Shown piece by piece: positions 1 through 53,343 of a DNA stretch of 53,343 bases (positions are counted from its first letter, which is position 1; the number at the start of each line of letters is the position of its first letter). Source of the stretch: Janibacter anophelis NBRC 107843 (GTDB taxonomy: Bacteria; Actinomycetota; Actinomycetes; Actinomycetales; Dermatophilaceae); assembly GCF_001570945.1 (NCBI RefSeq), contig NZ_BCSQ01000021.1, positions 1 through 53,343 on the forward strand, in the 5' to 3' direction. The position numbers were made by a program, and so were the translations under genes. The notes under the pieces are model-generated. The model made no database searches, had not been told where the DNA came from, and saw only the letters and a list, made by a program, of their open reading frames with translations.

Positions 1-815
1 GGCTCGACCCGCTCCGCCCGCCGGCGCAGCCAGTGACCCGACCCGGCTCGCACCCGCAGCACGGCCGGGCTGCGCTCGGGTTCGCGACCGTCGACGGCGG
101 CGATCATCGACACCGGGTCGAGGTCGTCGGGGACCGGCACGCTGATCGGCTCGCGGGTGACGTCGACGTCCGAGGAGATGCGCGAGAGGCGGAAGACCCG
201 CGGCGCCTCGCGGTCCAGGTCGTGGCCGACGAGGTACCAGCGACCGCGCCACGCGGTGAGGTACCAGGGGTCGACCCGGCGGGTGGCGGCACCCGCGGCC
301 CCGGGGCGGGCGTAGTCGAAGCGCACGGAACGTGCGGTCAGCACGGCGTCCTTGAGCGGCTCGAAGGCCGGCTCGGCGCCACCGAGGCGCGGCTCGAGGC
401 CGACGAAGGGGTCCTCCCCCACCTCCTCGCCCGAGGCGACCTTGCGCCATGCCGTCGCGGCACTGCCGGCCATCGTGGCGTGCGCCCAGGCCCGGCTGGC
501 CAGGCCGACCACGGCCCGCTCGTCGGCCGTCAGCTCCACCGCCGGGAGGGCGTAGTCCCGTTGGTCGATGCGGTAGCCCTGCTCGTCCTCGAAGACGCCG
601 ATGTCCTCGGTCACCAGGGGGATGCCCATGCGACGCAGGTCCTCCTTGTCCCGCTCGAACATCCGGTCGAAGGCCTCGTCGGTCTCGATGGCCTGGTAGG
701 CCTCGACCATCCGGCGGATCCGCTGCTTGGACAGCGGCATGCGGGACGAGAGCAGGCTCATCGTCAGGTTGAGCAGGCGCTCGGTCTTCGCCGCGGGGGT
801 GTTGGGTGCTGCCAC
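1..815 (-). CDS. pafB: WYL-domain transcriptional regulator, PafB-like (3' end outside window)
   Basis: This is the first 271 residues of a WYL-family regulator; the C-terminus lies beyond base 1. The start is GTG at 813-815, preceded by a GGGAG ribosome site; there is no closer start. The N-terminus (KTERLLNLTMSLLSSRMPLSKQ) has the helix-turn-helix look of this family, and RRVDPWYLTAWRGRWYLVG near residue 190 is the WYL-domain signature. In mycobacteria PafB and PafC form a heterodimer that activates the LexA-independent DNA-damage response and are encoded with pafA. Here the gene lies on the same strand downstream of pafA, separated by two FKBP genes and an opposite-strand gene. PafB rather than PafC is inferred from being the first WYL gene after pafA. 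Confidence 0.85.
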   Translation of the reverse strand, partial: MAAPNTPAAKTERLLNLTMSLLSSRMPLSKQRIRRMVEAYQAIETDEAFDRMFERDKEDLRRMGIPLVTEDIGVFEDEQGYRIDQRDYALPAVELTADERAVVGLASRAWAHATMAGSAATAWRKVASGEEVGEDPFVGLEPRLGGAEPAFEPLKDAVLTARSVRFDYARPGAAGAATRRVDPWYLTAWRGRWYLVGHDLDREAPRVFRLSRISSDVDVTREPISVPVPDDLDPVSMIAAVDGREPERSPAVLRVRAGSGHWLRRRAERVE

Positions 816-840
816 GTCGCTCCCTTCGTCACGCTGAGGC

Positions 841-846
841 TAACCT
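841..846 (+). promoter_or_regulatory. -10 box TAACCT, leaderless promoter for DUF3866 gene
   Basis: TAACCT stands 7 nt before the ATG at 854, so a transcript starting about 7 nt downstream would begin at or next to the start codon. No Shine-Dalgarno sequence is present. Confidence 0.55.
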
Positions 847-853
847 GCCCGAC

Positions 854-1963
854 ATGATCCACTGGCGCATCGGCACGGTCCGCGAGGTGACGAGCTCCCG
901 GGCGGGCGCCGTGCGGCTGCGCGTCGACGTCGACGGCACCGACACGCCGGCCCTCGCCCTGACCGACCTCGTCGGCACGCCACAGGTCGGCGACACGGTC
1001 CTGCTCAACGCCTCGGCCCTGCGCCGACGGCTCGGCACGGGCGGGCACGCGCTCGTCGTCGCCGACGCCACCCGACTGCCGGACGACCCGGCCGACGCGC
1101 CCGGCCACATCGTCAAGGCGCGCTACACGCCACTGCAGCAGATGGTCCTGGCGCTCGAGGAGCAGGAGTCGCCGCACCACGACGCGATGCGCGAGCACCC
1201 CGACATCGCCGCCGGCGACCTGCGCCGCATGCCCGTCGTCGTCGCGGAGCTGCACTCCGCCCTGCCCGCGGTCCTCGCGGGGGTGCGCGCGGTCGCGCCG
1301 CAGGCGCGCGTCGGCTACGTCATGACCGACTCGGCGTCCCTCCCCTTCGCCCTCTCCGACAGCGCCGCGCGCCTCGTCGAGGCCGGGTGGCTGGACACGA
1401 CGATCACGGCCGGGCAGGCCTTCGGCGGCGAGCACGAGGCGATCACGGTGCACTCCGCGCTGCTCGCGGCCCGGCACGTCCTCGGCTGCGACGTGGTGGT
1501 CGTCGCGCAGGGGCCGGGCAATGCGGGTTCGTCGACGACGTGGGGCTGGTCCGGGTTGTCGACCGGGGACGTGCTCAACGCCGTGCACGTCCTGCGCGGT
1601 CACGGCATCGCGGTGCCGCGCGTCTCCGGAAGCGATCCCCGCCCCCGCCACCGGGGCCTGTCACACCACACGAGCACGGTGCTCTCACGCGCCCTGCTCG
1701 GCGAGGCCGACGTCGTCGTGCCCGACAGCCCCCACGAGCCGTGGCCGCTCGTGCGCGAGCAGCTCCTGGCGGCCATCGCCGCGTCCGCCGGTTCCCCGCA
1801 CCCGGTGACCTGTCCCGTCGACGGCGTGGCCGCGGACCTCGCGGCCTCGCCGGTCCCCCTGTCGAGCATGGGCCGGTCCGCGCAGGAGGACGCGACCCCC
1901 TTCGTCACCGCCGCCCTCGCGGGCCGCCACGCGGCGTCCCTCCTGGCCCTCACCCAGGCCTGA
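854..1963 (+). CDS. DUF3866 family protein of unknown function
   Basis: A 369-residue protein matching the DUF3866 family of actinobacteria, for which I know no established function. It has no signal peptide or membrane helix, so it is probably cytosolic. It begins with a small beta-rich segment (MIHWRIGTVREV). Later a glycine-rich stretch QGPGNAGSSTTWGWSG (about residues 219-234) and the His/Arg-rich SDPRPRHRGLSHHTSTV look like an active or binding site. The ATG at 854 is chosen over upstream in-frame starts because a -10 box sits 7 nt before it. It is the only plus-strand gene between pafB and the FKBP genes, so it interrupts the Pup locus. The function remains unassigned. Confidence 0.75.
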   Translation: MIHWRIGTVREVTSSRAGAVRLRVDVDGTDTPALALTDLVGTPQVGDTVLLNASALRRRLGTGGHALVVADATRLPDDPADAPGHIVKARYTPLQQMVLALEEQESPHHDAMREHPDIAAGDLRRMPVVVAELHSALPAVLAGVRAVAPQARVGYVMTDSASLPFALSDSAARLVEAGWLDTTITAGQAFGGEHEAITVHSALLAARHVLGCDVVVVAQGPGNAGSSTTWGWSGLSTGDVLNAVHVLRGHGIAVPRVSGSDPRPRHRGLSHHTSTVLSRALLGEADVVVPDSPHEPWPLVREQLLAAIAASAGSPHPVTCPVDGVAADLAASPVPLSSMGRSAQEDATPFVTAALAGRHAASLLALTQA

Positions 1964-1970
1964 CAGACGC

Positions 1971-2074
1971 GCATCTCCCCGGGCAAGTGCAACCTCTCGA
2001 CGTCAAGGATCTGCATCTCCCCGGGGAAATGCAGACCTGAGCCCGCATCTCCCCGGGGAGATGCGGGCTCAGGT
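1971..2074. repeat. Cluster of three SmaI-core palindromes between convergent genes
   Basis: Three copies of a 20-bp palindromic core of the form GCATCTCCCCGGGGARATGC lie at 1971-1990 (degenerate), 2013-2032 and 2045-2064. The last is the centre of a perfect 40-bp palindrome (2035-2074). The cluster fills the gap between the convergent DUF3866 and FKBP genes. It shares its core with the larger array at 20837-21031. As RNA each copy would form a strong hairpin on either strand, consistent with a bidirectional terminator, but no U-tract follows. Confidence 0.85.
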
Positions 2075-2099
2075 GGGTACCGCTGGGGCGAAGGGGGCG

Positions 2100-2486
2100 T
2101 CAGCCCACCTTGACGAGGTCGACGACGAAGATCAGGGTCTCGCCGCCCTTGATCGCCGCGCCGGCGCCACGGTCGCCGTAGCCCAGGTGCGGCGGGATGG
2201 TGATCTTGCGACGGCCACCCTCCTTCATGCCGAGCAGGCCGTCGTCCCAGCCCTTGATGACCTGGCCGATGCCGGCGGTGAAGGCGAGCGGGGCGCCACG
2301 GTTCCACGAGGCGTCGAACTCCTCGCCGGTCGAGTGCGCGACACCGACGTAGTGGGCCTGGATCGGCGAGCCGGCGGTCACCTCGGCGCCGTCACCGACG
2401 GTGATGTCCTCGACGACGAGCTCGGTGGGGGCGTCGCCCTCGGGGAAGTCGATCTCGGGCTTGGTGGTGGTGGGGTCGAAGGGCAT
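2100..2486 (-). CDS. FKBP-type peptidyl-prolyl cis-trans isomerase, single domain
   Basis: A 128-residue cytosolic FKBP that catalyses cis-trans isomerisation of Xaa-Pro bonds. Family signatures are visible: AHYVGV (about 43-48), FDASWNRG, IGQVIKGWDDGLLGMKEGG (about 73-91) and IPPHLGYGDRG, followed by ETLIFVVDLV. The first 20 residues are a short charged extension before the domain. The ATG at 2484-2486 has AGGAG upstream. The gene is downstream of the lipoprotein FKBP on the same strand, with about 90 bp between them containing a small inverted repeat. In Micrococcales such FKBPs often sit between pafA and pafB; a link to protein quality control is inference. Confidence 0.93.
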   Translation of the reverse strand: MPFDPTTTKPEIDFPEGDAPTELVVEDITVGDGAEVTAGSPIQAHYVGVAHSTGEEFDASWNRGAPLAFTAGIGQVIKGWDDGLLGMKEGGRRKITIPPHLGYGDRGAGAAIKGGETLIFVVDLVKVG

Positions 2487-2524
2487 GTGCGTCTCCTGGG
2501 GTCAGATGGTCGGGTCGGGCGTCT

Positions 2525-2556
2525 CGAGGCTCGTCGCTGGCGCTCCTCGCACCTCG
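2525..2556. repeat. Imperfect inverted repeat, REP-like
   Basis: A GTCTCGAGGCTCGTCGCTGG-type sequence with outer arms CGAGG/CCTCG lies between the two FKBP genes. It resembles short dispersed repeats common in high-GC actinobacteria, but only this copy is visible in the window. Confidence 0.35.
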
Positions 2557-2577
2557 ACGAACGTACACAGGTGCGGA

Positions 2578-3621
2578 TCAGTAGGCGCCGAGGAGGTCCA
2601 TGACGAAGACGAGGTCCTCGTTGGGCTTGATGCTCCCGTCCGGGGAGCCCTCCTTGCCGTAGCCCTCCTTGGACGGGACGACGACGAGCAGCCGGTCGCC
2701 GACCTTGGCGCCCTCGGCGGCCTTGTGCCAGGCCGGGATGGTGCCGGGCTGGCCGACGACGAAGGGGTAGGGGCCGCCGCCCTCCTTGAAGGAGGTGTCG
2801 AAGACCTTGCCGTCCTTGAAGTGCACGCCGGTGTAGGAGGCCATGACCTGGTCGCCCTCCTTGATCGTCTCGCCCTCGCCCTCGATGAGCTTCTGCGTGA
2901 CGAGCTTCTTCGGCTTGGGCGCGTCCTTGGGGATCGTGATGTCGGCCGGGCCGTCGTCGTGGAACTTCACCTCGGGCAGGCCCTCCTTGGGCTTGACCGT
3001 CTTGCCCTCGGCCGTCTCGGGCATGACCGAGCGCACGTCGTAGACAAGGACGAGGTTGTCCTTGCCGTCGATGCCGTACTGCGGGGCACCCTGCTCGCCG
3101 AAGAGGTCCTTGGGCGGCATGACGGCCACGCCGTGCGCGCCGACCTTTTGCCCGGAGAGCGCCTTGCTCAGCCCGGGCAGGCCGCCCTCCATCCCGGGCT
3201 GCAGGAGGATCGGCTTGGTCGTGTAGGTCTCCGACCCCTCGATCGCCTTGCCGTCCTTGCCGGAGAACATCGCCAGGTCGACCTCGACGTAGGCGTCGGA
3301 GGCCAGGGCCTTGCCCGAGCCCTCCTTCTTCACGTCGAGGGTCGTCTCGCCCACGGAGAGCGGGGCGTCCTCGATCTTGATCGACGGGGCCTTCTTGCCC
3401 TTGCCGGCCGTCACCTCGATGGCCTCGACCTTCTTGGCGTCCTTGGGGTCGGGCTCGGCCAGGGTCGGCGCCCCCGAGGAGGACGACGCGGAGGACGAGG
3501 CGTCGCTCGACGCATCACTCGTGGGGTCCGGGTCGGAGTCACCGCCGCAGGCACTCAGGGCGAGCATGGCTGCGGCCGACGCTGCGACGACGGAGGTCAG
3601 GCGGGAGGCCTTGGTGGGCAC
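2578..3621 (-). CDS. Lipoprotein with two FKBP-type prolyl isomerase domains
   Basis: A 347-residue secreted lipoprotein. The N-terminus is a signal peptide ending in the lipobox LSAC, so the mature protein would be acylated at Cys25. A Ser/Asp-rich linker (about 28-52) follows. Two FKBP-like modules come next: a divergent one (about 85-190) and a canonical C-terminal one (about 235-347) with MASYTGVHFKDG, FDTSFKEGGGP, VPSKEGYGKEG and DLVFVMDLL. It should act on proteins outside the membrane. Start GTG 3619-3621 has GAGG upstream, and a TAGGGT -10 box lies at 3658-3663, giving a leader of about 30 nt. The degenerate first domain may not be catalytic. Confidence 0.9.
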   Translation of the reverse strand: MPTKASRLTSVVAASAAAMLALSACGGDSDPDPTSDASSDASSSASSSSGAPTLAEPDPKDAKKVEAIEVTAGKGKKAPSIKIEDAPLSVGETTLDVKKEGSGKALASDAYVEVDLAMFSGKDGKAIEGSETYTTKPILLQPGMEGGLPGLSKALSGQKVGAHGVAVMPPKDLFGEQGAPQYGIDGKDNLVLVYDVRSVMPETAEGKTVKPKEGLPEVKFHDDGPADITIPKDAPKPKKLVTQKLIEGEGETIKEGDQVMASYTGVHFKDGKVFDTSFKEGGGPYPFVVGQPGTIPAWHKAAEGAKVGDRLLVVVPSKEGYGKEGSPDGSIKPNEDLVFVMDLLGAY

Positions 3622-3657
3622 GATCTACCTCGATGGGTCGGGGACACGACGCGCGTC

Positions 3658-3663
3658 ACCCTA
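3658..3663 (-). promoter_or_regulatory. -10 box TAGGGT for FKBP lipoprotein gene
   Basis: TAGGGT on the minus strand about 37 nt before the GTG start, leaving a short leader that carries a ribosome site. It lies between pafA and this gene, so the FKBP gene can be transcribed separately from pafA. Confidence 0.4.
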
Positions 3664-3689
3664 ACCACTGAGTCTGGACATCCCCTGAC

Positions 3690-5078
3690 TCAGGGCCCCG
3701 TCGGCGTGGGGCGGGAGGCGAGCAGGGCCAACAGACGGTCGACGCGCTCGTCGACGGCCTTGAAGGGGTCCTTGCACAGGACGGTGCGCTGGGCCTCGTC
3801 GTTGATCTTCAGGTGCACCCAGTCCACGGTGACGTCCCGCCCGTGCTCGCGGGCGGTGCGGACGAACTCGCCCCGCAGCCGGGCGCGGGTCGTCTGCGGG
3901 GGCGTGTCGACGGCGGCGGCGATGTCCTCGTCCGTCACGACCCGCGCTGCCTTGCCGGCCCTCTGGAGCACGTGGTGGACCCCGCGCCGGGGGTTGATGT
4001 CGTGGTACGCGAGGTCGAGCTGGGCCAGTCGCGGGTCGGCGATGTCGAGCCCGTGCTTGGCGGCGTAGGAGTCGAGCAGGCGGTACTTGATGATCCAGTC
4101 GATCTCGGTGCCGACCTTGCCCAGGTCGTCGGTGGCCACGGCGTCGAGCGTGCGCTCCCACAGGTCGAGCACCCGGGTGCTCACGTCGTCGTCGATGCCC
4201 TCGCGCTGCGCGTAGTCCTTGGCCCGCGCGAGGTACTCCCCCTGGATCTCCAGGGCGCTCATCCGCCGACCGTCGGCGAGCTTCACCGGGGTGCGTCCGG
4301 TCCGGTCGAGGCTGATGTCGCGGATCGCGCGGATCGGGTTGTCCAGCGACATGTCGGGCAGCGCGACGCCGTCCTCGAGCATCCGCAGCACGAGGTGCGC
4401 CGACCCGACCTTGAGCAGGGTCGTCGTCTCGGTCATCGTCGAGTCGCCGACGATGACGTGCATGCGGCGGTAGTGCTCGGCGTCGGCGTGCGGCTCGTCG
4501 CGGGTGTTGATGATCGGGCGCGAGCGCGTCGTCGCGGAGGAGACGCCCTCCCAGATGTGGTCGGCCCGCTGGCTGACGGAGAACTGCGCCCCTCGCCCGG
4601 TCGACATGAGCTTGCCGGTGCCGGCGATGAGCTGCCGGCTGATGAGGAAGGGCAGCAGCCGGTCGGTCACCTCCGCGAAGTCCGAGGTGCGGGCCACGAG
4701 GAAGTTCTCGTGGCACCCGTAGGAGTTGCCGGCGGAGTCGACATTGTTCTTGAAGACGAAGATCTCGCCCGCGACCTCGTCCTCCTCGAGGCGCTGCTGG
4801 GCGTCGTCGACGAGGTCCTGGACGATGAGCTCGCCGGCCCGGTCGTGCGCGACGAGCGTCAGCAGGTCGTCGCACTCGGCGGTCGCGTACTCGGGGTGGC
4901 TGCCGACGTCGAGGTAGAGCCGGGACCCGTTGGGCAGGAAGACATTGCTCGAGCGGCCCCACGAGACGACCTTGCGGAAGAGGTAGCGCGCCACCTCGTC
5001 CGGTGTCAGCCGGCGCTGCCCGTCGGAGACGGCCGTGATGCCGAACTCCGTCTCGATCCCGAAGATGCGTCGTTCCAC
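3690..5078 (-). CDS. pafA: Proteasome accessory factor A, Pup-protein ligase
   Basis: A 462-residue cytosolic ligase that uses ATP to join the C-terminal glutamate of Pup to lysines of target proteins, marking them for the proteasome. The family opening GIETEFG (residues 7-13) carries the metal/ATP-site glutamate Glu9. Other signatures are [56 protein letters not shown] and [13 protein letters not shown]. Length matches the family (about 450-480). It is distinguished from Dop by the shorter loop after the first strand and by its position directly after prcA. Start GTG 5076-5078 has a TAGCCT -10 box 6 nt upstream, suggesting its own leaderless promoter inside the prcBA operon end. Confidence 0.97.
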
Positions 5079-5084
5079 GACTGC

Positions 5085-5090
5085 AGGCTA
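5085..5090 (-). promoter_or_regulatory. -10 box TAGCCT, leaderless promoter for pafA
   Basis: Minus-strand TAGCCT with a 6-nt spacer to the GTG of pafA. It sits in the 9-bp gap between prcA and pafA and reaches the last bases of prcA. Confidence 0.5.
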
Positions 5091-5783
5091 TCCGTCGTCG
5101 CGAAGGGGGCCGGTGATCCGCCGGAAGCACCGCCGGGTGCGGTGGCGCTCCAGGACGGCCATCTCGAGGGCCCCGTCGGGCAGCAGATCACCGGGCTCGC
5201 CCCCTTCGTCGGGAAGGGAGAGGACGTCCACCGCCAGGGCATGGGCGTCCCGCAGGTCCATGCCCGGGCGCCAGCGCTCGGCGAGGATCTCGTTGAGACG
5301 GGCACTGTCGCCACCGACGGCGACCCAGCCCTGCTCGTCGGCGACCGACCCGTCGTAGGCCAACCGGTAGATCCGGTCGTCGGCGACGACGTGACCGACC
5401 TCGGCGACGACGATCTCGACCTCGTAGGGCTTCTGGTCCTGGGTGAAGACCGTGCCGAGCGTCTGGGCGTAGGCATTGGCCAGCGCACGCGCGGTGACGT
5501 CGGAGCGGTCGTAGGAGTAGCCGCGCAGGTCGGCGTAGCGGATGCCGGCGACACGGAGGTTCTCGAACTCGTTGTACTTGCCGACGCCGGCGAAGGCGAT
5601 GCGGTCGTAGATCTCGCTGATCTTGTTGAGCGAGCGACTGCTCGGGTTGTCGGCGACGAGGAGGATCCCCTCGTCGTAGCCGAGGACGACGACGCTGCGT
5701 CCGCGGGCGATGCCGGCCCGGGCGAAGTCGGCCCGGTCGGCCATGACCTGCTCGGGAGAGACGTAGAAGGGGGGTTGCGTCAC
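5088..5783 (-). CDS. prcA: 20S proteasome alpha subunit
   Basis: A 231-residue alpha subunit forming the outer, gate-bearing rings of the actinobacterial 20S core. The N-terminal gating segment [23 protein letters not shown] and the core [19 protein letters not shown] match the family. It lacks a propeptide and the catalytic N-terminal threonine, as expected for an alpha subunit. The start GTG 5781-5783 overlaps the prcB stop by four bases (GTGA), which implies translational coupling and equal production of the two subunits. The C-terminus is Arg-rich ([13 protein letters not shown]). Confidence 0.97.
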
Positions 5784-6604
5784 CGGGCACCTCCCTCACC
5801 GCGGCGGTCGGCGAGGATCGCGGCGACCACGGCCTCGCACTCGGACTCGTCGACGAAGGTCACGCCGGCGGCGTCGACGACGCCGACCATCGGCCAGATG
5901 CGGCGGTGCACGTCCGGTCCGCCGGTCGCCGAGTCGTCGTCGGCCGCGTCGTAGAGGGCCTCCAGGGCCACGCGCACCGCGGACGCGCGGTCGAGGTCGG
6001 GACGCCACAGCTTCTTGAGCGCGCCACGGGCGAAGAGCGAGCCGGAGCCGACGCTGTGGTGCTCCTGCTCCTCGTAGCAGCCACCGGTGACGTCGTAGGA
6101 AAAGATCCGTCCGCCGCCGGCGGTGGCGTCGAAGCCACCGAGCACCGGGAGCACGGACAAGCCCTGCATCGCCAGGCCGAGGTTGCCGCGGAGCATGGCC
6201 GCGAGCCGGTTGGCCTTGCCCTCGAGGGACATGACGACGCCCTCGACCTTTTCGTAGTGCTCGAGCTCGACCTGGAAGAGGCGCACCATCTCGATCGCCA
6301 CGCCGGCCGCGCCGGCGATGCCGACGAGCGAGTGCTCGTCGGCGGCGAAGACCTTGCGCATGTCCCGGTTGGCGATGAGGCTGCCGAGGGTCGCGCGCCG
6401 GTCCCCCGCCATGACGAGCCCGCCCTCACAGGTCAGGGTGACGATCGTCGTGCCGTGCGGTGCCTCGATGGCCCCGCCCGTCTGGGTCGCGCGTCGCCCG
6501 GGCAGCAGGTGCGGGTCGTGCTGGGCGACGAAGTCCGTGAAGGAGGACCCGCCCGCGGCCAGGTAGGCCGCGGGCAGTCGTCCCTGCGCGGGGTCGCGGC
6601 TCAC
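5780..6604 (-). CDS. prcB: 20S proteasome beta subunit, catalytic, with propeptide
   Basis: A 274-residue beta subunit, the N-terminal-nucleophile hydrolase forming the inner rings. The first 51 residues form a propeptide and cleavage is expected in HG|TTIVTL, exposing Thr52 as nucleophile. [20 protein letters not shown] carries the conserved Asp and Lys of the active site. GVGSG-type motifs near the C-terminus ([16 protein letters not shown]) fit the fold. The GTG start (6602-6604) overlaps the stop of pup by GTGA, so pup, prcB and prcA are one translationally coupled unit. Confidence 0.97.
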
Positions 6605-6798
6605 TGACCGCCCTTTTGCACGAAGCCCTTGACGAACTCCTCGGCATTGGACTCCAGGACACCGTCGATCTCGTCGAGTACCGAGTCGATGCCCTCGTCA
6701 CGGGCGGCGTTGGTCGCGCCCACCTGGCCGAAGCCGTCCTCGGGCTGCGCGTCGTCGCCACCGCCACCGGACTGGGGTCGGATCTGCTCCTGGGCCAT
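6601..6798 (-). CDS. pup: Prokaryotic ubiquitin-like protein Pup
   Basis: A 65-residue intrinsically disordered tag protein. The conserved C-terminal half runs from [13 protein letters not shown] to the end [10 protein letters not shown]. The helix in this part docks on the coiled coils of the ATPase Arc/Mpa. The last residue is Gln, so Dop must deamidate it to Glu before PafA can ligate it. The N-terminal part is short and carries a GGGG run. The only lysines are residues 57 and 62. The start ATG 6796-6798 has a strong AAAGGAG site. It lies 32 bp downstream of dop and overlaps prcB by GTGA. Confidence 0.97.
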
Positions 6799-6830
6799 CG
6801 TTGCTCCTTTGCCGTGGGTCTGCTCCGAGC

Positions 6831-8327
6831 CTATGCCCCGAGCGCCGCCACGAGGTCGTCGACGTCGCCGGCCGCGACGAGGTGCTCGCTCGCCTCGCGC
6901 CCGTGGGCGGTCGGGTCGAGCAGCGACACGCGGGCGACCCGCCCGGCCCGCGGCAGGCGCAGCAGCAGCGAGTCCCACGAGGCGGACACGACGTGCTCGC
7001 CGAAGGCCTCGAGGACCCGGCCGCGCAGCCAGGCGCGGGTGTCGGCCGGTGGCGTCGCGACGGCGGCACGCACCTCCTCGTGGGTGGTGAGGCGGGTGAG
7101 CCGGCCGGCGGCCTCGAGCTTGTGGAAGATCCCCTTGGCGGGGCGCACGTCGGACCACTGGATGTCGATGGCGCGCAGACGGTGGTCGTCCCAGGCAAGC
7201 CCGTCGCGGTCCCGGTAGCGCTGCAGCAGAGCGAGCTTCGCGACCCAGTCGATGTCGGCGGCGGCGTCCATCGGGTCGCCCGCGAGCAGTCCGAGGAGCC
7301 GCTCCCAGTGGGCGAGGACCTCGTCGGTGGCGGGGTCGCTCCCTTCGCGCTCGACGAAGGCGGTCGCCATCTCGAGGTACTCGGTGAGGATCTGCACCGC
7401 CGTGAGCTCGCGGCCGTCGCGCAGCCGTACCGTCGCCCGACAGGTGGGGTCGTGGGAGATCACCCGCAGGGACTCGACGGGGTGCAGGATCGTCAGGTCG
7501 CGGTCGATCGCGCCGGCCTCGATGAGGCGCAGGACGAGGGAGGTCGAGCCGACCTTGACGAGGTTGGCCACGTCCGCCTGGTTGGTGTCGCCGATGATCA
7601 CGTGCAGCCGGCGCCAGACGTCGGGGTCGGCGTGCGGCTCGTCGCGGGTGTTGATGATCGGACGCTTGAAGGTGGTCTCCAGCCCCACCTCGGCCTCGAA
7701 GAAGTCACTGCGCGAGGCGATCTGGTACCCGGCGCGCTCGCTCTCCTGCCCGATGCCGACCCGCCCCGCACCGCACATCACCTGGCGCGCGACGAAGAAG
7801 GGGGTCAGCTGCGACACGATCCGCTCGAAGGGGGTGGACCGCGCGACGAGGTAGTTCTCGTGGGTGCCGTAGGAGGCACCCTTGCCGTCGGTGTTGTTCT
7901 TGTAGAGGTTGATCCCCGGCTCGCGGGCGGCGAGGCGCTCGACGACCTCACGCATGACGAGCTCGCCCGCCCGGTCCCAGACGATCGCGTCCCGCGGGGA
8001 GGTGACCTCCGGCGAGGAGTACTCGGGGTGCGCGTGGTCGACGTACAGGCGTGCGCCGTTGGCGAGTACGACATTGGCCAGGGTCGGGTCCTCGACGTCG
8101 GTCAGCTGGGAGATGTCGGCCCGTGCCCGCGGCATCTCGAAGCCGCGCGCGTCGACCAGCGGGTGCTCGTCGCTGTAGTCCCAGGCCCCGTGCCCGGCCC
8201 GCAGCCCGTGCGCCCGCGCGTAGGCCGTGACGACCTCGCCCGACGCGACCATCGGGTTGGCCCACGGCTGCCCCGGCACGGCGATCCCGTACTCCGTCTC
8301 GATGCCCATGACCCGACGCACGCTCAT
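6831..8327 (-). CDS. dop: Deamidase of Pup / depupylase
   Basis: A 498-residue paralogue of PafA that deamidates the C-terminal Gln of Pup and also removes Pup from targets. The opening MGIETEYG (7-14) carries the conserved metal-site glutamate. A longer insertion after the first strands (SDEHPLVDARGFEMPRARAD region, about 53-75) fits the Dop-specific loop absent from PafA. NTDGKGASYGTHENYLV and [20 protein letters not shown] are shared with PafA. It is the first gene of dop-pup-prcB-prcA. A TAGGGT -10 box 6 nt before the ATG indicates a leaderless operon promoter. Confidence 0.97.
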   Translation of the reverse strand: MSVRRVMGIETEYGIAVPGQPWANPMVASGEVVTAYARAHGLRAGHGAWDYSDEHPLVDARGFEMPRARADISQLTDVEDPTLANVVLANGARLYVDHAHPEYSSPEVTSPRDAIVWDRAGELVMREVVERLAAREPGINLYKNNTDGKGASYGTHENYLVARSTPFERIVSQLTPFFVARQVMCGAGRVGIGQESERAGYQIASRSDFFEAEVGLETTFKRPIINTRDEPHADPDVWRRLHVIIGDTNQADVANLVKVGSTSLVLRLIEAGAIDRDLTILHPVESLRVISHDPTCRATVRLRDGRELTAVQILTEYLEMATAFVEREGSDPATDEVLAHWERLLGLLAGDPMDAAADIDWVAKLALLQRYRDRDGLAWDDHRLRAIDIQWSDVRPAKGIFHKLEAAGRLTRLTTHEEVRAAVATPPADTRAWLRGRVLEAFGEHVVSASWDSLLLRLPRAGRVARVSLLDPTAHGREASEHLVAAGDVDDLVAALGA

Positions 8328-8333
8328 GGGCCC

Positions 8334-8339
8334 ACCCTA
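8334..8339 (-). promoter_or_regulatory. -10 box TAGGGT, leaderless promoter of dop-pup-prcBA
   Basis: Minus-strand TAGGGT with a 6-nt spacer (GGGCCC) to the dop ATG at 8325-8327. No Shine-Dalgarno sequence fits in the spacer. Confidence 0.6.
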
Positions 8340-8882
8340 GGTGCGGTCCCCCGCGAGCAGCCCGAAGACCCACGAGTCGGAGACAACGCCCTCGACGATG
8401 CAGTCCTCCCGCAGCGTGCCTTCGCGGACGAAGCCCAGCTTGTGCAGGACTCGCCCGCAGGCGATGTTGCGCGTGTCCGCCATCGCCTGGACCCGGTTGA
8501 GGTCGAGGGTGCCGTAGGCCCAGTCGAGCAGGGACGCGCCGGCCTCGGTCGCGTGGCCGTGCCCCCAGGACGCCTCCCCGAAGCACAGGGTCAGCTCCGC
8601 GCTGCGGAAGGTCGGGTCCCAGCTGCTCACCCCGCACCACCCCAGGCGGACACCGTCCGCCACCCTCTCGACCATCACCCGCGCACCGCTCCCCTCGGAC
8701 GCGGCGCTCCTGGACTCGTCGACGAACCGCTGGGCGCGCGACGGATCTCTCCACGGCGGCTCGTCCCAGTAGCGCAGGACGAAGTGGGAGGACATCAGTT
8801 CCCAGAGGAAGCCTGCGTCCTCGTCCTCCACCGGACGCAGCCGCAGCCGCTCGGTCAGCAGGGTCGGGGTGGGCAGCTCCAT
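8337..8882 (-). CDS. GNAT-family N-acetyltransferase
   Basis: A 181-residue acetyltransferase of the RimJ/RimL-like GNAT branch, which moves an acetyl group from acetyl-CoA to an amine. It opens LPTPTLLTERLRLRPVEDED, the usual first strand of this branch. The acetyl-CoA-binding region is around ASWGHGHATEAGASLLDWAYGTL, and the C-terminal part LNRVQAMADTRNIACGRVLHKLGFVREG is diagnostic. The substrate is unknown. I chose the ATG at 8880-8882 because GAGCAT lies 7 nt upstream and the family start fits; ATG 8889-8891 is three codons earlier and also possible. The stop lies within 10 bp of the dop start. Confidence 0.85.
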   Translation of the reverse strand: MELPTPTLLTERLRLRPVEDEDAGFLWELMSSHFVLRYWDEPPWRDPSRAQRFVDESRSAASEGSGARVMVERVADGVRLGWCGVSSWDPTFRSAELTLCFGEASWGHGHATEAGASLLDWAYGTLDLNRVQAMADTRNIACGRVLHKLGFVREGTLREDCIVEGVVSDSWVFGLLAGDRT

Positions 8883-8944
8883 GACGGACATGCTCGTGCA
8901 GCGGCCGGCGGGGCACCAGCGAGTTTCGACGTCGAGGACGGCCA

Positions 8945-8984
8945 CCCTTCGAGACGCTTGCTGCGCAAGCTCCTCAGGGAGCGG
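8945..8984 (+). repeat. 40-bp REP-like dispersed repeat, copy 1
   Basis: Begins CCCTTCGAGACG and ends CTCAGGGAGCGG, with an internal hairpin of arms GCTTGC/GCAAGC around TGC. A partial second tail, CTCAGGGAGCGG, follows at about 8998-9009. It is in the gap between the GNAT and esterase genes. Relatives are at 40140-40179 and, inverted, at 46734-46805. Confidence 0.8.
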
Positions 8985-9031
8985 GGTGGTTGCCCCCTCA
9001 GGGAGCGGTGCGGACGTGTTGGAATGGGGCC

Positions 9032-10000
9032 GTGACTTCGACGTGGATGCCGTGGCGGACGCGGGTGCTGGGCTGGTTGACCCGCAAGGGGGTCCCGGCC
9101 GAGGAGATGACGGCGGCGCAGCTGTCCCGGATGCGCGCCAGCATCCCGATGCGGGCGCCGTACACGTGGTTCTTCGGTCGCCCCGAGCGCGGCGTGACCT
9201 CCCAGACCCGGCGGATCCTCGCCCGCGACGGTCACGAGATCAAGATCCGGGTCCACCGCCCCGAGGCCGAGGGGCCGCTGCCCCTGCTCATGCACTTCCA
9301 CGGCGGCGGCTTCGTCCTCGGTCACATGGGCGTCTACGACCCGCTGTGCACGCAGATCGCCGCGCAGGCGCGGGTCGTCGTGGTCACGGTCGCCTATCGC
9401 ATGGCCCCCGAGCACCGCGCTCCCCTGGCCGCCCACGACTGCCTCGACGCCACCCGCTGGGCCATCGAGCACGCGGCCGAGATCGGGGCACGCACCGATG
9501 CCGTCGGGGTCACCGGCGACTCGGCAGGTGGCAACCTCGCCGCTGTCGTGGCCCAGACCCTGCGCGACGAGGGCTTCGCCGGCCTGCGCCATCAGGCCCT
9601 CGTCTACCCCGCGCCGGACCTCTCCGACCGCGAGACCGAGGACCTCCAGCTGCTCACGCAGCGCTACCCCGTCCTCACGCCCGACATGCTGCGCTCCTTC
9701 CGCAGCCTCTACCTCGGCGAGGAGGGCGACGACCGCGACCCGATCGTCTCCCCCGCCTTCGGCGACCTCACCGGGCTGCCGCCGGCGCTCGTGCAGACGG
9801 CGGAGGTCGACCCCCTTCGTCCTGACGGTGATGCCTACGCCGAGGCGCTGCGGGAGGCCGGGGTCGAGGTCCGCCACACGACCTACCGTGGTGCTCCGCA
9901 CGGCTACCAGACCTTCCCCGGGTTGGCCCCGGCGGCCGCGCCCGCCCTCGAAGAGCTCATCGGCGAGATCGCCCACCACCTGCACGAGGAGCACCCGTGA
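9032..10000 (+). CDS. Alpha/beta hydrolase, HSL-type esterase/lipase (first of tandem pair)
   Basis: A 322-residue hydrolase of the hormone-sensitive-lipase family, acting on short-chain esters. The oxyanion-hole motif HFHGGGF (His about 90), the nucleophile elbow GDSAGGN (Ser about 162) and the late APHGYQTF (His about 290) make a full catalytic set with an Asp near EVDPLRPDGD. The start GTG at 9032 gives VTSTWMPWRTRV; the upstream extension lacks homology. Its stop overlaps the GTG of the next gene by four bases. The two proteins are clearly paralogous, so a tandem duplication is likely. There is no signal peptide, so it is probably cytoplasmic. Confidence 0.88.
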   Translation: MTSTWMPWRTRVLGWLTRKGVPAEEMTAAQLSRMRASIPMRAPYTWFFGRPERGVTSQTRRILARDGHEIKIRVHRPEAEGPLPLLMHFHGGGFVLGHMGVYDPLCTQIAAQARVVVVTVAYRMAPEHRAPLAAHDCLDATRWAIEHAAEIGARTDAVGVTGDSAGGNLAAVVAQTLRDEGFAGLRHQALVYPAPDLSDRETEDLQLLTQRYPVLTPDMLRSFRSLYLGEEGDDRDPIVSPAFGDLTGLPPALVQTAEVDPLRPDGDAYAEALREAGVEVRHTTYRGAPHGYQTFPGLAPAAAPALEELIGEIAHHLHEEHP

Positions 10001-11001
10001 AGCGCCCCTACCCCGGCCTGCCGCCGCTCGTCGCGGCCCTGACGACCTTCCTCGACAACATCGGTCGGGTCTCGATCGTCGACGCGACGCTCGAGGACAT
10101 CCGGGCGGCCCGCGCCAAGGTCTACCCGACGTCCGCCCCCTTCGCCTGGATCACCGGGCGCGTGCCCGCAGACATGACGATCGACGACGGCAGCGCACCG
10201 GTGCGCGACGGCGCGAGCATCCCCCTTCGCTGGTACACGCCGGGCGGACGAAGGGAGGACCGCCCCCTCCTCGTCTACCTCCACGGTGGTGGCTGGGTGC
10301 AGGGGTCGACCCGGATGTACGACCCGCTGTGCGCCCACCTGGCGGCCGAGCTCGACGCCGTGGTCGTGAGCGTCGACTACCGCATGGCGCCCGAGCACCG
10401 GGCCCCGACGGCGACCCACGACGCGATCGACGTCGTCCGGTGGCTGCACGAGCACGCCGACCACGAGGTCGACCGCGACCGCATCGGCCTGTGCGGCGAC
10501 TCCGCCGGCGGCAACCTGTCGGCGATCGTCGCCCAGCAGCTGCGCGACCTGCGGACGGCGGCCGGTGAGCCGGTCATCCGCCACCAGGCCCTGATCTACC
10601 CGGCGACCGACCTGACGATGGCCTCGCCGTCGATCCGGGAGCACTCCGAGGGGGCGATCCTCACGGAGGCGAAGATCATCGCCTTCCGCGCGCACTACAT
10701 CGGCGAGGCCGACGACGCCGTCGGCTACGCCGACCCGATCGTCTCCCCGCTCTTCGGCGACGTCACCGGGGTCGCGCCGGCGCTGGTGCAGACCGCCGAC
10801 CTCGACCCAATCCGCGACGACGGGCTGCGCTACGCCGACGCCCTGCGGGCTGCCGGCGTCGAGGTGCGGGTCACCAACTACCTCGGGCTGCCGCACGGCT
10901 TCGCGAGCTTCCCCGGGGTGGCCCGCAGCGGCACGCAGGCACGCCACGAGCTCGTCACCGAGATCCGACGCCACCTCGTCGAGGGCGGTCGCGGTGCGTG
11001 A
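9997..11001 (+). CDS. Alpha/beta hydrolase, HSL-type esterase/lipase (second of tandem pair)
   Basis: A 334-residue paralogue of the preceding esterase. It has YLHGGGWVQGS (about 94-104), GDSAGGNLSAIVAQQL (Ser about 169), DLDPIRDDG (Asp) and LPHGFASFPG (His). The shared segments YRMAPEHRAP and DPIVSP and the same ending show common descent with its neighbour. Start GTG 9997 overlaps the previous stop by GTGA and the gene overlaps the next one by 8 bp, so all three are probably one transcript. The substrate is unknown; keeping two copies suggests different specificities. Confidence 0.88.
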   Translation: MKRPYPGLPPLVAALTTFLDNIGRVSIVDATLEDIRAARAKVYPTSAPFAWITGRVPADMTIDDGSAPVRDGASIPLRWYTPGGRREDRPLLVYLHGGGWVQGSTRMYDPLCAHLAAELDAVVVSVDYRMAPEHRAPTATHDAIDVVRWLHEHADHEVDRDRIGLCGDSAGGNLSAIVAQQLRDLRTAAGEPVIRHQALIYPATDLTMASPSIREHSEGAILTEAKIIAFRAHYIGEADDAVGYADPIVSPLFGDVTGVAPALVQTADLDPIRDDGLRYADALRAAGVEVRVTNYLGLPHGFASFPGVARSGTQARHELVTEIRRHLVEGGRGA

Positions 11002-11596
11002 GCGCGACGAGGCACTGATGTCCCCGGGGCCCCGGACCGCCCTGGCGGCCGGTCTCGACGTGCTCGTCGTCGCGATCTTCACCCTCGTGGGCCGGCGCAC
11101 CCACGCCGAGCCGCTCGACCCGGCCGGATGGTGGAGCACCGCTTGGCCATTCCTCGTCGGCCTGGCTCTCGGCTGGGTCGTCGTGGCCCTGTCGAGCCAG
11201 ACCTGGCCGACCAGCTGGTGGCACGGCCTCACCGTCTGGATCGCCACGGTCTTCGGCGGGATGGCCCTGCGGGACATGGCCGGTCAGGGCACGGCCCTGC
11301 CCTTCGTCATCGTGGCCACGACCTTCCTCGGCGTCACGCTCGTCGGGTGGCGGCTGGTGCTGTGGTTCCTGGACCGCCGGCGTCCCGAGCCGACGAGCGA
11401 CCCGCGCCGGGGACGTGGCCGCCCTCCGGTCGAGCACACCCGCGTGGGTGACCCCCTCGGCCTCGAGGACCTGCACGGTCCGTCCGACCGGACCCGCGGC
11501 CGCGGCGTCGTCCCGCCCGGCGACCGGGACCGGGTCGCCGAGGTGCTGGACATCCGCCAGCCGCGCGCGCCCGAGGACCCTCGACCGCAGGACTAA
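10994..11596 (+). CDS. DUF3054 family membrane protein
   Basis: A 200-residue protein with four predicted membrane helices in the first 135 residues (LAAGLDVLVVAIFTLVG, TAWPFLVGLALGWVVVAL, HGLTVWIATVFGGMAL, ALPFVIVATTFLGVTLVGW), matching DUF3054, whose function is unknown. The C-terminal 65 residues are a charged Arg/Asp/Pro-rich tail, probably cytoplasmic. The GTG start at 10994 overlaps the esterase stop; an in-frame ATG nine codons later (11018) is an alternative. It is probably cotranscribed with the two esterases. Confidence 0.72.
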   Translation: MRERDEALMSPGPRTALAAGLDVLVVAIFTLVGRRTHAEPLDPAGWWSTAWPFLVGLALGWVVVALSSQTWPTSWWHGLTVWIATVFGGMALRDMAGQGTALPFVIVATTFLGVTLVGWRLVLWFLDRRRPEPTSDPRRGRGRPPVEHTRVGDPLGLEDLHGPSDRTRGRGVVPPGDRDRVAEVLDIRQPRAPEDPRPQD

Positions 11597-11599
11597 CCT
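11594..11599 (+). promoter_or_regulatory. -10 box TAACCT, leaderless promoter for 11606 gene
   Basis: TAACCT starts inside the stop codon of the DUF3054 gene and has a 6-nt spacer to the ATG at 11606. Confidence 0.5.
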
Positions 11600-11605
11600 G
11601 ACCCC

Positions 11606-11959
11606 ATGGACACCACCACTCGGGGCTCTCGATGCCTCCGTGCCGCCGGGGCCTCCGCGGCCGTCGTGGCCTGGCTCTTCGTGACTCCCGTCATCCTGCC
11701 CGTGGTGGCGGCGCGCCTGCTGCCCTCGGAGATCGGTGGGGCGATCGGCTACCTCTTCCCCTACGTCATGGTCGTGGCCGCTCCCTTCCTCGTGCCCGCG
11801 CTCGTCGTCGGGCTCGCGGTCGCGCTGGGCGGGGCGCATGCGCGAGCCCTGCCGGGGCGCAGCGCCTGCGCGCTGGGCAACGTGTCGAGCCTCGTCGGCG
11901 TCGCCACGGTGGCCGTGACCGTGACGCTCATGTGGCTCGCCGTAAGTCTGATCGCCTGA
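11606..11959 (+). CDS. Hypothetical small membrane protein
   Basis: A 117-residue hydrophobic protein with three to four predicted helices (AAVVAWLFVTPVILPVVAARL, AIGYLFPYVMVVAAPFLVPALVVGLAVAL, VSSLVGVATVAVTVTLMWLAVSLIA). I do not recognise a family. The start is supported by a -10 box 6 nt upstream. It is followed after 10 bp by another small membrane protein, so the two may act together. Confidence 0.55.
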   Translation: MDTTTRGSRCLRAAGASAAVVAWLFVTPVILPVVAARLLPSEIGGAIGYLFPYVMVVAAPFLVPALVVGLAVALGGAHARALPGRSACALGNVSSLVGVATVAVTVTLMWLAVSLIA

Positions 11960-11969
11960 CGCGGCCGGC

Positions 11970-12335
11970 TTGACCCCTCCCCCTGCGCCGCACCGCGGTC
12001 GCCGCGCGGTCGCGACCCTCGGCGCCTGGCTCCTGGTCGCGATCATCGGCTGGGGCGTCGCCTGGGTCGTCGCACCCGACGCCAACGCCGGCGGTCAGTG
12101 CGAGGGGCTCGGCTTCGGGTGCACCCTCACGCCGAAGGACGTGCTGGCCTTCGCCGCCTTCCTCGCGACACCGCTCGCCGTCGGGACGCTCCTGATCGCG
12201 CTGTTCCTCGTCGTCGTCGCCGTGCAGCGGTCGTGGCTGCCGCGGCTCGGCGGGATCGCGCTCGGGACTCTCGCGGGCGCCTGCGGGCTCGCGCTCACGC
12301 TGGGGATTGCTGCCGGTCTCGTCGTCGTCCTCTGA
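11970..12335 (+). CDS. Hypothetical small membrane protein
   Basis: A 121-residue protein with three predicted helices (VATLGAWLLVAIIGWGVAWVV, VLAFAAFLATPLAVGTLLIALFLVVVAV, GIALGTLAGACGLALTLGIAAGLVVVL) and a short loop CEGLGFGC whose two cysteines could pair outside the cell. No family is recognised. The start is TTG at 11970, so the exact N-terminus is uncertain. It ends 31 bp from the convergent arc gene. Confidence 0.5.
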   Translation: MTPPPAPHRGRRAVATLGAWLLVAIIGWGVAWVVAPDANAGGQCEGLGFGCTLTPKDVLAFAAFLATPLAVGTLLIALFLVVVAVQRSWLPRLGGIALGTLAGACGLALTLGIAAGLVVVL

Positions 12336-12366
12336 GCCCGGCGGGCTGCTTCCGGGCAGACCTCGC

Positions 12367-14025
12367 CTAGAGGTACTGCCCGGTCCGCGTGCCGGTGTCG
12401 ATCGAGCGGCCGGGCTCCGCGGCGCCGGACTTGCCGCCGATGAGCGTGCGGATGTAGACGATCCGCTCGCCCTTCTTGCCCGAGATGCGCGCCCAGTCGT
12501 CGGGGTTCGTCGTGTTGGGCAGGTCCTCATTTTCCTTGAACTCCGCGATGCACGCGTCGAGCAGGTGACCGACCCGCAGGCCCTCGGCGCCGGTCGTGAT
12601 GAGGTCCTTGATCGCGGCCTTCTTCGCCCGGTCGACGATGTTCTGGATCATCGCGCCGGAGTTGAAGTCCTTGAAGTAGAGGATCTCCTTGTCGCCGCCC
12701 TGGTAGGTCACCTCGAGGAACTGGTTGTCGTCGCTCTCGGCGTACATCCGCTCGACGACCGCCTCGATCATCCCCTCGACGGTGGCCTGCCGGTCGCCGT
12801 CGTGCTCCTCGAGGTCCTCGGGGTGCAGGGGCAGCTCGGCGGTGAGGTACTTGCTGAAGATGTCGCGGGCACCCTCGGCGTCGGGGCGCTCGATCTTGAT
12901 CTTCACATCGAGGCGCCCGGGACGCAGGATCGCCGGGTCGATCATGTCCTCGCGGTTGGTCGCGCCGATGACGATGACGTTGTCCAGGCCTTCGACACCG
13001 TCGATCTCCGCGAGCAGCTGCGGGACGATCGTCGTCTCGACGTCGGAGGAGACGCCGGAACCGCGGGTGCGGAAGAGGCTGTCCATCTCGTCGAAGAAGA
13101 CGACGACGGGGGTGCCGTCGCTCGACTTCTCCCGTGCGCGGTGGAAGATCAGCCGGATGTGCCGCTCGGTCTCGCCGACGTACTTGTTGAGCAGCTCCGG
13201 GCCCTTGATGTTGAGGAAGTAGGCGGTCGCGCTGTCCTGCCCGGTCCGCTCGGCGACCTTGCGGGCCAGCGAGGCCGCGACCGCCTTGGCGATCATCGTC
13301 TTGCCGTTGCCGGGCGGGCCGTAGAGGAGCACGCCCTTGGGCGCCTTGAGCTGGTGGCGCTCGTAGAGCTCGGCGTGCAGGTAGGGCAGCTCGACGGCAT
13401 CGCGGATCGCCTCGATCTGCGTGCTGAGGCCACCGATGTCGTCGTAGTCGAGGTCGGGCACCTCCTCGAGGACGAGGTCGGCGACCTCGGCCCGCGGGAT
13501 GCGCTCGACGGCAATGTTGCTGCGCTGGTCGACGAGCACGGCGTCACCGACGCGCACCTGCTTGCCGGTCACCCGGCCGCCGCTGCGCACGACCCGCTCC
13601 TCGTCCTGGCGCATCAGCACGAGGAGGCGGTCGTCGTCGAGGACCTCCTTGACGACGACGACCTCGCCGGCGACGTCCTCGGGGTGCACCGACACGATGT
13701 TCATCGCCTCGTTGAGCCGCACCTCACGGCCGACCCCGAGCTCACCGGTCTCGACCGCCGGGGAGACGGCGACGTGCATCTTGCGGCCGCCGGAGAGGAC
13801 ATCGGCGGTCCCGTCGTCGTTGACGTCGACGACCACGGCATAGGACGAAGGGGGCTGGGCCAGCCGCTCGATCTCCTCCCGGAGGGTGACGATCTGCTGG
13901 CGGGCGTCCTTGAGCGTGCGCACGAGGCGCTCGTTCTGCGAGGCGACGGTCGCCATCTGCGACTTCTGCTGGGTCAGCTTGTCCTGCAGGGCCCGCACGT
14001 CCTGGGGCGTGGGCTCGGTCGTCAT
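12367..14025 (-). CDS. arc: Proteasome-associated AAA+ ATPase Arc/Mpa
   Basis: A 552-residue hexameric ATPase that recognises Pup through N-terminal coiled coils, unfolds pupylated proteins and feeds them to the 20S core. Residues 1-55 form the coiled coil ([25 protein letters not shown]). A tandem OB-fold region follows. The single AAA domain has Walker A GPPGNGKT (about 234-241) and Walker [11 protein letters not shown] (about 305-314). The C-terminus GQYL is the penultimate-tyrosine motif that docks into the alpha ring. The ATG at 14023-14025 has a GAAGGGAG site upstream. It is separated from dop by the esterase and membrane genes and lies 55 bp after trmI. Confidence 0.97.
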
Positions 14026-14080
14026 CGTCGTGCTCCCTTCGGGCCGGGGGTGTCGGCTGCCTCCAGTCTCCCCCTTCGCC

Positions 14081-16225
<2,145 letters not shown>

Positions 16226-16244
16226 GGCGAGAGGCCCCTGTGGG

Positions 16245-16250
16245 GATAAT
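16245..16250 (+). promoter_or_regulatory. Probable -10 box GATAAT for metH
   Basis: GATAAT lies 39 nt before the metH GTG, leaving a leader of about 30 nt with AAGGA at 16277-16281. The whole divergent gap is 77 bp, too short for a cobalamin riboswitch. No convincing -35 element is visible. Confidence 0.4.
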
Positions 16251-16289
16251 GAGGGCGCACTTCGCCCCCGACGACCAAGGATCCACACG

Positions 16290-20005
<3,716 letters not shown>

Positions 20006-20009
<4 letters not shown>

Positions 20010-20851
20010 GGGCGGCGCTCTCCCCGTCCCGGGCCGCGGACTTCAAGCAGTGCCCGCTGAAGTTCCGCTTCCGCACGATCGACCGCCTCGACGAGGCGCC
20101 GTCGCCCGCTGCGGCACGCGGGACGCTCGTGCACTCGGTGCTCGAAGAGGTCTTCGAGCTGCCCGCGGCCGAGCGCACCCCCGAGGCGGCGCGCGCCCTC
20201 GTGCCCGGGCGATGGGCGGCTCTCGTCGAGGAGCGGCCCGAGTTGGCGACGATGCTCGCCGACGACGCCTCGCTCACGCACGAGTCGTGGTTCTCGGCGG
20301 CCGAGCGGCTCGTGGACCGCTGGTTCACCCTCGAGGACCCGTCGAGGCTCGAGCCGGCTCAACGTGAGGTCAAGGTCGAGACCGAGGTCGACGGGCTCGT
20401 CCTGCGCGGCATCATCGACCGGCTCGACGTCGCCCCCACCGGCCAGGTGCGCGTCGTCGACTACAAGACCGGCCGGGCTCCGGGCGCCGGATTCGAGGGC
20501 AAGGCGCTGTTCCAGATGCGCTTCTACGGCTTGGTCATCTGGCGCCGGACCGGGCGCGTGCCCGACCTGCTCCAGCTGGTCTACCTCGGCGACGGCACGA
20601 TCATCCGGTACGAACCCGACGAGGCCGATCTGCTCGGGCTCGAGCGCAATGTCCGCGCGGTCTGGGCGGCCATCGAGCAGGCCGTGACGACCCGTGACTT
20701 CCGGCCCAACCCGTCGCGGCTGTGCGGCTGGTGCGACTTCAAGCCGCTGTGCCCCGCCTTCGGCGGCACCCCGCCCGAGCTGCCCGAGACGATCGAGATC
20801 ATCACGCCCGAGGCCACGCCGGGCGATGACCAGGACTCTGCATTGCCCTAA
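20006..20851 (+). CDS. RecB/Cas4-like PD-(D/E)XK nuclease with Fe-S cysteines
   Basis: A 281-residue single-domain nuclease. The PD-(D/E)XK core appears as GIIDRLDV followed by VRVVDYKTG. An iron-sulfur cluster is suggested by Cys in [10 protein letters not shown] near the start and [10 protein letters not shown] near the end, the spacing seen in AddB/Cas4 proteins. The true start is GTG 20006, overlapping the metH stop by GTGA; longer upstream extensions read through metH. Actinobacteria often have this gene beside metH, PAC2 and mshC genes. It probably acts in DNA repair, but I know of no assigned role. Its last codons (SALP, stop TAA) are inside the first palindrome of the array at 20837. 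Confidence 0.88.
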
Positions 20852-21031
20852 GGCAATGCAGATTCACGTGCGACCCAGACCGCGCATTGCCCCGGGAAAT
20901 GCGCGGTCAGGTGGCCCCAGAGCGCGCATTTGCCCGGGGAAATGCAGATGTAGGTAGCCCTAGAGCGCGCATTTGCCCGGGGAAATGCAGATGTAGGTGG
21001 CCCTAGAGCGCGCATTTGCCCGGGGTAATGC
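20837..21031. repeat. Five-copy, ~43-bp-periodic palindrome array between convergent genes
   Basis: Cores of the form GCATTTGCCCGGGGAAATGC start at 20840, 20884, 20926, 20969 and 21012, spaced 44, 42, 43 and 43 bp. Each is a near-perfect palindrome around CCCGGG, except the first, which has CTAA in the centre. The segments between copies 3-4 and 4-5 are identical but for one base, so these are tandem units, not CRISPR spacers. The array starts over the nuclease stop codon and ends 5 bp before the stop codon of the convergent HAD gene. It shares its core with 1971-2074. A bidirectional terminator or REP-type element is the simplest reading. Confidence 0.9.
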
Positions 21032-21035
21032 GTAT

Positions 21036-21737
21036 TCAGGTGCGCGCGGGGTCTCCGGCGCCGGTGGCCAGCGGACGCAGGTCGAAGGGGGTGAGCCCGG
21101 CCAGCGTGTCCACGCGCACCGCTCCGGGGATCTCGGGGATCGCGACGTGGTGCGGGATGGCCAGGGTCGGCACGCCGGCGGCCACTGCCGAGCGGACGCC
21201 CGTCGGCGAGTCCTCGAGGGCCACGCAGGCCGTCGGGTCGACCCCGAGTCGCGCGGCGGCGGTGAGGTAGGGCTCCGGGTGCGGCTTGCCATGGGTGACG
21301 ACGTCGCCGGTGACGAGCAACTCGAAGGAGCCGGGCTGCGTGGCGTCGACGACCGCTCGGGCGAGGTCGGTCCAGGACATGGTGACCAGGGCGGCAGGGA
21401 CACCGGCCTCCCGGCCTGCGGCGAGCAGCTCGCGCGCTCCGGGACGCCACGGCACCTCATCGGCGATCTGCTCGACGACGCGCGACTGCATGCGGTGGAC
21501 GACCTGCTCCGGCGTCAGGGTCACCGGGGAGTTGTCGATGAGGAACTGCGCCGAGACGAGCAGCGGGTTGCCGACGAGGGCCAGGGCGAGCTCGTCGGTC
21601 CACGTGCCGCCGTACTCCTCGACGAGCTCATACTCGGCGACCATCCAGTAGGGCTCGGTGTCGACGAGGGTGCCGTCCATGTCCCAGAGGACGGCGGCGG
21701 GCAGGGCGGACTCGTTCGTGGGGTGCGCAGTGCTCAC
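21036..21737 (-). CDS. HAD-superfamily phosphatase, subfamily IA
   Basis: A 233-residue haloacid-dehalogenase-type phosphatase. Motif I is DMDGTLVDTEP (nucleophile Asp about residue 19), motif II lies in ALVTMSWT, and motif III is HGKPHPEPYLTAA followed by VALEDSPTGVRSAVAAG. The helical cap (about 35-95) fits the beta-phosphoglucomutase/phosphoglycolate-phosphatase branch; the substrate is unknown. The GTG at 21735-21737 is chosen because the family start follows directly, with TACCGT 8 nt upstream; the longer reading runs into the divergent PAC2 gene. Confidence 0.9.
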   Translation of the reverse strand: MSTAHPTNESALPAAVLWDMDGTLVDTEPYWMVAEYELVEEYGGTWTDELALALVGNPLLVSAQFLIDNSPVTLTPEQVVHRMQSRVVEQIADEVPWRPGARELLAAGREAGVPAALVTMSWTDLARAVVDATQPGSFELLVTGDVVTHGKPHPEPYLTAAARLGVDPTACVALEDSPTGVRSAVAAGVPTLAIPHHVAIPEIPGAVRVDTLAGLTPFDLRPLATGAGDPART

Positions 21738-21759
21738 AGGGCCCCACGGTAGCCCGACG

Positions 21760-21765
21760 TAGGCT
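21760..21765 (+). promoter_or_regulatory. -10 box TAGGCT, leaderless promoter for PAC2 gene
   Basis: TAGGCT with a 6-nt spacer (GAGCAC) to GTG 21772. The divergent HAD promoter box TACCGT lies at 21746-21751, so the two -10 boxes are only about 8 bp apart on opposite strands. Confidence 0.55.
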
Positions 21766-21771
21766 GAGCAC

Positions 21772-22629
21772 GTGATCGAGATCGAGGACCTGCCCGAGCT
21801 GCACGACCCGGTGATGATCTGCGCCTTCGAGGGGTGGAACGACGCCGGTGAGGCTGCCTCCCGCGTCATCGAGCACCTGGGCGAGCTGTGGGACGCCGAG
21901 ACGGTCGCCGCCATCGATCCCGAGGACTACTACGACTTCCAGGTCACCCGCCCGCGCGTCATCAACCAGGGCCAGGGCCGCGGCATCCACTGGAACACCA
22001 CGCGCATCCTGCTCGCCTCCCCCGACAGCCTCGGTCGCGATGTGCTCCTCGTGACGGGCATCGAGCCGTCCTTCCGGTGGCGCGCCTTCACCACCGAGAT
22101 CCTCGACCTGGCGGCCTCCCACGGCGTGACGACCGTGATCACCCTCGGCGCGTTGTTGGCCGACGTCGCCCACTCGCGCCCCATCCCCGTCACGTGCTCC
22201 AGCGAGGACGAGGCGACCGCCTACCGCTACGAGCTCGAGCCGGCCCGCTACGAGGGCCCCACAGGCATCACCGGGGTCGTCGCCGACGGCGCCACGCAGG
22301 CGGAGATGGTCTCGATCTCCGCGTGGGCGGCCGTGCCCCACTACGCCTCACAGGTGCCCTGCCCCAAGGCCTCGCTCGCCCTCCTCGTCCAGCTGGAGGA
22401 CTTCCTCGACACGGTCATCGACCACGGCGACCTCGAGGAGGAGGCCCAGGCGTGGGAGCGCGGGGTCGACGAGCTCGCCAACACGGACGAGGACGTCGCC
22501 GAGTACGTCTCGGCGCTCGAGAGCGCCCAGGACACCTCCGAGCTGCCCGAGGCGAGCGGCGACGCCATCGCCAAGGAGTTCGAGCGGTACCTGCGCCGGC
22601 GTGGCGACGACACCTCAGGGCCGGCCTGA
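21772..22629 (+). CDS. PAC2 family protein
   Basis: A 285-residue protein of the PAC2 family, named after a eukaryotic proteasome-assembly chaperone. Actinobacterial members are common, but their role is not established to my knowledge. The opening PVMICAFEGWNDAGEAASRVIEHL and FRWRAFTTEILDLAASHGVTTVITLGALLADVAHSRP are typical of the Rossmann-like core. The C-terminal 60 residues are acidic and helical. It is not in the proteasome operon (about 15 kb away), so a link to PrcBA assembly is only a hypothesis. The GTG start at 21772 is supported by a -10 box 6 nt upstream. Confidence 0.88.
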   Translation: MIEIEDLPELHDPVMICAFEGWNDAGEAASRVIEHLGELWDAETVAAIDPEDYYDFQVTRPRVINQGQGRGIHWNTTRILLASPDSLGRDVLLVTGIEPSFRWRAFTTEILDLAASHGVTTVITLGALLADVAHSRPIPVTCSSEDEATAYRYELEPARYEGPTGITGVVADGATQAEMVSISAWAAVPHYASQVPCPKASLALLVQLEDFLDTVIDHGDLEEEAQAWERGVDELANTDEDVAEYVSALESAQDTSELPEASGDAIAKEFERYLRRRGDDTSGPA

Positions 22630-22716
22630 CCCCACTTCATCCCTGCCGTGGGTCGAGGTGGGACCGGCCCTCCCAGAGGCTCAGGAATACCTCGAACCGG
22701 GACTGGGTGGGGTCCC

Positions 22717-23958
22717 CTACAGCCGCACGCCGAGCAGCGCGTCGATCGCCCGCGCCAGCTCACCCGGCGCGGACCGCACGTCGCCGCCCTCGCCGAGCGA
22801 GGTCTCGACCCACGCGTCCACGACCGCCAGCGCGGTCGGGGTGTCGAGGTCGTCGGCCAGGGCCGAGCGCACCGCGGCGATCGTCTCCGTGGCGTCCGGC
22901 CCCCCGTCGGTCGAGAGTCCAGAGCGCCAACGCTCGAGCCGCTCCTGCGCGGCCGTGAGGTCGGCGTCGACCCACTCCCACTCACCGCGGTAGTGGTGCC
23001 CGAGGAGCACGAGGCGGATCGCCATCGGGTCGACACCCTCGGCCCGCAGCGTCGAGACCCGCACGAGGTTGCCCTTGGACTTGCTCATCTTTTCGCCGTC
23101 GTAGGCGACCATCGCCTGGTGCGCGGTGTGCGCGGCGAAGGGCCGCTCCCCCGTCAGCGCCTCCGCCTGCACCACCGACATCTCATGGTGCGGGAAGACC
23201 AGGTCCGTCCCGCCGCCCTGCACGTCGATGCGGTCGCCGAGGTGGGCCATGGCGATCGCGGTGCACTCGATGTGCCAGCCGGGCCGGCCGCGCCCGAGCG
23301 CGCCTGCGTCCCAAGCGGGTTCGCCATCGCGCTCCCCGCGCCAGAGCATCGGGTCGAGTGGGTCGCGCTTGCCGGGACGCTGCGGGTCACCGCCGCGCTC
23401 GGCGGAGAACTCCAGCATCGTGTCGCGGTCGAGGTGGCTCAGCTCGCCGAGTCCTCCTGCTGCGGTGAGGTCGAGGTAGGTGTCGCGCACCCCGTCCTCC
23501 TCGACCTCGTACGTCACACCGCGTTCCACGAGCGCCTGCACCGACGCGATGATCTCCGGCATCGACTCCATGACCCCCATGAAGTGCTCCGGCGGGATGA
23601 CCCCGAGCGCCGTCATGTCCTCGAGGAAGAGCGCGATCTGCTCCTGCCCGAGCTCACGCCAGTCCACTCCGTCGCGCGCCGCGCGCTCGAAGAGCGGGTC
23701 GTCGACGTCGGTGACATTTTGCACGTAGGTGACCGCACGGCCGCCGTCACGCAGCGCCCGGTTGACCAGGTCGAAGGTCACGTAGGTCGCGGCGTGCCCC
23801 ATGTGCGTCGTGTCGTACGGCGTGACACCGCAGACGTAGACGCGCGCCGGGTCGGCCGCCTCGACGGGAGCCACCTCGTCACGGGCCACGTCGTGCAGAC
23901 GCAGGGCGACGGGGTCTCCGGGGACGACGGGCAGGTGGGGCGACGGCCAGGCTCTCAC
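22717..23958 (-). CDS. mshC: Mycothiol biosynthesis ligase MshC
   Basis: A 413-residue ATP-dependent enzyme that joins L-cysteine to glucosaminyl-inositol, the third step of mycothiol synthesis. It descends from cysteinyl-tRNA synthetase: zinc Cys43 in YVCGVTPYDTTHMGHA, the HIGH-like HMGH (52-55) and KMSKSKGN (about 288-295). It lacks the tRNA-binding C-terminal domain of CysS. HIECTAIAMAHLGDRIDVQGGG carries the other zinc ligands. The GTG start (23956-23958) has TAGGCT 7 nt upstream, indicating its own leaderless promoter. The gene lies 24 bp after SCO1664. Confidence 0.95.
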   Translation of the reverse strand: MRAWPSPHLPVVPGDPVALRLHDVARDEVAPVEAADPARVYVCGVTPYDTTHMGHAATYVTFDLVNRALRDGGRAVTYVQNVTDVDDPLFERAARDGVDWRELGQEQIALFLEDMTALGVIPPEHFMGVMESMPEIIASVQALVERGVTYEVEEDGVRDTYLDLTAAGGLGELSHLDRDTMLEFSAERGGDPQRPGKRDPLDPMLWRGERDGEPAWDAGALGRGRPGWHIECTAIAMAHLGDRIDVQGGGTDLVFPHHEMSVVQAEALTGERPFAAHTAHQAMVAYDGEKMSKSKGNLVRVSTLRAEGVDPMAIRLVLLGHHYRGEWEWVDADLTAAQERLERWRSGLSTDGGPDATETIAAVRSALADDLDTPTALAVVDAWVETSLGEGGDVRSAPGELARAIDALLGVRL

Positions 23959-23965
23959 GCGGGAC

Positions 23966-23971
23966 AGCCTA
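23966..23971 (-). promoter_or_regulatory. -10 box TAGGCT, leaderless promoter for mshC
   Basis: Minus-strand TAGGCT with a 7-nt spacer to the GTG of mshC, inside the 24-bp gap after the SCO1664 gene. Confidence 0.55.
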
Positions 23972-23982
23972 CGAGGTGCCCG

Positions 23983-24771
23983 TCACAGCGGTGGCCACGG
24001 GATCGAGGGCCACTCCCCTGACGGCTCCGGGTGGGTCCCGGAGGTCAGCAGGGACTCGACGCGCGCGCCGAGCGCCTCGACCTCGCAGGGCGTCAGCAGC
24101 ACCATCAGCTCGGCCGCCACCTCGGGTCGGTCCAGCTCGGCGGCGAGGCGGGCGAGCCGCGCCAGGTCCTCCTGCGGGATCGGGTCACTGGCCCAGCCCC
24201 ACAAGACGGTGCGCAGCTTCGGCTCCTCGTGCAGGCCGACCCCGTGGTCGATCCCCCACAGCCGGCCGTCGTGCTCGAGCACATGGCCGCCCTTGCGGTC
24301 GGAGTTGTTGAGCACGGCGTCGAGCACGGCCATCGAGCGCAGCCGGGGGTCATCGGGGTGTGACAGGAGAAGGGGGGCGCCCGCCGCGTCCTCGCCCTCC
24401 AGCACGACGATGTTGCCCTCGGGCACCCCACCGGGCGGGTCGACCGAGACCGGGGTCGGGCAGGGCGTGGTGATCTCGCCGATCCACCGCTGCACGGCGC
24501 CGGGACCGAGCGGCCCGTCGCGCCAGACCGTCTCGGGGACGAGACCGAAGCCTCCCAGCTCGTCGATCCGGGAGGCGGCCACCTCACGTGCCGCGAGGGT
24601 GCCGTCCGGGAAGTCCCACAGCGGACGCTCGCCCTCGACCGGCTTGTAGGCGACGGTCACGGGGTCTGCGCCGGCGGCGCGCACCTCGGCGACGAGGACG
24701 AGATTGCTGGCGAGCGGGTGGCGTCCGAGGACGGCGAGCTCACCGTCGTGGAGCGAAGGGGGTGCAGCCAC
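23983..24771 (-). CDS. SCO1664 family protein, PI3/4-kinase/HipA-like fold
   Basis: A 262-residue protein conserved beside mshC in actinobacteria and named after a Streptomyces member; the function is not known to me. The sequence has a kinase-like set of residues: Lys43 in VAYKPVEGE (possible ATP lysine), Glu63 in AREVAASRI (helix C), catalytic-loop-like NNSDRKGGH (Asp158) and a DFG-equivalent IDHG (Asp175). This order matches PI3/4-kinase/HipA-type folds. Start GTG 24769-24771 is 3 bp after the DUF3090 stop, so the two are cotranscribed. Whether it phosphorylates a protein, lipid or metabolite cannot be told. Confidence 0.82.
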   Translation of the reverse strand: MAAPPSLHDGELAVLGRHPLASNLVLVAEVRAAGADPVTVAYKPVEGERPLWDFPDGTLAAREVAASRIDELGGFGLVPETVWRDGPLGPGAVQRWIGEITTPCPTPVSVDPPGGVPEGNIVVLEGEDAAGAPLLLSHPDDPRLRSMAVLDAVLNNSDRKGGHVLEHDGRLWGIDHGVGLHEEPKLRTVLWGWASDPIPQEDLARLARLAAELDRPEVAAELMVLLTPCEVEALGARVESLLTSGTHPEPSGEWPSIPWPPL

Positions 24772-24774
24772 CGG

Positions 24775-25302
24775 TCAGCGCTTGTAGCCGTTGGCTCGGG
24801 GGCAGATGTGTCCGCTCTCGTCGACGGGTCCACCGCAGAAGGGACAGGACGGGCGGCCGGCCCGCACGACCGTCTCGCAGCGCCGGGCGAAGGCGCGCGC
24901 CTGGGCCGGTGGGAGCGAGACCCGCAGGCTGTGTCGCTCCTCCACCGGGTCGAGGTCGTCCACCTCGTCCGGGTCGTGGTCGTGTGCCTCGATGACGACG
25001 ACGTGCCGCTCGTCGTCCCACGACAGGGCGAGGGCACTGACGCGGAAGTCCTGCGAGATCGGCGTGTCGAGCGGCGCGTTGTCCGCGGCCGCGGCAGCGG
25101 CGGCCACGGTCGACTCCAGGCCGGCGACCTGGTCGAGCAGCTCGCCGATGCGCTCGGCGAGGACCTGGGCGTGCAGCTTTTCGAGGGCCATCTGCACCCG
25201 GCGGCTGCCGTCGCTGGCCTGGAGGAAGAACTCGCGCTGCCCGGGCGGACCCACCGTGCCCAGCACGAAGCGCTCCGGAGGGTCGAACTCGACGAGTGTC
25301 AT
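24775..25302 (-). CDS. DUF3090 family protein with C-terminal zinc ribbon
   Basis: A 175-residue protein of the DUF3090 family, function unknown. The N-terminal part FDPPERFVLGTVGPPGQREFFLQA and KLHAQVLAERIGELLDQV are typical. The C-terminus has CPFCGG (Cys153, Cys156) and GHIC (His165, Cys167), a likely zinc ribbon. The ATG overlaps the stop of the upstream phosphatase gene by ATGA, while a TAGGGT box sits 7 nt before it, so it may be both coupled and separately transcribed. It is always seen with SCO1664 and the histidine phosphatase, suggesting a shared pathway (inference). Confidence 0.85.
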   Translation of the reverse strand: MTLVEFDPPERFVLGTVGPPGQREFFLQASDGSRRVQMALEKLHAQVLAERIGELLDQVAGLESTVAAAAAAADNAPLDTPISQDFRVSALALSWDDERHVVVIEAHDHDPDEVDDLDPVEERHSLRVSLPPAQARAFARRCETVVRAGRPSCPFCGGPVDESGHICPRANGYKR

Positions 25303-26015
25303 GACGTCGACCCTAGTCCCGCGCCGCCACCCACTGCGGCGTCCCCGGTGTCGGAGCTGTCCTCGCTCGGCGTGGGAGGGCGCAGCGCCGAGCTGCCGGT
25401 GTCATTGCTGCGCAGCATCATCGGACGGGTGTCGGTGTAGTGCACGACCGAGATGGAGGCAGGGTCGACGTGCACCCGCTGGAAGTCGTCGAGGGGCGTG
25501 CCGACCGCGTCCGCGAGGATCGCCTTGATGACGTCGCCGTGGCTGACCGCAGCCCACACGGCGTGCTTGCCGTGCTGCGCGGTCACCGCCGCGTCGATCT
25601 CGCGGACTGCCGCCACGGCCCGCTCGGACATCGCCCGGATCGACTCACCCGGGAACTCGTCGCCGTCGGGGAAGACCGCTTCGCTCGGGCGGTCCTGGAC
25701 GGTGCGCCACAGCGGCTCCTTGACGAGGTCCTTGAGGGAGCGTCCGGTCCACGCGCCGTAGCGGCACTCCCCCAGACCGTCGTGGACGACCGCCTCGAGG
25801 CCGTGGGCTGCGACGAGCGGGGCGGCCGTCTCCCGGCACCGCTGCAGCGGCGAGGTGGCGACGTGGACGAGCGGCGTGCCCTCGAGCCGACCGACGAGGG
25901 CGATCGCCTGGTCGCTCCCCGTCTCGTCGAGGGCGACCCCTTCGGTCCACCCCGCGAGGACGCCCTGGGTGTTGGCGGTCGACCGCCCGTGTCGGATGAG
26001 GATGCAGTAGGCCAC
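25299..26015 (-). CDS. Histidine phosphatase family protein, MSMEG_4193-type
   Basis: A 238-residue member of the phosphoglycerate-mutase-like histidine phosphatases. LIRHGRSTANTQG carries the phospho-accepting His9; SPLQRCRETA supplies the second arginine, CRYGAWTGRSL the usual Glu/Tyr region and SHGDVIKAILA the second histidine. The last 40 residues are a low-complexity tail. This subgroup is fixed beside DUF3090 and SCO1664 in actinobacteria; its substrate is unknown. GTG 26013-26015 has TAGGGT 6 nt upstream, making it the first gene of the three-gene unit. Confidence 0.87.
   Translation of the reverse strand: MAYCILIRHGRSTANTQGVLAGWTEGVALDETGSDQAIALVGRLEGTPLVHVATSPLQRCRETAAPLVAAHGLEAVVHDGLGECRYGAWTGRSLKDLVKEPLWRTVQDRPSEAVFPDGDEFPGESIRAMSERAVAAVREIDAAVTAQHGKHAVWAAVSHGDVIKAILADAVGTPLDDFQRVHVDPASISVVHYTDTRPMMLRSNDTGSSALRPPTPSEDSSDTGDAAVGGGAGLGSTS
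25310..25315 (-). promoter_or_regulatory. -10 box TAGGGT before DUF3090 gene
   Basis: TAGGGT with a 7-nt spacer to ATG 25302, within the last codons of the phosphatase gene. It could be an internal leaderless promoter. Confidence 0.45.
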
Positions 26016-26021
26016 GCCCTC

Positions 26022-26027
26022 ACCCTA
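26022..26027 (-). promoter_or_regulatory. -10 box TAGGGT, leaderless promoter for phosphatase-DUF3090-SCO1664
   Basis: TAGGGT with a 6-nt spacer (GAGGGC) to GTG 26015 on the minus strand. Confidence 0.6.
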
Positions 26028-26064
26028 GGCGCCAGCTGCGGAGTCCCCCAGGGTCCCAGCCGGA

Positions 26065-26760
26065 CTACTGCTGGGGCGAAGGGCGGTAGCGCTCGCCGGC
26101 GAGGAATCGCTCGAACCCCTGCTCGACGCTCTCTGCGGACGAGGAGAACATCACGGACCGGTCCGTGGCGACGAAGAGCTTGCCGCCGCCCCGCGACTGC
26201 CGGGTGACGAGCACACCGAGTCCCTCGCGCAGCTCGCGGCTCGTGAGGGGGCCCTCGCCACCGGGCATCCGCGCGAACATCTCCTCGGCGATCGCGACGA
26301 GCTCCGGGTCAGGACGCGAGTCGACCTCGGGGACGACCGGAGCGTTGGCTTCGGCGATGCGGGCTCGCAGCCACTCTGGCCGGTGCTCCTCGTCACGAGG
26401 GAATGCCTCGAGGTCGACGAGGTACTGGCCCGGGACCATGTCCCAGTCGGGCTCAGCGTCGTACTCGAAGTCGGTGCGCACCGAGCCGTCCGCGGCCGTG
26501 ACCACGAAGTTGGCCGTGTAGAAAGTGCCCTTGCCCGGCTCGTACATCGCCGCGCGCAGCTCGCGCATCAGCGGCATCGTGTCATCACCGGAGAAGGCGC
26601 CTTTGCGCCCCTCCGACGTGTCGATCCACAGCCGCGCCTGCTGCTGGCCACGCAGCATGTGCGTGGTGTAGTCGATCCCGGTCCACCCCTCGGGTGCCAC
26701 GGCGACGAGTGACCTGGCCACCTCGGTGATCAGCCGGCTCTGCTCCTGCATGTCCGTCAT
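26065..26760 (-). CDS. YezG-like (DUF600-type) protein, possible orphan immunity protein
   Basis: A 231-residue cytosolic protein. The first half resembles the YezG/DUF600 family, whose Bacillus member is the antitoxin of a polymorphic toxin: VAPEGWTGIDYTTHM, then ELRAAMYEPGKGTFYTANFVV and SVRTDFEYDAEPDWD. The second half (about 130-231) has a segment SRGGGKLFVATDRSVMF that I do not recognise. No toxin gene adjoins it, so if it is an immunity protein it is an orphan. The start ATG 26758-26760 is preferred over a longer frame that runs toward corA. The match is by eye only. Confidence 0.5.
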   Translation of the reverse strand: MTDMQEQSRLITEVARSLVAVAPEGWTGIDYTTHMLRGQQQARLWIDTSEGRKGAFSGDDTMPLMRELRAAMYEPGKGTFYTANFVVTAADGSVRTDFEYDAEPDWDMVPGQYLVDLEAFPRDEEHRPEWLRARIAEANAPVVPEVDSRPDPELVAIAEEMFARMPGGEGPLTSRELREGLGVLVTRQSRGGGKLFVATDRSVMFSSSAESVEQGFERFLAGERYRPSPQQ

Positions 26761-26878
26761 GAGGACGTACCCCCTGCTCGAAGTCTCGACGTGACGCTCG
26801 TGCGGCACACCGACGATCTTGCACGGCACACGCCGGCTGTGGGCGCTCGGGCGACCCCCTTCCTGAGACGATGCCCGG

Positions 26879-27880
26879 GTGATCGTGAACCAGGCCCGCT
26901 ACCACGACGGCCAGCGCCTCCCCTGCGACGACATCGGCGCGACGATGGCGGACATCCGCTCGGGCGGTGGGTCGGACTTCCTGTGGGTCGGCATGCGTGA
27001 CCCCTCGTCCGCGAGCTTCGAGGAGGTCGCCGCCCAACTGGGTCTGCACCCCCTGGCCGTCGAGGACTCCGTCAAGGGCGATGAGCGTCCCAAGATCGAG
27101 CAGTACGGCGATGCCTTCTTCGCCGTCCTGCGGCCGCTGCGGTACGTCGAGGAGACCTCCGACGTCGAGTCCGGCGAGATCATGGTCTTCTGGGGTCCCG
27201 ACTACATCGTGACGATCCGACGGGGCGAGGCGAGCCCGCTCGCGGGCCTGCGCAGTCGTCTGGAGGAGCGCAACCATCCGCTGCAGCACGGTCCCTGGGG
27301 CGTCCTCCACGCGATCGTCGACTTCGTCGTCGACCAGTACCTCGCGATCGAGGACGAGCTGCAGATCGACCTCGACGAGATCGAGGCCCGGGTCTTCTCC
27401 CCCGACCAGCGAGTCGACAGCGGCGAGATCTACGCGCTCAAGCGCGAGGTGCTCGAGTTCAAGCGGGCCTCCCTCCCGCTCGCCCGGCCGCTGACCCAGC
27501 TCGTCGGGGCCTCGTCCCCCGTGCCGACCGAGGAGCTGCGCCTGCTCTTCCGCGACGTAGTCGACCACCTGTCACTGGTCAACGACAACACCGAGTCGCA
27601 GGACCGGTTGCTCTCCGACGTGCTGAGTGCGCACCTGGCTCAGGTCGGCGTGCAGCAGAACCAGGACATGCGCAAGATCTCGGCCTGGGCAGCGATGGCG
27701 GCCCTGCCGACGATGCTCGCCGGGATCTACGGGATGAACTTCGAGGGCATGCCCGAACTGTCGATGAGCGTCGACGTCGCGGGCCGGGAGCTCCACTACG
27801 GCTACCCGCTCGCCCTGCTGGCGATGGTGCTCGCCTGCGTCGTCCTCCACCGCCTCTTCAAGCGCTCGGGGTGGTTGTGA
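26879..27880 (+). CDS. corA: CorA-family magnesium/cobalt transporter
   Basis: A 333-residue CorA-type channel for Mg2+ and related divalent cations. The large cytoplasmic domain includes HPLAVEDSVKGDERPKIEQYGDAFFAVL and the long helix region LDEIEARVFSPDQ. Two C-terminal membrane helices frame the signature YGMNFEGMPEL (about residues 283-293). The C-terminus HRLFKRSGWL is a typical basic end. GTG start 26879 has a weak GACGAT 6 nt upstream. It is divergent from the YezG-like gene. Confidence 0.93.
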   Translation: MIVNQARYHDGQRLPCDDIGATMADIRSGGGSDFLWVGMRDPSSASFEEVAAQLGLHPLAVEDSVKGDERPKIEQYGDAFFAVLRPLRYVEETSDVESGEIMVFWGPDYIVTIRRGEASPLAGLRSRLEERNHPLQHGPWGVLHAIVDFVVDQYLAIEDELQIDLDEIEARVFSPDQRVDSGEIYALKREVLEFKRASLPLARPLTQLVGASSPVPTEELRLLFRDVVDHLSLVNDNTESQDRLLSDVLSAHLAQVGVQQNQDMRKISAWAAMAALPTMLAGIYGMNFEGMPELSMSVDVAGRELHYGYPLALLAMVLACVVLHRLFKRSGWL

Positions 27881-27898
27881 CACCCGGCGCGTGAGGGA

Positions 27899-28210
27899 TC
27901 AGCGGCGCGAGTCGTCCGCGTCGTACTCCTCGTCGTCGAGCCCCGAGTACGACTGCTCGTCCTCGTCGTCGTCGTAGTCGTCGTCATCCTCGTCGTCATC
28001 GACCATGAACTGCTCGTCGACGACGACGAGCGGGGTCATCTCCCCCGTCGCGTCGTGCAGGGCGTCGTCGTACGCCTCGAAGGCGTCGGCGAGGTCCTCG
28101 TAGGCGGCGACGACGGTGGGGTCGTCCTCGCCGCGACGCTGGGCGGAGGCCTCGAGGTGACGCTCGAAGGCGGCGATCAGCTGGTTCAGGGCGGGGCGCG
28201 GGTCGCTCAT
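27899..28210 (-). CDS. Small acidic protein with Asp/Glu-rich tail
   Basis: A 103-residue protein. Residues 1-60 are helical (ALNQLIAAFERHLEAS, VAAYEDLADAFEAYDDALHD). From about residue 70 it is a very acidic low-complexity stretch of Asp, Glu and Tyr (DDDEDDDDYDDDEDEQ), repeated as GAC/GAG triplets. Such a tail could bind cations or basic proteins; its closeness to corA is noted but not evidence. Start ATG 28208-28210 has TAGCGT 7 nt upstream. I recognise no family. Confidence 0.6.
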   Translation of the reverse strand: MSDPRPALNQLIAAFERHLEASAQRRGEDDPTVVAAYEDLADAFEAYDDALHDATGEMTPLVVVDEQFMVDDDEDDDDYDDDEDEQSYSGLDDEEYDADDSRR

Positions 28211-28217
28211 GGGCATG

Positions 28218-28223
28218 ACGCTA
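28218..28223 (-). promoter_or_regulatory. -10 box TAGCGT, leaderless promoter for acidic protein
   Basis: TAGCGT with a 7-nt spacer to ATG 28210 on the minus strand. A divergent CACAAT box for the DUF5703 gene is at 28236-28241. Confidence 0.45.
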
Positions 28224-28248
28224 CCGCCCATGCGCCACAATGGCACTG

Positions 28249-28452
28249 ATGCCCGAGTACGAGTTCCGCACCATCCAGTTCCCCCGGGGCGCCGGGCGTG
28301 CCGCCATCCGGCAGGAGCTGGCCGACCACGCCGAGTACGGCCGCTGGGAGCTGCACCGGACCGTCGTCTATCTCGGCGGCGTCCAGAAGGCCTGGTTGCG
28401 CCGCAAGATCATCCGCGTCCCGCGACCGCCGGCCCTGCCGACGACGCGCTGA
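28249..28452 (+). CDS. DUF5703 family small protein
   Basis: A 67-residue basic protein matching the DUF5703 family of actinobacteria: MPEYEFRTIQFPRGAGR, HAEYGRWELHR and a C-terminal KAWLRRKIIRV. Its function is unknown. I chose ATG 28249 because the family begins MPEYE and a CACAAT box sits 7 nt upstream; the ATG at 28240 adds three residues. It converges on the M20 peptidase gene 6 bp away. Confidence 0.75.
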   Translation: MPEYEFRTIQFPRGAGRAAIRQELADHAEYGRWELHRTVVYLGGVQKAWLRRKIIRVPRPPALPTTR

Positions 28453-28458
28453 CCCGCC

Positions 28459-29808
28459 TCAGCAGTCCTCGACGAGACGCCACAGGACCCGCGCGCCGAA
28501 CTCCAGCGACTCCAGCGGCACCCGCTCGTCGATGCCGTGGAACATCGGGGCGAAGTCGAGGTCGGCCGGCAGACGCAGCGGCGCAAAACCGTATCCGGTG
28601 ACGCCGATCGTCGACAGCGCCTTGTTGTCCGTGCCACCGGAGAGGCAGTACGGCAGGATCGACGCCTCCGGGTCCTCGGCGAGCAACGCGGAGCGCATGC
28701 GGTCGACGAGGTCCCCCTCGAAGGGGGCGTCCAGCGAGATGTCCTTGTGGTCGACGACGACCTCGACGTGCTCGCCGGCGAGCTCGCGGATCGTCGCCAT
28801 GAGGTCCTCCTCGTGGCCGGGCAGGAAGCGGCAGTCCAGGGCCGCGGACGCGGTCTGCGGGACGACGTTGTGCTTGTAGCCGGCATCGAGCATCGTCACG
28901 TTGGCCGTGTCCTGCAGGGCTCCTCGCACGAACCCGGCGGCCGGCCCGATCCGCTCGAGCAGCTCCTCGGCGTCCTCGTCGCTGTAGCCGACCCCGGTGA
29001 TCTCGGCGAGCCCGTCGAGCAGGCCGCGGACGGAGACGATGAACTCGCGCGGCCACTTGTGGGCGTCGATCCGCGCGATCGCCTCGGCGAGGTGGACGAT
29101 CGGGTTGTCCGAGGTCGGCACCGACCCGTGCCCGGCGGTCCCCTTGGCCTCGAGGTGGAGCCAGGCGATCCCCTTCTCCGCGGTCTGGAGGAGGTAGGCG
29201 CGGCGGGGCTCCCCCTTCGCGTCGTCGACGGTGACGCTGTACCCACCGACCTCGCTGATGGCCTCGGTGACGCCGTCGAAGACCTCGCGGTGCTCGCGGA
29301 CCATGAACTGGCTGCCGAGCACGCCGCCGGCCTCCTCGTCGGCGAAGAAGACGAAGAGCAGGTCGCGCGGCGGCACCGTGCCGGTGCGCGCGAGGTGGCG
29401 CACGCAGGCGAGCATCATCGCGACCATGTCCTTCATGTCGACCGCGCCGCGCCCCCAGAGGCACCCGTCGCGCTCCACACCGTCGAAGGGGGGAACGCTC
29501 CAGTCCTCGGCGTGGGCCGGCACGACGTCGAGGTGGCCGTGGATGCACAGCGCGCCCCGGTCCCGGTCGGCGCCCGCGACCCGGACCGCGACCGTCGTGC
29601 GACCCGGCTCGCTCTCGAAGACCTGCGGCTCCAGACCCACCTCGCGCAGCTGCGCGACGACGTAGTCGGCCGCCTCCCGCTCACCCGGGCCGTCCTGTCC
29701 GGGACCGTAGTTGCTCGTGTCGATGCGCAGCAGGTCGCGGCAGATGCGCACGACCTCCTGCTCGGGTGCGGTGGGGGCACCGTCCGGCTGCGGGGACATC
29801 TCGCTCAT
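28459..29808 (-). CDS. M20/M25/M40 family metallopeptidase
   Basis: A 449-residue cytosolic zinc aminoacylase/dipeptidase. Metal-site motifs are in order: CIHGHLDVVPA (His and the following Asp), LWGRGAVDMKD, FFADEEAGG (catalytic and ligand Glu) and a late SGGTDNKALSTIGV with a further ligand region. A dimerisation domain lies between about 200 and 330. The substrate is unknown. ATG 29806-29808 has TAGGCT 6 nt upstream; no ribosome site. This gene with DUF5703 is a common actinobacterial pair downstream of the mshC region. Confidence 0.9.
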   Translation of the reverse strand: MSEMSPQPDGAPTAPEQEVVRICRDLLRIDTSNYGPGQDGPGEREAADYVVAQLREVGLEPQVFESEPGRTTVAVRVAGADRDRGALCIHGHLDVVPAHAEDWSVPPFDGVERDGCLWGRGAVDMKDMVAMMLACVRHLARTGTVPPRDLLFVFFADEEAGGVLGSQFMVREHREVFDGVTEAISEVGGYSVTVDDAKGEPRRAYLLQTAEKGIAWLHLEAKGTAGHGSVPTSDNPIVHLAEAIARIDAHKWPREFIVSVRGLLDGLAEITGVGYSDEDAEELLERIGPAAGFVRGALQDTANVTMLDAGYKHNVVPQTASAALDCRFLPGHEEDLMATIRELAGEHVEVVVDHKDISLDAPFEGDLVDRMRSALLAEDPEASILPYCLSGGTDNKALSTIGVTGYGFAPLRLPADLDFAPMFHGIDERVPLESLEFGARVLWRLVEDC

Positions 29809-29814
29809 GGCCGC

Positions 29815-29820
29815 AGCCTA
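29815..29820 (-). promoter_or_regulatory. -10 box TAGGCT, leaderless promoter for M20 peptidase
   Basis: TAGGCT with a 6-nt spacer (GCGGCC) to ATG 29808 on the minus strand. Confidence 0.55.
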
Positions 29821-30543
29821 CGTGCGGCGACGGCGGTCGCGGACGAAGTAGACGATGGGGACGAGGATGCACACCGCGCCCGCGCCCAGGCCCACGATGA
29901 GGCCCACGAGGTCGTTGCCGGCGCTCAGGTCGGAGCTCGCCGGGTCGGTCGGGTCGTAGCGGACCGTCACCTCGTCGCCGGCCCCGTCGTCCTCGCCGCA
30001 CTCCGCCGTGCCCGTGCGGGTCAGGCCGTCGACAACGTAGTCGTAGGTGCAGACGTGTCTCCGGCCGCCCTTCGACCAGCCGCTGCGGTGCTCGAGGACG
30101 ACGCCGGTCGTCTCCTCGACCCGGCCGGCGGCCTCCCGGTAGTCGTCGATGATGAGCAGGGGCACCCCGACGAAGAAGAAGAGCACGCCGGGTGCGACCA
30201 GGAGGATCAGCAGCGCGGTGCGCAGCCGTCCACGTCGTGGGAGCCAGCCATGCAGTCGACGACGAGGGGCACGCGAGGTGCGGCCGAGCTCGTGGTCCAG
30301 CCGACTCGGCCAGCGGTCGTCGGCCAGGTCGGCCGCGACGAGCAGGTCGCGCCGGTCGGTGCGCGCGAGGTGCAGGGCCGCAGCCAGCTGGTACTCGTCG
30401 CCGTCCGCCAGCAGCAGCACGGCCGCCTGCTCACGCTCGGAGTCGGTGACCTCGCCGATCTGCCGCGCGATCCGCTCGGACCGGGAGCCGAAGTCCTTGC
30501 GCAGTCGACGGGCGACCCGATCGGAGACGTGCTCGTGCGCCAC
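29818..30543 (-). CDS. Membrane protein with DUF3592-like C-terminal part
   Basis: A 241-residue protein. The first 100 residues are soluble and helical (SERIARQIGEVTDSEREQAAVLLLADG). Two membrane helices follow (LLILLVAPGVLFFFVGVPLLII and LVGLIVGLGAGAVCILVPIVYFV). The extracytoplasmic loop between them contains CTYDYVVDGLTRTGTAECGEDDGAGDEVTVRYDPTDP, the pattern of DUF3592-type domains, with two cysteines that could pair. Start GTG 30541-30543 is 3 bp after the hydrolase stop, so the two are cotranscribed. Function unknown. Confidence 0.6.
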   Translation of the reverse strand: MAHEHVSDRVARRLRKDFGSRSERIARQIGEVTDSEREQAAVLLLADGDEYQLAAALHLARTDRRDLLVAADLADDRWPSRLDHELGRTSRAPRRRLHGWLPRRGRLRTALLILLVAPGVLFFFVGVPLLIIDDYREAAGRVEETTGVVLEHRSGWSKGGRRHVCTYDYVVDGLTRTGTAECGEDDGAGDEVTVRYDPTDPASSDLSAGNDLVGLIVGLGAGAVCILVPIVYFVRDRRRRT

Positions 30544-30546
30544 CGG

Positions 30547-31326
30547 TCAGTCGACCTCGGGTGTGAAGTCGGGCAGGTACGGGTCGGCCCAGGCCGCGAT
30601 GAGCTGGGCGGCGCGGCGCGCGTCGCGGGCACCGGTGAGCAGGTGGTTGGCGCCGTCGAGGCTGATGAAGGACTTGGGGTGGCGCGCGGCGCGGTAGATG
30701 CCCTCGGCGTTGGACAGCTCGACGATCTCGTCCTGCGGCGAGTGCATGATGAGCAGCGGACGCCCGAGGGTCCGGGCTGCCTCGTCGATGTCGACCGAGC
30801 GGATGTCCTCGACGAAGTCGCGACCGACGACGACGCGCTGGCCACCGAGGACGACCTCGGCGCTCCCCTCGCGCTCCACCTCGGGGATGACCGACTCGAA
30901 GAGGTGGGCCACGTGGCCCGGGTCGTCGGGGGCACCGATCGTCGCGACGGCCCGGACCTCCGGGATCCGCCCGGCCGCCGCGATGACGGCGGCGCCGCCG
31001 AGGGAGTGACCGACGAGCAGCGCGGGGGCGCCGTGCTCGGCGCGCAGCCAGTCGGCCGCCAGGGCGATGTCGGCGACGTTGGAGCTGAAGGTCGACTCCG
31101 CGAACTCGCCCCCCGAGTCACCGAACCCGGTGAAGTCGAAGCGCAGTACCGCCAGCCCTCGCTCGCACAGGGCTCGCGAGACCCGCTTGGTCGCCGGGTG
31201 GTTGCGACCACCGGTGAAGCAGTGCGCCATGAGCGCGTACCCCTCGGGCTCCTTGTCAGGCAGGTCGAGGGAACCCACGAGCTGCTCGAGGCTCGTGCCG
31301 GTGAACGTGATCTCTTGCGTCGGCAT
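30547..31326 (-). CDS. Alpha/beta hydrolase, OsmC-partner type
   Basis: A 259-residue hydrolase. HCFTGG after the first strand, the nucleophile elbow GHSLGGAAV (Ser about 105), an Asp near SPQDEIVEL and GANHLLTG (His) form the catalytic set. The closest relatives I recall are the hydrolase halves of hydrolase-OsmC fusions; here no OsmC domain follows, so it is a stand-alone form. The start ATG 31324-31326 (MPTQEITF) has CATGCT 7 nt upstream; an ATG four codons earlier is possible. Confidence 0.82.
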   Translation of the reverse strand: MPTQEITFTGTSLEQLVGSLDLPDKEPEGYALMAHCFTGGRNHPATKRVSRALCERGLAVLRFDFTGFGDSGGEFAESTFSSNVADIALAADWLRAEHGAPALLVGHSLGGAAVIAAAGRIPEVRAVATIGAPDDPGHVAHLFESVIPEVEREGSAEVVLGGQRVVVGRDFVEDIRSVDIDEAARTLGRPLLIMHSPQDEIVELSNAEGIYRAARHPKSFISLDGANHLLTGARDARRAAQLIAAWADPYLPDFTPEVD

Positions 31327-31387
31327 GACCTCGAGCATGCCAAAGAGCGGTGGGGACCACGGCGCTCGGCGGTGCTTGACTGGGCCC

Positions 31388-32143
31388 GTGCACATCACCC
31401 GGATCGGACTCGCGGCGCTCAAGGGCGCGCGCCACACCACCCTGCAGCACGTCGACCTCGACCCGACCGGACCACGGGGCGACCGAGTGCTCTGCCTCGT
31501 CGACGCCGACCGGGACCGGGTGGTGCGCACGGTGGAGAACCCACGGATGGTGCTCGTCACCGCCACCTGGGACGGCACGACACTGACCGTCGCCACCCCT
31601 GACGGGGCCAGCGTGACCGCAGCACCCACGCCCACCGGCGAGGTCATCACCTGTGACTACTGGAGCCGCGACGCCGACCTCGAGCTGCTCGAGTCACCGC
31701 ACACCGAGCTCCTGGGGGCTCACTTGGGCCGTCCGGTCCGACTCGCCCGCCCGGTGCGGGCCGGCGAGGTCGTCTACGGCGCCTGCGTCACCTTCGTCAC
31801 GACCGGCGCGCTGCGTGGTCTGGCGGAGCAGCAGGACGAGCGGTTCCGCGCGACCTTCACCCTCGAGGCGGACGAGGACCCCGAGCCGGGCACGCTGCTG
31901 CGGCTGGGCTCGGCCGCCGTCGTGCAGGTGCGCGCGCGGGTCCCCCGCTGCCGTGTCGTCGACGTCAACCCGCGCACGGGACGACTCGACACGACGCACC
32001 TGCGCACGCTGGCTCGCCGCGGCCACCCCGAGGGCGAGGTGCCCTTCGGGGTGGACGCCGAGGTGGTCGTGCCCGGTCGGGTCGTGACCGGAGACGAGGT
32101 CCGCGTGACGAGCGGTCAGCCGGCCTCGGTCGTGCCCTCGTAG
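31388..32143 (+). CDS. MOSC domain-containing protein
   Basis: A 251-residue protein with a C-terminal MOSC domain (about 110-251), the sulfur-carrier module related to molybdenum-cofactor sulfurase. PRCRVVDVNPRTGRLDT contains the conserved cysteine thought to carry sulfur. The N-terminal region (LAALKGARHTTLQHVDLD) is the usual beta-barrel lead-in. Start GTG 31388 is the first that fits the family; longer frames read through the divergent hydrolase. Its 3' end overlaps the convergent VOC gene by 28 bp. Confidence 0.8.
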   Translation: MHITRIGLAALKGARHTTLQHVDLDPTGPRGDRVLCLVDADRDRVVRTVENPRMVLVTATWDGTTLTVATPDGASVTAAPTPTGEVITCDYWSRDADLELLESPHTELLGAHLGRPVRLARPVRAGEVVYGACVTFVTTGALRGLAEQQDERFRATFTLEADEDPEPGTLLRLGSAAVVQVRARVPRCRVVDVNPRTGRLDTTHLRTLARRGHPEGEVPFGVDAEVVVPGRVVTGDEVRVTSGQPASVVPS

Positions 32144-32481
32144 AGCCCGATGTGGTTGCCGTCCGGGTCGGCGAGCACGGCGAACCAGCTCGTCTCCGAG
32201 ATCGGCGACTTGGCCATGACGACTGAGCCCCCGGACTCGGTGGCCTTGGCAAGGACCTCGTCGATCGAGTCGACCTCGACGTAGGAGCGCGGGTGCTCGA
32301 AACCCTCGCCGCGCGGGGCGAGGCCGCCCCCGCTGATCTGGTTGGGCGCCTGCCACATGGGGTAGCCCTCGAAGCCGGGGATCTCGGCGATCTGCCAGCC
32401 GAAGAGCGCGCTGTAGAAGGACGAGGCCGCCGACATGTCGGTGACCGGGATGTCGATGTGCGTGATGTCTCCGTGTGCCAT
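32116..32481 (-). CDS. VOC family (glyoxalase/bleomycin-resistance fold) protein
   Basis: A 121-residue single-module VOC protein. ITHIDIPVTDMSAASSFYSALFGW is the classic first motif, and FAVLADPDGNHIGLYE the last, with the metal-site Glu near the end. Specific substrate unknown. The start ATG 32479-32481 is chosen by family fit. The last 28 bp overlap the MOSC gene on the other strand, so the two transcripts are complementary at their 3' ends. Confidence 0.85.
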   Translation of the reverse strand: MAHGDITHIDIPVTDMSAASSFYSALFGWQIAEIPGFEGYPMWQAPNQISGGGLAPRGEGFEHPRSYVEVDSIDEVLAKATESGGSVVMAKSPISETSWFAVLADPDGNHIGLYEGTTEAG

Positions 32482-32610
32482 GGGATCGAGCATGGCAGCG
32501 GGGTGTGACAGCCACCACACCCCTGACGTGAACGGTCACCCACCGCCACCCGACGCGCAGACTGCCGGCACCTGCGCGACCGAACGACCCCACGCAACCC
32601 TACTCACGAG

Positions 32611-32616
32611 TAGCAT
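32611..32616 (+). promoter_or_regulatory. -10 box TAGCAT, leaderless promoter for MFS-GH1 operon, beside small palindrome
   Basis: TAGCAT with a 6-nt spacer to ATG 32623. A short inverted repeat CTACTC-AC-GAGTAG (32600-32613) overlaps it and could be an operator. Confidence 0.5.
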
Positions 32617-32622
32617 CAGGTC

Positions 32623-33903
32623 ATGCAGCCTCCCGAGGCCGTCACCGTCGACGCGCCCGACCCGCACTCCGAGCCGACCGTGCCCGTGCCCACCGGCTGG
32701 ATCGCCCGGCTCGGACTCGCGGGCGTCGGCATGTGCGCGGGCTGGTTCGGCCCGATCCAGGTCCTGCTCGGCCTGCAGGCCGCGGCCCTCACGCCGGACC
32801 ACAAGGAGGCGACCCTCTCGCTCGTCACCGGCATCGGCGCCGCGATCTCGACGCTGGCCAACCCGCTGGCCGGGGCCTTCAGCGACCGCACGACCTCACG
32901 GTGGGGTCGCCGGGTCCCCTGGGTCGTCGGCGGCACCCTCCTCGGCGCCGTCGGTCTCATCGTGCTCGCAGTCGCCGACTCCGTCCCGCTGATGATCCTC
33001 GGGTGGTGCCTCGTGCAGGCAGGCCTCAACGGCACCCTCGCCGCACTGACCGCAGCCGTGCCCGATCTCGTGCCCGTCGAGCAGCGCGGTCTCGTCAGCG
33101 GGGTCATCGGCATGACCCAGACCCTGGGCATCGTGGTCGGCACGGGTGTCGCCACGCTCGTCGCCGGCATCACCGGCGCCTACCTCGTCCTGGCCGTGCT
33201 CGTCATCGCGGCGGTCACCCCCTTCGTCCTGCGCTCCATGGACCGGCCGCTCCCCCGGGGCCTGCTGCCGACGATGGGCGTCGGCCAGTTCCTCCGCGGC
33301 TTCTGGATCTCGCCGCGGCGGCACCCGGACTTCGCCTGGGCGTGGGCCACCCGCTTCCTCGCGACGATCGCCAACTCGATCTGCACGCTCTACCTGCTCT
33401 TCTTCCTCACCGACGCCGTCCGCGTCGACGATCCCGAGCTCGGGGTCCTCGTCCTGACCCTGCTCTACGCCGTCACCCTCATCGGCTCGGCGATCCTCGC
33501 CGGCATCTGGTCCGACCGGCTCGGTGTGCGCAAGCCCTTCGTCATGTGGTCGGGCATCGTGATGTCCTGTGCCGCAGTCCTGCTCGCCTTCGTCCAGACT
33601 TGGCCGGCCGCCCTCGTCGGCGCCGTCATCCTCGGGCTCGGCTACGGCATCTACCTCGCGGTCGACTTCGCGCTCATCACGCAGGTCCTCCCCCGTGCCG
33701 GCGACCGGGCCCGCGACCTCGGCGTCATCAACATCGCCAATGCCCTGCCGCAGGTCCTCGCGCCGGCGATCGCTGGACCGATCATCACGTGGTTCGCCGA
33801 GCACCACACGCACGCCGCCGGCTACCGCACCCTCTACCTGCTGGCGGCCGCCATCGGCATCGCCGCAGCGCTGCTCATCCGCCGGATCAAGAGCGTCGAC
33901 TAG
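32623..33903 (+). CDS. MFS transporter, probable sugar/glycoside uptake
   Basis: A 426-residue major-facilitator protein with twelve predicted helices. The loop-2 motif is present as GAFSDRTTSRWGRRVPW, a form seen in sugar-type MFS and GPH-like carriers, and a second half-copy as GIWSDRLGVRKPF. It ends 8 bp before the beta-glucosidase gene, so import of a beta-glucoside or disaccharide is the likely job (inference). A leaderless promoter precedes it. Confidence 0.85.
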   Translation: MQPPEAVTVDAPDPHSEPTVPVPTGWIARLGLAGVGMCAGWFGPIQVLLGLQAAALTPDHKEATLSLVTGIGAAISTLANPLAGAFSDRTTSRWGRRVPWVVGGTLLGAVGLIVLAVADSVPLMILGWCLVQAGLNGTLAALTAAVPDLVPVEQRGLVSGVIGMTQTLGIVVGTGVATLVAGITGAYLVLAVLVIAAVTPFVLRSMDRPLPRGLLPTMGVGQFLRGFWISPRRHPDFAWAWATRFLATIANSICTLYLLFFLTDAVRVDDPELGVLVLTLLYAVTLIGSAILAGIWSDRLGVRKPFVMWSGIVMSCAAVLLAFVQTWPAALVGAVILGLGYGIYLAVDFALITQVLPRAGDRARDLGVINIANALPQVLAPAIAGPIITWFAEHHTHAAGYRTLYLLAAAIGIAAALLIRRIKSVD

Positions 33904-33911
33904 GAGATCCC

Positions 33912-35300
33912 ATGCCCCTCCCCCGTGACTTCGTCGTCGGGACGTCCACCGCCGCCTACCAGATCGAAGGGGGCGTGGAGGCCGGTGGCCGTGGCCGCAG
34001 CATCTGGGACGACTTCTGCGACCGCCCCGGCGCCATCCGGGACGGCTCGTCCGGTGCCACCGCCTGCGACAGCCACCGCAGGTGGGACGAGGACGTCGCG
34101 CTGCTGCAGGGACTGGGCGTCGACGCCTACCGCTTCTCGATCGCCTGGCCGCGGATCCAGCCGACGGGGTCGGGCCCGGTCAACGCCGCCGCCGGACTCG
34201 ACTTCTACGACCGCGCGGTGGACGCGTTGTGCGAGGCGGGGGTCGCCCCCTTCGCCACGCTCTACCACTGGGATCTGCCTTCCGCGCTGCAGGCGAAGGG
34301 AGGGTGGATGGTCCGCGAGACCGCCGAGCGCTTCGGCGAGTACGCCGCGGTCGTCGCCGATCGCCTCGCCGACCGCGTCGCGATGTGGATGCCGGTCAAC
34401 GAGCCGGTCGTGGTGACGATCTTCGGCCACGCGGTCGGGATCCACGCGCCCGGCGAGGTGCGCGGCTTCGAGGCGCTCGGTGCGGCGCACCACCTGCTCC
34501 TGGGGCACGGTCTGGCCACCCGCGCGCTGCGGGCCTCCGGCGCCCGTGCCGTCGGGACCGCCAACAACCACACCCCGGTCCGCGCAGCGAGCGACGCCGA
34601 CGAGGACGTCGCCGCCGCAGCCCTCTACGACACGATCCACAACCGGGCCTTCGCCGAGCCGATCCTCCTCGGCGAGTACCCCAACGGCATGGGCGAGGGC
34701 ATGCCCGGCCCGGTCGCCGAGGACCTGGCGGTCATCAGCGAGCCGCTCGACGCGTACGGCGTCAACTACTACAACCCGACGAAGGTGGGCGCTCCCGGCT
34801 CCCCCGCCGTCACCGCCGCACTGGCCACCGGCTCGCGCGACGAGGTGCCCTTCGAGATGCCGGAGGGCATCCCCTTCGCCCTCGTGCCGGTGGAGGCCGA
34901 CGAACGGACCGCCTTCGGCTGGCCGGTCGTGCCCGAGGGCCTGACCGAGCTGCTCGTGCAGCTGCGGGACCAGTACGGCGACGCCCTGCCGCCGGTGTAC
35001 GTCACGGAGTCCGGCTGCTCGACCGACGACGTCGTCGAGGACGGCCAGGTCCACGACGAGGCCCGCATCCGCTACCTCGACACCCACCTCGACGCCGTGG
35101 CCGAGGCGATCGACGCGGGGGTCGACGTGCGAGGGCACTTCGTCTGGTCGCTGCTCGACAACTTCGAGTGGGCCGAGGGCTACACGCAGCGGTTCGGGCT
35201 GGTGCGGGTCGAGTTCGACGACGGGCAGACGCGCACCCCCAAGGACTCGTACGCGTGGTTGCGCGAGCGGATCACGCAGATCCGTCAGGGCCTCGGCTGA
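33912..35300 (+). CDS. GH1 family beta-glucosidase
   Basis: A 462-residue glycoside hydrolase family 1 enzyme, probably cytosolic since there is no signal peptide. It opens FVVGTSTAAYQIEGG, the family N-terminal signature. The acid/base Glu is in MPVNEPVVV (about 163) and the nucleophile Glu in VYVTESGCS (about 367). VWSLLDNFEWAEGYTQRFGLV near the end forms the substrate pocket. ATG 33912 has GGAGATCC immediately upstream and starts 8 bp after the transporter stop. It should cleave imported beta-glucosides such as cellobiose. Confidence 0.95.
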   Translation: MPLPRDFVVGTSTAAYQIEGGVEAGGRGRSIWDDFCDRPGAIRDGSSGATACDSHRRWDEDVALLQGLGVDAYRFSIAWPRIQPTGSGPVNAAAGLDFYDRAVDALCEAGVAPFATLYHWDLPSALQAKGGWMVRETAERFGEYAAVVADRLADRVAMWMPVNEPVVVTIFGHAVGIHAPGEVRGFEALGAAHHLLLGHGLATRALRASGARAVGTANNHTPVRAASDADEDVAAAALYDTIHNRAFAEPILLGEYPNGMGEGMPGPVAEDLAVISEPLDAYGVNYYNPTKVGAPGSPAVTAALATGSRDEVPFEMPEGIPFALVPVEADERTAFGWPVVPEGLTELLVQLRDQYGDALPPVYVTESGCSTDDVVEDGQVHDEARIRYLDTHLDAVAEAIDAGVDVRGHFVWSLLDNFEWAEGYTQRFGLVRVEFDDGQTRTPKDSYAWLRERITQIRQGLG

Positions 35301-35309
35301 CCATCCACC

Positions 35310-35750
35310 TCAGCGGGCACGGAAGAAGGAGACCCCGAACCCGAAGGGACGGTTCTGCGAGGTGACGACGGTGCCCCAGATGCACATGACGAGGTGCGCG
35401 AGCGTCGCCAGCCCCCACACGGTGATCGGGATCCCCACCGGGAAGAAGCTGGCGGATCCCTCGCCTCCAGTGACCCAGAACACCAGCGCGAAGTGTGCGC
35501 CCACGAGGACGACCGTGGCGACGAGGTAGATCACGCCCCAGGTCGCGGCGCTCGCGCCGTTGTGCGCGGCCAGCCCGCCCTTGCTCCGCTGGGCCAAGCC
35601 GAGACCGATCATCAGGGCAGCGGCCAGCAGCGAGCCGAAGAAGGGCAGGCACAGCAGCACGATCAGTCCGACGATCCACGCGATCGACCCGTTGCCGGGC
35701 GGGCGGACGTACTGGGGCGGCTGCTGCATCGGCGGGGGCGGCATCGTCAT
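35310..35750 (-). CDS. DUF4870-like small membrane protein
   Basis: A 146-residue protein. A proline/glutamine-rich N-terminus (about 1-20) is followed by three to four membrane helices (IAWIVGLIVLLCLPFFGSLLAAALMIGLGLA, ATWGVIYLVATVVLVGAHFALVFWV, PITVWGLATLAHLVMCIWGTVV), resembling DUF4870. Function unknown. The start ATG 35748-35750 has GAGCCT 6 nt upstream. The gene converges on the beta-glucosidase 9 bp away. Confidence 0.6.
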   Translation of the reverse strand: MTMPPPPMQQPPQYVRPPGNGSIAWIVGLIVLLCLPFFGSLLAAALMIGLGLAQRSKGGLAAHNGASAATWGVIYLVATVVLVGAHFALVFWVTGGEGSASFFPVGIPITVWGLATLAHLVMCIWGTVVTSQNRPFGFGVSFFRAR

Positions 35751-35785
35751 GCCCGCAGGCTCGCACACCCCTGTCCGGGGACGAC

Positions 35786-35821
35786 GACGGCCCGTGTCCC
35801 CCCTGCGGGACACGGGCCGTC
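35786..35821 (-). terminator. Strong hairpin terminator after the MaoC operon
   Basis: Perfect 15-bp arms (35786-35800 and 35807-35821) with a 6-nt loop lie 12 bp after the MaoC stop on the minus strand. There is no clear U-tract, which is usual for actinobacterial terminators. Confidence 0.75.
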
Positions 35822-35833
35822 GGCCGAGCTCGG

Positions 35834-36679
35834 TCAGCTGAGCGTGAGCACCAGGTGCTCGGTCTCGGGCTTGCGCGAGGAGCGCAGCCCGGCGACGACG
35901 ACGTCACCGCTCTTGTCGATGACGAAGTCGACCTTGCCCGGCAGCAGCACCGGCTTCTTGAACCACACGTGGCTCGTGCTCGGGCCGCTCGCGACGGGAC
36001 CGATGGCCCCGAGCACGCGGGCGTAGGTCCACATGCCGTGGGCGATCGCCTGGGGGAAGCCCATCGCCTTGGCCGTGATCACACTCATGTGGATCGGGTT
36101 GATGTCACCGGAGGCGAGACCGTAGGTACGACCGAGGTCGCCGGGCAGGCTCCACTTCGCGGCGGCCTGACCCGTCGGGATGGCCGGCGGCTGCTCACCC
36201 CGCTCCGCCTCCGCGTCACCACGTCCACGGGCCAGGTAGGTCGAGCGACCCTCCCAGACCCGCTCGCCGTCGATATCCACCTCGGTGACCAGGTCGACGA
36301 CCTTGCCCTTGGCGTGGGCCCGCAGGTTGTCCGCGGAGACGGTGATGTCGAGCGCCTCGTCGAACCGGATCTCACGGTGCACCGTGATGAGGTTCTCGAC
36401 GTGCACCAGACCCATGAGCGGCAGGGGGAAGCCCTTGCCCGCCATGAGCTGCATCTGCAGCGGGAAGCCGACGACGTGCGGGTAGGTGTGCGGCAGCACG
36501 TCGCTGTTGTTGAACCGGCAGATGCGCTGGTACTCGAGCAGGTCGTGCCGGTCGACCTGGTGGCCGGTGAGGCGCAGCTGCGTGTCGGGCAGCGTCGAGC
36601 CGCCGCCCCCACGCGAGAGGGCCGCCTTGGCGTAGATCGGGCCGAGCGCCGGGATGCTCTTGACCGTCGTGACGGCCAT
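35834..36679 (-). CDS. MaoC/HtdX-type acyl dehydratase (double hot-dog)
   Basis: A 281-residue hydratase that adds water to (or removes it from) 2-enoyl-CoA/ACP and 3-hydroxyacyl thioesters. The C-terminal hot-dog fold carries the catalytic MaoC motif DINPIHMSVITAKAMGFPQAIAHGMWT (Asp and His near 190). The N-terminal half is a second, non-catalytic fold. The order MaoC - FabG4 - FadA2 matches the mycobacterial HtdX/FabG4/FadA2 region. Its ATG overlaps the FabG stop by ATGA. A strong hairpin follows its stop. Confidence 0.9.
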   Translation of the reverse strand: MAVTTVKSIPALGPIYAKAALSRGGGGSTLPDTQLRLTGHQVDRHDLLEYQRICRFNNSDVLPHTYPHVVGFPLQMQLMAGKGFPLPLMGLVHVENLITVHREIRFDEALDITVSADNLRAHAKGKVVDLVTEVDIDGERVWEGRSTYLARGRGDAEAERGEQPPAIPTGQAAAKWSLPGDLGRTYGLASGDINPIHMSVITAKAMGFPQAIAHGMWTYARVLGAIGPVASGPSTSHVWFKKPVLLPGKVDFVIDKSGDVVVAGLRSSRKPETEHLVLTLS

Positions 36680-38016
36680 CAGGCGCCCAGGATCATCTGG
36701 CCGCACACCCGGACCGTGTTGCCGGTGACGGCACGGTTGGCGTCCCAGGCGAACCACCCGATGGTCTCGGCGACGTCGACCGGCAGACCACCCTGCGACA
36801 GGGAGTTGGTCAGGCGACCGATCTCGCGCGTCGCGAGCGGGATCTTGGCCGTCATCTCGGTCTCGATGAAGCCGGGGGCGACGGCGTTGACCGTCACGCC
36901 CTTGGCGACGACCTGCGGGTCCTTGGCCAGGCTCGAGGTCATGCCGATGACGCCGGCCTTGCTCGCGCCGTAGTTGACCTGGCCGCGGTTGCCCGCGATG
37001 CCGGCGATCGACGAGACGTTGACGATGTGGCCGCCCTCGTTGATGGCGGGCACGAGCGCCTCGTTCATCGCGAGGATCGAGAGCAGGTTGACGTTGAGGA
37101 CCGAGCCCCACCGGTCGGCGTCGGTGTTGACGAGGAGCTTGTCGCGGGTGATGCCCGCGTTGTGCACGACGATGTCGAAGCCGCCGTGGAGCGTGGTGGC
37201 GTGCTCGACGATCTTGGCGCCGGCGTCCTCGGCGGTTACGTCGACCTGCAGGGCCGAGCCGCCGATGCGGTTGGCGACCTCGGCGAGCGGGCCGCCGGCG
37301 GCCGGGATGTCGACGCACACGACGGTGGCGCCGTCACGGGCGAGCGTGTCGGCGATGGCCGCACCGATGCCGCGAGCGGCGCCGGTGACGACCGCGACCT
37401 TGCCCTCGAGCGGGGCGTCCCAGCTCGTCGGCTCGACGATGTCGCCGACGGCCGGGCCGACGTGGACGACCTGGGCCGAGACGTAGGCGGAGCGGCCGGA
37501 GAGGAAGAACCGGATGGTGGCCTCGACATTGGCGTCCGCGCCCTCGGCGACGTAGACCATGTTGGCCGTGCCGCCGGCACGCATCTCCTTGCCGACCGAG
37601 CGCACGATGCCCTCGAGGGCTCGGCGGGCCGCGGCCTCGGCGACGTCGTCGGTGTCCGCGACCGGGCGGCCGATGACGATGACGCGACCGGTCGGGGCGA
37701 GGGTCTTCAGCGCCGGCGCGAGGATGCCGCGCAGGCTCTCCAGGTCCGCGGGGGTGCGGGCCTGGGTCATGTCGACGACGACGCCGGCGACCGAGGTGGA
37801 CGGGGAGGTCGCGATCTGCACGCCGTCGGCGCGCAGAGCCTTGGTGAGCAGCGCGGCGACGGGGGCGTCACCGTGCCCGTCGAGGAGCACCGCGCCGTTG
37901 ATGAGCGGGGCGCCGGCCTTGTGGCGACGCAGCGTGGTCGGCCGCGGCAGACCGAGGGTGTTGGCGATCTGCTTGCCCAGACCGGAGCTGACGAACTTGC
38001 CGTACTCGAATCCCAT
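36679..38016 (-). CDS. fabG4: High-molecular-weight 3-oxoacyl-ACP/CoA reductase, FabG4-type
   Basis: A 445-residue reductase. The N-terminal ~205 residues form a flavodoxin-like domain (INGAVLLDG, VIVIGRPV) as in mycobacterial FabG4. The C-terminal SDR domain has the cofactor motif TGAARGIG (about 210), NAG, catalytic Ser in NVSSIAG and YGASK (Tyr about 349). FabG4 prefers NADH and acyl-CoA substrates in the characterised homologue. The ATG has AGGAGACATCC-like sequence upstream. It lies 33 bp after the thiolase and overlaps the dehydratase. Confidence 0.93.
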   Translation of the reverse strand: MGFEYGKFVSSGLGKQIANTLGLPRPTTLRRHKAGAPLINGAVLLDGHGDAPVAALLTKALRADGVQIATSPSTSVAGVVVDMTQARTPADLESLRGILAPALKTLAPTGRVIVIGRPVADTDDVAEAAARRALEGIVRSVGKEMRAGGTANMVYVAEGADANVEATIRFFLSGRSAYVSAQVVHVGPAVGDIVEPTSWDAPLEGKVAVVTGAARGIGAAIADTLARDGATVVCVDIPAAGGPLAEVANRIGGSALQVDVTAEDAGAKIVEHATTLHGGFDIVVHNAGITRDKLLVNTDADRWGSVLNVNLLSILAMNEALVPAINEGGHIVNVSSIAGIAGNRGQVNYGASKAGVIGMTSSLAKDPQVVAKGVTVNAVAPGFIETEMTAKIPLATREIGRLTNSLSQGGLPVDVAETIGWFAWDANRAVTGNTVRVCGQMILGA

Positions 38017-38049
38017 GTGGATGTCTCCTAGAAGTCGTGAGGTGGGGGC

Positions 38050-39342
38050 TCAGGCGCCCTCGAGGATGGCCACGACGCCCTGTCCACCGGCTGCGCAGAT
38101 GGAGATCAGGCCGCGGCTGCCCGGACCCTTGGCGTGCAGCATCTTGGCCAGCGCGGCGACGATGCGACCACCGGTCGCGGCGAAGGGGTGGCCGGCGGCC
38201 AGCGAGGAGCCGTTGACGTTGAGCTTGTCGCGGTCGATCGAGCCGAGCGGGGTGTCGCGGCCGAGCTTCTCGCGGCAGAAGTCCTCGTCCTCCCAGGCCT
38301 TGAGCGTGGAGAGCACGGTGGCGGCGAAGGCCTCGTGGATCTCGTAGTAGTCGAAGTCCTGGAGGGTGAGGCCGTTGCGCTCGAGCATGCGCGGGATGGC
38401 GTAGGCGGGAGCCATGAGCAGGCCCTCGGCGCCGTGGACGTAGTCGACCGCGGCGGCCTGGCCGTCGACGAACCACGCGAGCGGGGTCAGCCCCTGCTCG
38501 GCGGCCCACTCCTCGGAGCCGAGGAGCACGGTGGAGGCGCCGTCGGTCAGGGGCGTGGAGTTGCCGGCGGTCATCGTCGCGTCGTCGCCCTTGCCGAAGA
38601 CCGGCTTGAGCTTGGCGAGCTTTTCCATCGAGGAGTCGGGACGCAGGTTCTGGTCCTTGGACAGACCCATGAAGCTCGTCATGAGGTCGTCCTGGAAGCC
38701 CTCGTCGTAGGCGCGCGCGAGGTTCTTGTGGCTGTTGACCGCGAGCTGGTCCTGGGCCTCACGGGTGATGCCCCACCGCTTGGCGGTGATGGCCATGTGG
38801 TCGCCCATGGACAGGCCGGTGCGCGGCTCGGAGTTGGCCGGCGTGGAGATGCCCAGGTCGGTGGGGCGGATCTTGGCCAGCGCGAGGGCCTGGTTCTTGG
38901 CCCCCTTCGTGCGGTTGACCTTGAGCAGCTTCTTGCGCAGGGACTCGGTGACCGTGATCGGCGCGTCCGAGGCGGTGTCCACGCCGCCGGCGACGCCGGA
39001 GTCGATCTGGCCGAGCTTGATCTTGTTGGACACGAGGATCGCGGCCTCGAGGCCGGTGCCGCAGGCCTGCTGCACGTCGTAGGCGGACGTCGTGGGGGCC
39101 AGGGCGGAGCCGAGGACGGCCTCACGGGTGAGGTTGAAGTCGCGCGAGTGCTTGATGACCGCACCGCCGACGACCTCGTCGATGTGCTTGCCGCCCAGGT
39201 TGTAGCGGGCCACGAGCCCGTCGAGGGCGGCGGTGAACATGTCCTGGTTGGACGCCTCGGCGTAGGGGCCGAACTGGCGGGCGAAGGGGATGCGGTTGCC
39301 ACCGAGGACGGCGGCGCGACGCGGCAGGTTGTTAGCCACCAC
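38050..39342 (-). CDS. Acetyl-CoA C-acetyltransferase (thiolase), FadA2-like
   Basis: A 430-residue thiolase that condenses or cleaves 3-ketoacyl-CoA. The nucleophile is Cys94 in QQACGTGLEA; HEAFAAT carries the active-site His, GHPFAATG the second His region and CAAGGQG the second Cys near the C-terminus. The start is GTG at 39340-39342 (a second GTG follows directly), with GGAGACC upstream. It is the first gene of thiolase-FabG4-MaoC. Its promoter region contains a large inverted repeat shared with the divergent TetR gene, so repression by that TetR is likely. Confidence 0.93.
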   Translation of the reverse strand: MVANNLPRRAAVLGGNRIPFARQFGPYAEASNQDMFTAALDGLVARYNLGGKHIDEVVGGAVIKHSRDFNLTREAVLGSALAPTTSAYDVQQACGTGLEAAILVSNKIKLGQIDSGVAGGVDTASDAPITVTESLRKKLLKVNRTKGAKNQALALAKIRPTDLGISTPANSEPRTGLSMGDHMAITAKRWGITREAQDQLAVNSHKNLARAYDEGFQDDLMTSFMGLSKDQNLRPDSSMEKLAKLKPVFGKGDDATMTAGNSTPLTDGASTVLLGSEEWAAEQGLTPLAWFVDGQAAAVDYVHGAEGLLMAPAYAIPRMLERNGLTLQDFDYYEIHEAFAATVLSTLKAWEDEDFCREKLGRDTPLGSIDRDKLNVNGSSLAAGHPFAATGGRIVAALAKMLHAKGPGSRGLISICAAGGQGVVAILEGA

Positions 39343-39421
39343 AGGTCTCCTGGTCGTGAGTACGGAGTCGGGCGGGACCGCGGCGATGTGCCCTCGGTCC
39401 CATGTTGCGGTTATACGACAC

Positions 39422-39458
39422 GGACGGTAGCAGGTACCGCTAGTACCTGCTACCGTCC
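39422..39458. promoter_or_regulatory. TetR operator, 16-bp-arm inverted repeat
   Basis: Perfect arms GGACGGTAGCAGGTAC (39422-39437) and GTACCTGCTACCGTCC (39443-39458) with a 5-bp centre. It lies 7 bp before the TetR start and about 80 bp before the thiolase start. On the minus strand a TATAAC box at 39409-39414 would put the thiolase -35 region inside the repeat. Confidence 0.85.
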
Positions 39459-39464
39459 TCCTCT

Positions 39465-40139
39465 GTGAGCACCACCACCGACGGCCGCAGCGCCCGCTGG
39501 GAGGCGCATCGCCAGGAACGACGCCGCACCCTCGTCGAGTCCGCGATCCGCACCATCCGCACGCGGGGCGCTTCGGTGGGCATGGACGAGCTGGCCGCGG
39601 CTGCCGGCACCTCCAAGACGGTCTTCTACCGGCACTTCACCGACCGGCACGGCCTCTACCAGGCGGTCGCGGACCGCGTGGACGAGCTGATGCTGCGCGA
39701 CATCGGCAAGGTTCTGGGCGAGAGCACCAAGGGCGCCGGGCTCTCCGCGCTCGACATCGACCCGCGCTCGGTGATCCGCGCGGCGATCGACGCCTACCTC
39801 CAGCTCGTCGAGCGCGACCCGGAGCTCTACCGCTTCATCGTCTCGGCCCCCCTCGTCGGCGCCGACAAGAGCGGCAATGCCGTCGAGGCCGTCGCCAGCG
39901 CCACCGGCAAGATGGCCGGCCAGATCAGCGACCTCATCTCCGCGGCGCTCGTCGACCGCGGCAACGACCCGGCCCCCGCGCGACTGTGGGGCCACTCGCT
40001 CGTCGGTCTCGTGCGCGCCGGAGCCGACGCGTGGCTCGCCGGGCTGGCCGGCGACTTCTCCCGGGAGGAGCTCACCGACCAGCTGAGCGACCTCGCGTGG
40101 TCGGGCATCAAGATCGCCTGGAAGCGCTCCGCGGACTGA
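39465..40139 (+). CDS. TetR family transcriptional regulator
   Basis: A 224-residue repressor. The N-terminal helix-turn-helix (about 22-68) shows RRTLVESAIRTIRTRGA and MDELAAAAGTSKTVFYRHFTDRHGLYQAVA. The C-terminal ligand-binding domain (about 75-224) is mostly helical. It is divergent from the thiolase-FabG4-MaoC operon with a 16-bp-arm palindrome between them, so it probably controls itself and that operon, sensing an acyl-CoA (inference). GTG start 39465; TACCGT inside the operator, 8 nt upstream, could be its -10 box. A REP-like repeat begins one base after the stop. Confidence 0.92.
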   Translation: MSTTTDGRSARWEAHRQERRRTLVESAIRTIRTRGASVGMDELAAAAGTSKTVFYRHFTDRHGLYQAVADRVDELMLRDIGKVLGESTKGAGLSALDIDPRSVIRAAIDAYLQLVERDPELYRFIVSAPLVGADKSGNAVEAVASATGKMAGQISDLISAALVDRGNDPAPARLWGHSLVGLVRAGADAWLAGLAGDFSREELTDQLSDLAWSGIKIAWKRSAD

Positions 40140-40179
40140 CCCTTCGACTCGGTCGCTGCGCGACCTGCTCAGGGAGCGG
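40140..40179 (+). repeat. 40-bp REP-like dispersed repeat, copy 2
   Basis: Starts CCCTTCGACTCGG directly after the TetR stop and ends CTCAGGGAGCGG; internal arms GGTCGC/GCGACC around TGC. Same length and ends as 8945-8984. Confidence 0.8.
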
Positions 40180-40200
40180 CCACGGCTGAGTACCGACGAG

Positions 40201-40206
40201 TAGGGT
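40201..40206 (+). promoter_or_regulatory. -10 box TAGGGT, leaderless promoter for M20 peptidase
   Basis: TAGGGT with a 6-nt spacer to ATG 40213. The stretch ACGAGTAG before it also occurs before the MFS gene at 32623. Confidence 0.55.
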
Positions 40207-40212
40207 CTGGTC

Positions 40213-41586
40213 ATGCCCACCGTCGAGCATCCGAACGTCGCCGCGCTGCGCGACATCCTGCGACTGCACACCGTGGCCGGGCAGGAGGGCGCGGAGTGCG
40301 ACCCCGCTCCCTTCGTCGAGCTGCACCGGGTGCTGCGCGAGCACTTCCCGCTCACCCACGACGTCGGTGAGGTGGTCGACGTGCCGCCGCACGGCCTGCT
40401 CCTGCGGGTCCCGGCCGACCCCGACTCCCCCACCGCGACCGACGACCCGGTCGTCCTCATGGCGCACATGGACATCGTGCCCCTGGGCGACGAGAGCCGG
40501 TGGACCCACCCGCCCCTGGCCGCGGAGGTCGTCGACGGCGTGATCTGGGGTCGCGGGACGCTCGACGACAAGGGCCAGCTCGTCGCCGTCATCGCGGCGA
40601 TGGAGTCGCTCCTGGCCGACGGTCGTCGCCCGGCCCGCGAGGTCTGGCTCTCCTTCGGCAGCGACGAGGAGGTCATGGGCACCTGTGCGCGCAACGCCGT
40701 CGAGATCCTGCGATCGCGAGGCGTCACACCGTGGTTCGTGCTGGACGAAGGGGGTGCCGTCGCCTCCGGCGCCTTCCCCGGCGTGAGCCGACCGATCGGT
40801 GTCATCGGCGTCTCTGAGAAGGGGGTGCTCTCCCTTCGCCTCACCGCGAGTGGGCGGGGCGGGCACGCCTCACGTCCGGCGAAGGGGGGACCCGCCGCCC
40901 GGATCGCGCGGGCGATCCTGCGCCTGGAGCGCCGCCCCTTCCCGGCCCACCTGTCCCCCGCGGCCCTCGAGATGCTGGCGCGGCTGGCACCCCACGTGCC
41001 GCGCCCCCTTCGTCCCGTCGCTGGTCGCGCCCAGCGGCACCCGGGTGCTCTCGCCCGCCTGCTCGTCGCCGCCGGGCCCGAGCCCGCGGCACTGGCGCGC
41101 ACCACCGTCGCGGTGACGACCGTCTCGGGCTCTCCGGCGATCAATGTCAGCCCCACGAGCGTGCACGCCGGGCTCAACTTGCGCATCGCCGTCGGCGAGA
41201 CGACCGCTGAGGCGACCGAGCGGGTGCGGCGCACGGTCGGGGACGACGTGGAGGTCACGGTCATCGACGAGCACGACCCGAGCCCGCTCTCACCGGTCGA
41301 CGACCCCGCCTTCGAGCTGCTCGAGCGCACGATCACCGACGTCTTCCCCGACGCGGTGCCCGTGCCGTACGTCATGTACGCGGCCACGGACTCGCGGCAC
41401 TTCACCGAGATCTGTGCCCGGGTCTACCGCTTCGCGCCGTTCCGGATGAGCGCCGAGCAACGCGAGTCGATCCACAGCTACGACGAGCGCCTCGGGGTCG
41501 ACGACTTCCTCGACGGGATCCGTTGGTACCGCACGCTGCTCGACGGTCTCGACGCGACGACCGCCGCCGCGGAGGTCGGCCGGTGA
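40213..41586 (+). CDS. M20 family carboxypeptidase/aminoacylase, PM20D1/CPS1-like
   Basis: A 457-residue zinc peptidase or N-acyl-amino-acid hydrolase. MAHMDIVPLGDES carries the first ligand His and Asp, WGRGTLDDKGQLV the bridging Asp, SFGSDEEVMG the catalytic Glu pair, and DSRHFTEIC a late His ligand. The dimer domain lies at about 195-330. TEICARVYRFAPFRM and IHSYDERLGVDDF are typical of the CPS1/PM20D1 branch. A leaderless promoter precedes it. Its stop overlaps the next GTG (GTGA), so an exporter or importer is made with it. Confidence 0.9.
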   Translation: MPTVEHPNVAALRDILRLHTVAGQEGAECDPAPFVELHRVLREHFPLTHDVGEVVDVPPHGLLLRVPADPDSPTATDDPVVLMAHMDIVPLGDESRWTHPPLAAEVVDGVIWGRGTLDDKGQLVAVIAAMESLLADGRRPAREVWLSFGSDEEVMGTCARNAVEILRSRGVTPWFVLDEGGAVASGAFPGVSRPIGVIGVSEKGVLSLRLTASGRGGHASRPAKGGPAARIARAILRLERRPFPAHLSPAALEMLARLAPHVPRPLRPVAGRAQRHPGALARLLVAAGPEPAALARTTVAVTTVSGSPAINVSPTSVHAGLNLRIAVGETTAEATERVRRTVGDDVEVTVIDEHDPSPLSPVDDPAFELLERTITDVFPDAVPVPYVMYAATDSRHFTEICARVYRFAPFRMSAEQRESIHSYDERLGVDDFLDGIRWYRTLLDGLDATTAAAEVGR

Positions 41587-43007
41587 GCCCAGCCATCTGG
41601 CGACTCGTCGGGTTCCTCGCGGCAGTCGAGATCGCCTCCGGGGTGCTGCAGGGCTACTACACGCCGATCTACAGCGACATCGCCGACCACCTGCGCATCG
41701 CCGACGGCGACGTCAACTGGTTCGAGGCGGTGCAGCTCATCGTCTCCGCCCTCGCCGTGCCGGTGCTCTCGCGCTTGGGCGACCTGCACGGCCACCGACG
41801 GGTGCTGATCGTCGCCACGGTCATCACCGCGCTCGGTGGGTGGCTCGTCGCCTTCGCTCCGGGCTTCTGGACCTTCCTCATCGGCTGGGCGCTGCAGGGC
41901 GCCTACACCGTGTGGCTGCCGATGGAGATCGCCATCCTCCACGAGCGCTCCCGTGACCGCCCCGACCGGCCGGCGCTCGTGCGCCGCGGCGCCGCGCTGC
42001 TGGTGCTCGCACTCGAGGTCGGTGTCATCGCCGGAGCACTGACGGCCGGTGCGCTGCAACCGGTCCTCGGCATGACGGCGATCCTGTCGATCCCGGCTGC
42101 TGCGACGACGATCGCGCTCATCGCGATCCTGCTCGGTGTCCGCGACGAGTCCGCACCTGCGACGGGCCGCCTCGACCTGCCCGGCACCGCCCTGCTCAGC
42201 GTCGGTCTGCTGCTCGTGCTCGGCGGTCTGGTCGTCGTGCGCCTGGAGGGTCTGGCGAGCCCGCTCGCGTGGCTGCTCGTCGTCGCTGGGCTCGCCGTGC
42301 TCGCGTGGTTCGTCCGGGTCGAGAGAGCCTCTCCCACACCACTGGTCGACGTGCGCGCCCTGGCGGCACCCGGCATGTGGCCGGTGCAGCTGGCCGCCGC
42401 CCTCTTCGGCATGAGCGTGCTCGGGGCGCAGATCCCGCTGTCGACCTTCGCCCGGACCGACCCGGCCGAGGTCGGCTACGGGCTGGGTGTCGACGCCGGC
42501 GCGATCGCCAACCTCATCGGGCTGTACGTCGTGTGCATGGCCGTCGGGGCACTGCTGTCCCCCATGGCCGCGCGCCGGCTCGGCGTGCGGGGCATGCTCG
42601 TCGGCTCCGCCGTCCTCGTGGCGATCGGGTACGCCACCTTCATCCCCCTGCACGACGCCCTGGTCCACGCGATGCTCGCCATGGGCATCGCCGGGCTGGG
42701 GTCGGGCGCCCTCGTCGCTTCCCTGCCCGCCGCGGCCGCGCAGGCCTCCCAGCACGGTGGGACCGCCGAGGCGGCGGGCCTGACCAACGCGACCAAGACG
42801 GTGGGTGGCTGTCTCGCCTCCGCCCTCTTTGCCGTCGCGCTGGCGTCGACGGGCAGCATCTCCGACCCGACGGCCGGCCACGCGCCGATGTCGGGCTACC
42901 TGACCGTCTGGGCGATCTGCTCCGCGTCGGCCCTGCTCGCCGCGCTGGCGCTCTCGCGCTTGCCCTCGGGCGATCGGGAGACGACGGCCACAGCCTCCGT
43001 CGCGTGA
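41583..43007 (+). CDS. MFS transporter, drug-efflux-like (DHA2-type)
   Basis: A 474-residue transporter with about fourteen predicted helices, as in the DHA2 branch. The loop motif is LSRLGDLHGHRRVLI (about 60-74), and LQGAYTVWLPMEIAIL resembles motif C regions. Substrate unknown. It is translationally coupled to the M20 peptidase by GTGA and followed 19 bp later by the acyl-CoA oxidase, so the three may act on one acylated compound (inference). Upstream in-frame starts overlap the peptidase and were rejected. Confidence 0.85.
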   Translation: MSPAIWRLVGFLAAVEIASGVLQGYYTPIYSDIADHLRIADGDVNWFEAVQLIVSALAVPVLSRLGDLHGHRRVLIVATVITALGGWLVAFAPGFWTFLIGWALQGAYTVWLPMEIAILHERSRDRPDRPALVRRGAALLVLALEVGVIAGALTAGALQPVLGMTAILSIPAAATTIALIAILLGVRDESAPATGRLDLPGTALLSVGLLLVLGGLVVVRLEGLASPLAWLLVVAGLAVLAWFVRVERASPTPLVDVRALAAPGMWPVQLAAALFGMSVLGAQIPLSTFARTDPAEVGYGLGVDAGAIANLIGLYVVCMAVGALLSPMAARRLGVRGMLVGSAVLVAIGYATFIPLHDALVHAMLAMGIAGLGSGALVASLPAAAAQASQHGGTAEAAGLTNATKTVGGCLASALFAVALASTGSISDPTAGHAPMSGYLTVWAICSASALLAALALSRLPSGDRETTATASVA

Positions 43008-43026
43008 GTCTGGAAGAGTGCGGAGC

Positions 43027-44961
43027 ATGAGTGCTGCGCAGCCCCTCGATCCCGTTGCCGACCAGATCCGCGCCGTCCTCGACGGCCGCTGGGCCGATGT
43101 GCGCCAGCGGTTGCGCGAGGATCCCGACTTCCCGGTGGCCGAGCCGGCGCTCGAGCTGGGTCTCGAGGAGCACCGGCAGCGCACCCTCGAGATGGTGACC
43201 ACCCTGGGCGGCAGCGAGCTGGTCCGGGCCGGCCTGCCGTCCAAGGTGGGGGGCAGCAACGACGTCGGGGCAGCCGTCACCGGACTGGAGATGATCGGGT
43301 ACGGCGACCTGTCCGTCTTCGTCAAGGCCGGCGTCCAGTTCGGCCTCTTCGGTGGTGCGATCGCCGCCCTCGGGACCGAGAGGCACCACGAGCGCTACCT
43401 GCCCGGCATGGCCGACCTGTCGCTGCCGGGGTGCTTCGCCATGACCGAGACCGGGCACGGCTCGGACGTGCAGTCGATCCTCACCACGGCGACGTATGAC
43501 CCGGCAGAGGACGAACTGGTCGTCCACTCCCCTTCGCCCGCGGCCCGCAAGGACTACATCGGTGGCGCCGCGCGCGATGCCCGCCTCGCCGCCGTCTTCG
43601 CCCAGCTCGTCGTCGACGGGGAGAGCCACGGCGTGCACTGCGTGCTCGTGCCGATCCGCGACAAGTCGGGCGCGGCGATGCCCGGGGTGACGATCACCGA
43701 CTGCGGCTCCAAGATGGGGCTGCGCGGTGTCGACAACGGCCGGCTGATGTTCGACCAGGTCCGCGTGCCGCGCGACAACCTGCTCGACAAGTACGGCGCC
43801 ATCGACGACTCCGGGCGCTACAGCTCCCCGATCGAGAACATCAACCGGCGCTTCTTCACGATGCTCGGCACGCTCGTGCGCGGACGCGTGACGGTCGGCG
43901 CCGGGGCCGGCGCGGCCGCCCGCAGCGCCCTGGCCCTAGCCATCCGCTACGGGATGCAGCGCACGCAGTTCCACCACCCCGACGGCGACCGCGAGGTCGT
44001 CATCCTCGACTACCGCGGCCACCAGCGCGAGCTGCTGCCGCGCCTCGCCCGCTCCTATGCCCTCGCCCTGGCGCAGAACGCCCTCGTCGAAAAGATGGCC
44101 GCCATCGCGAGCGGCGAGATCGACTCGGAGCACGAGCAGCGCGAGCTCGAGTCCCGCGCCGCGGGGATCAAGGCGGTCACGACCGACCATGCGACCGACA
44201 CGATCCAGGCCTGCCGTGAGGCCTGCGGCGGCGCCGGGTACATGAGCCTCAACCGGTTCACCGACCTCAAGGCCGACACCGACGTCTTCGCGACCTTCGA
44301 GGGCGACAACACCGTGCTGCTGCAGCTGCTCGCCAAGGGCATGCTCACCAACTACAAGACGGAGTTCACCGAGCTCGACACGCGCGGCGCCATCCTCTTC
44401 GGCGCCCGTCAGGTGACGACCTCGGTCATCGAGCACACGATCGGTGGCTCGCTCATCCAGCGGCTGATCTCCGGCGCTCCGGGCAAGGACGGCGACGACG
44501 CGCTGCTCGACCGCGGCGGTCAGCTCGCCCTCTTCGAGGACCGCGAGCAGCACATGACCGAGACCCTCGCGATGCGGCTGCGCAGGGCCGGTGACGACGA
44601 CGCGGACGCCTTCGCGGTCTTCAACGACGCGCAGGACCACCTGCTCGACACCGCTCGCGCGCACGTCGACCGGATCGCGCTCGAGGCCTTCGTCACCGCC
44701 ATCGACACCACGCCGGAGGGCCTCGGGCGCGACCTGCTCGCCAAGGTCTGCGACCTCTACGTCTTCAGCACCGTCGAGGCCAACCGTGCCTGGTACATCG
44801 AGCACGGTCGCCTCAGCTCCAGCCAGTCGAAGGCGGTCATCGCCCGGACCAACGAGCTGCTCGGCGAGATCCGCCCCTACGCCGGCACCCTCGTCGACGC
44901 CTTCGCCATCCCGGACGCCTGGCTGACGACCGAGATGATGGCGGACCTGGCCGAGTTCTGA
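43027..44961 (+). CDS. Acyl-CoA oxidase/dehydrogenase family protein (ACOX-like)
   Basis: A 644-residue flavoprotein for the first step of fatty-acid beta-oxidation. Its length and motifs fit acyl-CoA oxidases rather than ordinary ~390-residue dehydrogenases: CFAMTETGHGSDVQSILTTATYD (about 137-159) and the catalytic Glu in ATFEGDNTVLLQLLAKG (about 425). The C-terminal ACOX domain covers about 470-644. Oxidases use O2 and make peroxide; whether this one does is unproven. ATG 43027 has GGAAG 10 nt upstream; the earlier GTG has none. With the nearby thiolase, hydratase and reductase it completes a beta-oxidation set. Confidence 0.9.
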   Translation: MSAAQPLDPVADQIRAVLDGRWADVRQRLREDPDFPVAEPALELGLEEHRQRTLEMVTTLGGSELVRAGLPSKVGGSNDVGAAVTGLEMIGYGDLSVFVKAGVQFGLFGGAIAALGTERHHERYLPGMADLSLPGCFAMTETGHGSDVQSILTTATYDPAEDELVVHSPSPAARKDYIGGAARDARLAAVFAQLVVDGESHGVHCVLVPIRDKSGAAMPGVTITDCGSKMGLRGVDNGRLMFDQVRVPRDNLLDKYGAIDDSGRYSSPIENINRRFFTMLGTLVRGRVTVGAGAGAAARSALALAIRYGMQRTQFHHPDGDREVVILDYRGHQRELLPRLARSYALALAQNALVEKMAAIASGEIDSEHEQRELESRAAGIKAVTTDHATDTIQACREACGGAGYMSLNRFTDLKADTDVFATFEGDNTVLLQLLAKGMLTNYKTEFTELDTRGAILFGARQVTTSVIEHTIGGSLIQRLISGAPGKDGDDALLDRGGQLALFEDREQHMTETLAMRLRRAGDDDADAFAVFNDAQDHLLDTARAHVDRIALEAFVTAIDTTPEGLGRDLLAKVCDLYVFSTVEANRAWYIEHGRLSSSQSKAVIARTNELLGEIRPYAGTLVDAFAIPDAWLTTEMMADLAEF

Positions 44962-44992
44962 CCCGGCGCCCCGCACGAACTGTGCCTGGCTC

Positions 44993-46678
44993 CTAGCGGG
45001 CGCGGGCGACTCTCCCTTCGTCCCAGACGGGACCGTCGGTCTCCCGCACGCGTCCGTCGGCCCCGTAGACGAGGAAACGGTCGAAGCCGCGAGCGAACCA
45101 CCGGTCGTGGGTCACCGCGAGCACCGTGCCGGTGAAGGCGTCCAGGCCCTCCTCGAGCGCCTCGGCCGACTCGACGTCGAGGTTGTCGGTCGGCTCGTCG
45201 AGGAGCAGCAGGGTCGCGCCGGAGAGCTCGAGCAGCAGGATCTGGAACCGTGCCTGCTGCCCACCCGAGAGCGACTCGAAGGTCTGCTCACCGGCGTGCG
45301 CCAGCTCGTAGCGGTCGAGCACCCGGCTGGCCGCCTCGCGGCCCATCCCGTTGCGGTGGTCGTCGCCGCGGTGGAGGATCTGGAGCAGGGTGCGCCCGAT
45401 GAGCTCGGGGTGCTCGTGGGTCTGGACGAACCAGCCCGGCCGCACGCGGGCGCCCAGACGTGCGCGTCCGGTGTGCTGGACGGGCTCGATGACCGCTTCG
45501 CCGACCGGCAGGTTCTCCGGCTCGGGATCGCTGCCGCCCGCGGCGAGCAGCCGCAGGAAGTGCGACTTGCCCGACCCGTTGGACCCGAGCACAGCCACCC
45601 GCTCGCCGTACCAGACCTCGAGGTCGAAGGGCCGCATCAGGCCGGTCAGCTCGAGGTCCTCGCAGACGACGGCCCGCTTGCCGGTGCGTCCGCCGTGCAG
45701 GCGCATCGTCACCTTTTGCTCGCGCGGCTGCTCGGTCGGCGGGCCCTCCGCCTCGAACCGCTCGAGACGCGTGCGCGCCGACTGGTAGCGCGTGGCCATG
45801 TCGGAGTTGTACTTCGACTTCTGCTTGTACATGAGCACCAGGGCCTTGAGCTTGGCGTGCTCCTCGTCCCACCGCTTGCGCAGCTCCTCGAAGCGCGCGA
45901 AGCGCTCCTGCCGCGCCTCGTGGTAGCTGCCGAAGCCTCCCGGGTGGGTCCACACGCGGTTGCCCGCGCTCCCCAGCTCGACGGTCACCACGCGGGTCGC
46001 GGTGTTGGCGAGCAGCTCGCGGTCATGGCTGATGTAGAGGATCGTCTTGTCGCTCGCCCGGATCTGCTCCTCCATCCAGATCTTGCCCGGCACGTCGAGG
46101 TAGTTGTCCGGCTCGTCGAGCAGCAGCACCTCGTCGGGCCCGCGCAGCAGGTACTCGAGGACGAGCCGCTTCTGCTCGCCGCCCGAGAGCGTCGACAGCT
46201 CCCGGTACTTGCACCGCTCGAAGGGAACGCCCAGCGCGGCCGTCGTGCACACGTCCCACACGACCTCCTGGTCGTACCCGCCGGCGTCCGCGTAGTCGGA
46301 CAGGGCTGCCGCATAGCGCATCTGGGTGCGCTCGTCCTCGGTCTCCATCAGGGCCAGCTCGAGCCGGTCGATCTCGGCGGCGGCGTTGCGCACGGCGCGC
46401 GGGGCGACCGACAGCAGCAGGTCGGCGACCGTGGGTCGCTCTCCCAGCCCGGCACCCACGTGCTGGCGCATCACCCCGAGCCCGCCCGTGCGGGAGACGG
46501 ACCCGGCGTGAGGCGTCAGCTCGCCCGTGACGATCCGCATGAGCGTGGTCTTGCCGGCGCCGTTGGCCCCGACGAGCGCGACCTTGGCGCCCTCACCGAC
46601 GCGGAAGGAGACCTCGTCGAGCAGCACGCGCCCGTCCGAGAGCTCGTACCTGACACCGGCGACGTCGACATGTCCCAC
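44993..46678 (-). CDS. ABC-F family ATPase (ribosome-associated type)
   Basis: A 561-residue protein with two nucleotide-binding domains and no membrane helices, so it is a translation-type ABC-F protein. Domain 1: Walker A GANGAGKTT (about 37-44), signature LSGGEQKR, Walker B LLLDEPDNYLDVP. Domain 2: GSNGSGKS, LSGGQQAR, LLLLDEPTDNLDVES. The linker between them (about 255-320) is Lys/Arg-rich and helical (KALVLMYKQKSKYNSDMATRYQSARTRLERF), as in the P-site tRNA interaction motif. It could be a housekeeping factor or give antibiotic protection; the sequence does not decide. Confidence 0.92.
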   Translation of the reverse strand: MGHVDVAGVRYELSDGRVLLDEVSFRVGEGAKVALVGANGAGKTTLMRIVTGELTPHAGSVSRTGGLGVMRQHVGAGLGERPTVADLLLSVAPRAVRNAAAEIDRLELALMETEDERTQMRYAAALSDYADAGGYDQEVVWDVCTTAALGVPFERCKYRELSTLSGGEQKRLVLEYLLRGPDEVLLLDEPDNYLDVPGKIWMEEQIRASDKTILYISHDRELLANTATRVVTVELGSAGNRVWTHPGGFGSYHEARQERFARFEELRKRWDEEHAKLKALVLMYKQKSKYNSDMATRYQSARTRLERFEAEGPPTEQPREQKVTMRLHGGRTGKRAVVCEDLELTGLMRPFDLEVWYGERVAVLGSNGSGKSHFLRLLAAGGSDPEPENLPVGEAVIEPVQHTGRARLGARVRPGWFVQTHEHPELIGRTLLQILHRGDDHRNGMGREAASRVLDRYELAHAGEQTFESLSGGQQARFQILLLELSGATLLLLDEPTDNLDVESAEALEEGLDAFTGTVLAVTHDRWFARGFDRFLVYGADGRVRETDGPVWDEGRVARAR

Positions 46679-46733
46679 GAAGGGGAATCCTCCCCGATCC
46701 CCCCGGTGTCACCAAGCGGATATCCGCACCTCA

Positions 46734-46805
46734 CGCTCCCTGAGGCGGCCGCCCGCGGCCGTCGCCCCGGTCCCTGAGGAGGCCGCCCGCGGCCGTCTCG
46801 AAGGG
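46734..46805 (-). repeat. REP-like dispersed repeat, inverted copy plus partial copy
   Basis: Read on the minus strand, CCCTTCGAGACGGCCGCGGG...CTCAGGGACCGG occupies 46767-46805, and a second, 5'-shortened copy ending CTCAGGGAGCG lies at 46734-46763. It begins directly after the stop codon of the 46806 gene, just as copy 2 follows the TetR stop. Confidence 0.78.
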
Positions 46806-47039
46806 TCAGCGCACCTCGAGGATGCGGTGCTCCTTGATCGACATGACGAGCGCGATGATCCAGCCGATGACGGTCCAGCCGAGGAGCAGGTTGACCCAGA
46901 AGACCGACCACGCGTTGCGGTTGCCGCGCACGGCCGCGATGGCCCACGGGAGCATGTAGCCGGCGGTGACGATGGCGACGATGATCGCCACCGGGGCGCT
47001 GACGACTCGGGTCTTCTGGTCGGTGACGATGCGTGCCAT
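46806..47039 (-). CDS. Superinfection-immunity-like small membrane protein
   Basis: A 77-residue protein with two membrane helices (APVAIIVAIVTAGYMLPWAIAAVRG and WVNLLLGWTVIGWIIALVMSI). The motif NRNAWSVFWVNLLLGWTVIGWIIALVMS is typical of the T4 superinfection-immunity (Imm) family, which in phage T4 blocks DNA entry of other phages. Many bacteria have chromosomal homologues of unknown role, so a defence function is not shown. ATG 47037-47039 has TAGGCT 7 nt upstream. A REP-like repeat follows the stop. Confidence 0.75.
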   Translation of the reverse strand: MARIVTDQKTRVVSAPVAIIVAIVTAGYMLPWAIAAVRGNRNAWSVFWVNLLLGWTVIGWIIALVMSIKEHRILEVR

Positions 47040-47046
47040 GGCCCCA

Positions 47047-47052
47047 AGCCTA
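47047..47052 (-). promoter_or_regulatory. -10 box TAGGCT, leaderless promoter for 46806 gene
   Basis: TAGGCT with a 7-nt spacer to ATG 47039 on the minus strand, in the gap after the PhzF-like gene. Confidence 0.5.
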
Positions 47053-47055
47053 GGG

Positions 47056-47898
47056 TCAGAGCCTGATCGTCCCCTCCATGAGCGTGGTGACGGCGCCGCC
47101 GACCCGCACCTCGCCGCCCTCGTCGGCGGTCAGGGCCAGCACGCCGGCGCGCCCGATGCAGCCGCCCTGGGTCACGGTCCAGCGGCGCGGGACCTCCCCT
47201 TCGCCCGCGAGCCACTGGGCGATGCCGGCGTTGAGGCTGCCGGTCACCGGGTCCTCGCCGACGCCGAGACCGGGGACGAAGGCCCGCGTCTCGTAGAGGT
47301 GCTCGCCGCCCTCGTCGTGCCAGCCGATGACGCCGACCTTGGCATCGGGTGCCTGCGACCAGTCCGGTCGCAGGTCGCGCACGTGCTCGGCCGAAGGGAG
47401 GCGCACCGCGGCCCAGCCCGGGCCGTTGTCGACCCACTGGTGGGCGACGACGTCGGCGCGGTCGACGCCCAGCGCGCCGACGAGACGGTAGAGCTCGGTG
47501 TCGTCGAGCGGACCGGTGCGCACGAGGGGCGGTGCCGTGAAGGCCAGCTCGCTCCCCGAGCGGTGGACGTCGACGAGACCCGCGCCGCACTCCTGCACGA
47601 TGCGGTCGCTCTGGCGTGGTGAGCCGCCGTGCGCCAGCCAGGCGTGCGCGGTCCCGAGCGTCGGGTGACCGGCGAAGGGGAGCTCGCCGCCGGGGGTCAA
47701 GATGCGCACCCGGTAGTCGGCCTCGGGCGTCGTCGGCGGCAGGACGAAGGTCGTCTCGGACAGGTTGGTCCAGCGCGCAACGTCCTGCATCGCTGCGTCG
47801 TCGACGCCCTCGGCGTCGAGGATGACGGCGAGCGGGTTGCCGGCGTAGGGCCGGGTCCCGAAGACGTCGACCTGGGTGAAGGCACGGGAGCGGAGCAT
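47056..47898 (-). CDS. PhzF family isomerase/epimerase-like protein
   Basis: A 280-residue protein of the PhzF family. FTQVDVFGTRPYAGNPLAVILDAEG is the family opening with the active-site Glu region nearby (LSETTFVLPP). FAGHPTLGTAHAWLAHG carries the GHPT motif of the first half, and GEDPVTGSLNAGIAQWL the equivalent of the second half. Phenazine genes are absent, so the substrate is unknown; most genomic PhzF proteins are of this uncharacterised kind. Confidence 0.88.
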   Translation of the reverse strand: MLRSRAFTQVDVFGTRPYAGNPLAVILDAEGVDDAAMQDVARWTNLSETTFVLPPTTPEADYRVRILTPGGELPFAGHPTLGTAHAWLAHGGSPRQSDRIVQECGAGLVDVHRSGSELAFTAPPLVRTGPLDDTELYRLVGALGVDRADVVAHQWVDNGPGWAAVRLPSAEHVRDLRPDWSQAPDAKVGVIGWHDEGGEHLYETRAFVPGLGVGEDPVTGSLNAGIAQWLAGEGEVPRRWTVTQGGCIGRAGVLALTADEGGEVRVGGAVTTLMEGTIRL

Positions 47899-47962
47899 CG
47901 CAGTCCTCTCGTCGGGGTGGCCCCATCCTCCCAGGCCGGGCGACGCTCGACATCATGGGGGC

Positions 47963-49081
47963 ATGACCGCCGACCCCGTGTACCTCGACCACAACGCGAC
48001 GACGCCGATCGCCCGCGAGGTCGCCGAGGCGGTGTGGCCGCACCTGACGCAGGACTTCGGCAACCCGTCGAGCGCCTCGGTGCAGGGTCGGCGTGCTCGG
48101 GCGGCGGTCGACCACGCCCGCGAGCAGGTCGCGGCACTCGTCGGTGCCGAGCCGGACGAGATCGTCTTCACCTCGGGTGGGACAGAGGCCAACAACATCG
48201 CGATCCGGGGCGCCGCTCGGCACCTCGCGACCCGCGTGGCCGTCACCTCGTGCGTCGAGCACCCTGCGACGGCTGCGCCCCTGGCGCACCTGCGGGAGCA
48301 CCACGGCTGGCGGGTGCACGAGCTGCCGGTCGACGGCGCGTGCCGGGTCGTGCTGGACGAGATGCCCTCCGGCGCAGTCGGTCTCGGCACGCTGATCCTC
48401 GCGCACAACGAGACAGGTGCGATCCAGCCGGTGCCCGAGCTCGCCGAGCGGGTCCACCGGCTGGGTGGCCTGGTCCACGCCGACGCGGCCCAGGCCGTCG
48501 GCAAGATCCCGGTCGCCGTCGACGACCTCGGTGTCGACCTGCTGTCGATCGCGGGGCACAAGCTCTACGGGCCGAAGGGGGTCGGGGCCCTCTACGTGCG
48601 GCGCGGCACCCGCGTCGCGCCGGTCGTCCTCGGTGCCGGGCAGGAGGGTGGCCTGCGGCCGGGGACGGAGAACGTCGCGCTGATCGTGGGCCTCGGCGTG
48701 GCCGCCGAACTGGCCGCGAAGGTTCTCGCGACCGAGGTCGAACGCCAGTCCGCCCTACGAGAGGCGTTGTGGGACAAGCTCGCCCGTGCCGTGCCGGGAC
48801 TGGTGCGGGTGTCGCCCGAGCAGGCCTGTCTGCCCAACACCCTGATGGTTGCCCTGCCGGGCCGCGTCGGTGCGCACGTCCTCGAGGCGGTCGGCGACGT
48901 GTCAGCCTCGACCGGCAGCGCCTGCCACGCGGGCGTGCACTCCCCCAACGCCGCCCTGCTCGCCATGGGACTCGACGCCGACACCGCGCTCGGTGCGCTC
49001 CGCCTCTCCCTCGGCCGGTCGACGAGCATTGCGGACGTCGAGTCCGCGGCCACCGCACTCGCCCGGGGACTCGGCGGATGA
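47963..49081 (+). CDS. Cysteine desulfurase, NifS/IscS-type
   Basis: A 372-residue PLP enzyme that takes sulfur from cysteine. VYLDHNATTPIAREV opens the family; FTSGGTEANNIAI, VEHPAT and HADAAQAVGKIPV bind PLP, and SIAGHKLYGPKGVGALYV contains the PLP lysine. The sulfur-carrying Cys is in ASTGSACHAGVHSPN. The loop resembles the group-I NifS/IscS enzymes that supply tRNA thiolation or Fe-S assembly. No partner (mnmA, iscU, dnd genes) is visible here. ATG 47963; a CATCAT box lies 6 nt upstream. Confidence 0.93.
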   Translation: MTADPVYLDHNATTPIAREVAEAVWPHLTQDFGNPSSASVQGRRARAAVDHAREQVAALVGAEPDEIVFTSGGTEANNIAIRGAARHLATRVAVTSCVEHPATAAPLAHLREHHGWRVHELPVDGACRVVLDEMPSGAVGLGTLILAHNETGAIQPVPELAERVHRLGGLVHADAAQAVGKIPVAVDDLGVDLLSIAGHKLYGPKGVGALYVRRGTRVAPVVLGAGQEGGLRPGTENVALIVGLGVAAELAAKVLATEVERQSALREALWDKLARAVPGLVRVSPEQACLPNTLMVALPGRVGAHVLEAVGDVSASTGSACHAGVHSPNAALLAMGLDADTALGALRLSLGRSTSIADVESAATALARGLGG

Positions 49082-49728
49082 GCGCGCCCGCATGGCTTGG
49101 CCCGGTGGTGCGGTCCTACCGCATGACGCCGGCCCCCTTCGACATCGCGGTCGCGGTCGTCGTCAGCTTCGCCCCTTGTGCGGCTCTCCTCTCCGAGGGC
49201 GGCCGCGAACGGTGGGCCTGGGCCGGCTTCGGGACCCTCGTCGTCGGCACGCTCGCCGTCGCGTGGATCGTGTGGTCGACCTCCTCGACGCTCCACCTGC
49301 ACGCCCACGGCGTCGCCCTCCGCCGGATCGGGGAGCGCCACGACATCCCCGACGGCTCGATCCACCCCGCGTCGATCGCCACCTACAGCGACATCTCGGG
49401 AGTGGTGTCGGTCGTGAGGCGTGTGGTGCCGCACGACTGGCACATCCACCCGACGTCGACCGGGGCCATCTCCTTCGTCGGTCCGTCGCCGGGTGCCGTC
49501 CGTGGGCCGGGGTTCACCCCGCCTCCTGCTCCGGGTGACGGCTTCGTCCTCTTCGCCTCACGCCGTGCGGAGGAGATCGCGCACGAGCTGCGGGTGGCGC
49601 TCGTCGCCCACGGGGTGCCTCAGCACCTGGCCTGGTGGTCGACGTCCACAGGACCGCTCGAGCCGGGCGGTTTCGTCAGCGCGGCGCGCGACGAGATGCC
49701 CGGCTACCGGGCCGACTGGCGTCCCTGA
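49078..49728 (+). CDS. Hypothetical membrane protein (DUF3093-like?)
   Basis: A 216-residue protein with two N-terminal membrane helices (FDIAVAVVVSFAPCAALL and WAWAGFGTLVVGTLAVAWIVW) and a soluble region containing TLHLHAHGVALRRIGERHDIP, a pattern like small PH-type membrane proteins. I do not recognise the family with confidence. The ATG overlaps the desulfurase stop by ATGA, so the two are coupled. Its last 25 bp overlap the convergent methyltransferase gene. Confidence 0.6.
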   Translation: MSAPAWLGPVVRSYRMTPAPFDIAVAVVVSFAPCAALLSEGGRERWAWAGFGTLVVGTLAVAWIVWSTSSTLHLHAHGVALRRIGERHDIPDGSIHPASIATYSDISGVVSVVRRVVPHDWHIHPTSTGAISFVGPSPGAVRGPGFTPPPAPGDGFVLFASRRAEEIAHELRVALVAHGVPQHLAWWSTSTGPLEPGGFVSAARDEMPGYRADWRP

Positions 49729-50840
49729 GCGACCGTCAGCCGCCACAGCGACGTGACCTCGGCGCGCCGCGCAGCGTGCAGGGCGTCCTTGGCGTCGCTC
49801 GCCCTGCTGTGGCGGGGCACCGTCTCGAGCCGGTCGACGACCTCGAGCCCCGCGTCGTCGATGAGCCCGAGCAGCTCCTCCCGGGCGCGCAGGCCGAGGT
49901 GCTCGGCGAGGTCGGAGATGACCAACCAGCCTTCGCCGCCCGGCTCGAGGTGCTCGGCCAGGCCGGCGAGGAAGCGCCGTAGCATGTCCGAGCCTGGGTC
50001 GTAGATGCCCGCCTCGAGGTCCGAGGTCGGCTCCCCGGGCAGCCACGGCGGGTTGCACACGACGAGGTCGGCCCGACCGTCCGGGTAGAGGTCCGCCTCG
50101 ACGGCCTCGACCCGCTCGCCGACGCCCAGCCGCTGGGCGTTGTCACGGGCACAGGCCACGGCCCGCGGGTTGATGTCGGTGGCGACGACCCGCTCGACGC
50201 CCCGCTGGGCCAGGACGACGGCGAGCACTCCCGTGCCGGTGCCGAGGTCGAAGGCGGTGCTCGGGACCGGCTGCGCCAGAGGCGCATTGGCCACGAGGTC
50301 GATGTACTCGCCGCGGACCGGGGAGAAGACGCCGTAGGCCGGGTGGATGCTCGCCCCGAGCGCCGGGACGTGCACCCCCTTCGTCTGCCACTGGTGGGCA
50401 CCGATGACGCCGAGGAGCTCGCTCAGGGCAACCACCATGGGGCCGGTACCGGGGCCGTAGGCGGCCCAGCAGGCTTCGCGCACGTCGGGGGCCCGCCGCA
50501 GGTCGAGGGACCGGTCGTGCCCCAGCTCGACGACGAGGTGCGCCATGAGGGTGGCCCGCTGGGTGCGCTCGGCCCGGTGCCCGGCGAAGGTCGCCTCGCC
50601 GCGCTGCCGTCGCGGCGCACGGCGCTCGATGCGACGGTCCATGGCCTTCAGCAGCTGGCGGGCGTTGTGGTAGTCACCGCGCCAGAGGATCGCGGTACCG
50701 CGGGAGGCGAGCCGCATCGCCGCGTCGGCCGTCATGGTGTCGTCGGCGACGACGACCCGCCCCGGGACGGGCGCCCCGCTCTCGGAGTGCCACTCGGCCT
50801 CGTGGTCACGGTCGCGCTCGACCCAGCGGATGGTCTCCAT
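49704..50840 (-). CDS. Class I SAM-dependent methyltransferase, HemK/RlmG-like
   Basis: A 378-residue methyltransferase. The C-terminal domain (about 170-378) has the SAM motif FDLGTGTGVLAVVLA, ATDINPRAVACARDNA and the catalytic NPPW in VVCNPPWLPGE, which marks N-methyltransferases acting on amide or amino nitrogens of proteins, RNA or DNA. The N-terminal 165 residues are a second, degenerate domain, as in the RlmG/RsmC layout. The target is unknown. TAGACT lies 9 nt before ATG 50840. The 3' end overlaps the convergent gene by 25 bp. Confidence 0.87.
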   Translation of the reverse strand: METIRWVERDRDHEAEWHSESGAPVPGRVVVADDTMTADAAMRLASRGTAILWRGDYHNARQLLKAMDRRIERRAPRRQRGEATFAGHRAERTQRATLMAHLVVELGHDRSLDLRRAPDVREACWAAYGPGTGPMVVALSELLGVIGAHQWQTKGVHVPALGASIHPAYGVFSPVRGEYIDLVANAPLAQPVPSTAFDLGTGTGVLAVVLAQRGVERVVATDINPRAVACARDNAQRLGVGERVEAVEADLYPDGRADLVVCNPPWLPGEPTSDLEAGIYDPGSDMLRRFLAGLAEHLEPGGEGWLVISDLAEHLGLRAREELLGLIDDAGLEVVDRLETVPRHSRASDAKDALHAARRAEVTSLWRLTVAQGRQSAR

Positions 50841-50900
50841 GGTGCGGCGAGTCTACGGTCGGCACCTCACATCCGGCGGGGCCGGCGCGACTACCGTGCG

Positions 50901-51401
50901 ATGACGATGAAGATTCCCTTCGAGCAGGCCGTCGAGCAGCACGGTGAGACCGTGCTGCGGGTCTGCCGCGCCGTCCTCGGGCCTGGCCCGGACGCCGACG
51001 ACGCGTGGTCCGAGACCTTCGTGGCCGCGCTCACCGCCTGGCCGGACCTGCCCGAGGAGACCAATGTCGAGGCCTGGCTGGTGCGCGTCTCGCAGCGCAA
51101 GGCGATCGACGTGACGAGGGCGCGTGCCCGGCACGCCGTGCCCACCGACCGGCTCCCCGAGCGGGTGTCGCGGCGGGGCAACCCCGGTGACGACGCGCAC
51201 CGCGTGTGGTCGTCCGTGGCGGCCCTGCCGGAGCGTCAGCGCCTGGCGGTCGCCTACCACTACCTCGGCGGCCTGCCGCACGCCGAGACGGCCGAGATCA
51301 TCGGCGGCACACCGGAGGTCGTGCGCCGGGCCGCCTCCGACGGCATCAGGAGCCTGAGACGACAGCACTCCGGCGAAGACGCGACAGGAGCACCACGATG
51401 A
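50901..51401 (+). CDS. ECF-like RNA polymerase sigma factor
   Basis: A 166-residue sigma-70-family protein with only regions 2 and 4. Region 2: VLRVCRAVLGPGPDADDAWSETFVAALTAW and EAWLVRVSQRKAIDVTRAR. Region 4: VAALPERQRLAVAYHYLGGLPHAETAEIIGGTPEVVRRAASDGI. No anti-sigma gene is next to it. Its stop overlaps the start of the alkyltransferase gene by ATGA, so the two products are made together. The ATG at 50907 is an alternative start. Which promoters it reads is unknown. Confidence 0.88.
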   Translation: MTMKIPFEQAVEQHGETVLRVCRAVLGPGPDADDAWSETFVAALTAWPDLPEETNVEAWLVRVSQRKAIDVTRARARHAVPTDRLPERVSRRGNPGDDAHRVWSSVAALPERQRLAVAYHYLGGLPHAETAEIIGGTPEVVRRAASDGIRSLRRQHSGEDATGAPR

Positions 51402-51985
51402 ACCCCACGACCTTCCCCATCGAGCCCGGCGCCATGGCCGACCTGCGCGCGCGCCTGGCCGAGCGCGCCGACGAGCTGACGCTGCTCGACATCGCCTACC
51501 GCACGATCGACTCCCCCGTCGGCCCGCTGCTGCTGGCCGCCACCGAGACAGGCCTGGTCCGCGTCGCCTTCGAGCGCGAGGGCTTCGACGGGGTCCTCGA
51601 GTCGCTCGCGACCAGGGTCAGCCCCCGGGTGCTGCAGGCGCCGCGACGGCTGGACACGGCCGCCGCCGAGCTCGACGAGTACTTCGCCGGCACGCGACGG
51701 GCCTTCGACCTGCCCCTGGACCTCACGCTCTCCTCAGGCTTCCGCCAGGTGGTGCAGCGCTACCTGCCGCACATCGGCTACGGGCACACGCAGACCTACA
51801 CGGAGGTCGCCGAGACCGTGGGCAACCCCCGGGCGGTCCGCGCGGTCGGCACGGCGTGCGCGACCAACCCGCTGCCGGTCGTCGTGCCCTGCCACCGGGT
51901 GCTGCGCACCGACGGCAGGATGGGCGGCTACCTCGGCGGTCTCGACGCCAAGCGGACCCTGCTGGAGCTGGAGGGCGCGGCATGA
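51398..51985 (+). CDS. ogt: Methylated-DNA-[protein]-cysteine S-methyltransferase
   Basis: A 195-residue suicide repair protein that removes O6-alkyl groups from guanine. The acceptor motif is VVPCHRVL, preceded by the recognition helix region FRQVVQRYLPHIGYGHTQTYTEVAETVGNPRAVRAVGTACATNP and followed by GGYLGGLDAKRTLLELE. The N-terminal half (YRTIDSPVGPLLLAAT) is the usual fold. It is coupled to the sigma factor by ATGA. A further ATGA start (51982) opens the next gene, which is cut after six codons by an IS3-type fragment. Confidence 0.94.
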   Translation: MNPTTFPIEPGAMADLRARLAERADELTLLDIAYRTIDSPVGPLLLAATETGLVRVAFEREGFDGVLESLATRVSPRVLQAPRRLDTAAAELDEYFAGTRRAFDLPLDLTLSSGFRQVVQRYLPHIGYGHTQTYTEVAETVGNPRAVRAVGTACATNPLPVVVPCHRVLRTDGRMGGYLGGLDAKRTLLELEGAA

Positions 51986-52000
51986 GCGCGGCTGACGACC
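51982..52000 (+). pseudogene. First codons of a third gene in the sigma-ogt operon, cut by IS fragment
   Basis: ATG 51982 overlaps the ogt stop by ATGA and reads MSAADD before the sequence changes to transposase at about 52001. The pattern of coupling suggests a real third gene that was interrupted or replaced. Nothing more of it is visible, so its identity is unknown. Confidence 0.4.
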
Positions 52001-52189
52001 CCGGCATACGTCGAGTCCTTCAACAGCCGCATCCGCGACGAATGCCTCAACATCAACATCTTCTGGTCCCTTGCACACGCCAAGGTCGTCATCAGCGACT
52101 GGAAAGAGGACTACAACCACCGCCGACGACACAGCTCGCTCGGCTACCAGGCCCCAGCGGTCTACGCTGCTGCCTGCACCCATCGATGA
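52001..52189 (+). pseudogene. IS3-family transposase, C-terminal fragment
   Basis: The frame reads AYVESFNSRIRDECLN, then KEDYNHRRRHSSLGYQAPAVYAA, the conserved end of the IS3 OrfB integrase core, including the Glu of the DDE triad in RDECL. It ends at TGA 52187-52189 with no start of its own, so it is not functional. An almost identical stretch reappears at 53269. Confidence 0.85.
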
Positions 52190-52229
52190 ACTCTCAACCG
52201 ATCTGGATCAGTTCTTGGGGTCCGTCCAA
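52001..52229 (+). mobile_element. Right-end remnant of an IS3-family element
   Basis: Contains the last 62 codons of a DDE transposase and, after its stop, about 40 bp ending in GGGGTCCGTCCA, whose complement TGGACGGACCCC looks like an IS3-type terminal inverted repeat. The left part of the element is missing. The element's DNA has lower GC than the surrounding genes. Confidence 0.8.
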
Positions 52230-52359
52230 ACCTGCAGCAACGTAGCGAGACAGCCCACTCGCCGCGCAAACACTCACGCGCTATGTCTGAGGAGGAGGCT
52301 CCAGATGGTCCACGTTCCTAGGGCACCATCACGTGACGCACAGGCCTGGGCCATGCGCC

Positions 52360-52378
52360 GGTTCCAGCAGCTGGAACC
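52360..52378. promoter_or_regulatory. Palindrome upstream of PPOX gene, possible operator
   Basis: 9-bp perfect arms GGTTCCAGC / GCTGGAACC around one base. It is 72 bp before the PPOX start. The rest of 52230-52450 holds no gene that I can support. Confidence 0.4.
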
Positions 52379-52450
52379 AACAGCCAACGCCGTGAGTCTC
52401 CGGGCGACGCGCCTGCGACCAGAGACCGCCCGCAACGACAGGTGGAGTTC

Positions 52451-53089
52451 ATGAAGGCCTCACCAGGGACTTGGCGAGAAGTAGCTTCGCGCGACGAGTT
52501 GCGCGCGCTTGTTCCCCATCCCAACACGCGCAACGCGAACAAGGTGCGGAGACGGCTCGATGCCATGGACCGGGCATTCTTGGACGCATCATCGTTCTGG
52601 CTGGTAGCTACCTCCTCCGAGGATGGGCGCTGCGACGTCTCACCCAAGGGCGACCCCGCAGGATCGGTTCTCGTCCTCGACGAACAGACACTGGCGCTGC
52701 CAGATCGACCCGGGAACCGTCGTATGGACGGTTACTTGGACCTGCTGGAGAACCCGCATGTTGGGTTGCTCTTCCTCATCCCGGGCCGCGGCGACACTTT
52801 GCGCGTGAACGGCCGAGCGAAGCTTGTCAGCGACGCGCCGTTCTTCGACAACATGGTTGTCGAGGGGCATCGTCCGCGGTTGGTGCTAGTCGTCGAGGTC
52901 GAAGAGGTCTTCTACCATTGCTCCAAGGCGTTTCTCCGGTCGCGGATGTGGCAACCGGGGGATTGGGATCCAGATCGCGCCCCGAGCCGTGCCGAGATTG
53001 CGAAGGCGCTCGAGAGGCCAGAAGAAAGCCTGGAAGACCTAGAGCGGTACTACGGCCCTTCCTACGGAGAGAATCTGTACTGCGACTGA
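52451..53089 (+). CDS. Pyridoxamine 5'-phosphate oxidase-like flavoprotein, MSMEG_1061-type
   Basis: A 212-residue FMN-binding split-barrel protein. FWLVATSSEDGRCDVSPKGDPAG is the usual FMN-site strand pair, followed by LALPDRPGNRRMDGYLDLLENPHVGLLFLIPGRGDTLRVNGRA, characteristic of this PPOX-type branch. The C-terminal YHCSKAFLRSRMW and the tail GPSYGENLYCD also fit. Its reaction is unknown. ATG 52451 has AGGTGG 5 nt upstream. Codon use is less GC-biased than its neighbours, and the gene sits between two IS fragments, so it was probably acquired horizontally. Confidence 0.85.
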   Translation: MKASPGTWREVASRDELRALVPHPNTRNANKVRRRLDAMDRAFLDASSFWLVATSSEDGRCDVSPKGDPAGSVLVLDEQTLALPDRPGNRRMDGYLDLLENPHVGLLFLIPGRGDTLRVNGRAKLVSDAPFFDNMVVEGHRPRLVLVVEVEEVFYHCSKAFLRSRMWQPGDWDPDRAPSRAEIAKALERPEESLEDLERYYGPSYGENLYCD

Positions 53090-53111
53090 GCATCGAGCGC
53101 AGCTCGATGCT
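53089..53111 (+). terminator. Hairpin directly after PPOX stop
   Basis: Arms GCATCGAG / CTCGATGC (53090-53097 and 53103-53110) around CGCAG, plus one more A-T pair. A smaller inverted repeat GATCAA/TTGATC follows at 53125-53140 before AAAA. Bases 53141-53268 show no gene that I recognise. Confidence 0.6.
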
Positions 53112-53268
53112 AGGTGGCACTTCGGATCAAGCGATTGATCAAAAGGTCGAGCCCAAGTAGGCGCACGATCCAGGGGTGAACATGGGCGCTCGATGTAGCG
53201 CCTGCCGTTAGGACGTCAGTGCCAGCGACTCGCGTTCATGGCCAGGCCTTGGTCATTGGCCCTGGAAA

Positions 53269-53343
53269 GCCTCAACATCAACATCTTCTGGTCCCTTGCA
53301 CACGCCAAAGTCGTCATCAGCGACTGGAAAGAGGACTACAACC
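53269..53343 (+). mobile_element. Second fragment of the same IS3-type transposase, cut by window end
   Basis: 75 bp matching 52044-52118 with a single difference (A for G), in the same orientation. It encodes the NINIFWSLAHAK part of the transposase, joined on its left to unrelated DNA without the preceding codons. The sequence stops within it. Confidence 0.85.

Follow-up and report, generated by a model that had tools for sequence, protein, structure and literature searches.

The 53,343-nucleotide stretch of Janibacter anophelis NBRC 107843 analysed here (the window) contains exactly 28 exact copies of the nine-letter word CGAAGGGGG, 13 in forward and 15 in reverse orientation (Table 1). 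This recount agrees with the original prediction of at least 28 copies and with all of its coordinates except that of one reverse copy, placed at 5210 and found at 5200. For words of equal composition the window's mean count is 1.7, dinucleotide shuffles yield a mean of 0.62 copies of CGAAGGGGG, and Markov models of orders 2–4 trained on the window expect 1.4–1.8; orders 5–7 expect 10–27, a figure of little weight because these models are trained on the word's own sub-words, and no model untrained on the word reaches the count. By raw count CGAAGGGGG is third among the window's 9-mers, behind two CGA/TCG-rich words; by excess over an order-2 Markov model it is first.

Table 1. Exact copies of CGAAGGGGG in the window, with retention in aligned orthologues
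Position	Strand	Remark
1896..1904	-	exact match; inside called gene
2089..2097	+	exact match; outside called genes
5101..5109	+	exact match; first of inverted +- pair, 99 bp apart
5200..5208	-	exact match; second of inverted pair with 5101
7826..7834	+	exact match
9811..9819	-	exact match
10136..10144	-	exact match
10221..10229	-	exact match
13846..13854	+	exact match
14070..14078	-	exact match; outside called genes
15167..15175	-	exact match
17269..17277	+	exact match
18269..18277	-	exact match
21083..21091	+	exact match
24754..24762	+	exact match
28719..28727	+	kept in 2/2 aligned Janibacter orthologues
29211..29219	-	kept in 0/2
29484..29492	+	kept in 2/2
33218..33226	-	kept in 4/4
33965..33973	+	kept in 3/4
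34246..34254	-	kept in 2/4; other 2 have CGAAGGGAG
38901..38909	-	kept in 1/12 Janibacter orthologues and in G052 (genus g38)
40746..40754	+	kept in 4/8
40880..40888	+	kept in 7/8
41004..41012	-	kept in 0/8
48573..48581	+	kept in 0/1
49133..49141	-	outside called genes; no aligned orthologue
50375..50383	-	kept in 0/1

The enrichment is genome-wide and genus-wide, so that neither of the two refutations set out in the original prediction holds. CGAAGGGGG is the 9-mer with the largest excess over an order-3 Markov model both in 453 kb of the window's genome (G000; 283 copies vs 12.3 expected) and over 400 kb of a second species (G009; 272 vs 13.4), and the whole 3.31 Mb genome holds 1,850 copies (935 forward, 915 reverse), about one per 1.8 kb, against 26 (15 + 11) of the reversed word. 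Such a short word, with hundreds to thousands of copies above composition models, is what an uptake sequence looks like. That a G-rich word in a 72% GC genome should owe its frequency to GC content, biased mutation or the usage of codons is extremely improbable: synonymous-codon shuffles, which preserve proteins and codon usage, leave 25.6 ± 4.7 copies in the called genes of the G000 sample (largest of 100 shuffles, 38) where 213 are observed, 19.4 vs 183 in G009 and 2.0 vs 20 in G052. The enrichment thus lies at the level of DNA rather than codons, and the reversed-word control, the shuffles and the counts across the family (below) together refute an artefact of chance or codon usage.

The predicted equality of the two orientations is borne out by both the window and the whole genome. 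In G009, the one complete genome used for this purpose, sampled from the dnaA gene and with the terminus taken as opposite the origin, the leading strand carries 145 of the 272 copies (p = 0.30). Equal orientation without replication polarity is expected of an uptake sequence. KOPS and other architecture-imparting sequences, conversely, are strongly strand-skewed towards ter, and CGAAGGGGG shows no such skew; the difference from KOPS that the original prediction drew is therefore upheld, and a polar signal of KOPS or Chi type is rejected on strand bias. A Chi-like recombination hotspot, at which the word would regulate a RecBCD/AddAB/AdnAB-type nuclease during break repair, is quite unlikely on the same count, since Chi sites are commonly orientation-biased relative to replication, even though Chi words are short, species-specific and different between lineages, and CGAAGGGGG resembles them in being G-rich, asymmetric, lineage-specific, dense and conserved. 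The genome-wide spread of the copies, with no trend in density against distance from oriC in G009 (Spearman -0.14, p = 0.57), would also suit a site like the cyanobacterial HIP1 or a nucleoid-protein site, in which case a frequent word would be kept as an intracellular target of binding or methylation that serves regulation, repair or the organisation of the chromosome. Like CGAAGGGGG, HIP1 is extremely abundant and lineage-specific, and the conservation of the CGAAGGGGG copies would also fit; HIP1, however, is a palindrome and is not known to have a pilus-tied family of dialects, whereas CGAAGGGGG is non-palindromic, and we consider this explanation unlikely. Restriction sites are usually depleted in genomes rather than enriched, which also speaks against it.

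Within the G000 sample, called genes contain 213 of the 283 copies, in all six codon phases but unevenly (11–62 copies each). Copies not wholly within called genes make up 25–33%, against 14–15% of non-coding DNA, fractions that are approximate because genes were called by a crude script based on codon-position GC. Adjacent copies at most 50 bp apart number 22 in G000 and 26 in G009, where about 8 are expected in each, and among neighbours within 100 bp, 14 of 27 (G000) and 24 of 33 (G009) form '+-' inverted pairs. These close inverted pairs, which, like the intergenic excess, would not be expected of Chi, fold strongly, could form stem-loops and are of a putative terminator type in both Janibacter species; frequent pairs of this type are typical of uptake sequences. 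Among the other family words no clear excess of inverted pairs was seen in the small samples available. Beyond 100 bp, neighbours are opposite in 133 cases and alike in 102 (p = 0.05; 122 vs 97, p = 0.10, in another count), and spacing departs from random only by a mild shortage of long gaps.

Strongly folding inverted pairs, together with the finding that CGGCATAC in genome G030 lies within a longer shared sequence, might suggest a dispersed mobile repeat, or a common terminator stem in which the word is included by chance. We judge this very unlikely. Copies inside genes in all six phases rule out terminator stems as the sole source, and a mobile repeat is contradicted for Janibacter by conservation and by the flanks, which prefer G at -2 and A or G at -1 and are otherwise unrelated; aligned orthologous positions, moreover, differ chiefly by substitutions. 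The Pasteurellaceae USS, which has a density comparable to that of CGAAGGGGG, has AT-rich flanks, and none were seen here. Between G000 and G009, in alignments of at least 600 bp and 72% identity, the word is unchanged at 27 of 47 and 35 of 54 sites, whereas other 9-mers are identical in 33% and 32% of cases (p = 5e-4 and 8e-7). Within the window (alignments shorter than 300 bp or outside positions 27,000–54,000 dropped) the figure is 25 of 56 vs 27.6% (p = 0.095), from seven usable sites. A mutational product, one of the origins first proposed, is contradicted because the word is absent from sister genera and its copies are conserved above background.

Regions of possible foreign origin, where an uptake sequence would be expected to be scarce, give a mixed picture. 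A restriction-modification island in G009, a single island noticed post hoc, lacks the word over 7 kb where 4.8 copies would be expected (p = 0.009), and the 8 kb beside it hold 12. Windows below 68% GC, used as a proxy for foreign DNA, are depleted in G000 (0.27 copies/kb) and not in G009 (0.75/kb).

Across 186 genomes of the family, every one of the 16 from Janibacter is enriched for CGAAGGGGG (797–1,860 copies), as are all three of the related genus g38 (1,317–1,939); none of the other 167 is, each having at most 80 copies. Those genomes often carry CGGCATAC, CGGCATCC or CGGCGTAC in its place. A hand tally puts 137 of the 186 genomes, in 39 of 53 genera, above the threshold for one of the four words, the thresholds having been set after the counts were seen and without scaling to genome size: 102 for CGGCATAC (≥400 per strand), 7 for CGGCATCC (≥900), 11 for CGGCGTAC (≥500) and 19 for CGAAGGGGG (≥390). 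For CGGCATAC, counts of the reversed word are also elevated in certain genomes, such as G030 and G101. Two genomes carry two of the words. CGGCATAC occurs just 3–21 times per strand in Janibacter, and CGAAGGGGG has little in common with the family's CGGC[AG]T[AC]C words. The other words exceed synonymous shuffles 4.5- to 11-fold in their own genomes. The family thus has lineage-specific dialects, as uptake sequences do, and the word may change even inside one genus (g26, in which G140 has CGGCGTAC and G141 CGGCATAC); differences between such close relatives speak against Chi.

The window's genome has a comEA–comEC operon and a tad operon, with tadA, tadB, tadC, Flp-like and TadE/F/G-like genes (tadC, Flp-like and TadE recognised by eye), so that ComEA, which was sought in this genome only, ComEC and a candidate DNA-uptake pilus are all present. 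ComEC is near-universal, wordless genomes included, and therefore does not tell word-bearing genomes from wordless ones. With at most the best 9–10 candidates scored per genome, a particular form of the Flp/Tad ATPase, class-2 TadA, went undetected in 12 near-complete genomes. Eleven of these have none of the four words, the exception being G052 (Fisher p = 2e-6, phylogeny ignored; six whole genera, p = 1e-4); with incomplete genomes included, 16 lack a match and 14 of these are wordless (p = 1e-7). This association, drawn post hoc, has no Chi-based reason, and a HIP1-like or nucleoid-protein site would leave both it and the dialects unexplained. By gene order, class-2 TadA appears to be the counterpart of Micrococcus luteus tad-1.

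The association has exceptions in both directions. G052, a complete genome with 1,939 copies of CGAAGGGGG, yielded no class-2 TadA (best tblastn E 1.2e-56), and a Pfam search of it returned two other TadA classes only; in the CGGCATAC-rich G149 (73% complete) class-2 TadA was likewise not found, and in G009 (1,860 copies) tadA is interrupted by the restriction island. Under the uptake reading these three would need recent loss or another pilus; a third TadA-like ATPase is present in G000, G009 and G052. The best class-2 matches in the word-bearing G132, G032, G165, G168, G169 and G171 are weak (1e-61 to 1e-90). The converse does not hold, in that class-2 TadA is present without any of the four words in genera g2, g9, g10 and g11, as well as in genomes G103 and G161. 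In a midpoint-rooted tree of 34 TadA rows, mostly the 30 best matches and with G004, G009 and G052 outside it, the 16 Janibacter-type rows, two of them from g38, form one clade (support 100/99).

The clade-restricted pattern of words strongly resembles the tags through which some bacteria identify self DNA and import it. The genus specificity of the words, the closely spaced inverted pairs and the association with a pilus of competence type lead us to suggest that CGAAGGGGG is probably the form that a DNA-uptake sequence takes in Janibacter, one dialect of a DUS/USS-like self-DNA tag that would have arisen convergently in a monoderm family. The original prediction had not considered this explanation; its description of a real, unpolarised and over-represented signal stands, and the nucleoid-protein, modification and mutational origins it offered do not fit best. 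We propose that CGAAGGGGG is bound preferentially by a competence protein at the cell surface, most likely a TadE/F/G minor pilin of the Flp/Tad pilus or else ComEA, both nominated as candidates. Small pilin-like ORFs were listed for 24 tad regions across dialects and single out no receptor, because clade and dialect are confounded and the crude filter missed some genes. Fragments bearing the word would enter through ComEC and recombine, and alleles with a chance copy would be imported and fixed more often, so that copies would accrue by point substitution to the present density in both orientations and be lost slowly. In Janibacter, CGAAGGGGG would have replaced an earlier CGGCATAC-type word. 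With somewhat less assurance, we favour a broader reading in which this is a third uptake-sequence system, in monoderm actinobacteria. At least four words would be read in it by a Flp/Tad minor pilin or ComEA, across most genera of the family and in another family of the same order, and the CGGCATAC-type ancestor would have been replaced by the almost unrelated CGAAGGGGG in Janibacter and its sister genus.

Known systems offer close parallels. The Neisseriaceae DUS (AT-DUS and other dialects, bound by ComP) reaches about 900–3,600 copies per genome, its dialects replace one another between genera, five genomes of the family lack an obvious DUS, and inverted DUS pairs are linked to terminators (PMC3630211). 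CGAAGGGGG is similarly short and asymmetric, with similar copy numbers, dialects by genus, wordless family members and inverted pairs. In contrast to DUS, its word is unrelated, its host is a monoderm actinobacterium and its candidate machine is Flp/Tad rather than a type IVa pilus; and while DUS dialects share a core, CGAAGGGGG shares little with its family's other words. The Pasteurellaceae USS, whose receptor is still just predicted, has nine letters, is highly enriched and comes in two types in one family, AAGTGCGGT and ACAAGCGGT; the 2025 paper that describes it names uptake sequences for the two proteobacterial families only (PMC12616744). CGAAGGGGG matches USS in length, enrichment and the several word types of its family, and differs in sequence, organism, envelope and receptor candidates. 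In the actinobacterium M. luteus both tad clusters are required for transformation, and the term 'uptake sequence' occurs nowhere in that Flp/Tad study (PMC4322843); the window's genome resembles M. luteus in having the same kinds of tad and com genes.

If the uptake reading is correct, uptake should be strongest for CGAAGGGGG and weaker for CGAAGGGAG and CGAAGGGGA, and the word to include in transforming DNA could be chosen accordingly. Many actinobacteria would be predicted to be naturally transformable, and a third independent case with another pilus would imply that self-DNA tagging evolves repeatedly and without a tie to the outer-membrane secretin. The family would also provide many natural dialect switches, among them those inside g26, g44 and g3, for studying receptor–word co-evolution, and a new, directly testable system for the receptor question.

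The weaker words of the family rest on genome-wide counts rather than samples, because the top-ranking word in a sample frequently exceeds synonymous shuffles 2- to 3.6-fold and yet is no dialect. In samples, CTGCGCGA stands at 23 vs 6.5 in shuffles of G059 (3.5-fold) and 40 vs 14.3 in G052, and its z of 8.9 in G059, a genome without a dialect, compares with 9.2 (G038) and 7.1 (G054) for weaker dialect words; on these sample-based figures, G059 may hold a further word.

The length, copy number and symmetry of the Janibacter 9-mer CGAAGGGGG, its inverted pairs and the dialects by which words replace one another between genera, jointly with an intergenic excess, conservation, word-less relatives and a pilus link, together make up the signature of DUS and USS, the uptake words of Neisseriaceae and Pasteurellaceae, as described in PMC3630211, PMC12616744 and PMC13020248. 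Taking these traits as a whole, we consider it probable that CGAAGGGGG works like an uptake sequence. Such a system would differ from DUS and USS in word, organism and probable receptor, and for that reason would be convergent rather than a member of either. PMC12616744 (October 2025) names Neisseriaceae and Pasteurellaceae as the only families known for uptake words, and our search of mainly open-access literature, with most subscription papers and all bioRxiv preprints outside its scope, found no report of an over-represented DNA uptake sequence in Actinobacteria, of natural competence or an uptake sequence in Janibacter, of CGAAGGGGG, CGGCATAC or their complements, or of transformation and uptake sequences in Janibacter's family or Actinomycetota.

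The excess claimed by the original prediction is borne out: the window holds 28 exact copies, 13 and 15 on the two strands, against 0.62 in dinucleotide shuffles (maximum 3), and the predicted coordinates are correct save one, 5210, where the copy lies at 5200. Among all 9-mers of the window, CGAAGGGGG tops the excess over a low-order model. The model-based count beyond the window that had been proposed as a check agrees, with the largest 9-mer excess again falling on CGAAGGGGG in 453 kb of the same genome, G000 (283 versus 12.3 expected), and in 400 kb of a second Janibacter species, G009 (272 versus 13.4). In the whole 3.31-Mb G000 genome, the word occurs 935 + 915 times and its reversed form 15 + 11 times. 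Synonymous-codon shuffling of the called genes in the samples, which preserves proteins and codon usage, predicts 25.6 ± 4.7 copies where 213 are observed in G000, and 19.4 where 183 are observed in G009.

The predicted lack of polarity likewise holds in G009, whose contig begins at dnaA and whose leading strand carries 145 of the 272 sampled copies (p 0.30). Copies in G000 genes fall in every one of the six codon phases at uneven frequency, between 11 and 62 per phase (114 sense, 99 antisense); 25% of copies in G000 and 33% in G009 are not wholly within called genes, compared with 14–15% non-coding DNA. The word is flanked by G at -2 (72–74%) and A/G at -1 (75–79%), and the enriched variants in G000 are CGAAGGGAG (78 versus 10.3), CGAAGGGGA (51 versus 7.3) and CGAAGGGGT (33 versus 10.5). 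Neighbouring copies at most 50 bp apart are about threefold over-represented; within 100 bp, the order CGAAGGGGG...CCCCCTTCG accounts for 14/27 neighbours in G000 and 24/33 in G009, and such inverted pairs, able to form stem-loops, lie outside called genes in 6/12 and 15/21 cases, respectively, when within 50 bp.

Alignment of G000 with G009 (84.5% identity) shows 27/47 and 35/54 copies to be identical, versus 33% and 32% of other 9-mers and 28–31% of same-composition words (p 5e-4 and 8e-7). Non-identical copies are often a single substitution away, frequently as one of the tolerated variants. For the region of the window itself, CGAAGGGGG is kept in 25/56 comparisons versus 27.6% (p 0.095, 7 usable sites).

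Among 186 family genomes, CGAAGGGGG is enriched in 16/16 of Janibacter (797–1,860 copies) and 3/3 of a related genus, g38 (1,317–1,939), and not in the remaining 167, each with at most 80 copies. The protein encoded at window positions 44993-46678 is 91–96% identical to four proteins from Janibacter and no more than 84% identical to any of the other 76 loci kept, in line with the identification of its genus, g1, as Janibacter. In a tree of 34 proteins of class-2 TadA, the ATPase of a candidate DNA-uptake Flp/Tad pilus operon, 14 Janibacter and two g38 rows group in a single clade (support 100/99) adjoining genomes with other words; the tree is built without G004, G009 and G052, and its remaining rows are mostly close relatives. 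This clade is compatible with a single origin.

Samples of 40 kb from each of ten family genera, g38 included, revealed a different strongly enriched word in six of the nine besides g38 (Table) and none in G025, G029 and G055.

Table. Enriched words in 40-kb samples of other family genera
Genome	Word	Observed	Expected	Remark
G018	CGGCATAC	29	3.6	
G030	CGTATGCCGC	15	0.1	
G041	CGGCATCC	42	4.8	
G038	CGGCGTAC	26	4.5	
G054	CGGCGTAC	32	9.2	
G039	CGTACGCC	19	3.8	not the top word of this genome

Because CGTATGCCGC is embedded within a longer shared sequence in G030, it may be a dispersed repeat. Over synonymous shuffles, the dialect words are raised 4.5-fold in G054 and G038, 4.7-fold in G041, 5.6-fold in G095 and 11-fold in G018. 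Ten further family genomes lacking a known word yielded none comparably strong in the samples; the best was CTGCGCGA in G059 (27 versus 5.0, z 8.9), with a sample count in genes (L181, L182) of 23 versus 6.5 in synonymous shuffles, 3.5-fold, and it is raised in genes of a second genus (G052; L151, L152, L281, L284; 40 versus 14.3).

Counts of CGGCATAC, CGGCATCC and CGGCGTAC over all 186 genomes set the genera apart far more clearly. In 102 genomes each strand holds 400 or more copies of CGGCATAC, compared with just 3–21 in Janibacter; CGGCATCC is abundant in g17, g44 and G041, and CGGCGTAC in g74, g40, g24, g25 and some genomes of g3. Within g26, G140 is likewise rich in CGGCGTAC, and its sister G141 bears CGGCATAC instead. 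Two g44 genomes (G058, G121) bear CGGCATAC and CGGCATCC together. By a manual tally with thresholds chosen post hoc, one of the four words (CGAAGGGGG, CGGCATAC, CGGCATCC, CGGCGTAC) is present in 137/186 genomes and 39/53 genera. In a survey of 248 genomes of the order, read by eye, the genomes outside this family in which CGGCATMC occurs at least 4.5 times as often as its reversed control are 16/17 of family f19 and 1/212 others, G249 (family f4, genus g48; 294/308 versus 54/60, 5.3-fold) having the top ratio beyond the two families.

Elsewhere in g48, CGGCATMC is raised about 3- to 4-fold in several genomes. In G016 (662/674 per strand) and G198 (548/662), CGGCATCC stands moderately above its level in the other ten genomes of g2, which may mark a dialect that is young or fading. 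G103 (g36) and G161 (g79) are single species without CGGCATAC in genera where most others bear it, and are candidates for recent loss or dialect switch. In G068 (family f10; L199), CGCATCGGCC has 10 copies in 20 kb versus 0.4, and CGCATCGGC 13 in genes versus 2.1 in synonymous shuffles, possibly a further word in another family.

In G000, comEA (SLBB and helix-hairpin-helix domains) adjoins comEC (Competence and lactamase-type domains), and there are three TadA-type ATPases; transformation of Micrococcus luteus requires two tad clusters and comEA/EC, according to PMC4322843. Class-1 TadA is present in 14/14 closely checked genomes. The operon of class-2 TadA also encodes TadB, TadC, a Flp-like pilin of 70 residues and proteins resembling TadE/F/G, Pfam naming TadA, TadB and one TadE/G-like protein, and the small pilin and TadE being assigned by eye with no Pfam match. 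Among 186 genomes searched, with absence defined as a best match at class-1 level or weaker, class-2 TadA was not found in 12 that are at least 89% complete. G059, G029, G110, G055, G146, G147, G028, G148, G021, G129 and G128 lack it together with all four words; the exception is G052, with 1,939 copies of CGAAGGGGG. This co-absence gives a Fisher p of 2e-6 by genome, and 1e-4 for the six genera wholly without class-2 TadA, in tests devised after the word counts and ignoring shared descent.

The incomplete G149 also bears a word with no class-2 match, and several word-bearing genomes have weak best matches. In G009, class-2 tadA is interrupted after about residue 276 by an island (L283 1-7570, G009:C1) encoding a C5 DNA methylase and two Eco29kI-family nucleases, with 0 copies of CGAAGGGGG in 7 kb versus 4.8 expected and 12 in the adjoining 8 kb. 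Such absent, weak or cut genes could reflect recent loss. Conversely, g2, g9, g10, g11, G103 and G161 have class-2 TadA without any of the four words, resembling some Neisseriaceae that, according to PMC3630211, have no obvious DUS. Partial class-2 matches in G125, G048, G133, G050, G170, G158, G112, G166, G209, G216, G207 and G213 break near residues 73–106 or 299–344; the breaks may stem from frameshifts, from contig ends or from genuine decay of the gene.

G000 carries a second dispersed palindrome family, GCAT(T/C)TCCCCGGGGA(A/G)ATGC and variants (window 1972-2070 and 20933-20990; L052, L053), with 21 and 23 half-matches across 453 kb, locally two or three in a row; its 14-base core TTTCCCCGGGGAAA has 3 copies in the G000 sample and none in 400 kb of G009. 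A palindromic repeat around ACCCTAGGGT, not found in 453 kb of G000, is present at 17 sites across 400 kb of G009, including L031 9734, L032 17288 and L037 3146, some paired about 42 bp apart, and perhaps represents species-specific REP-like elements.
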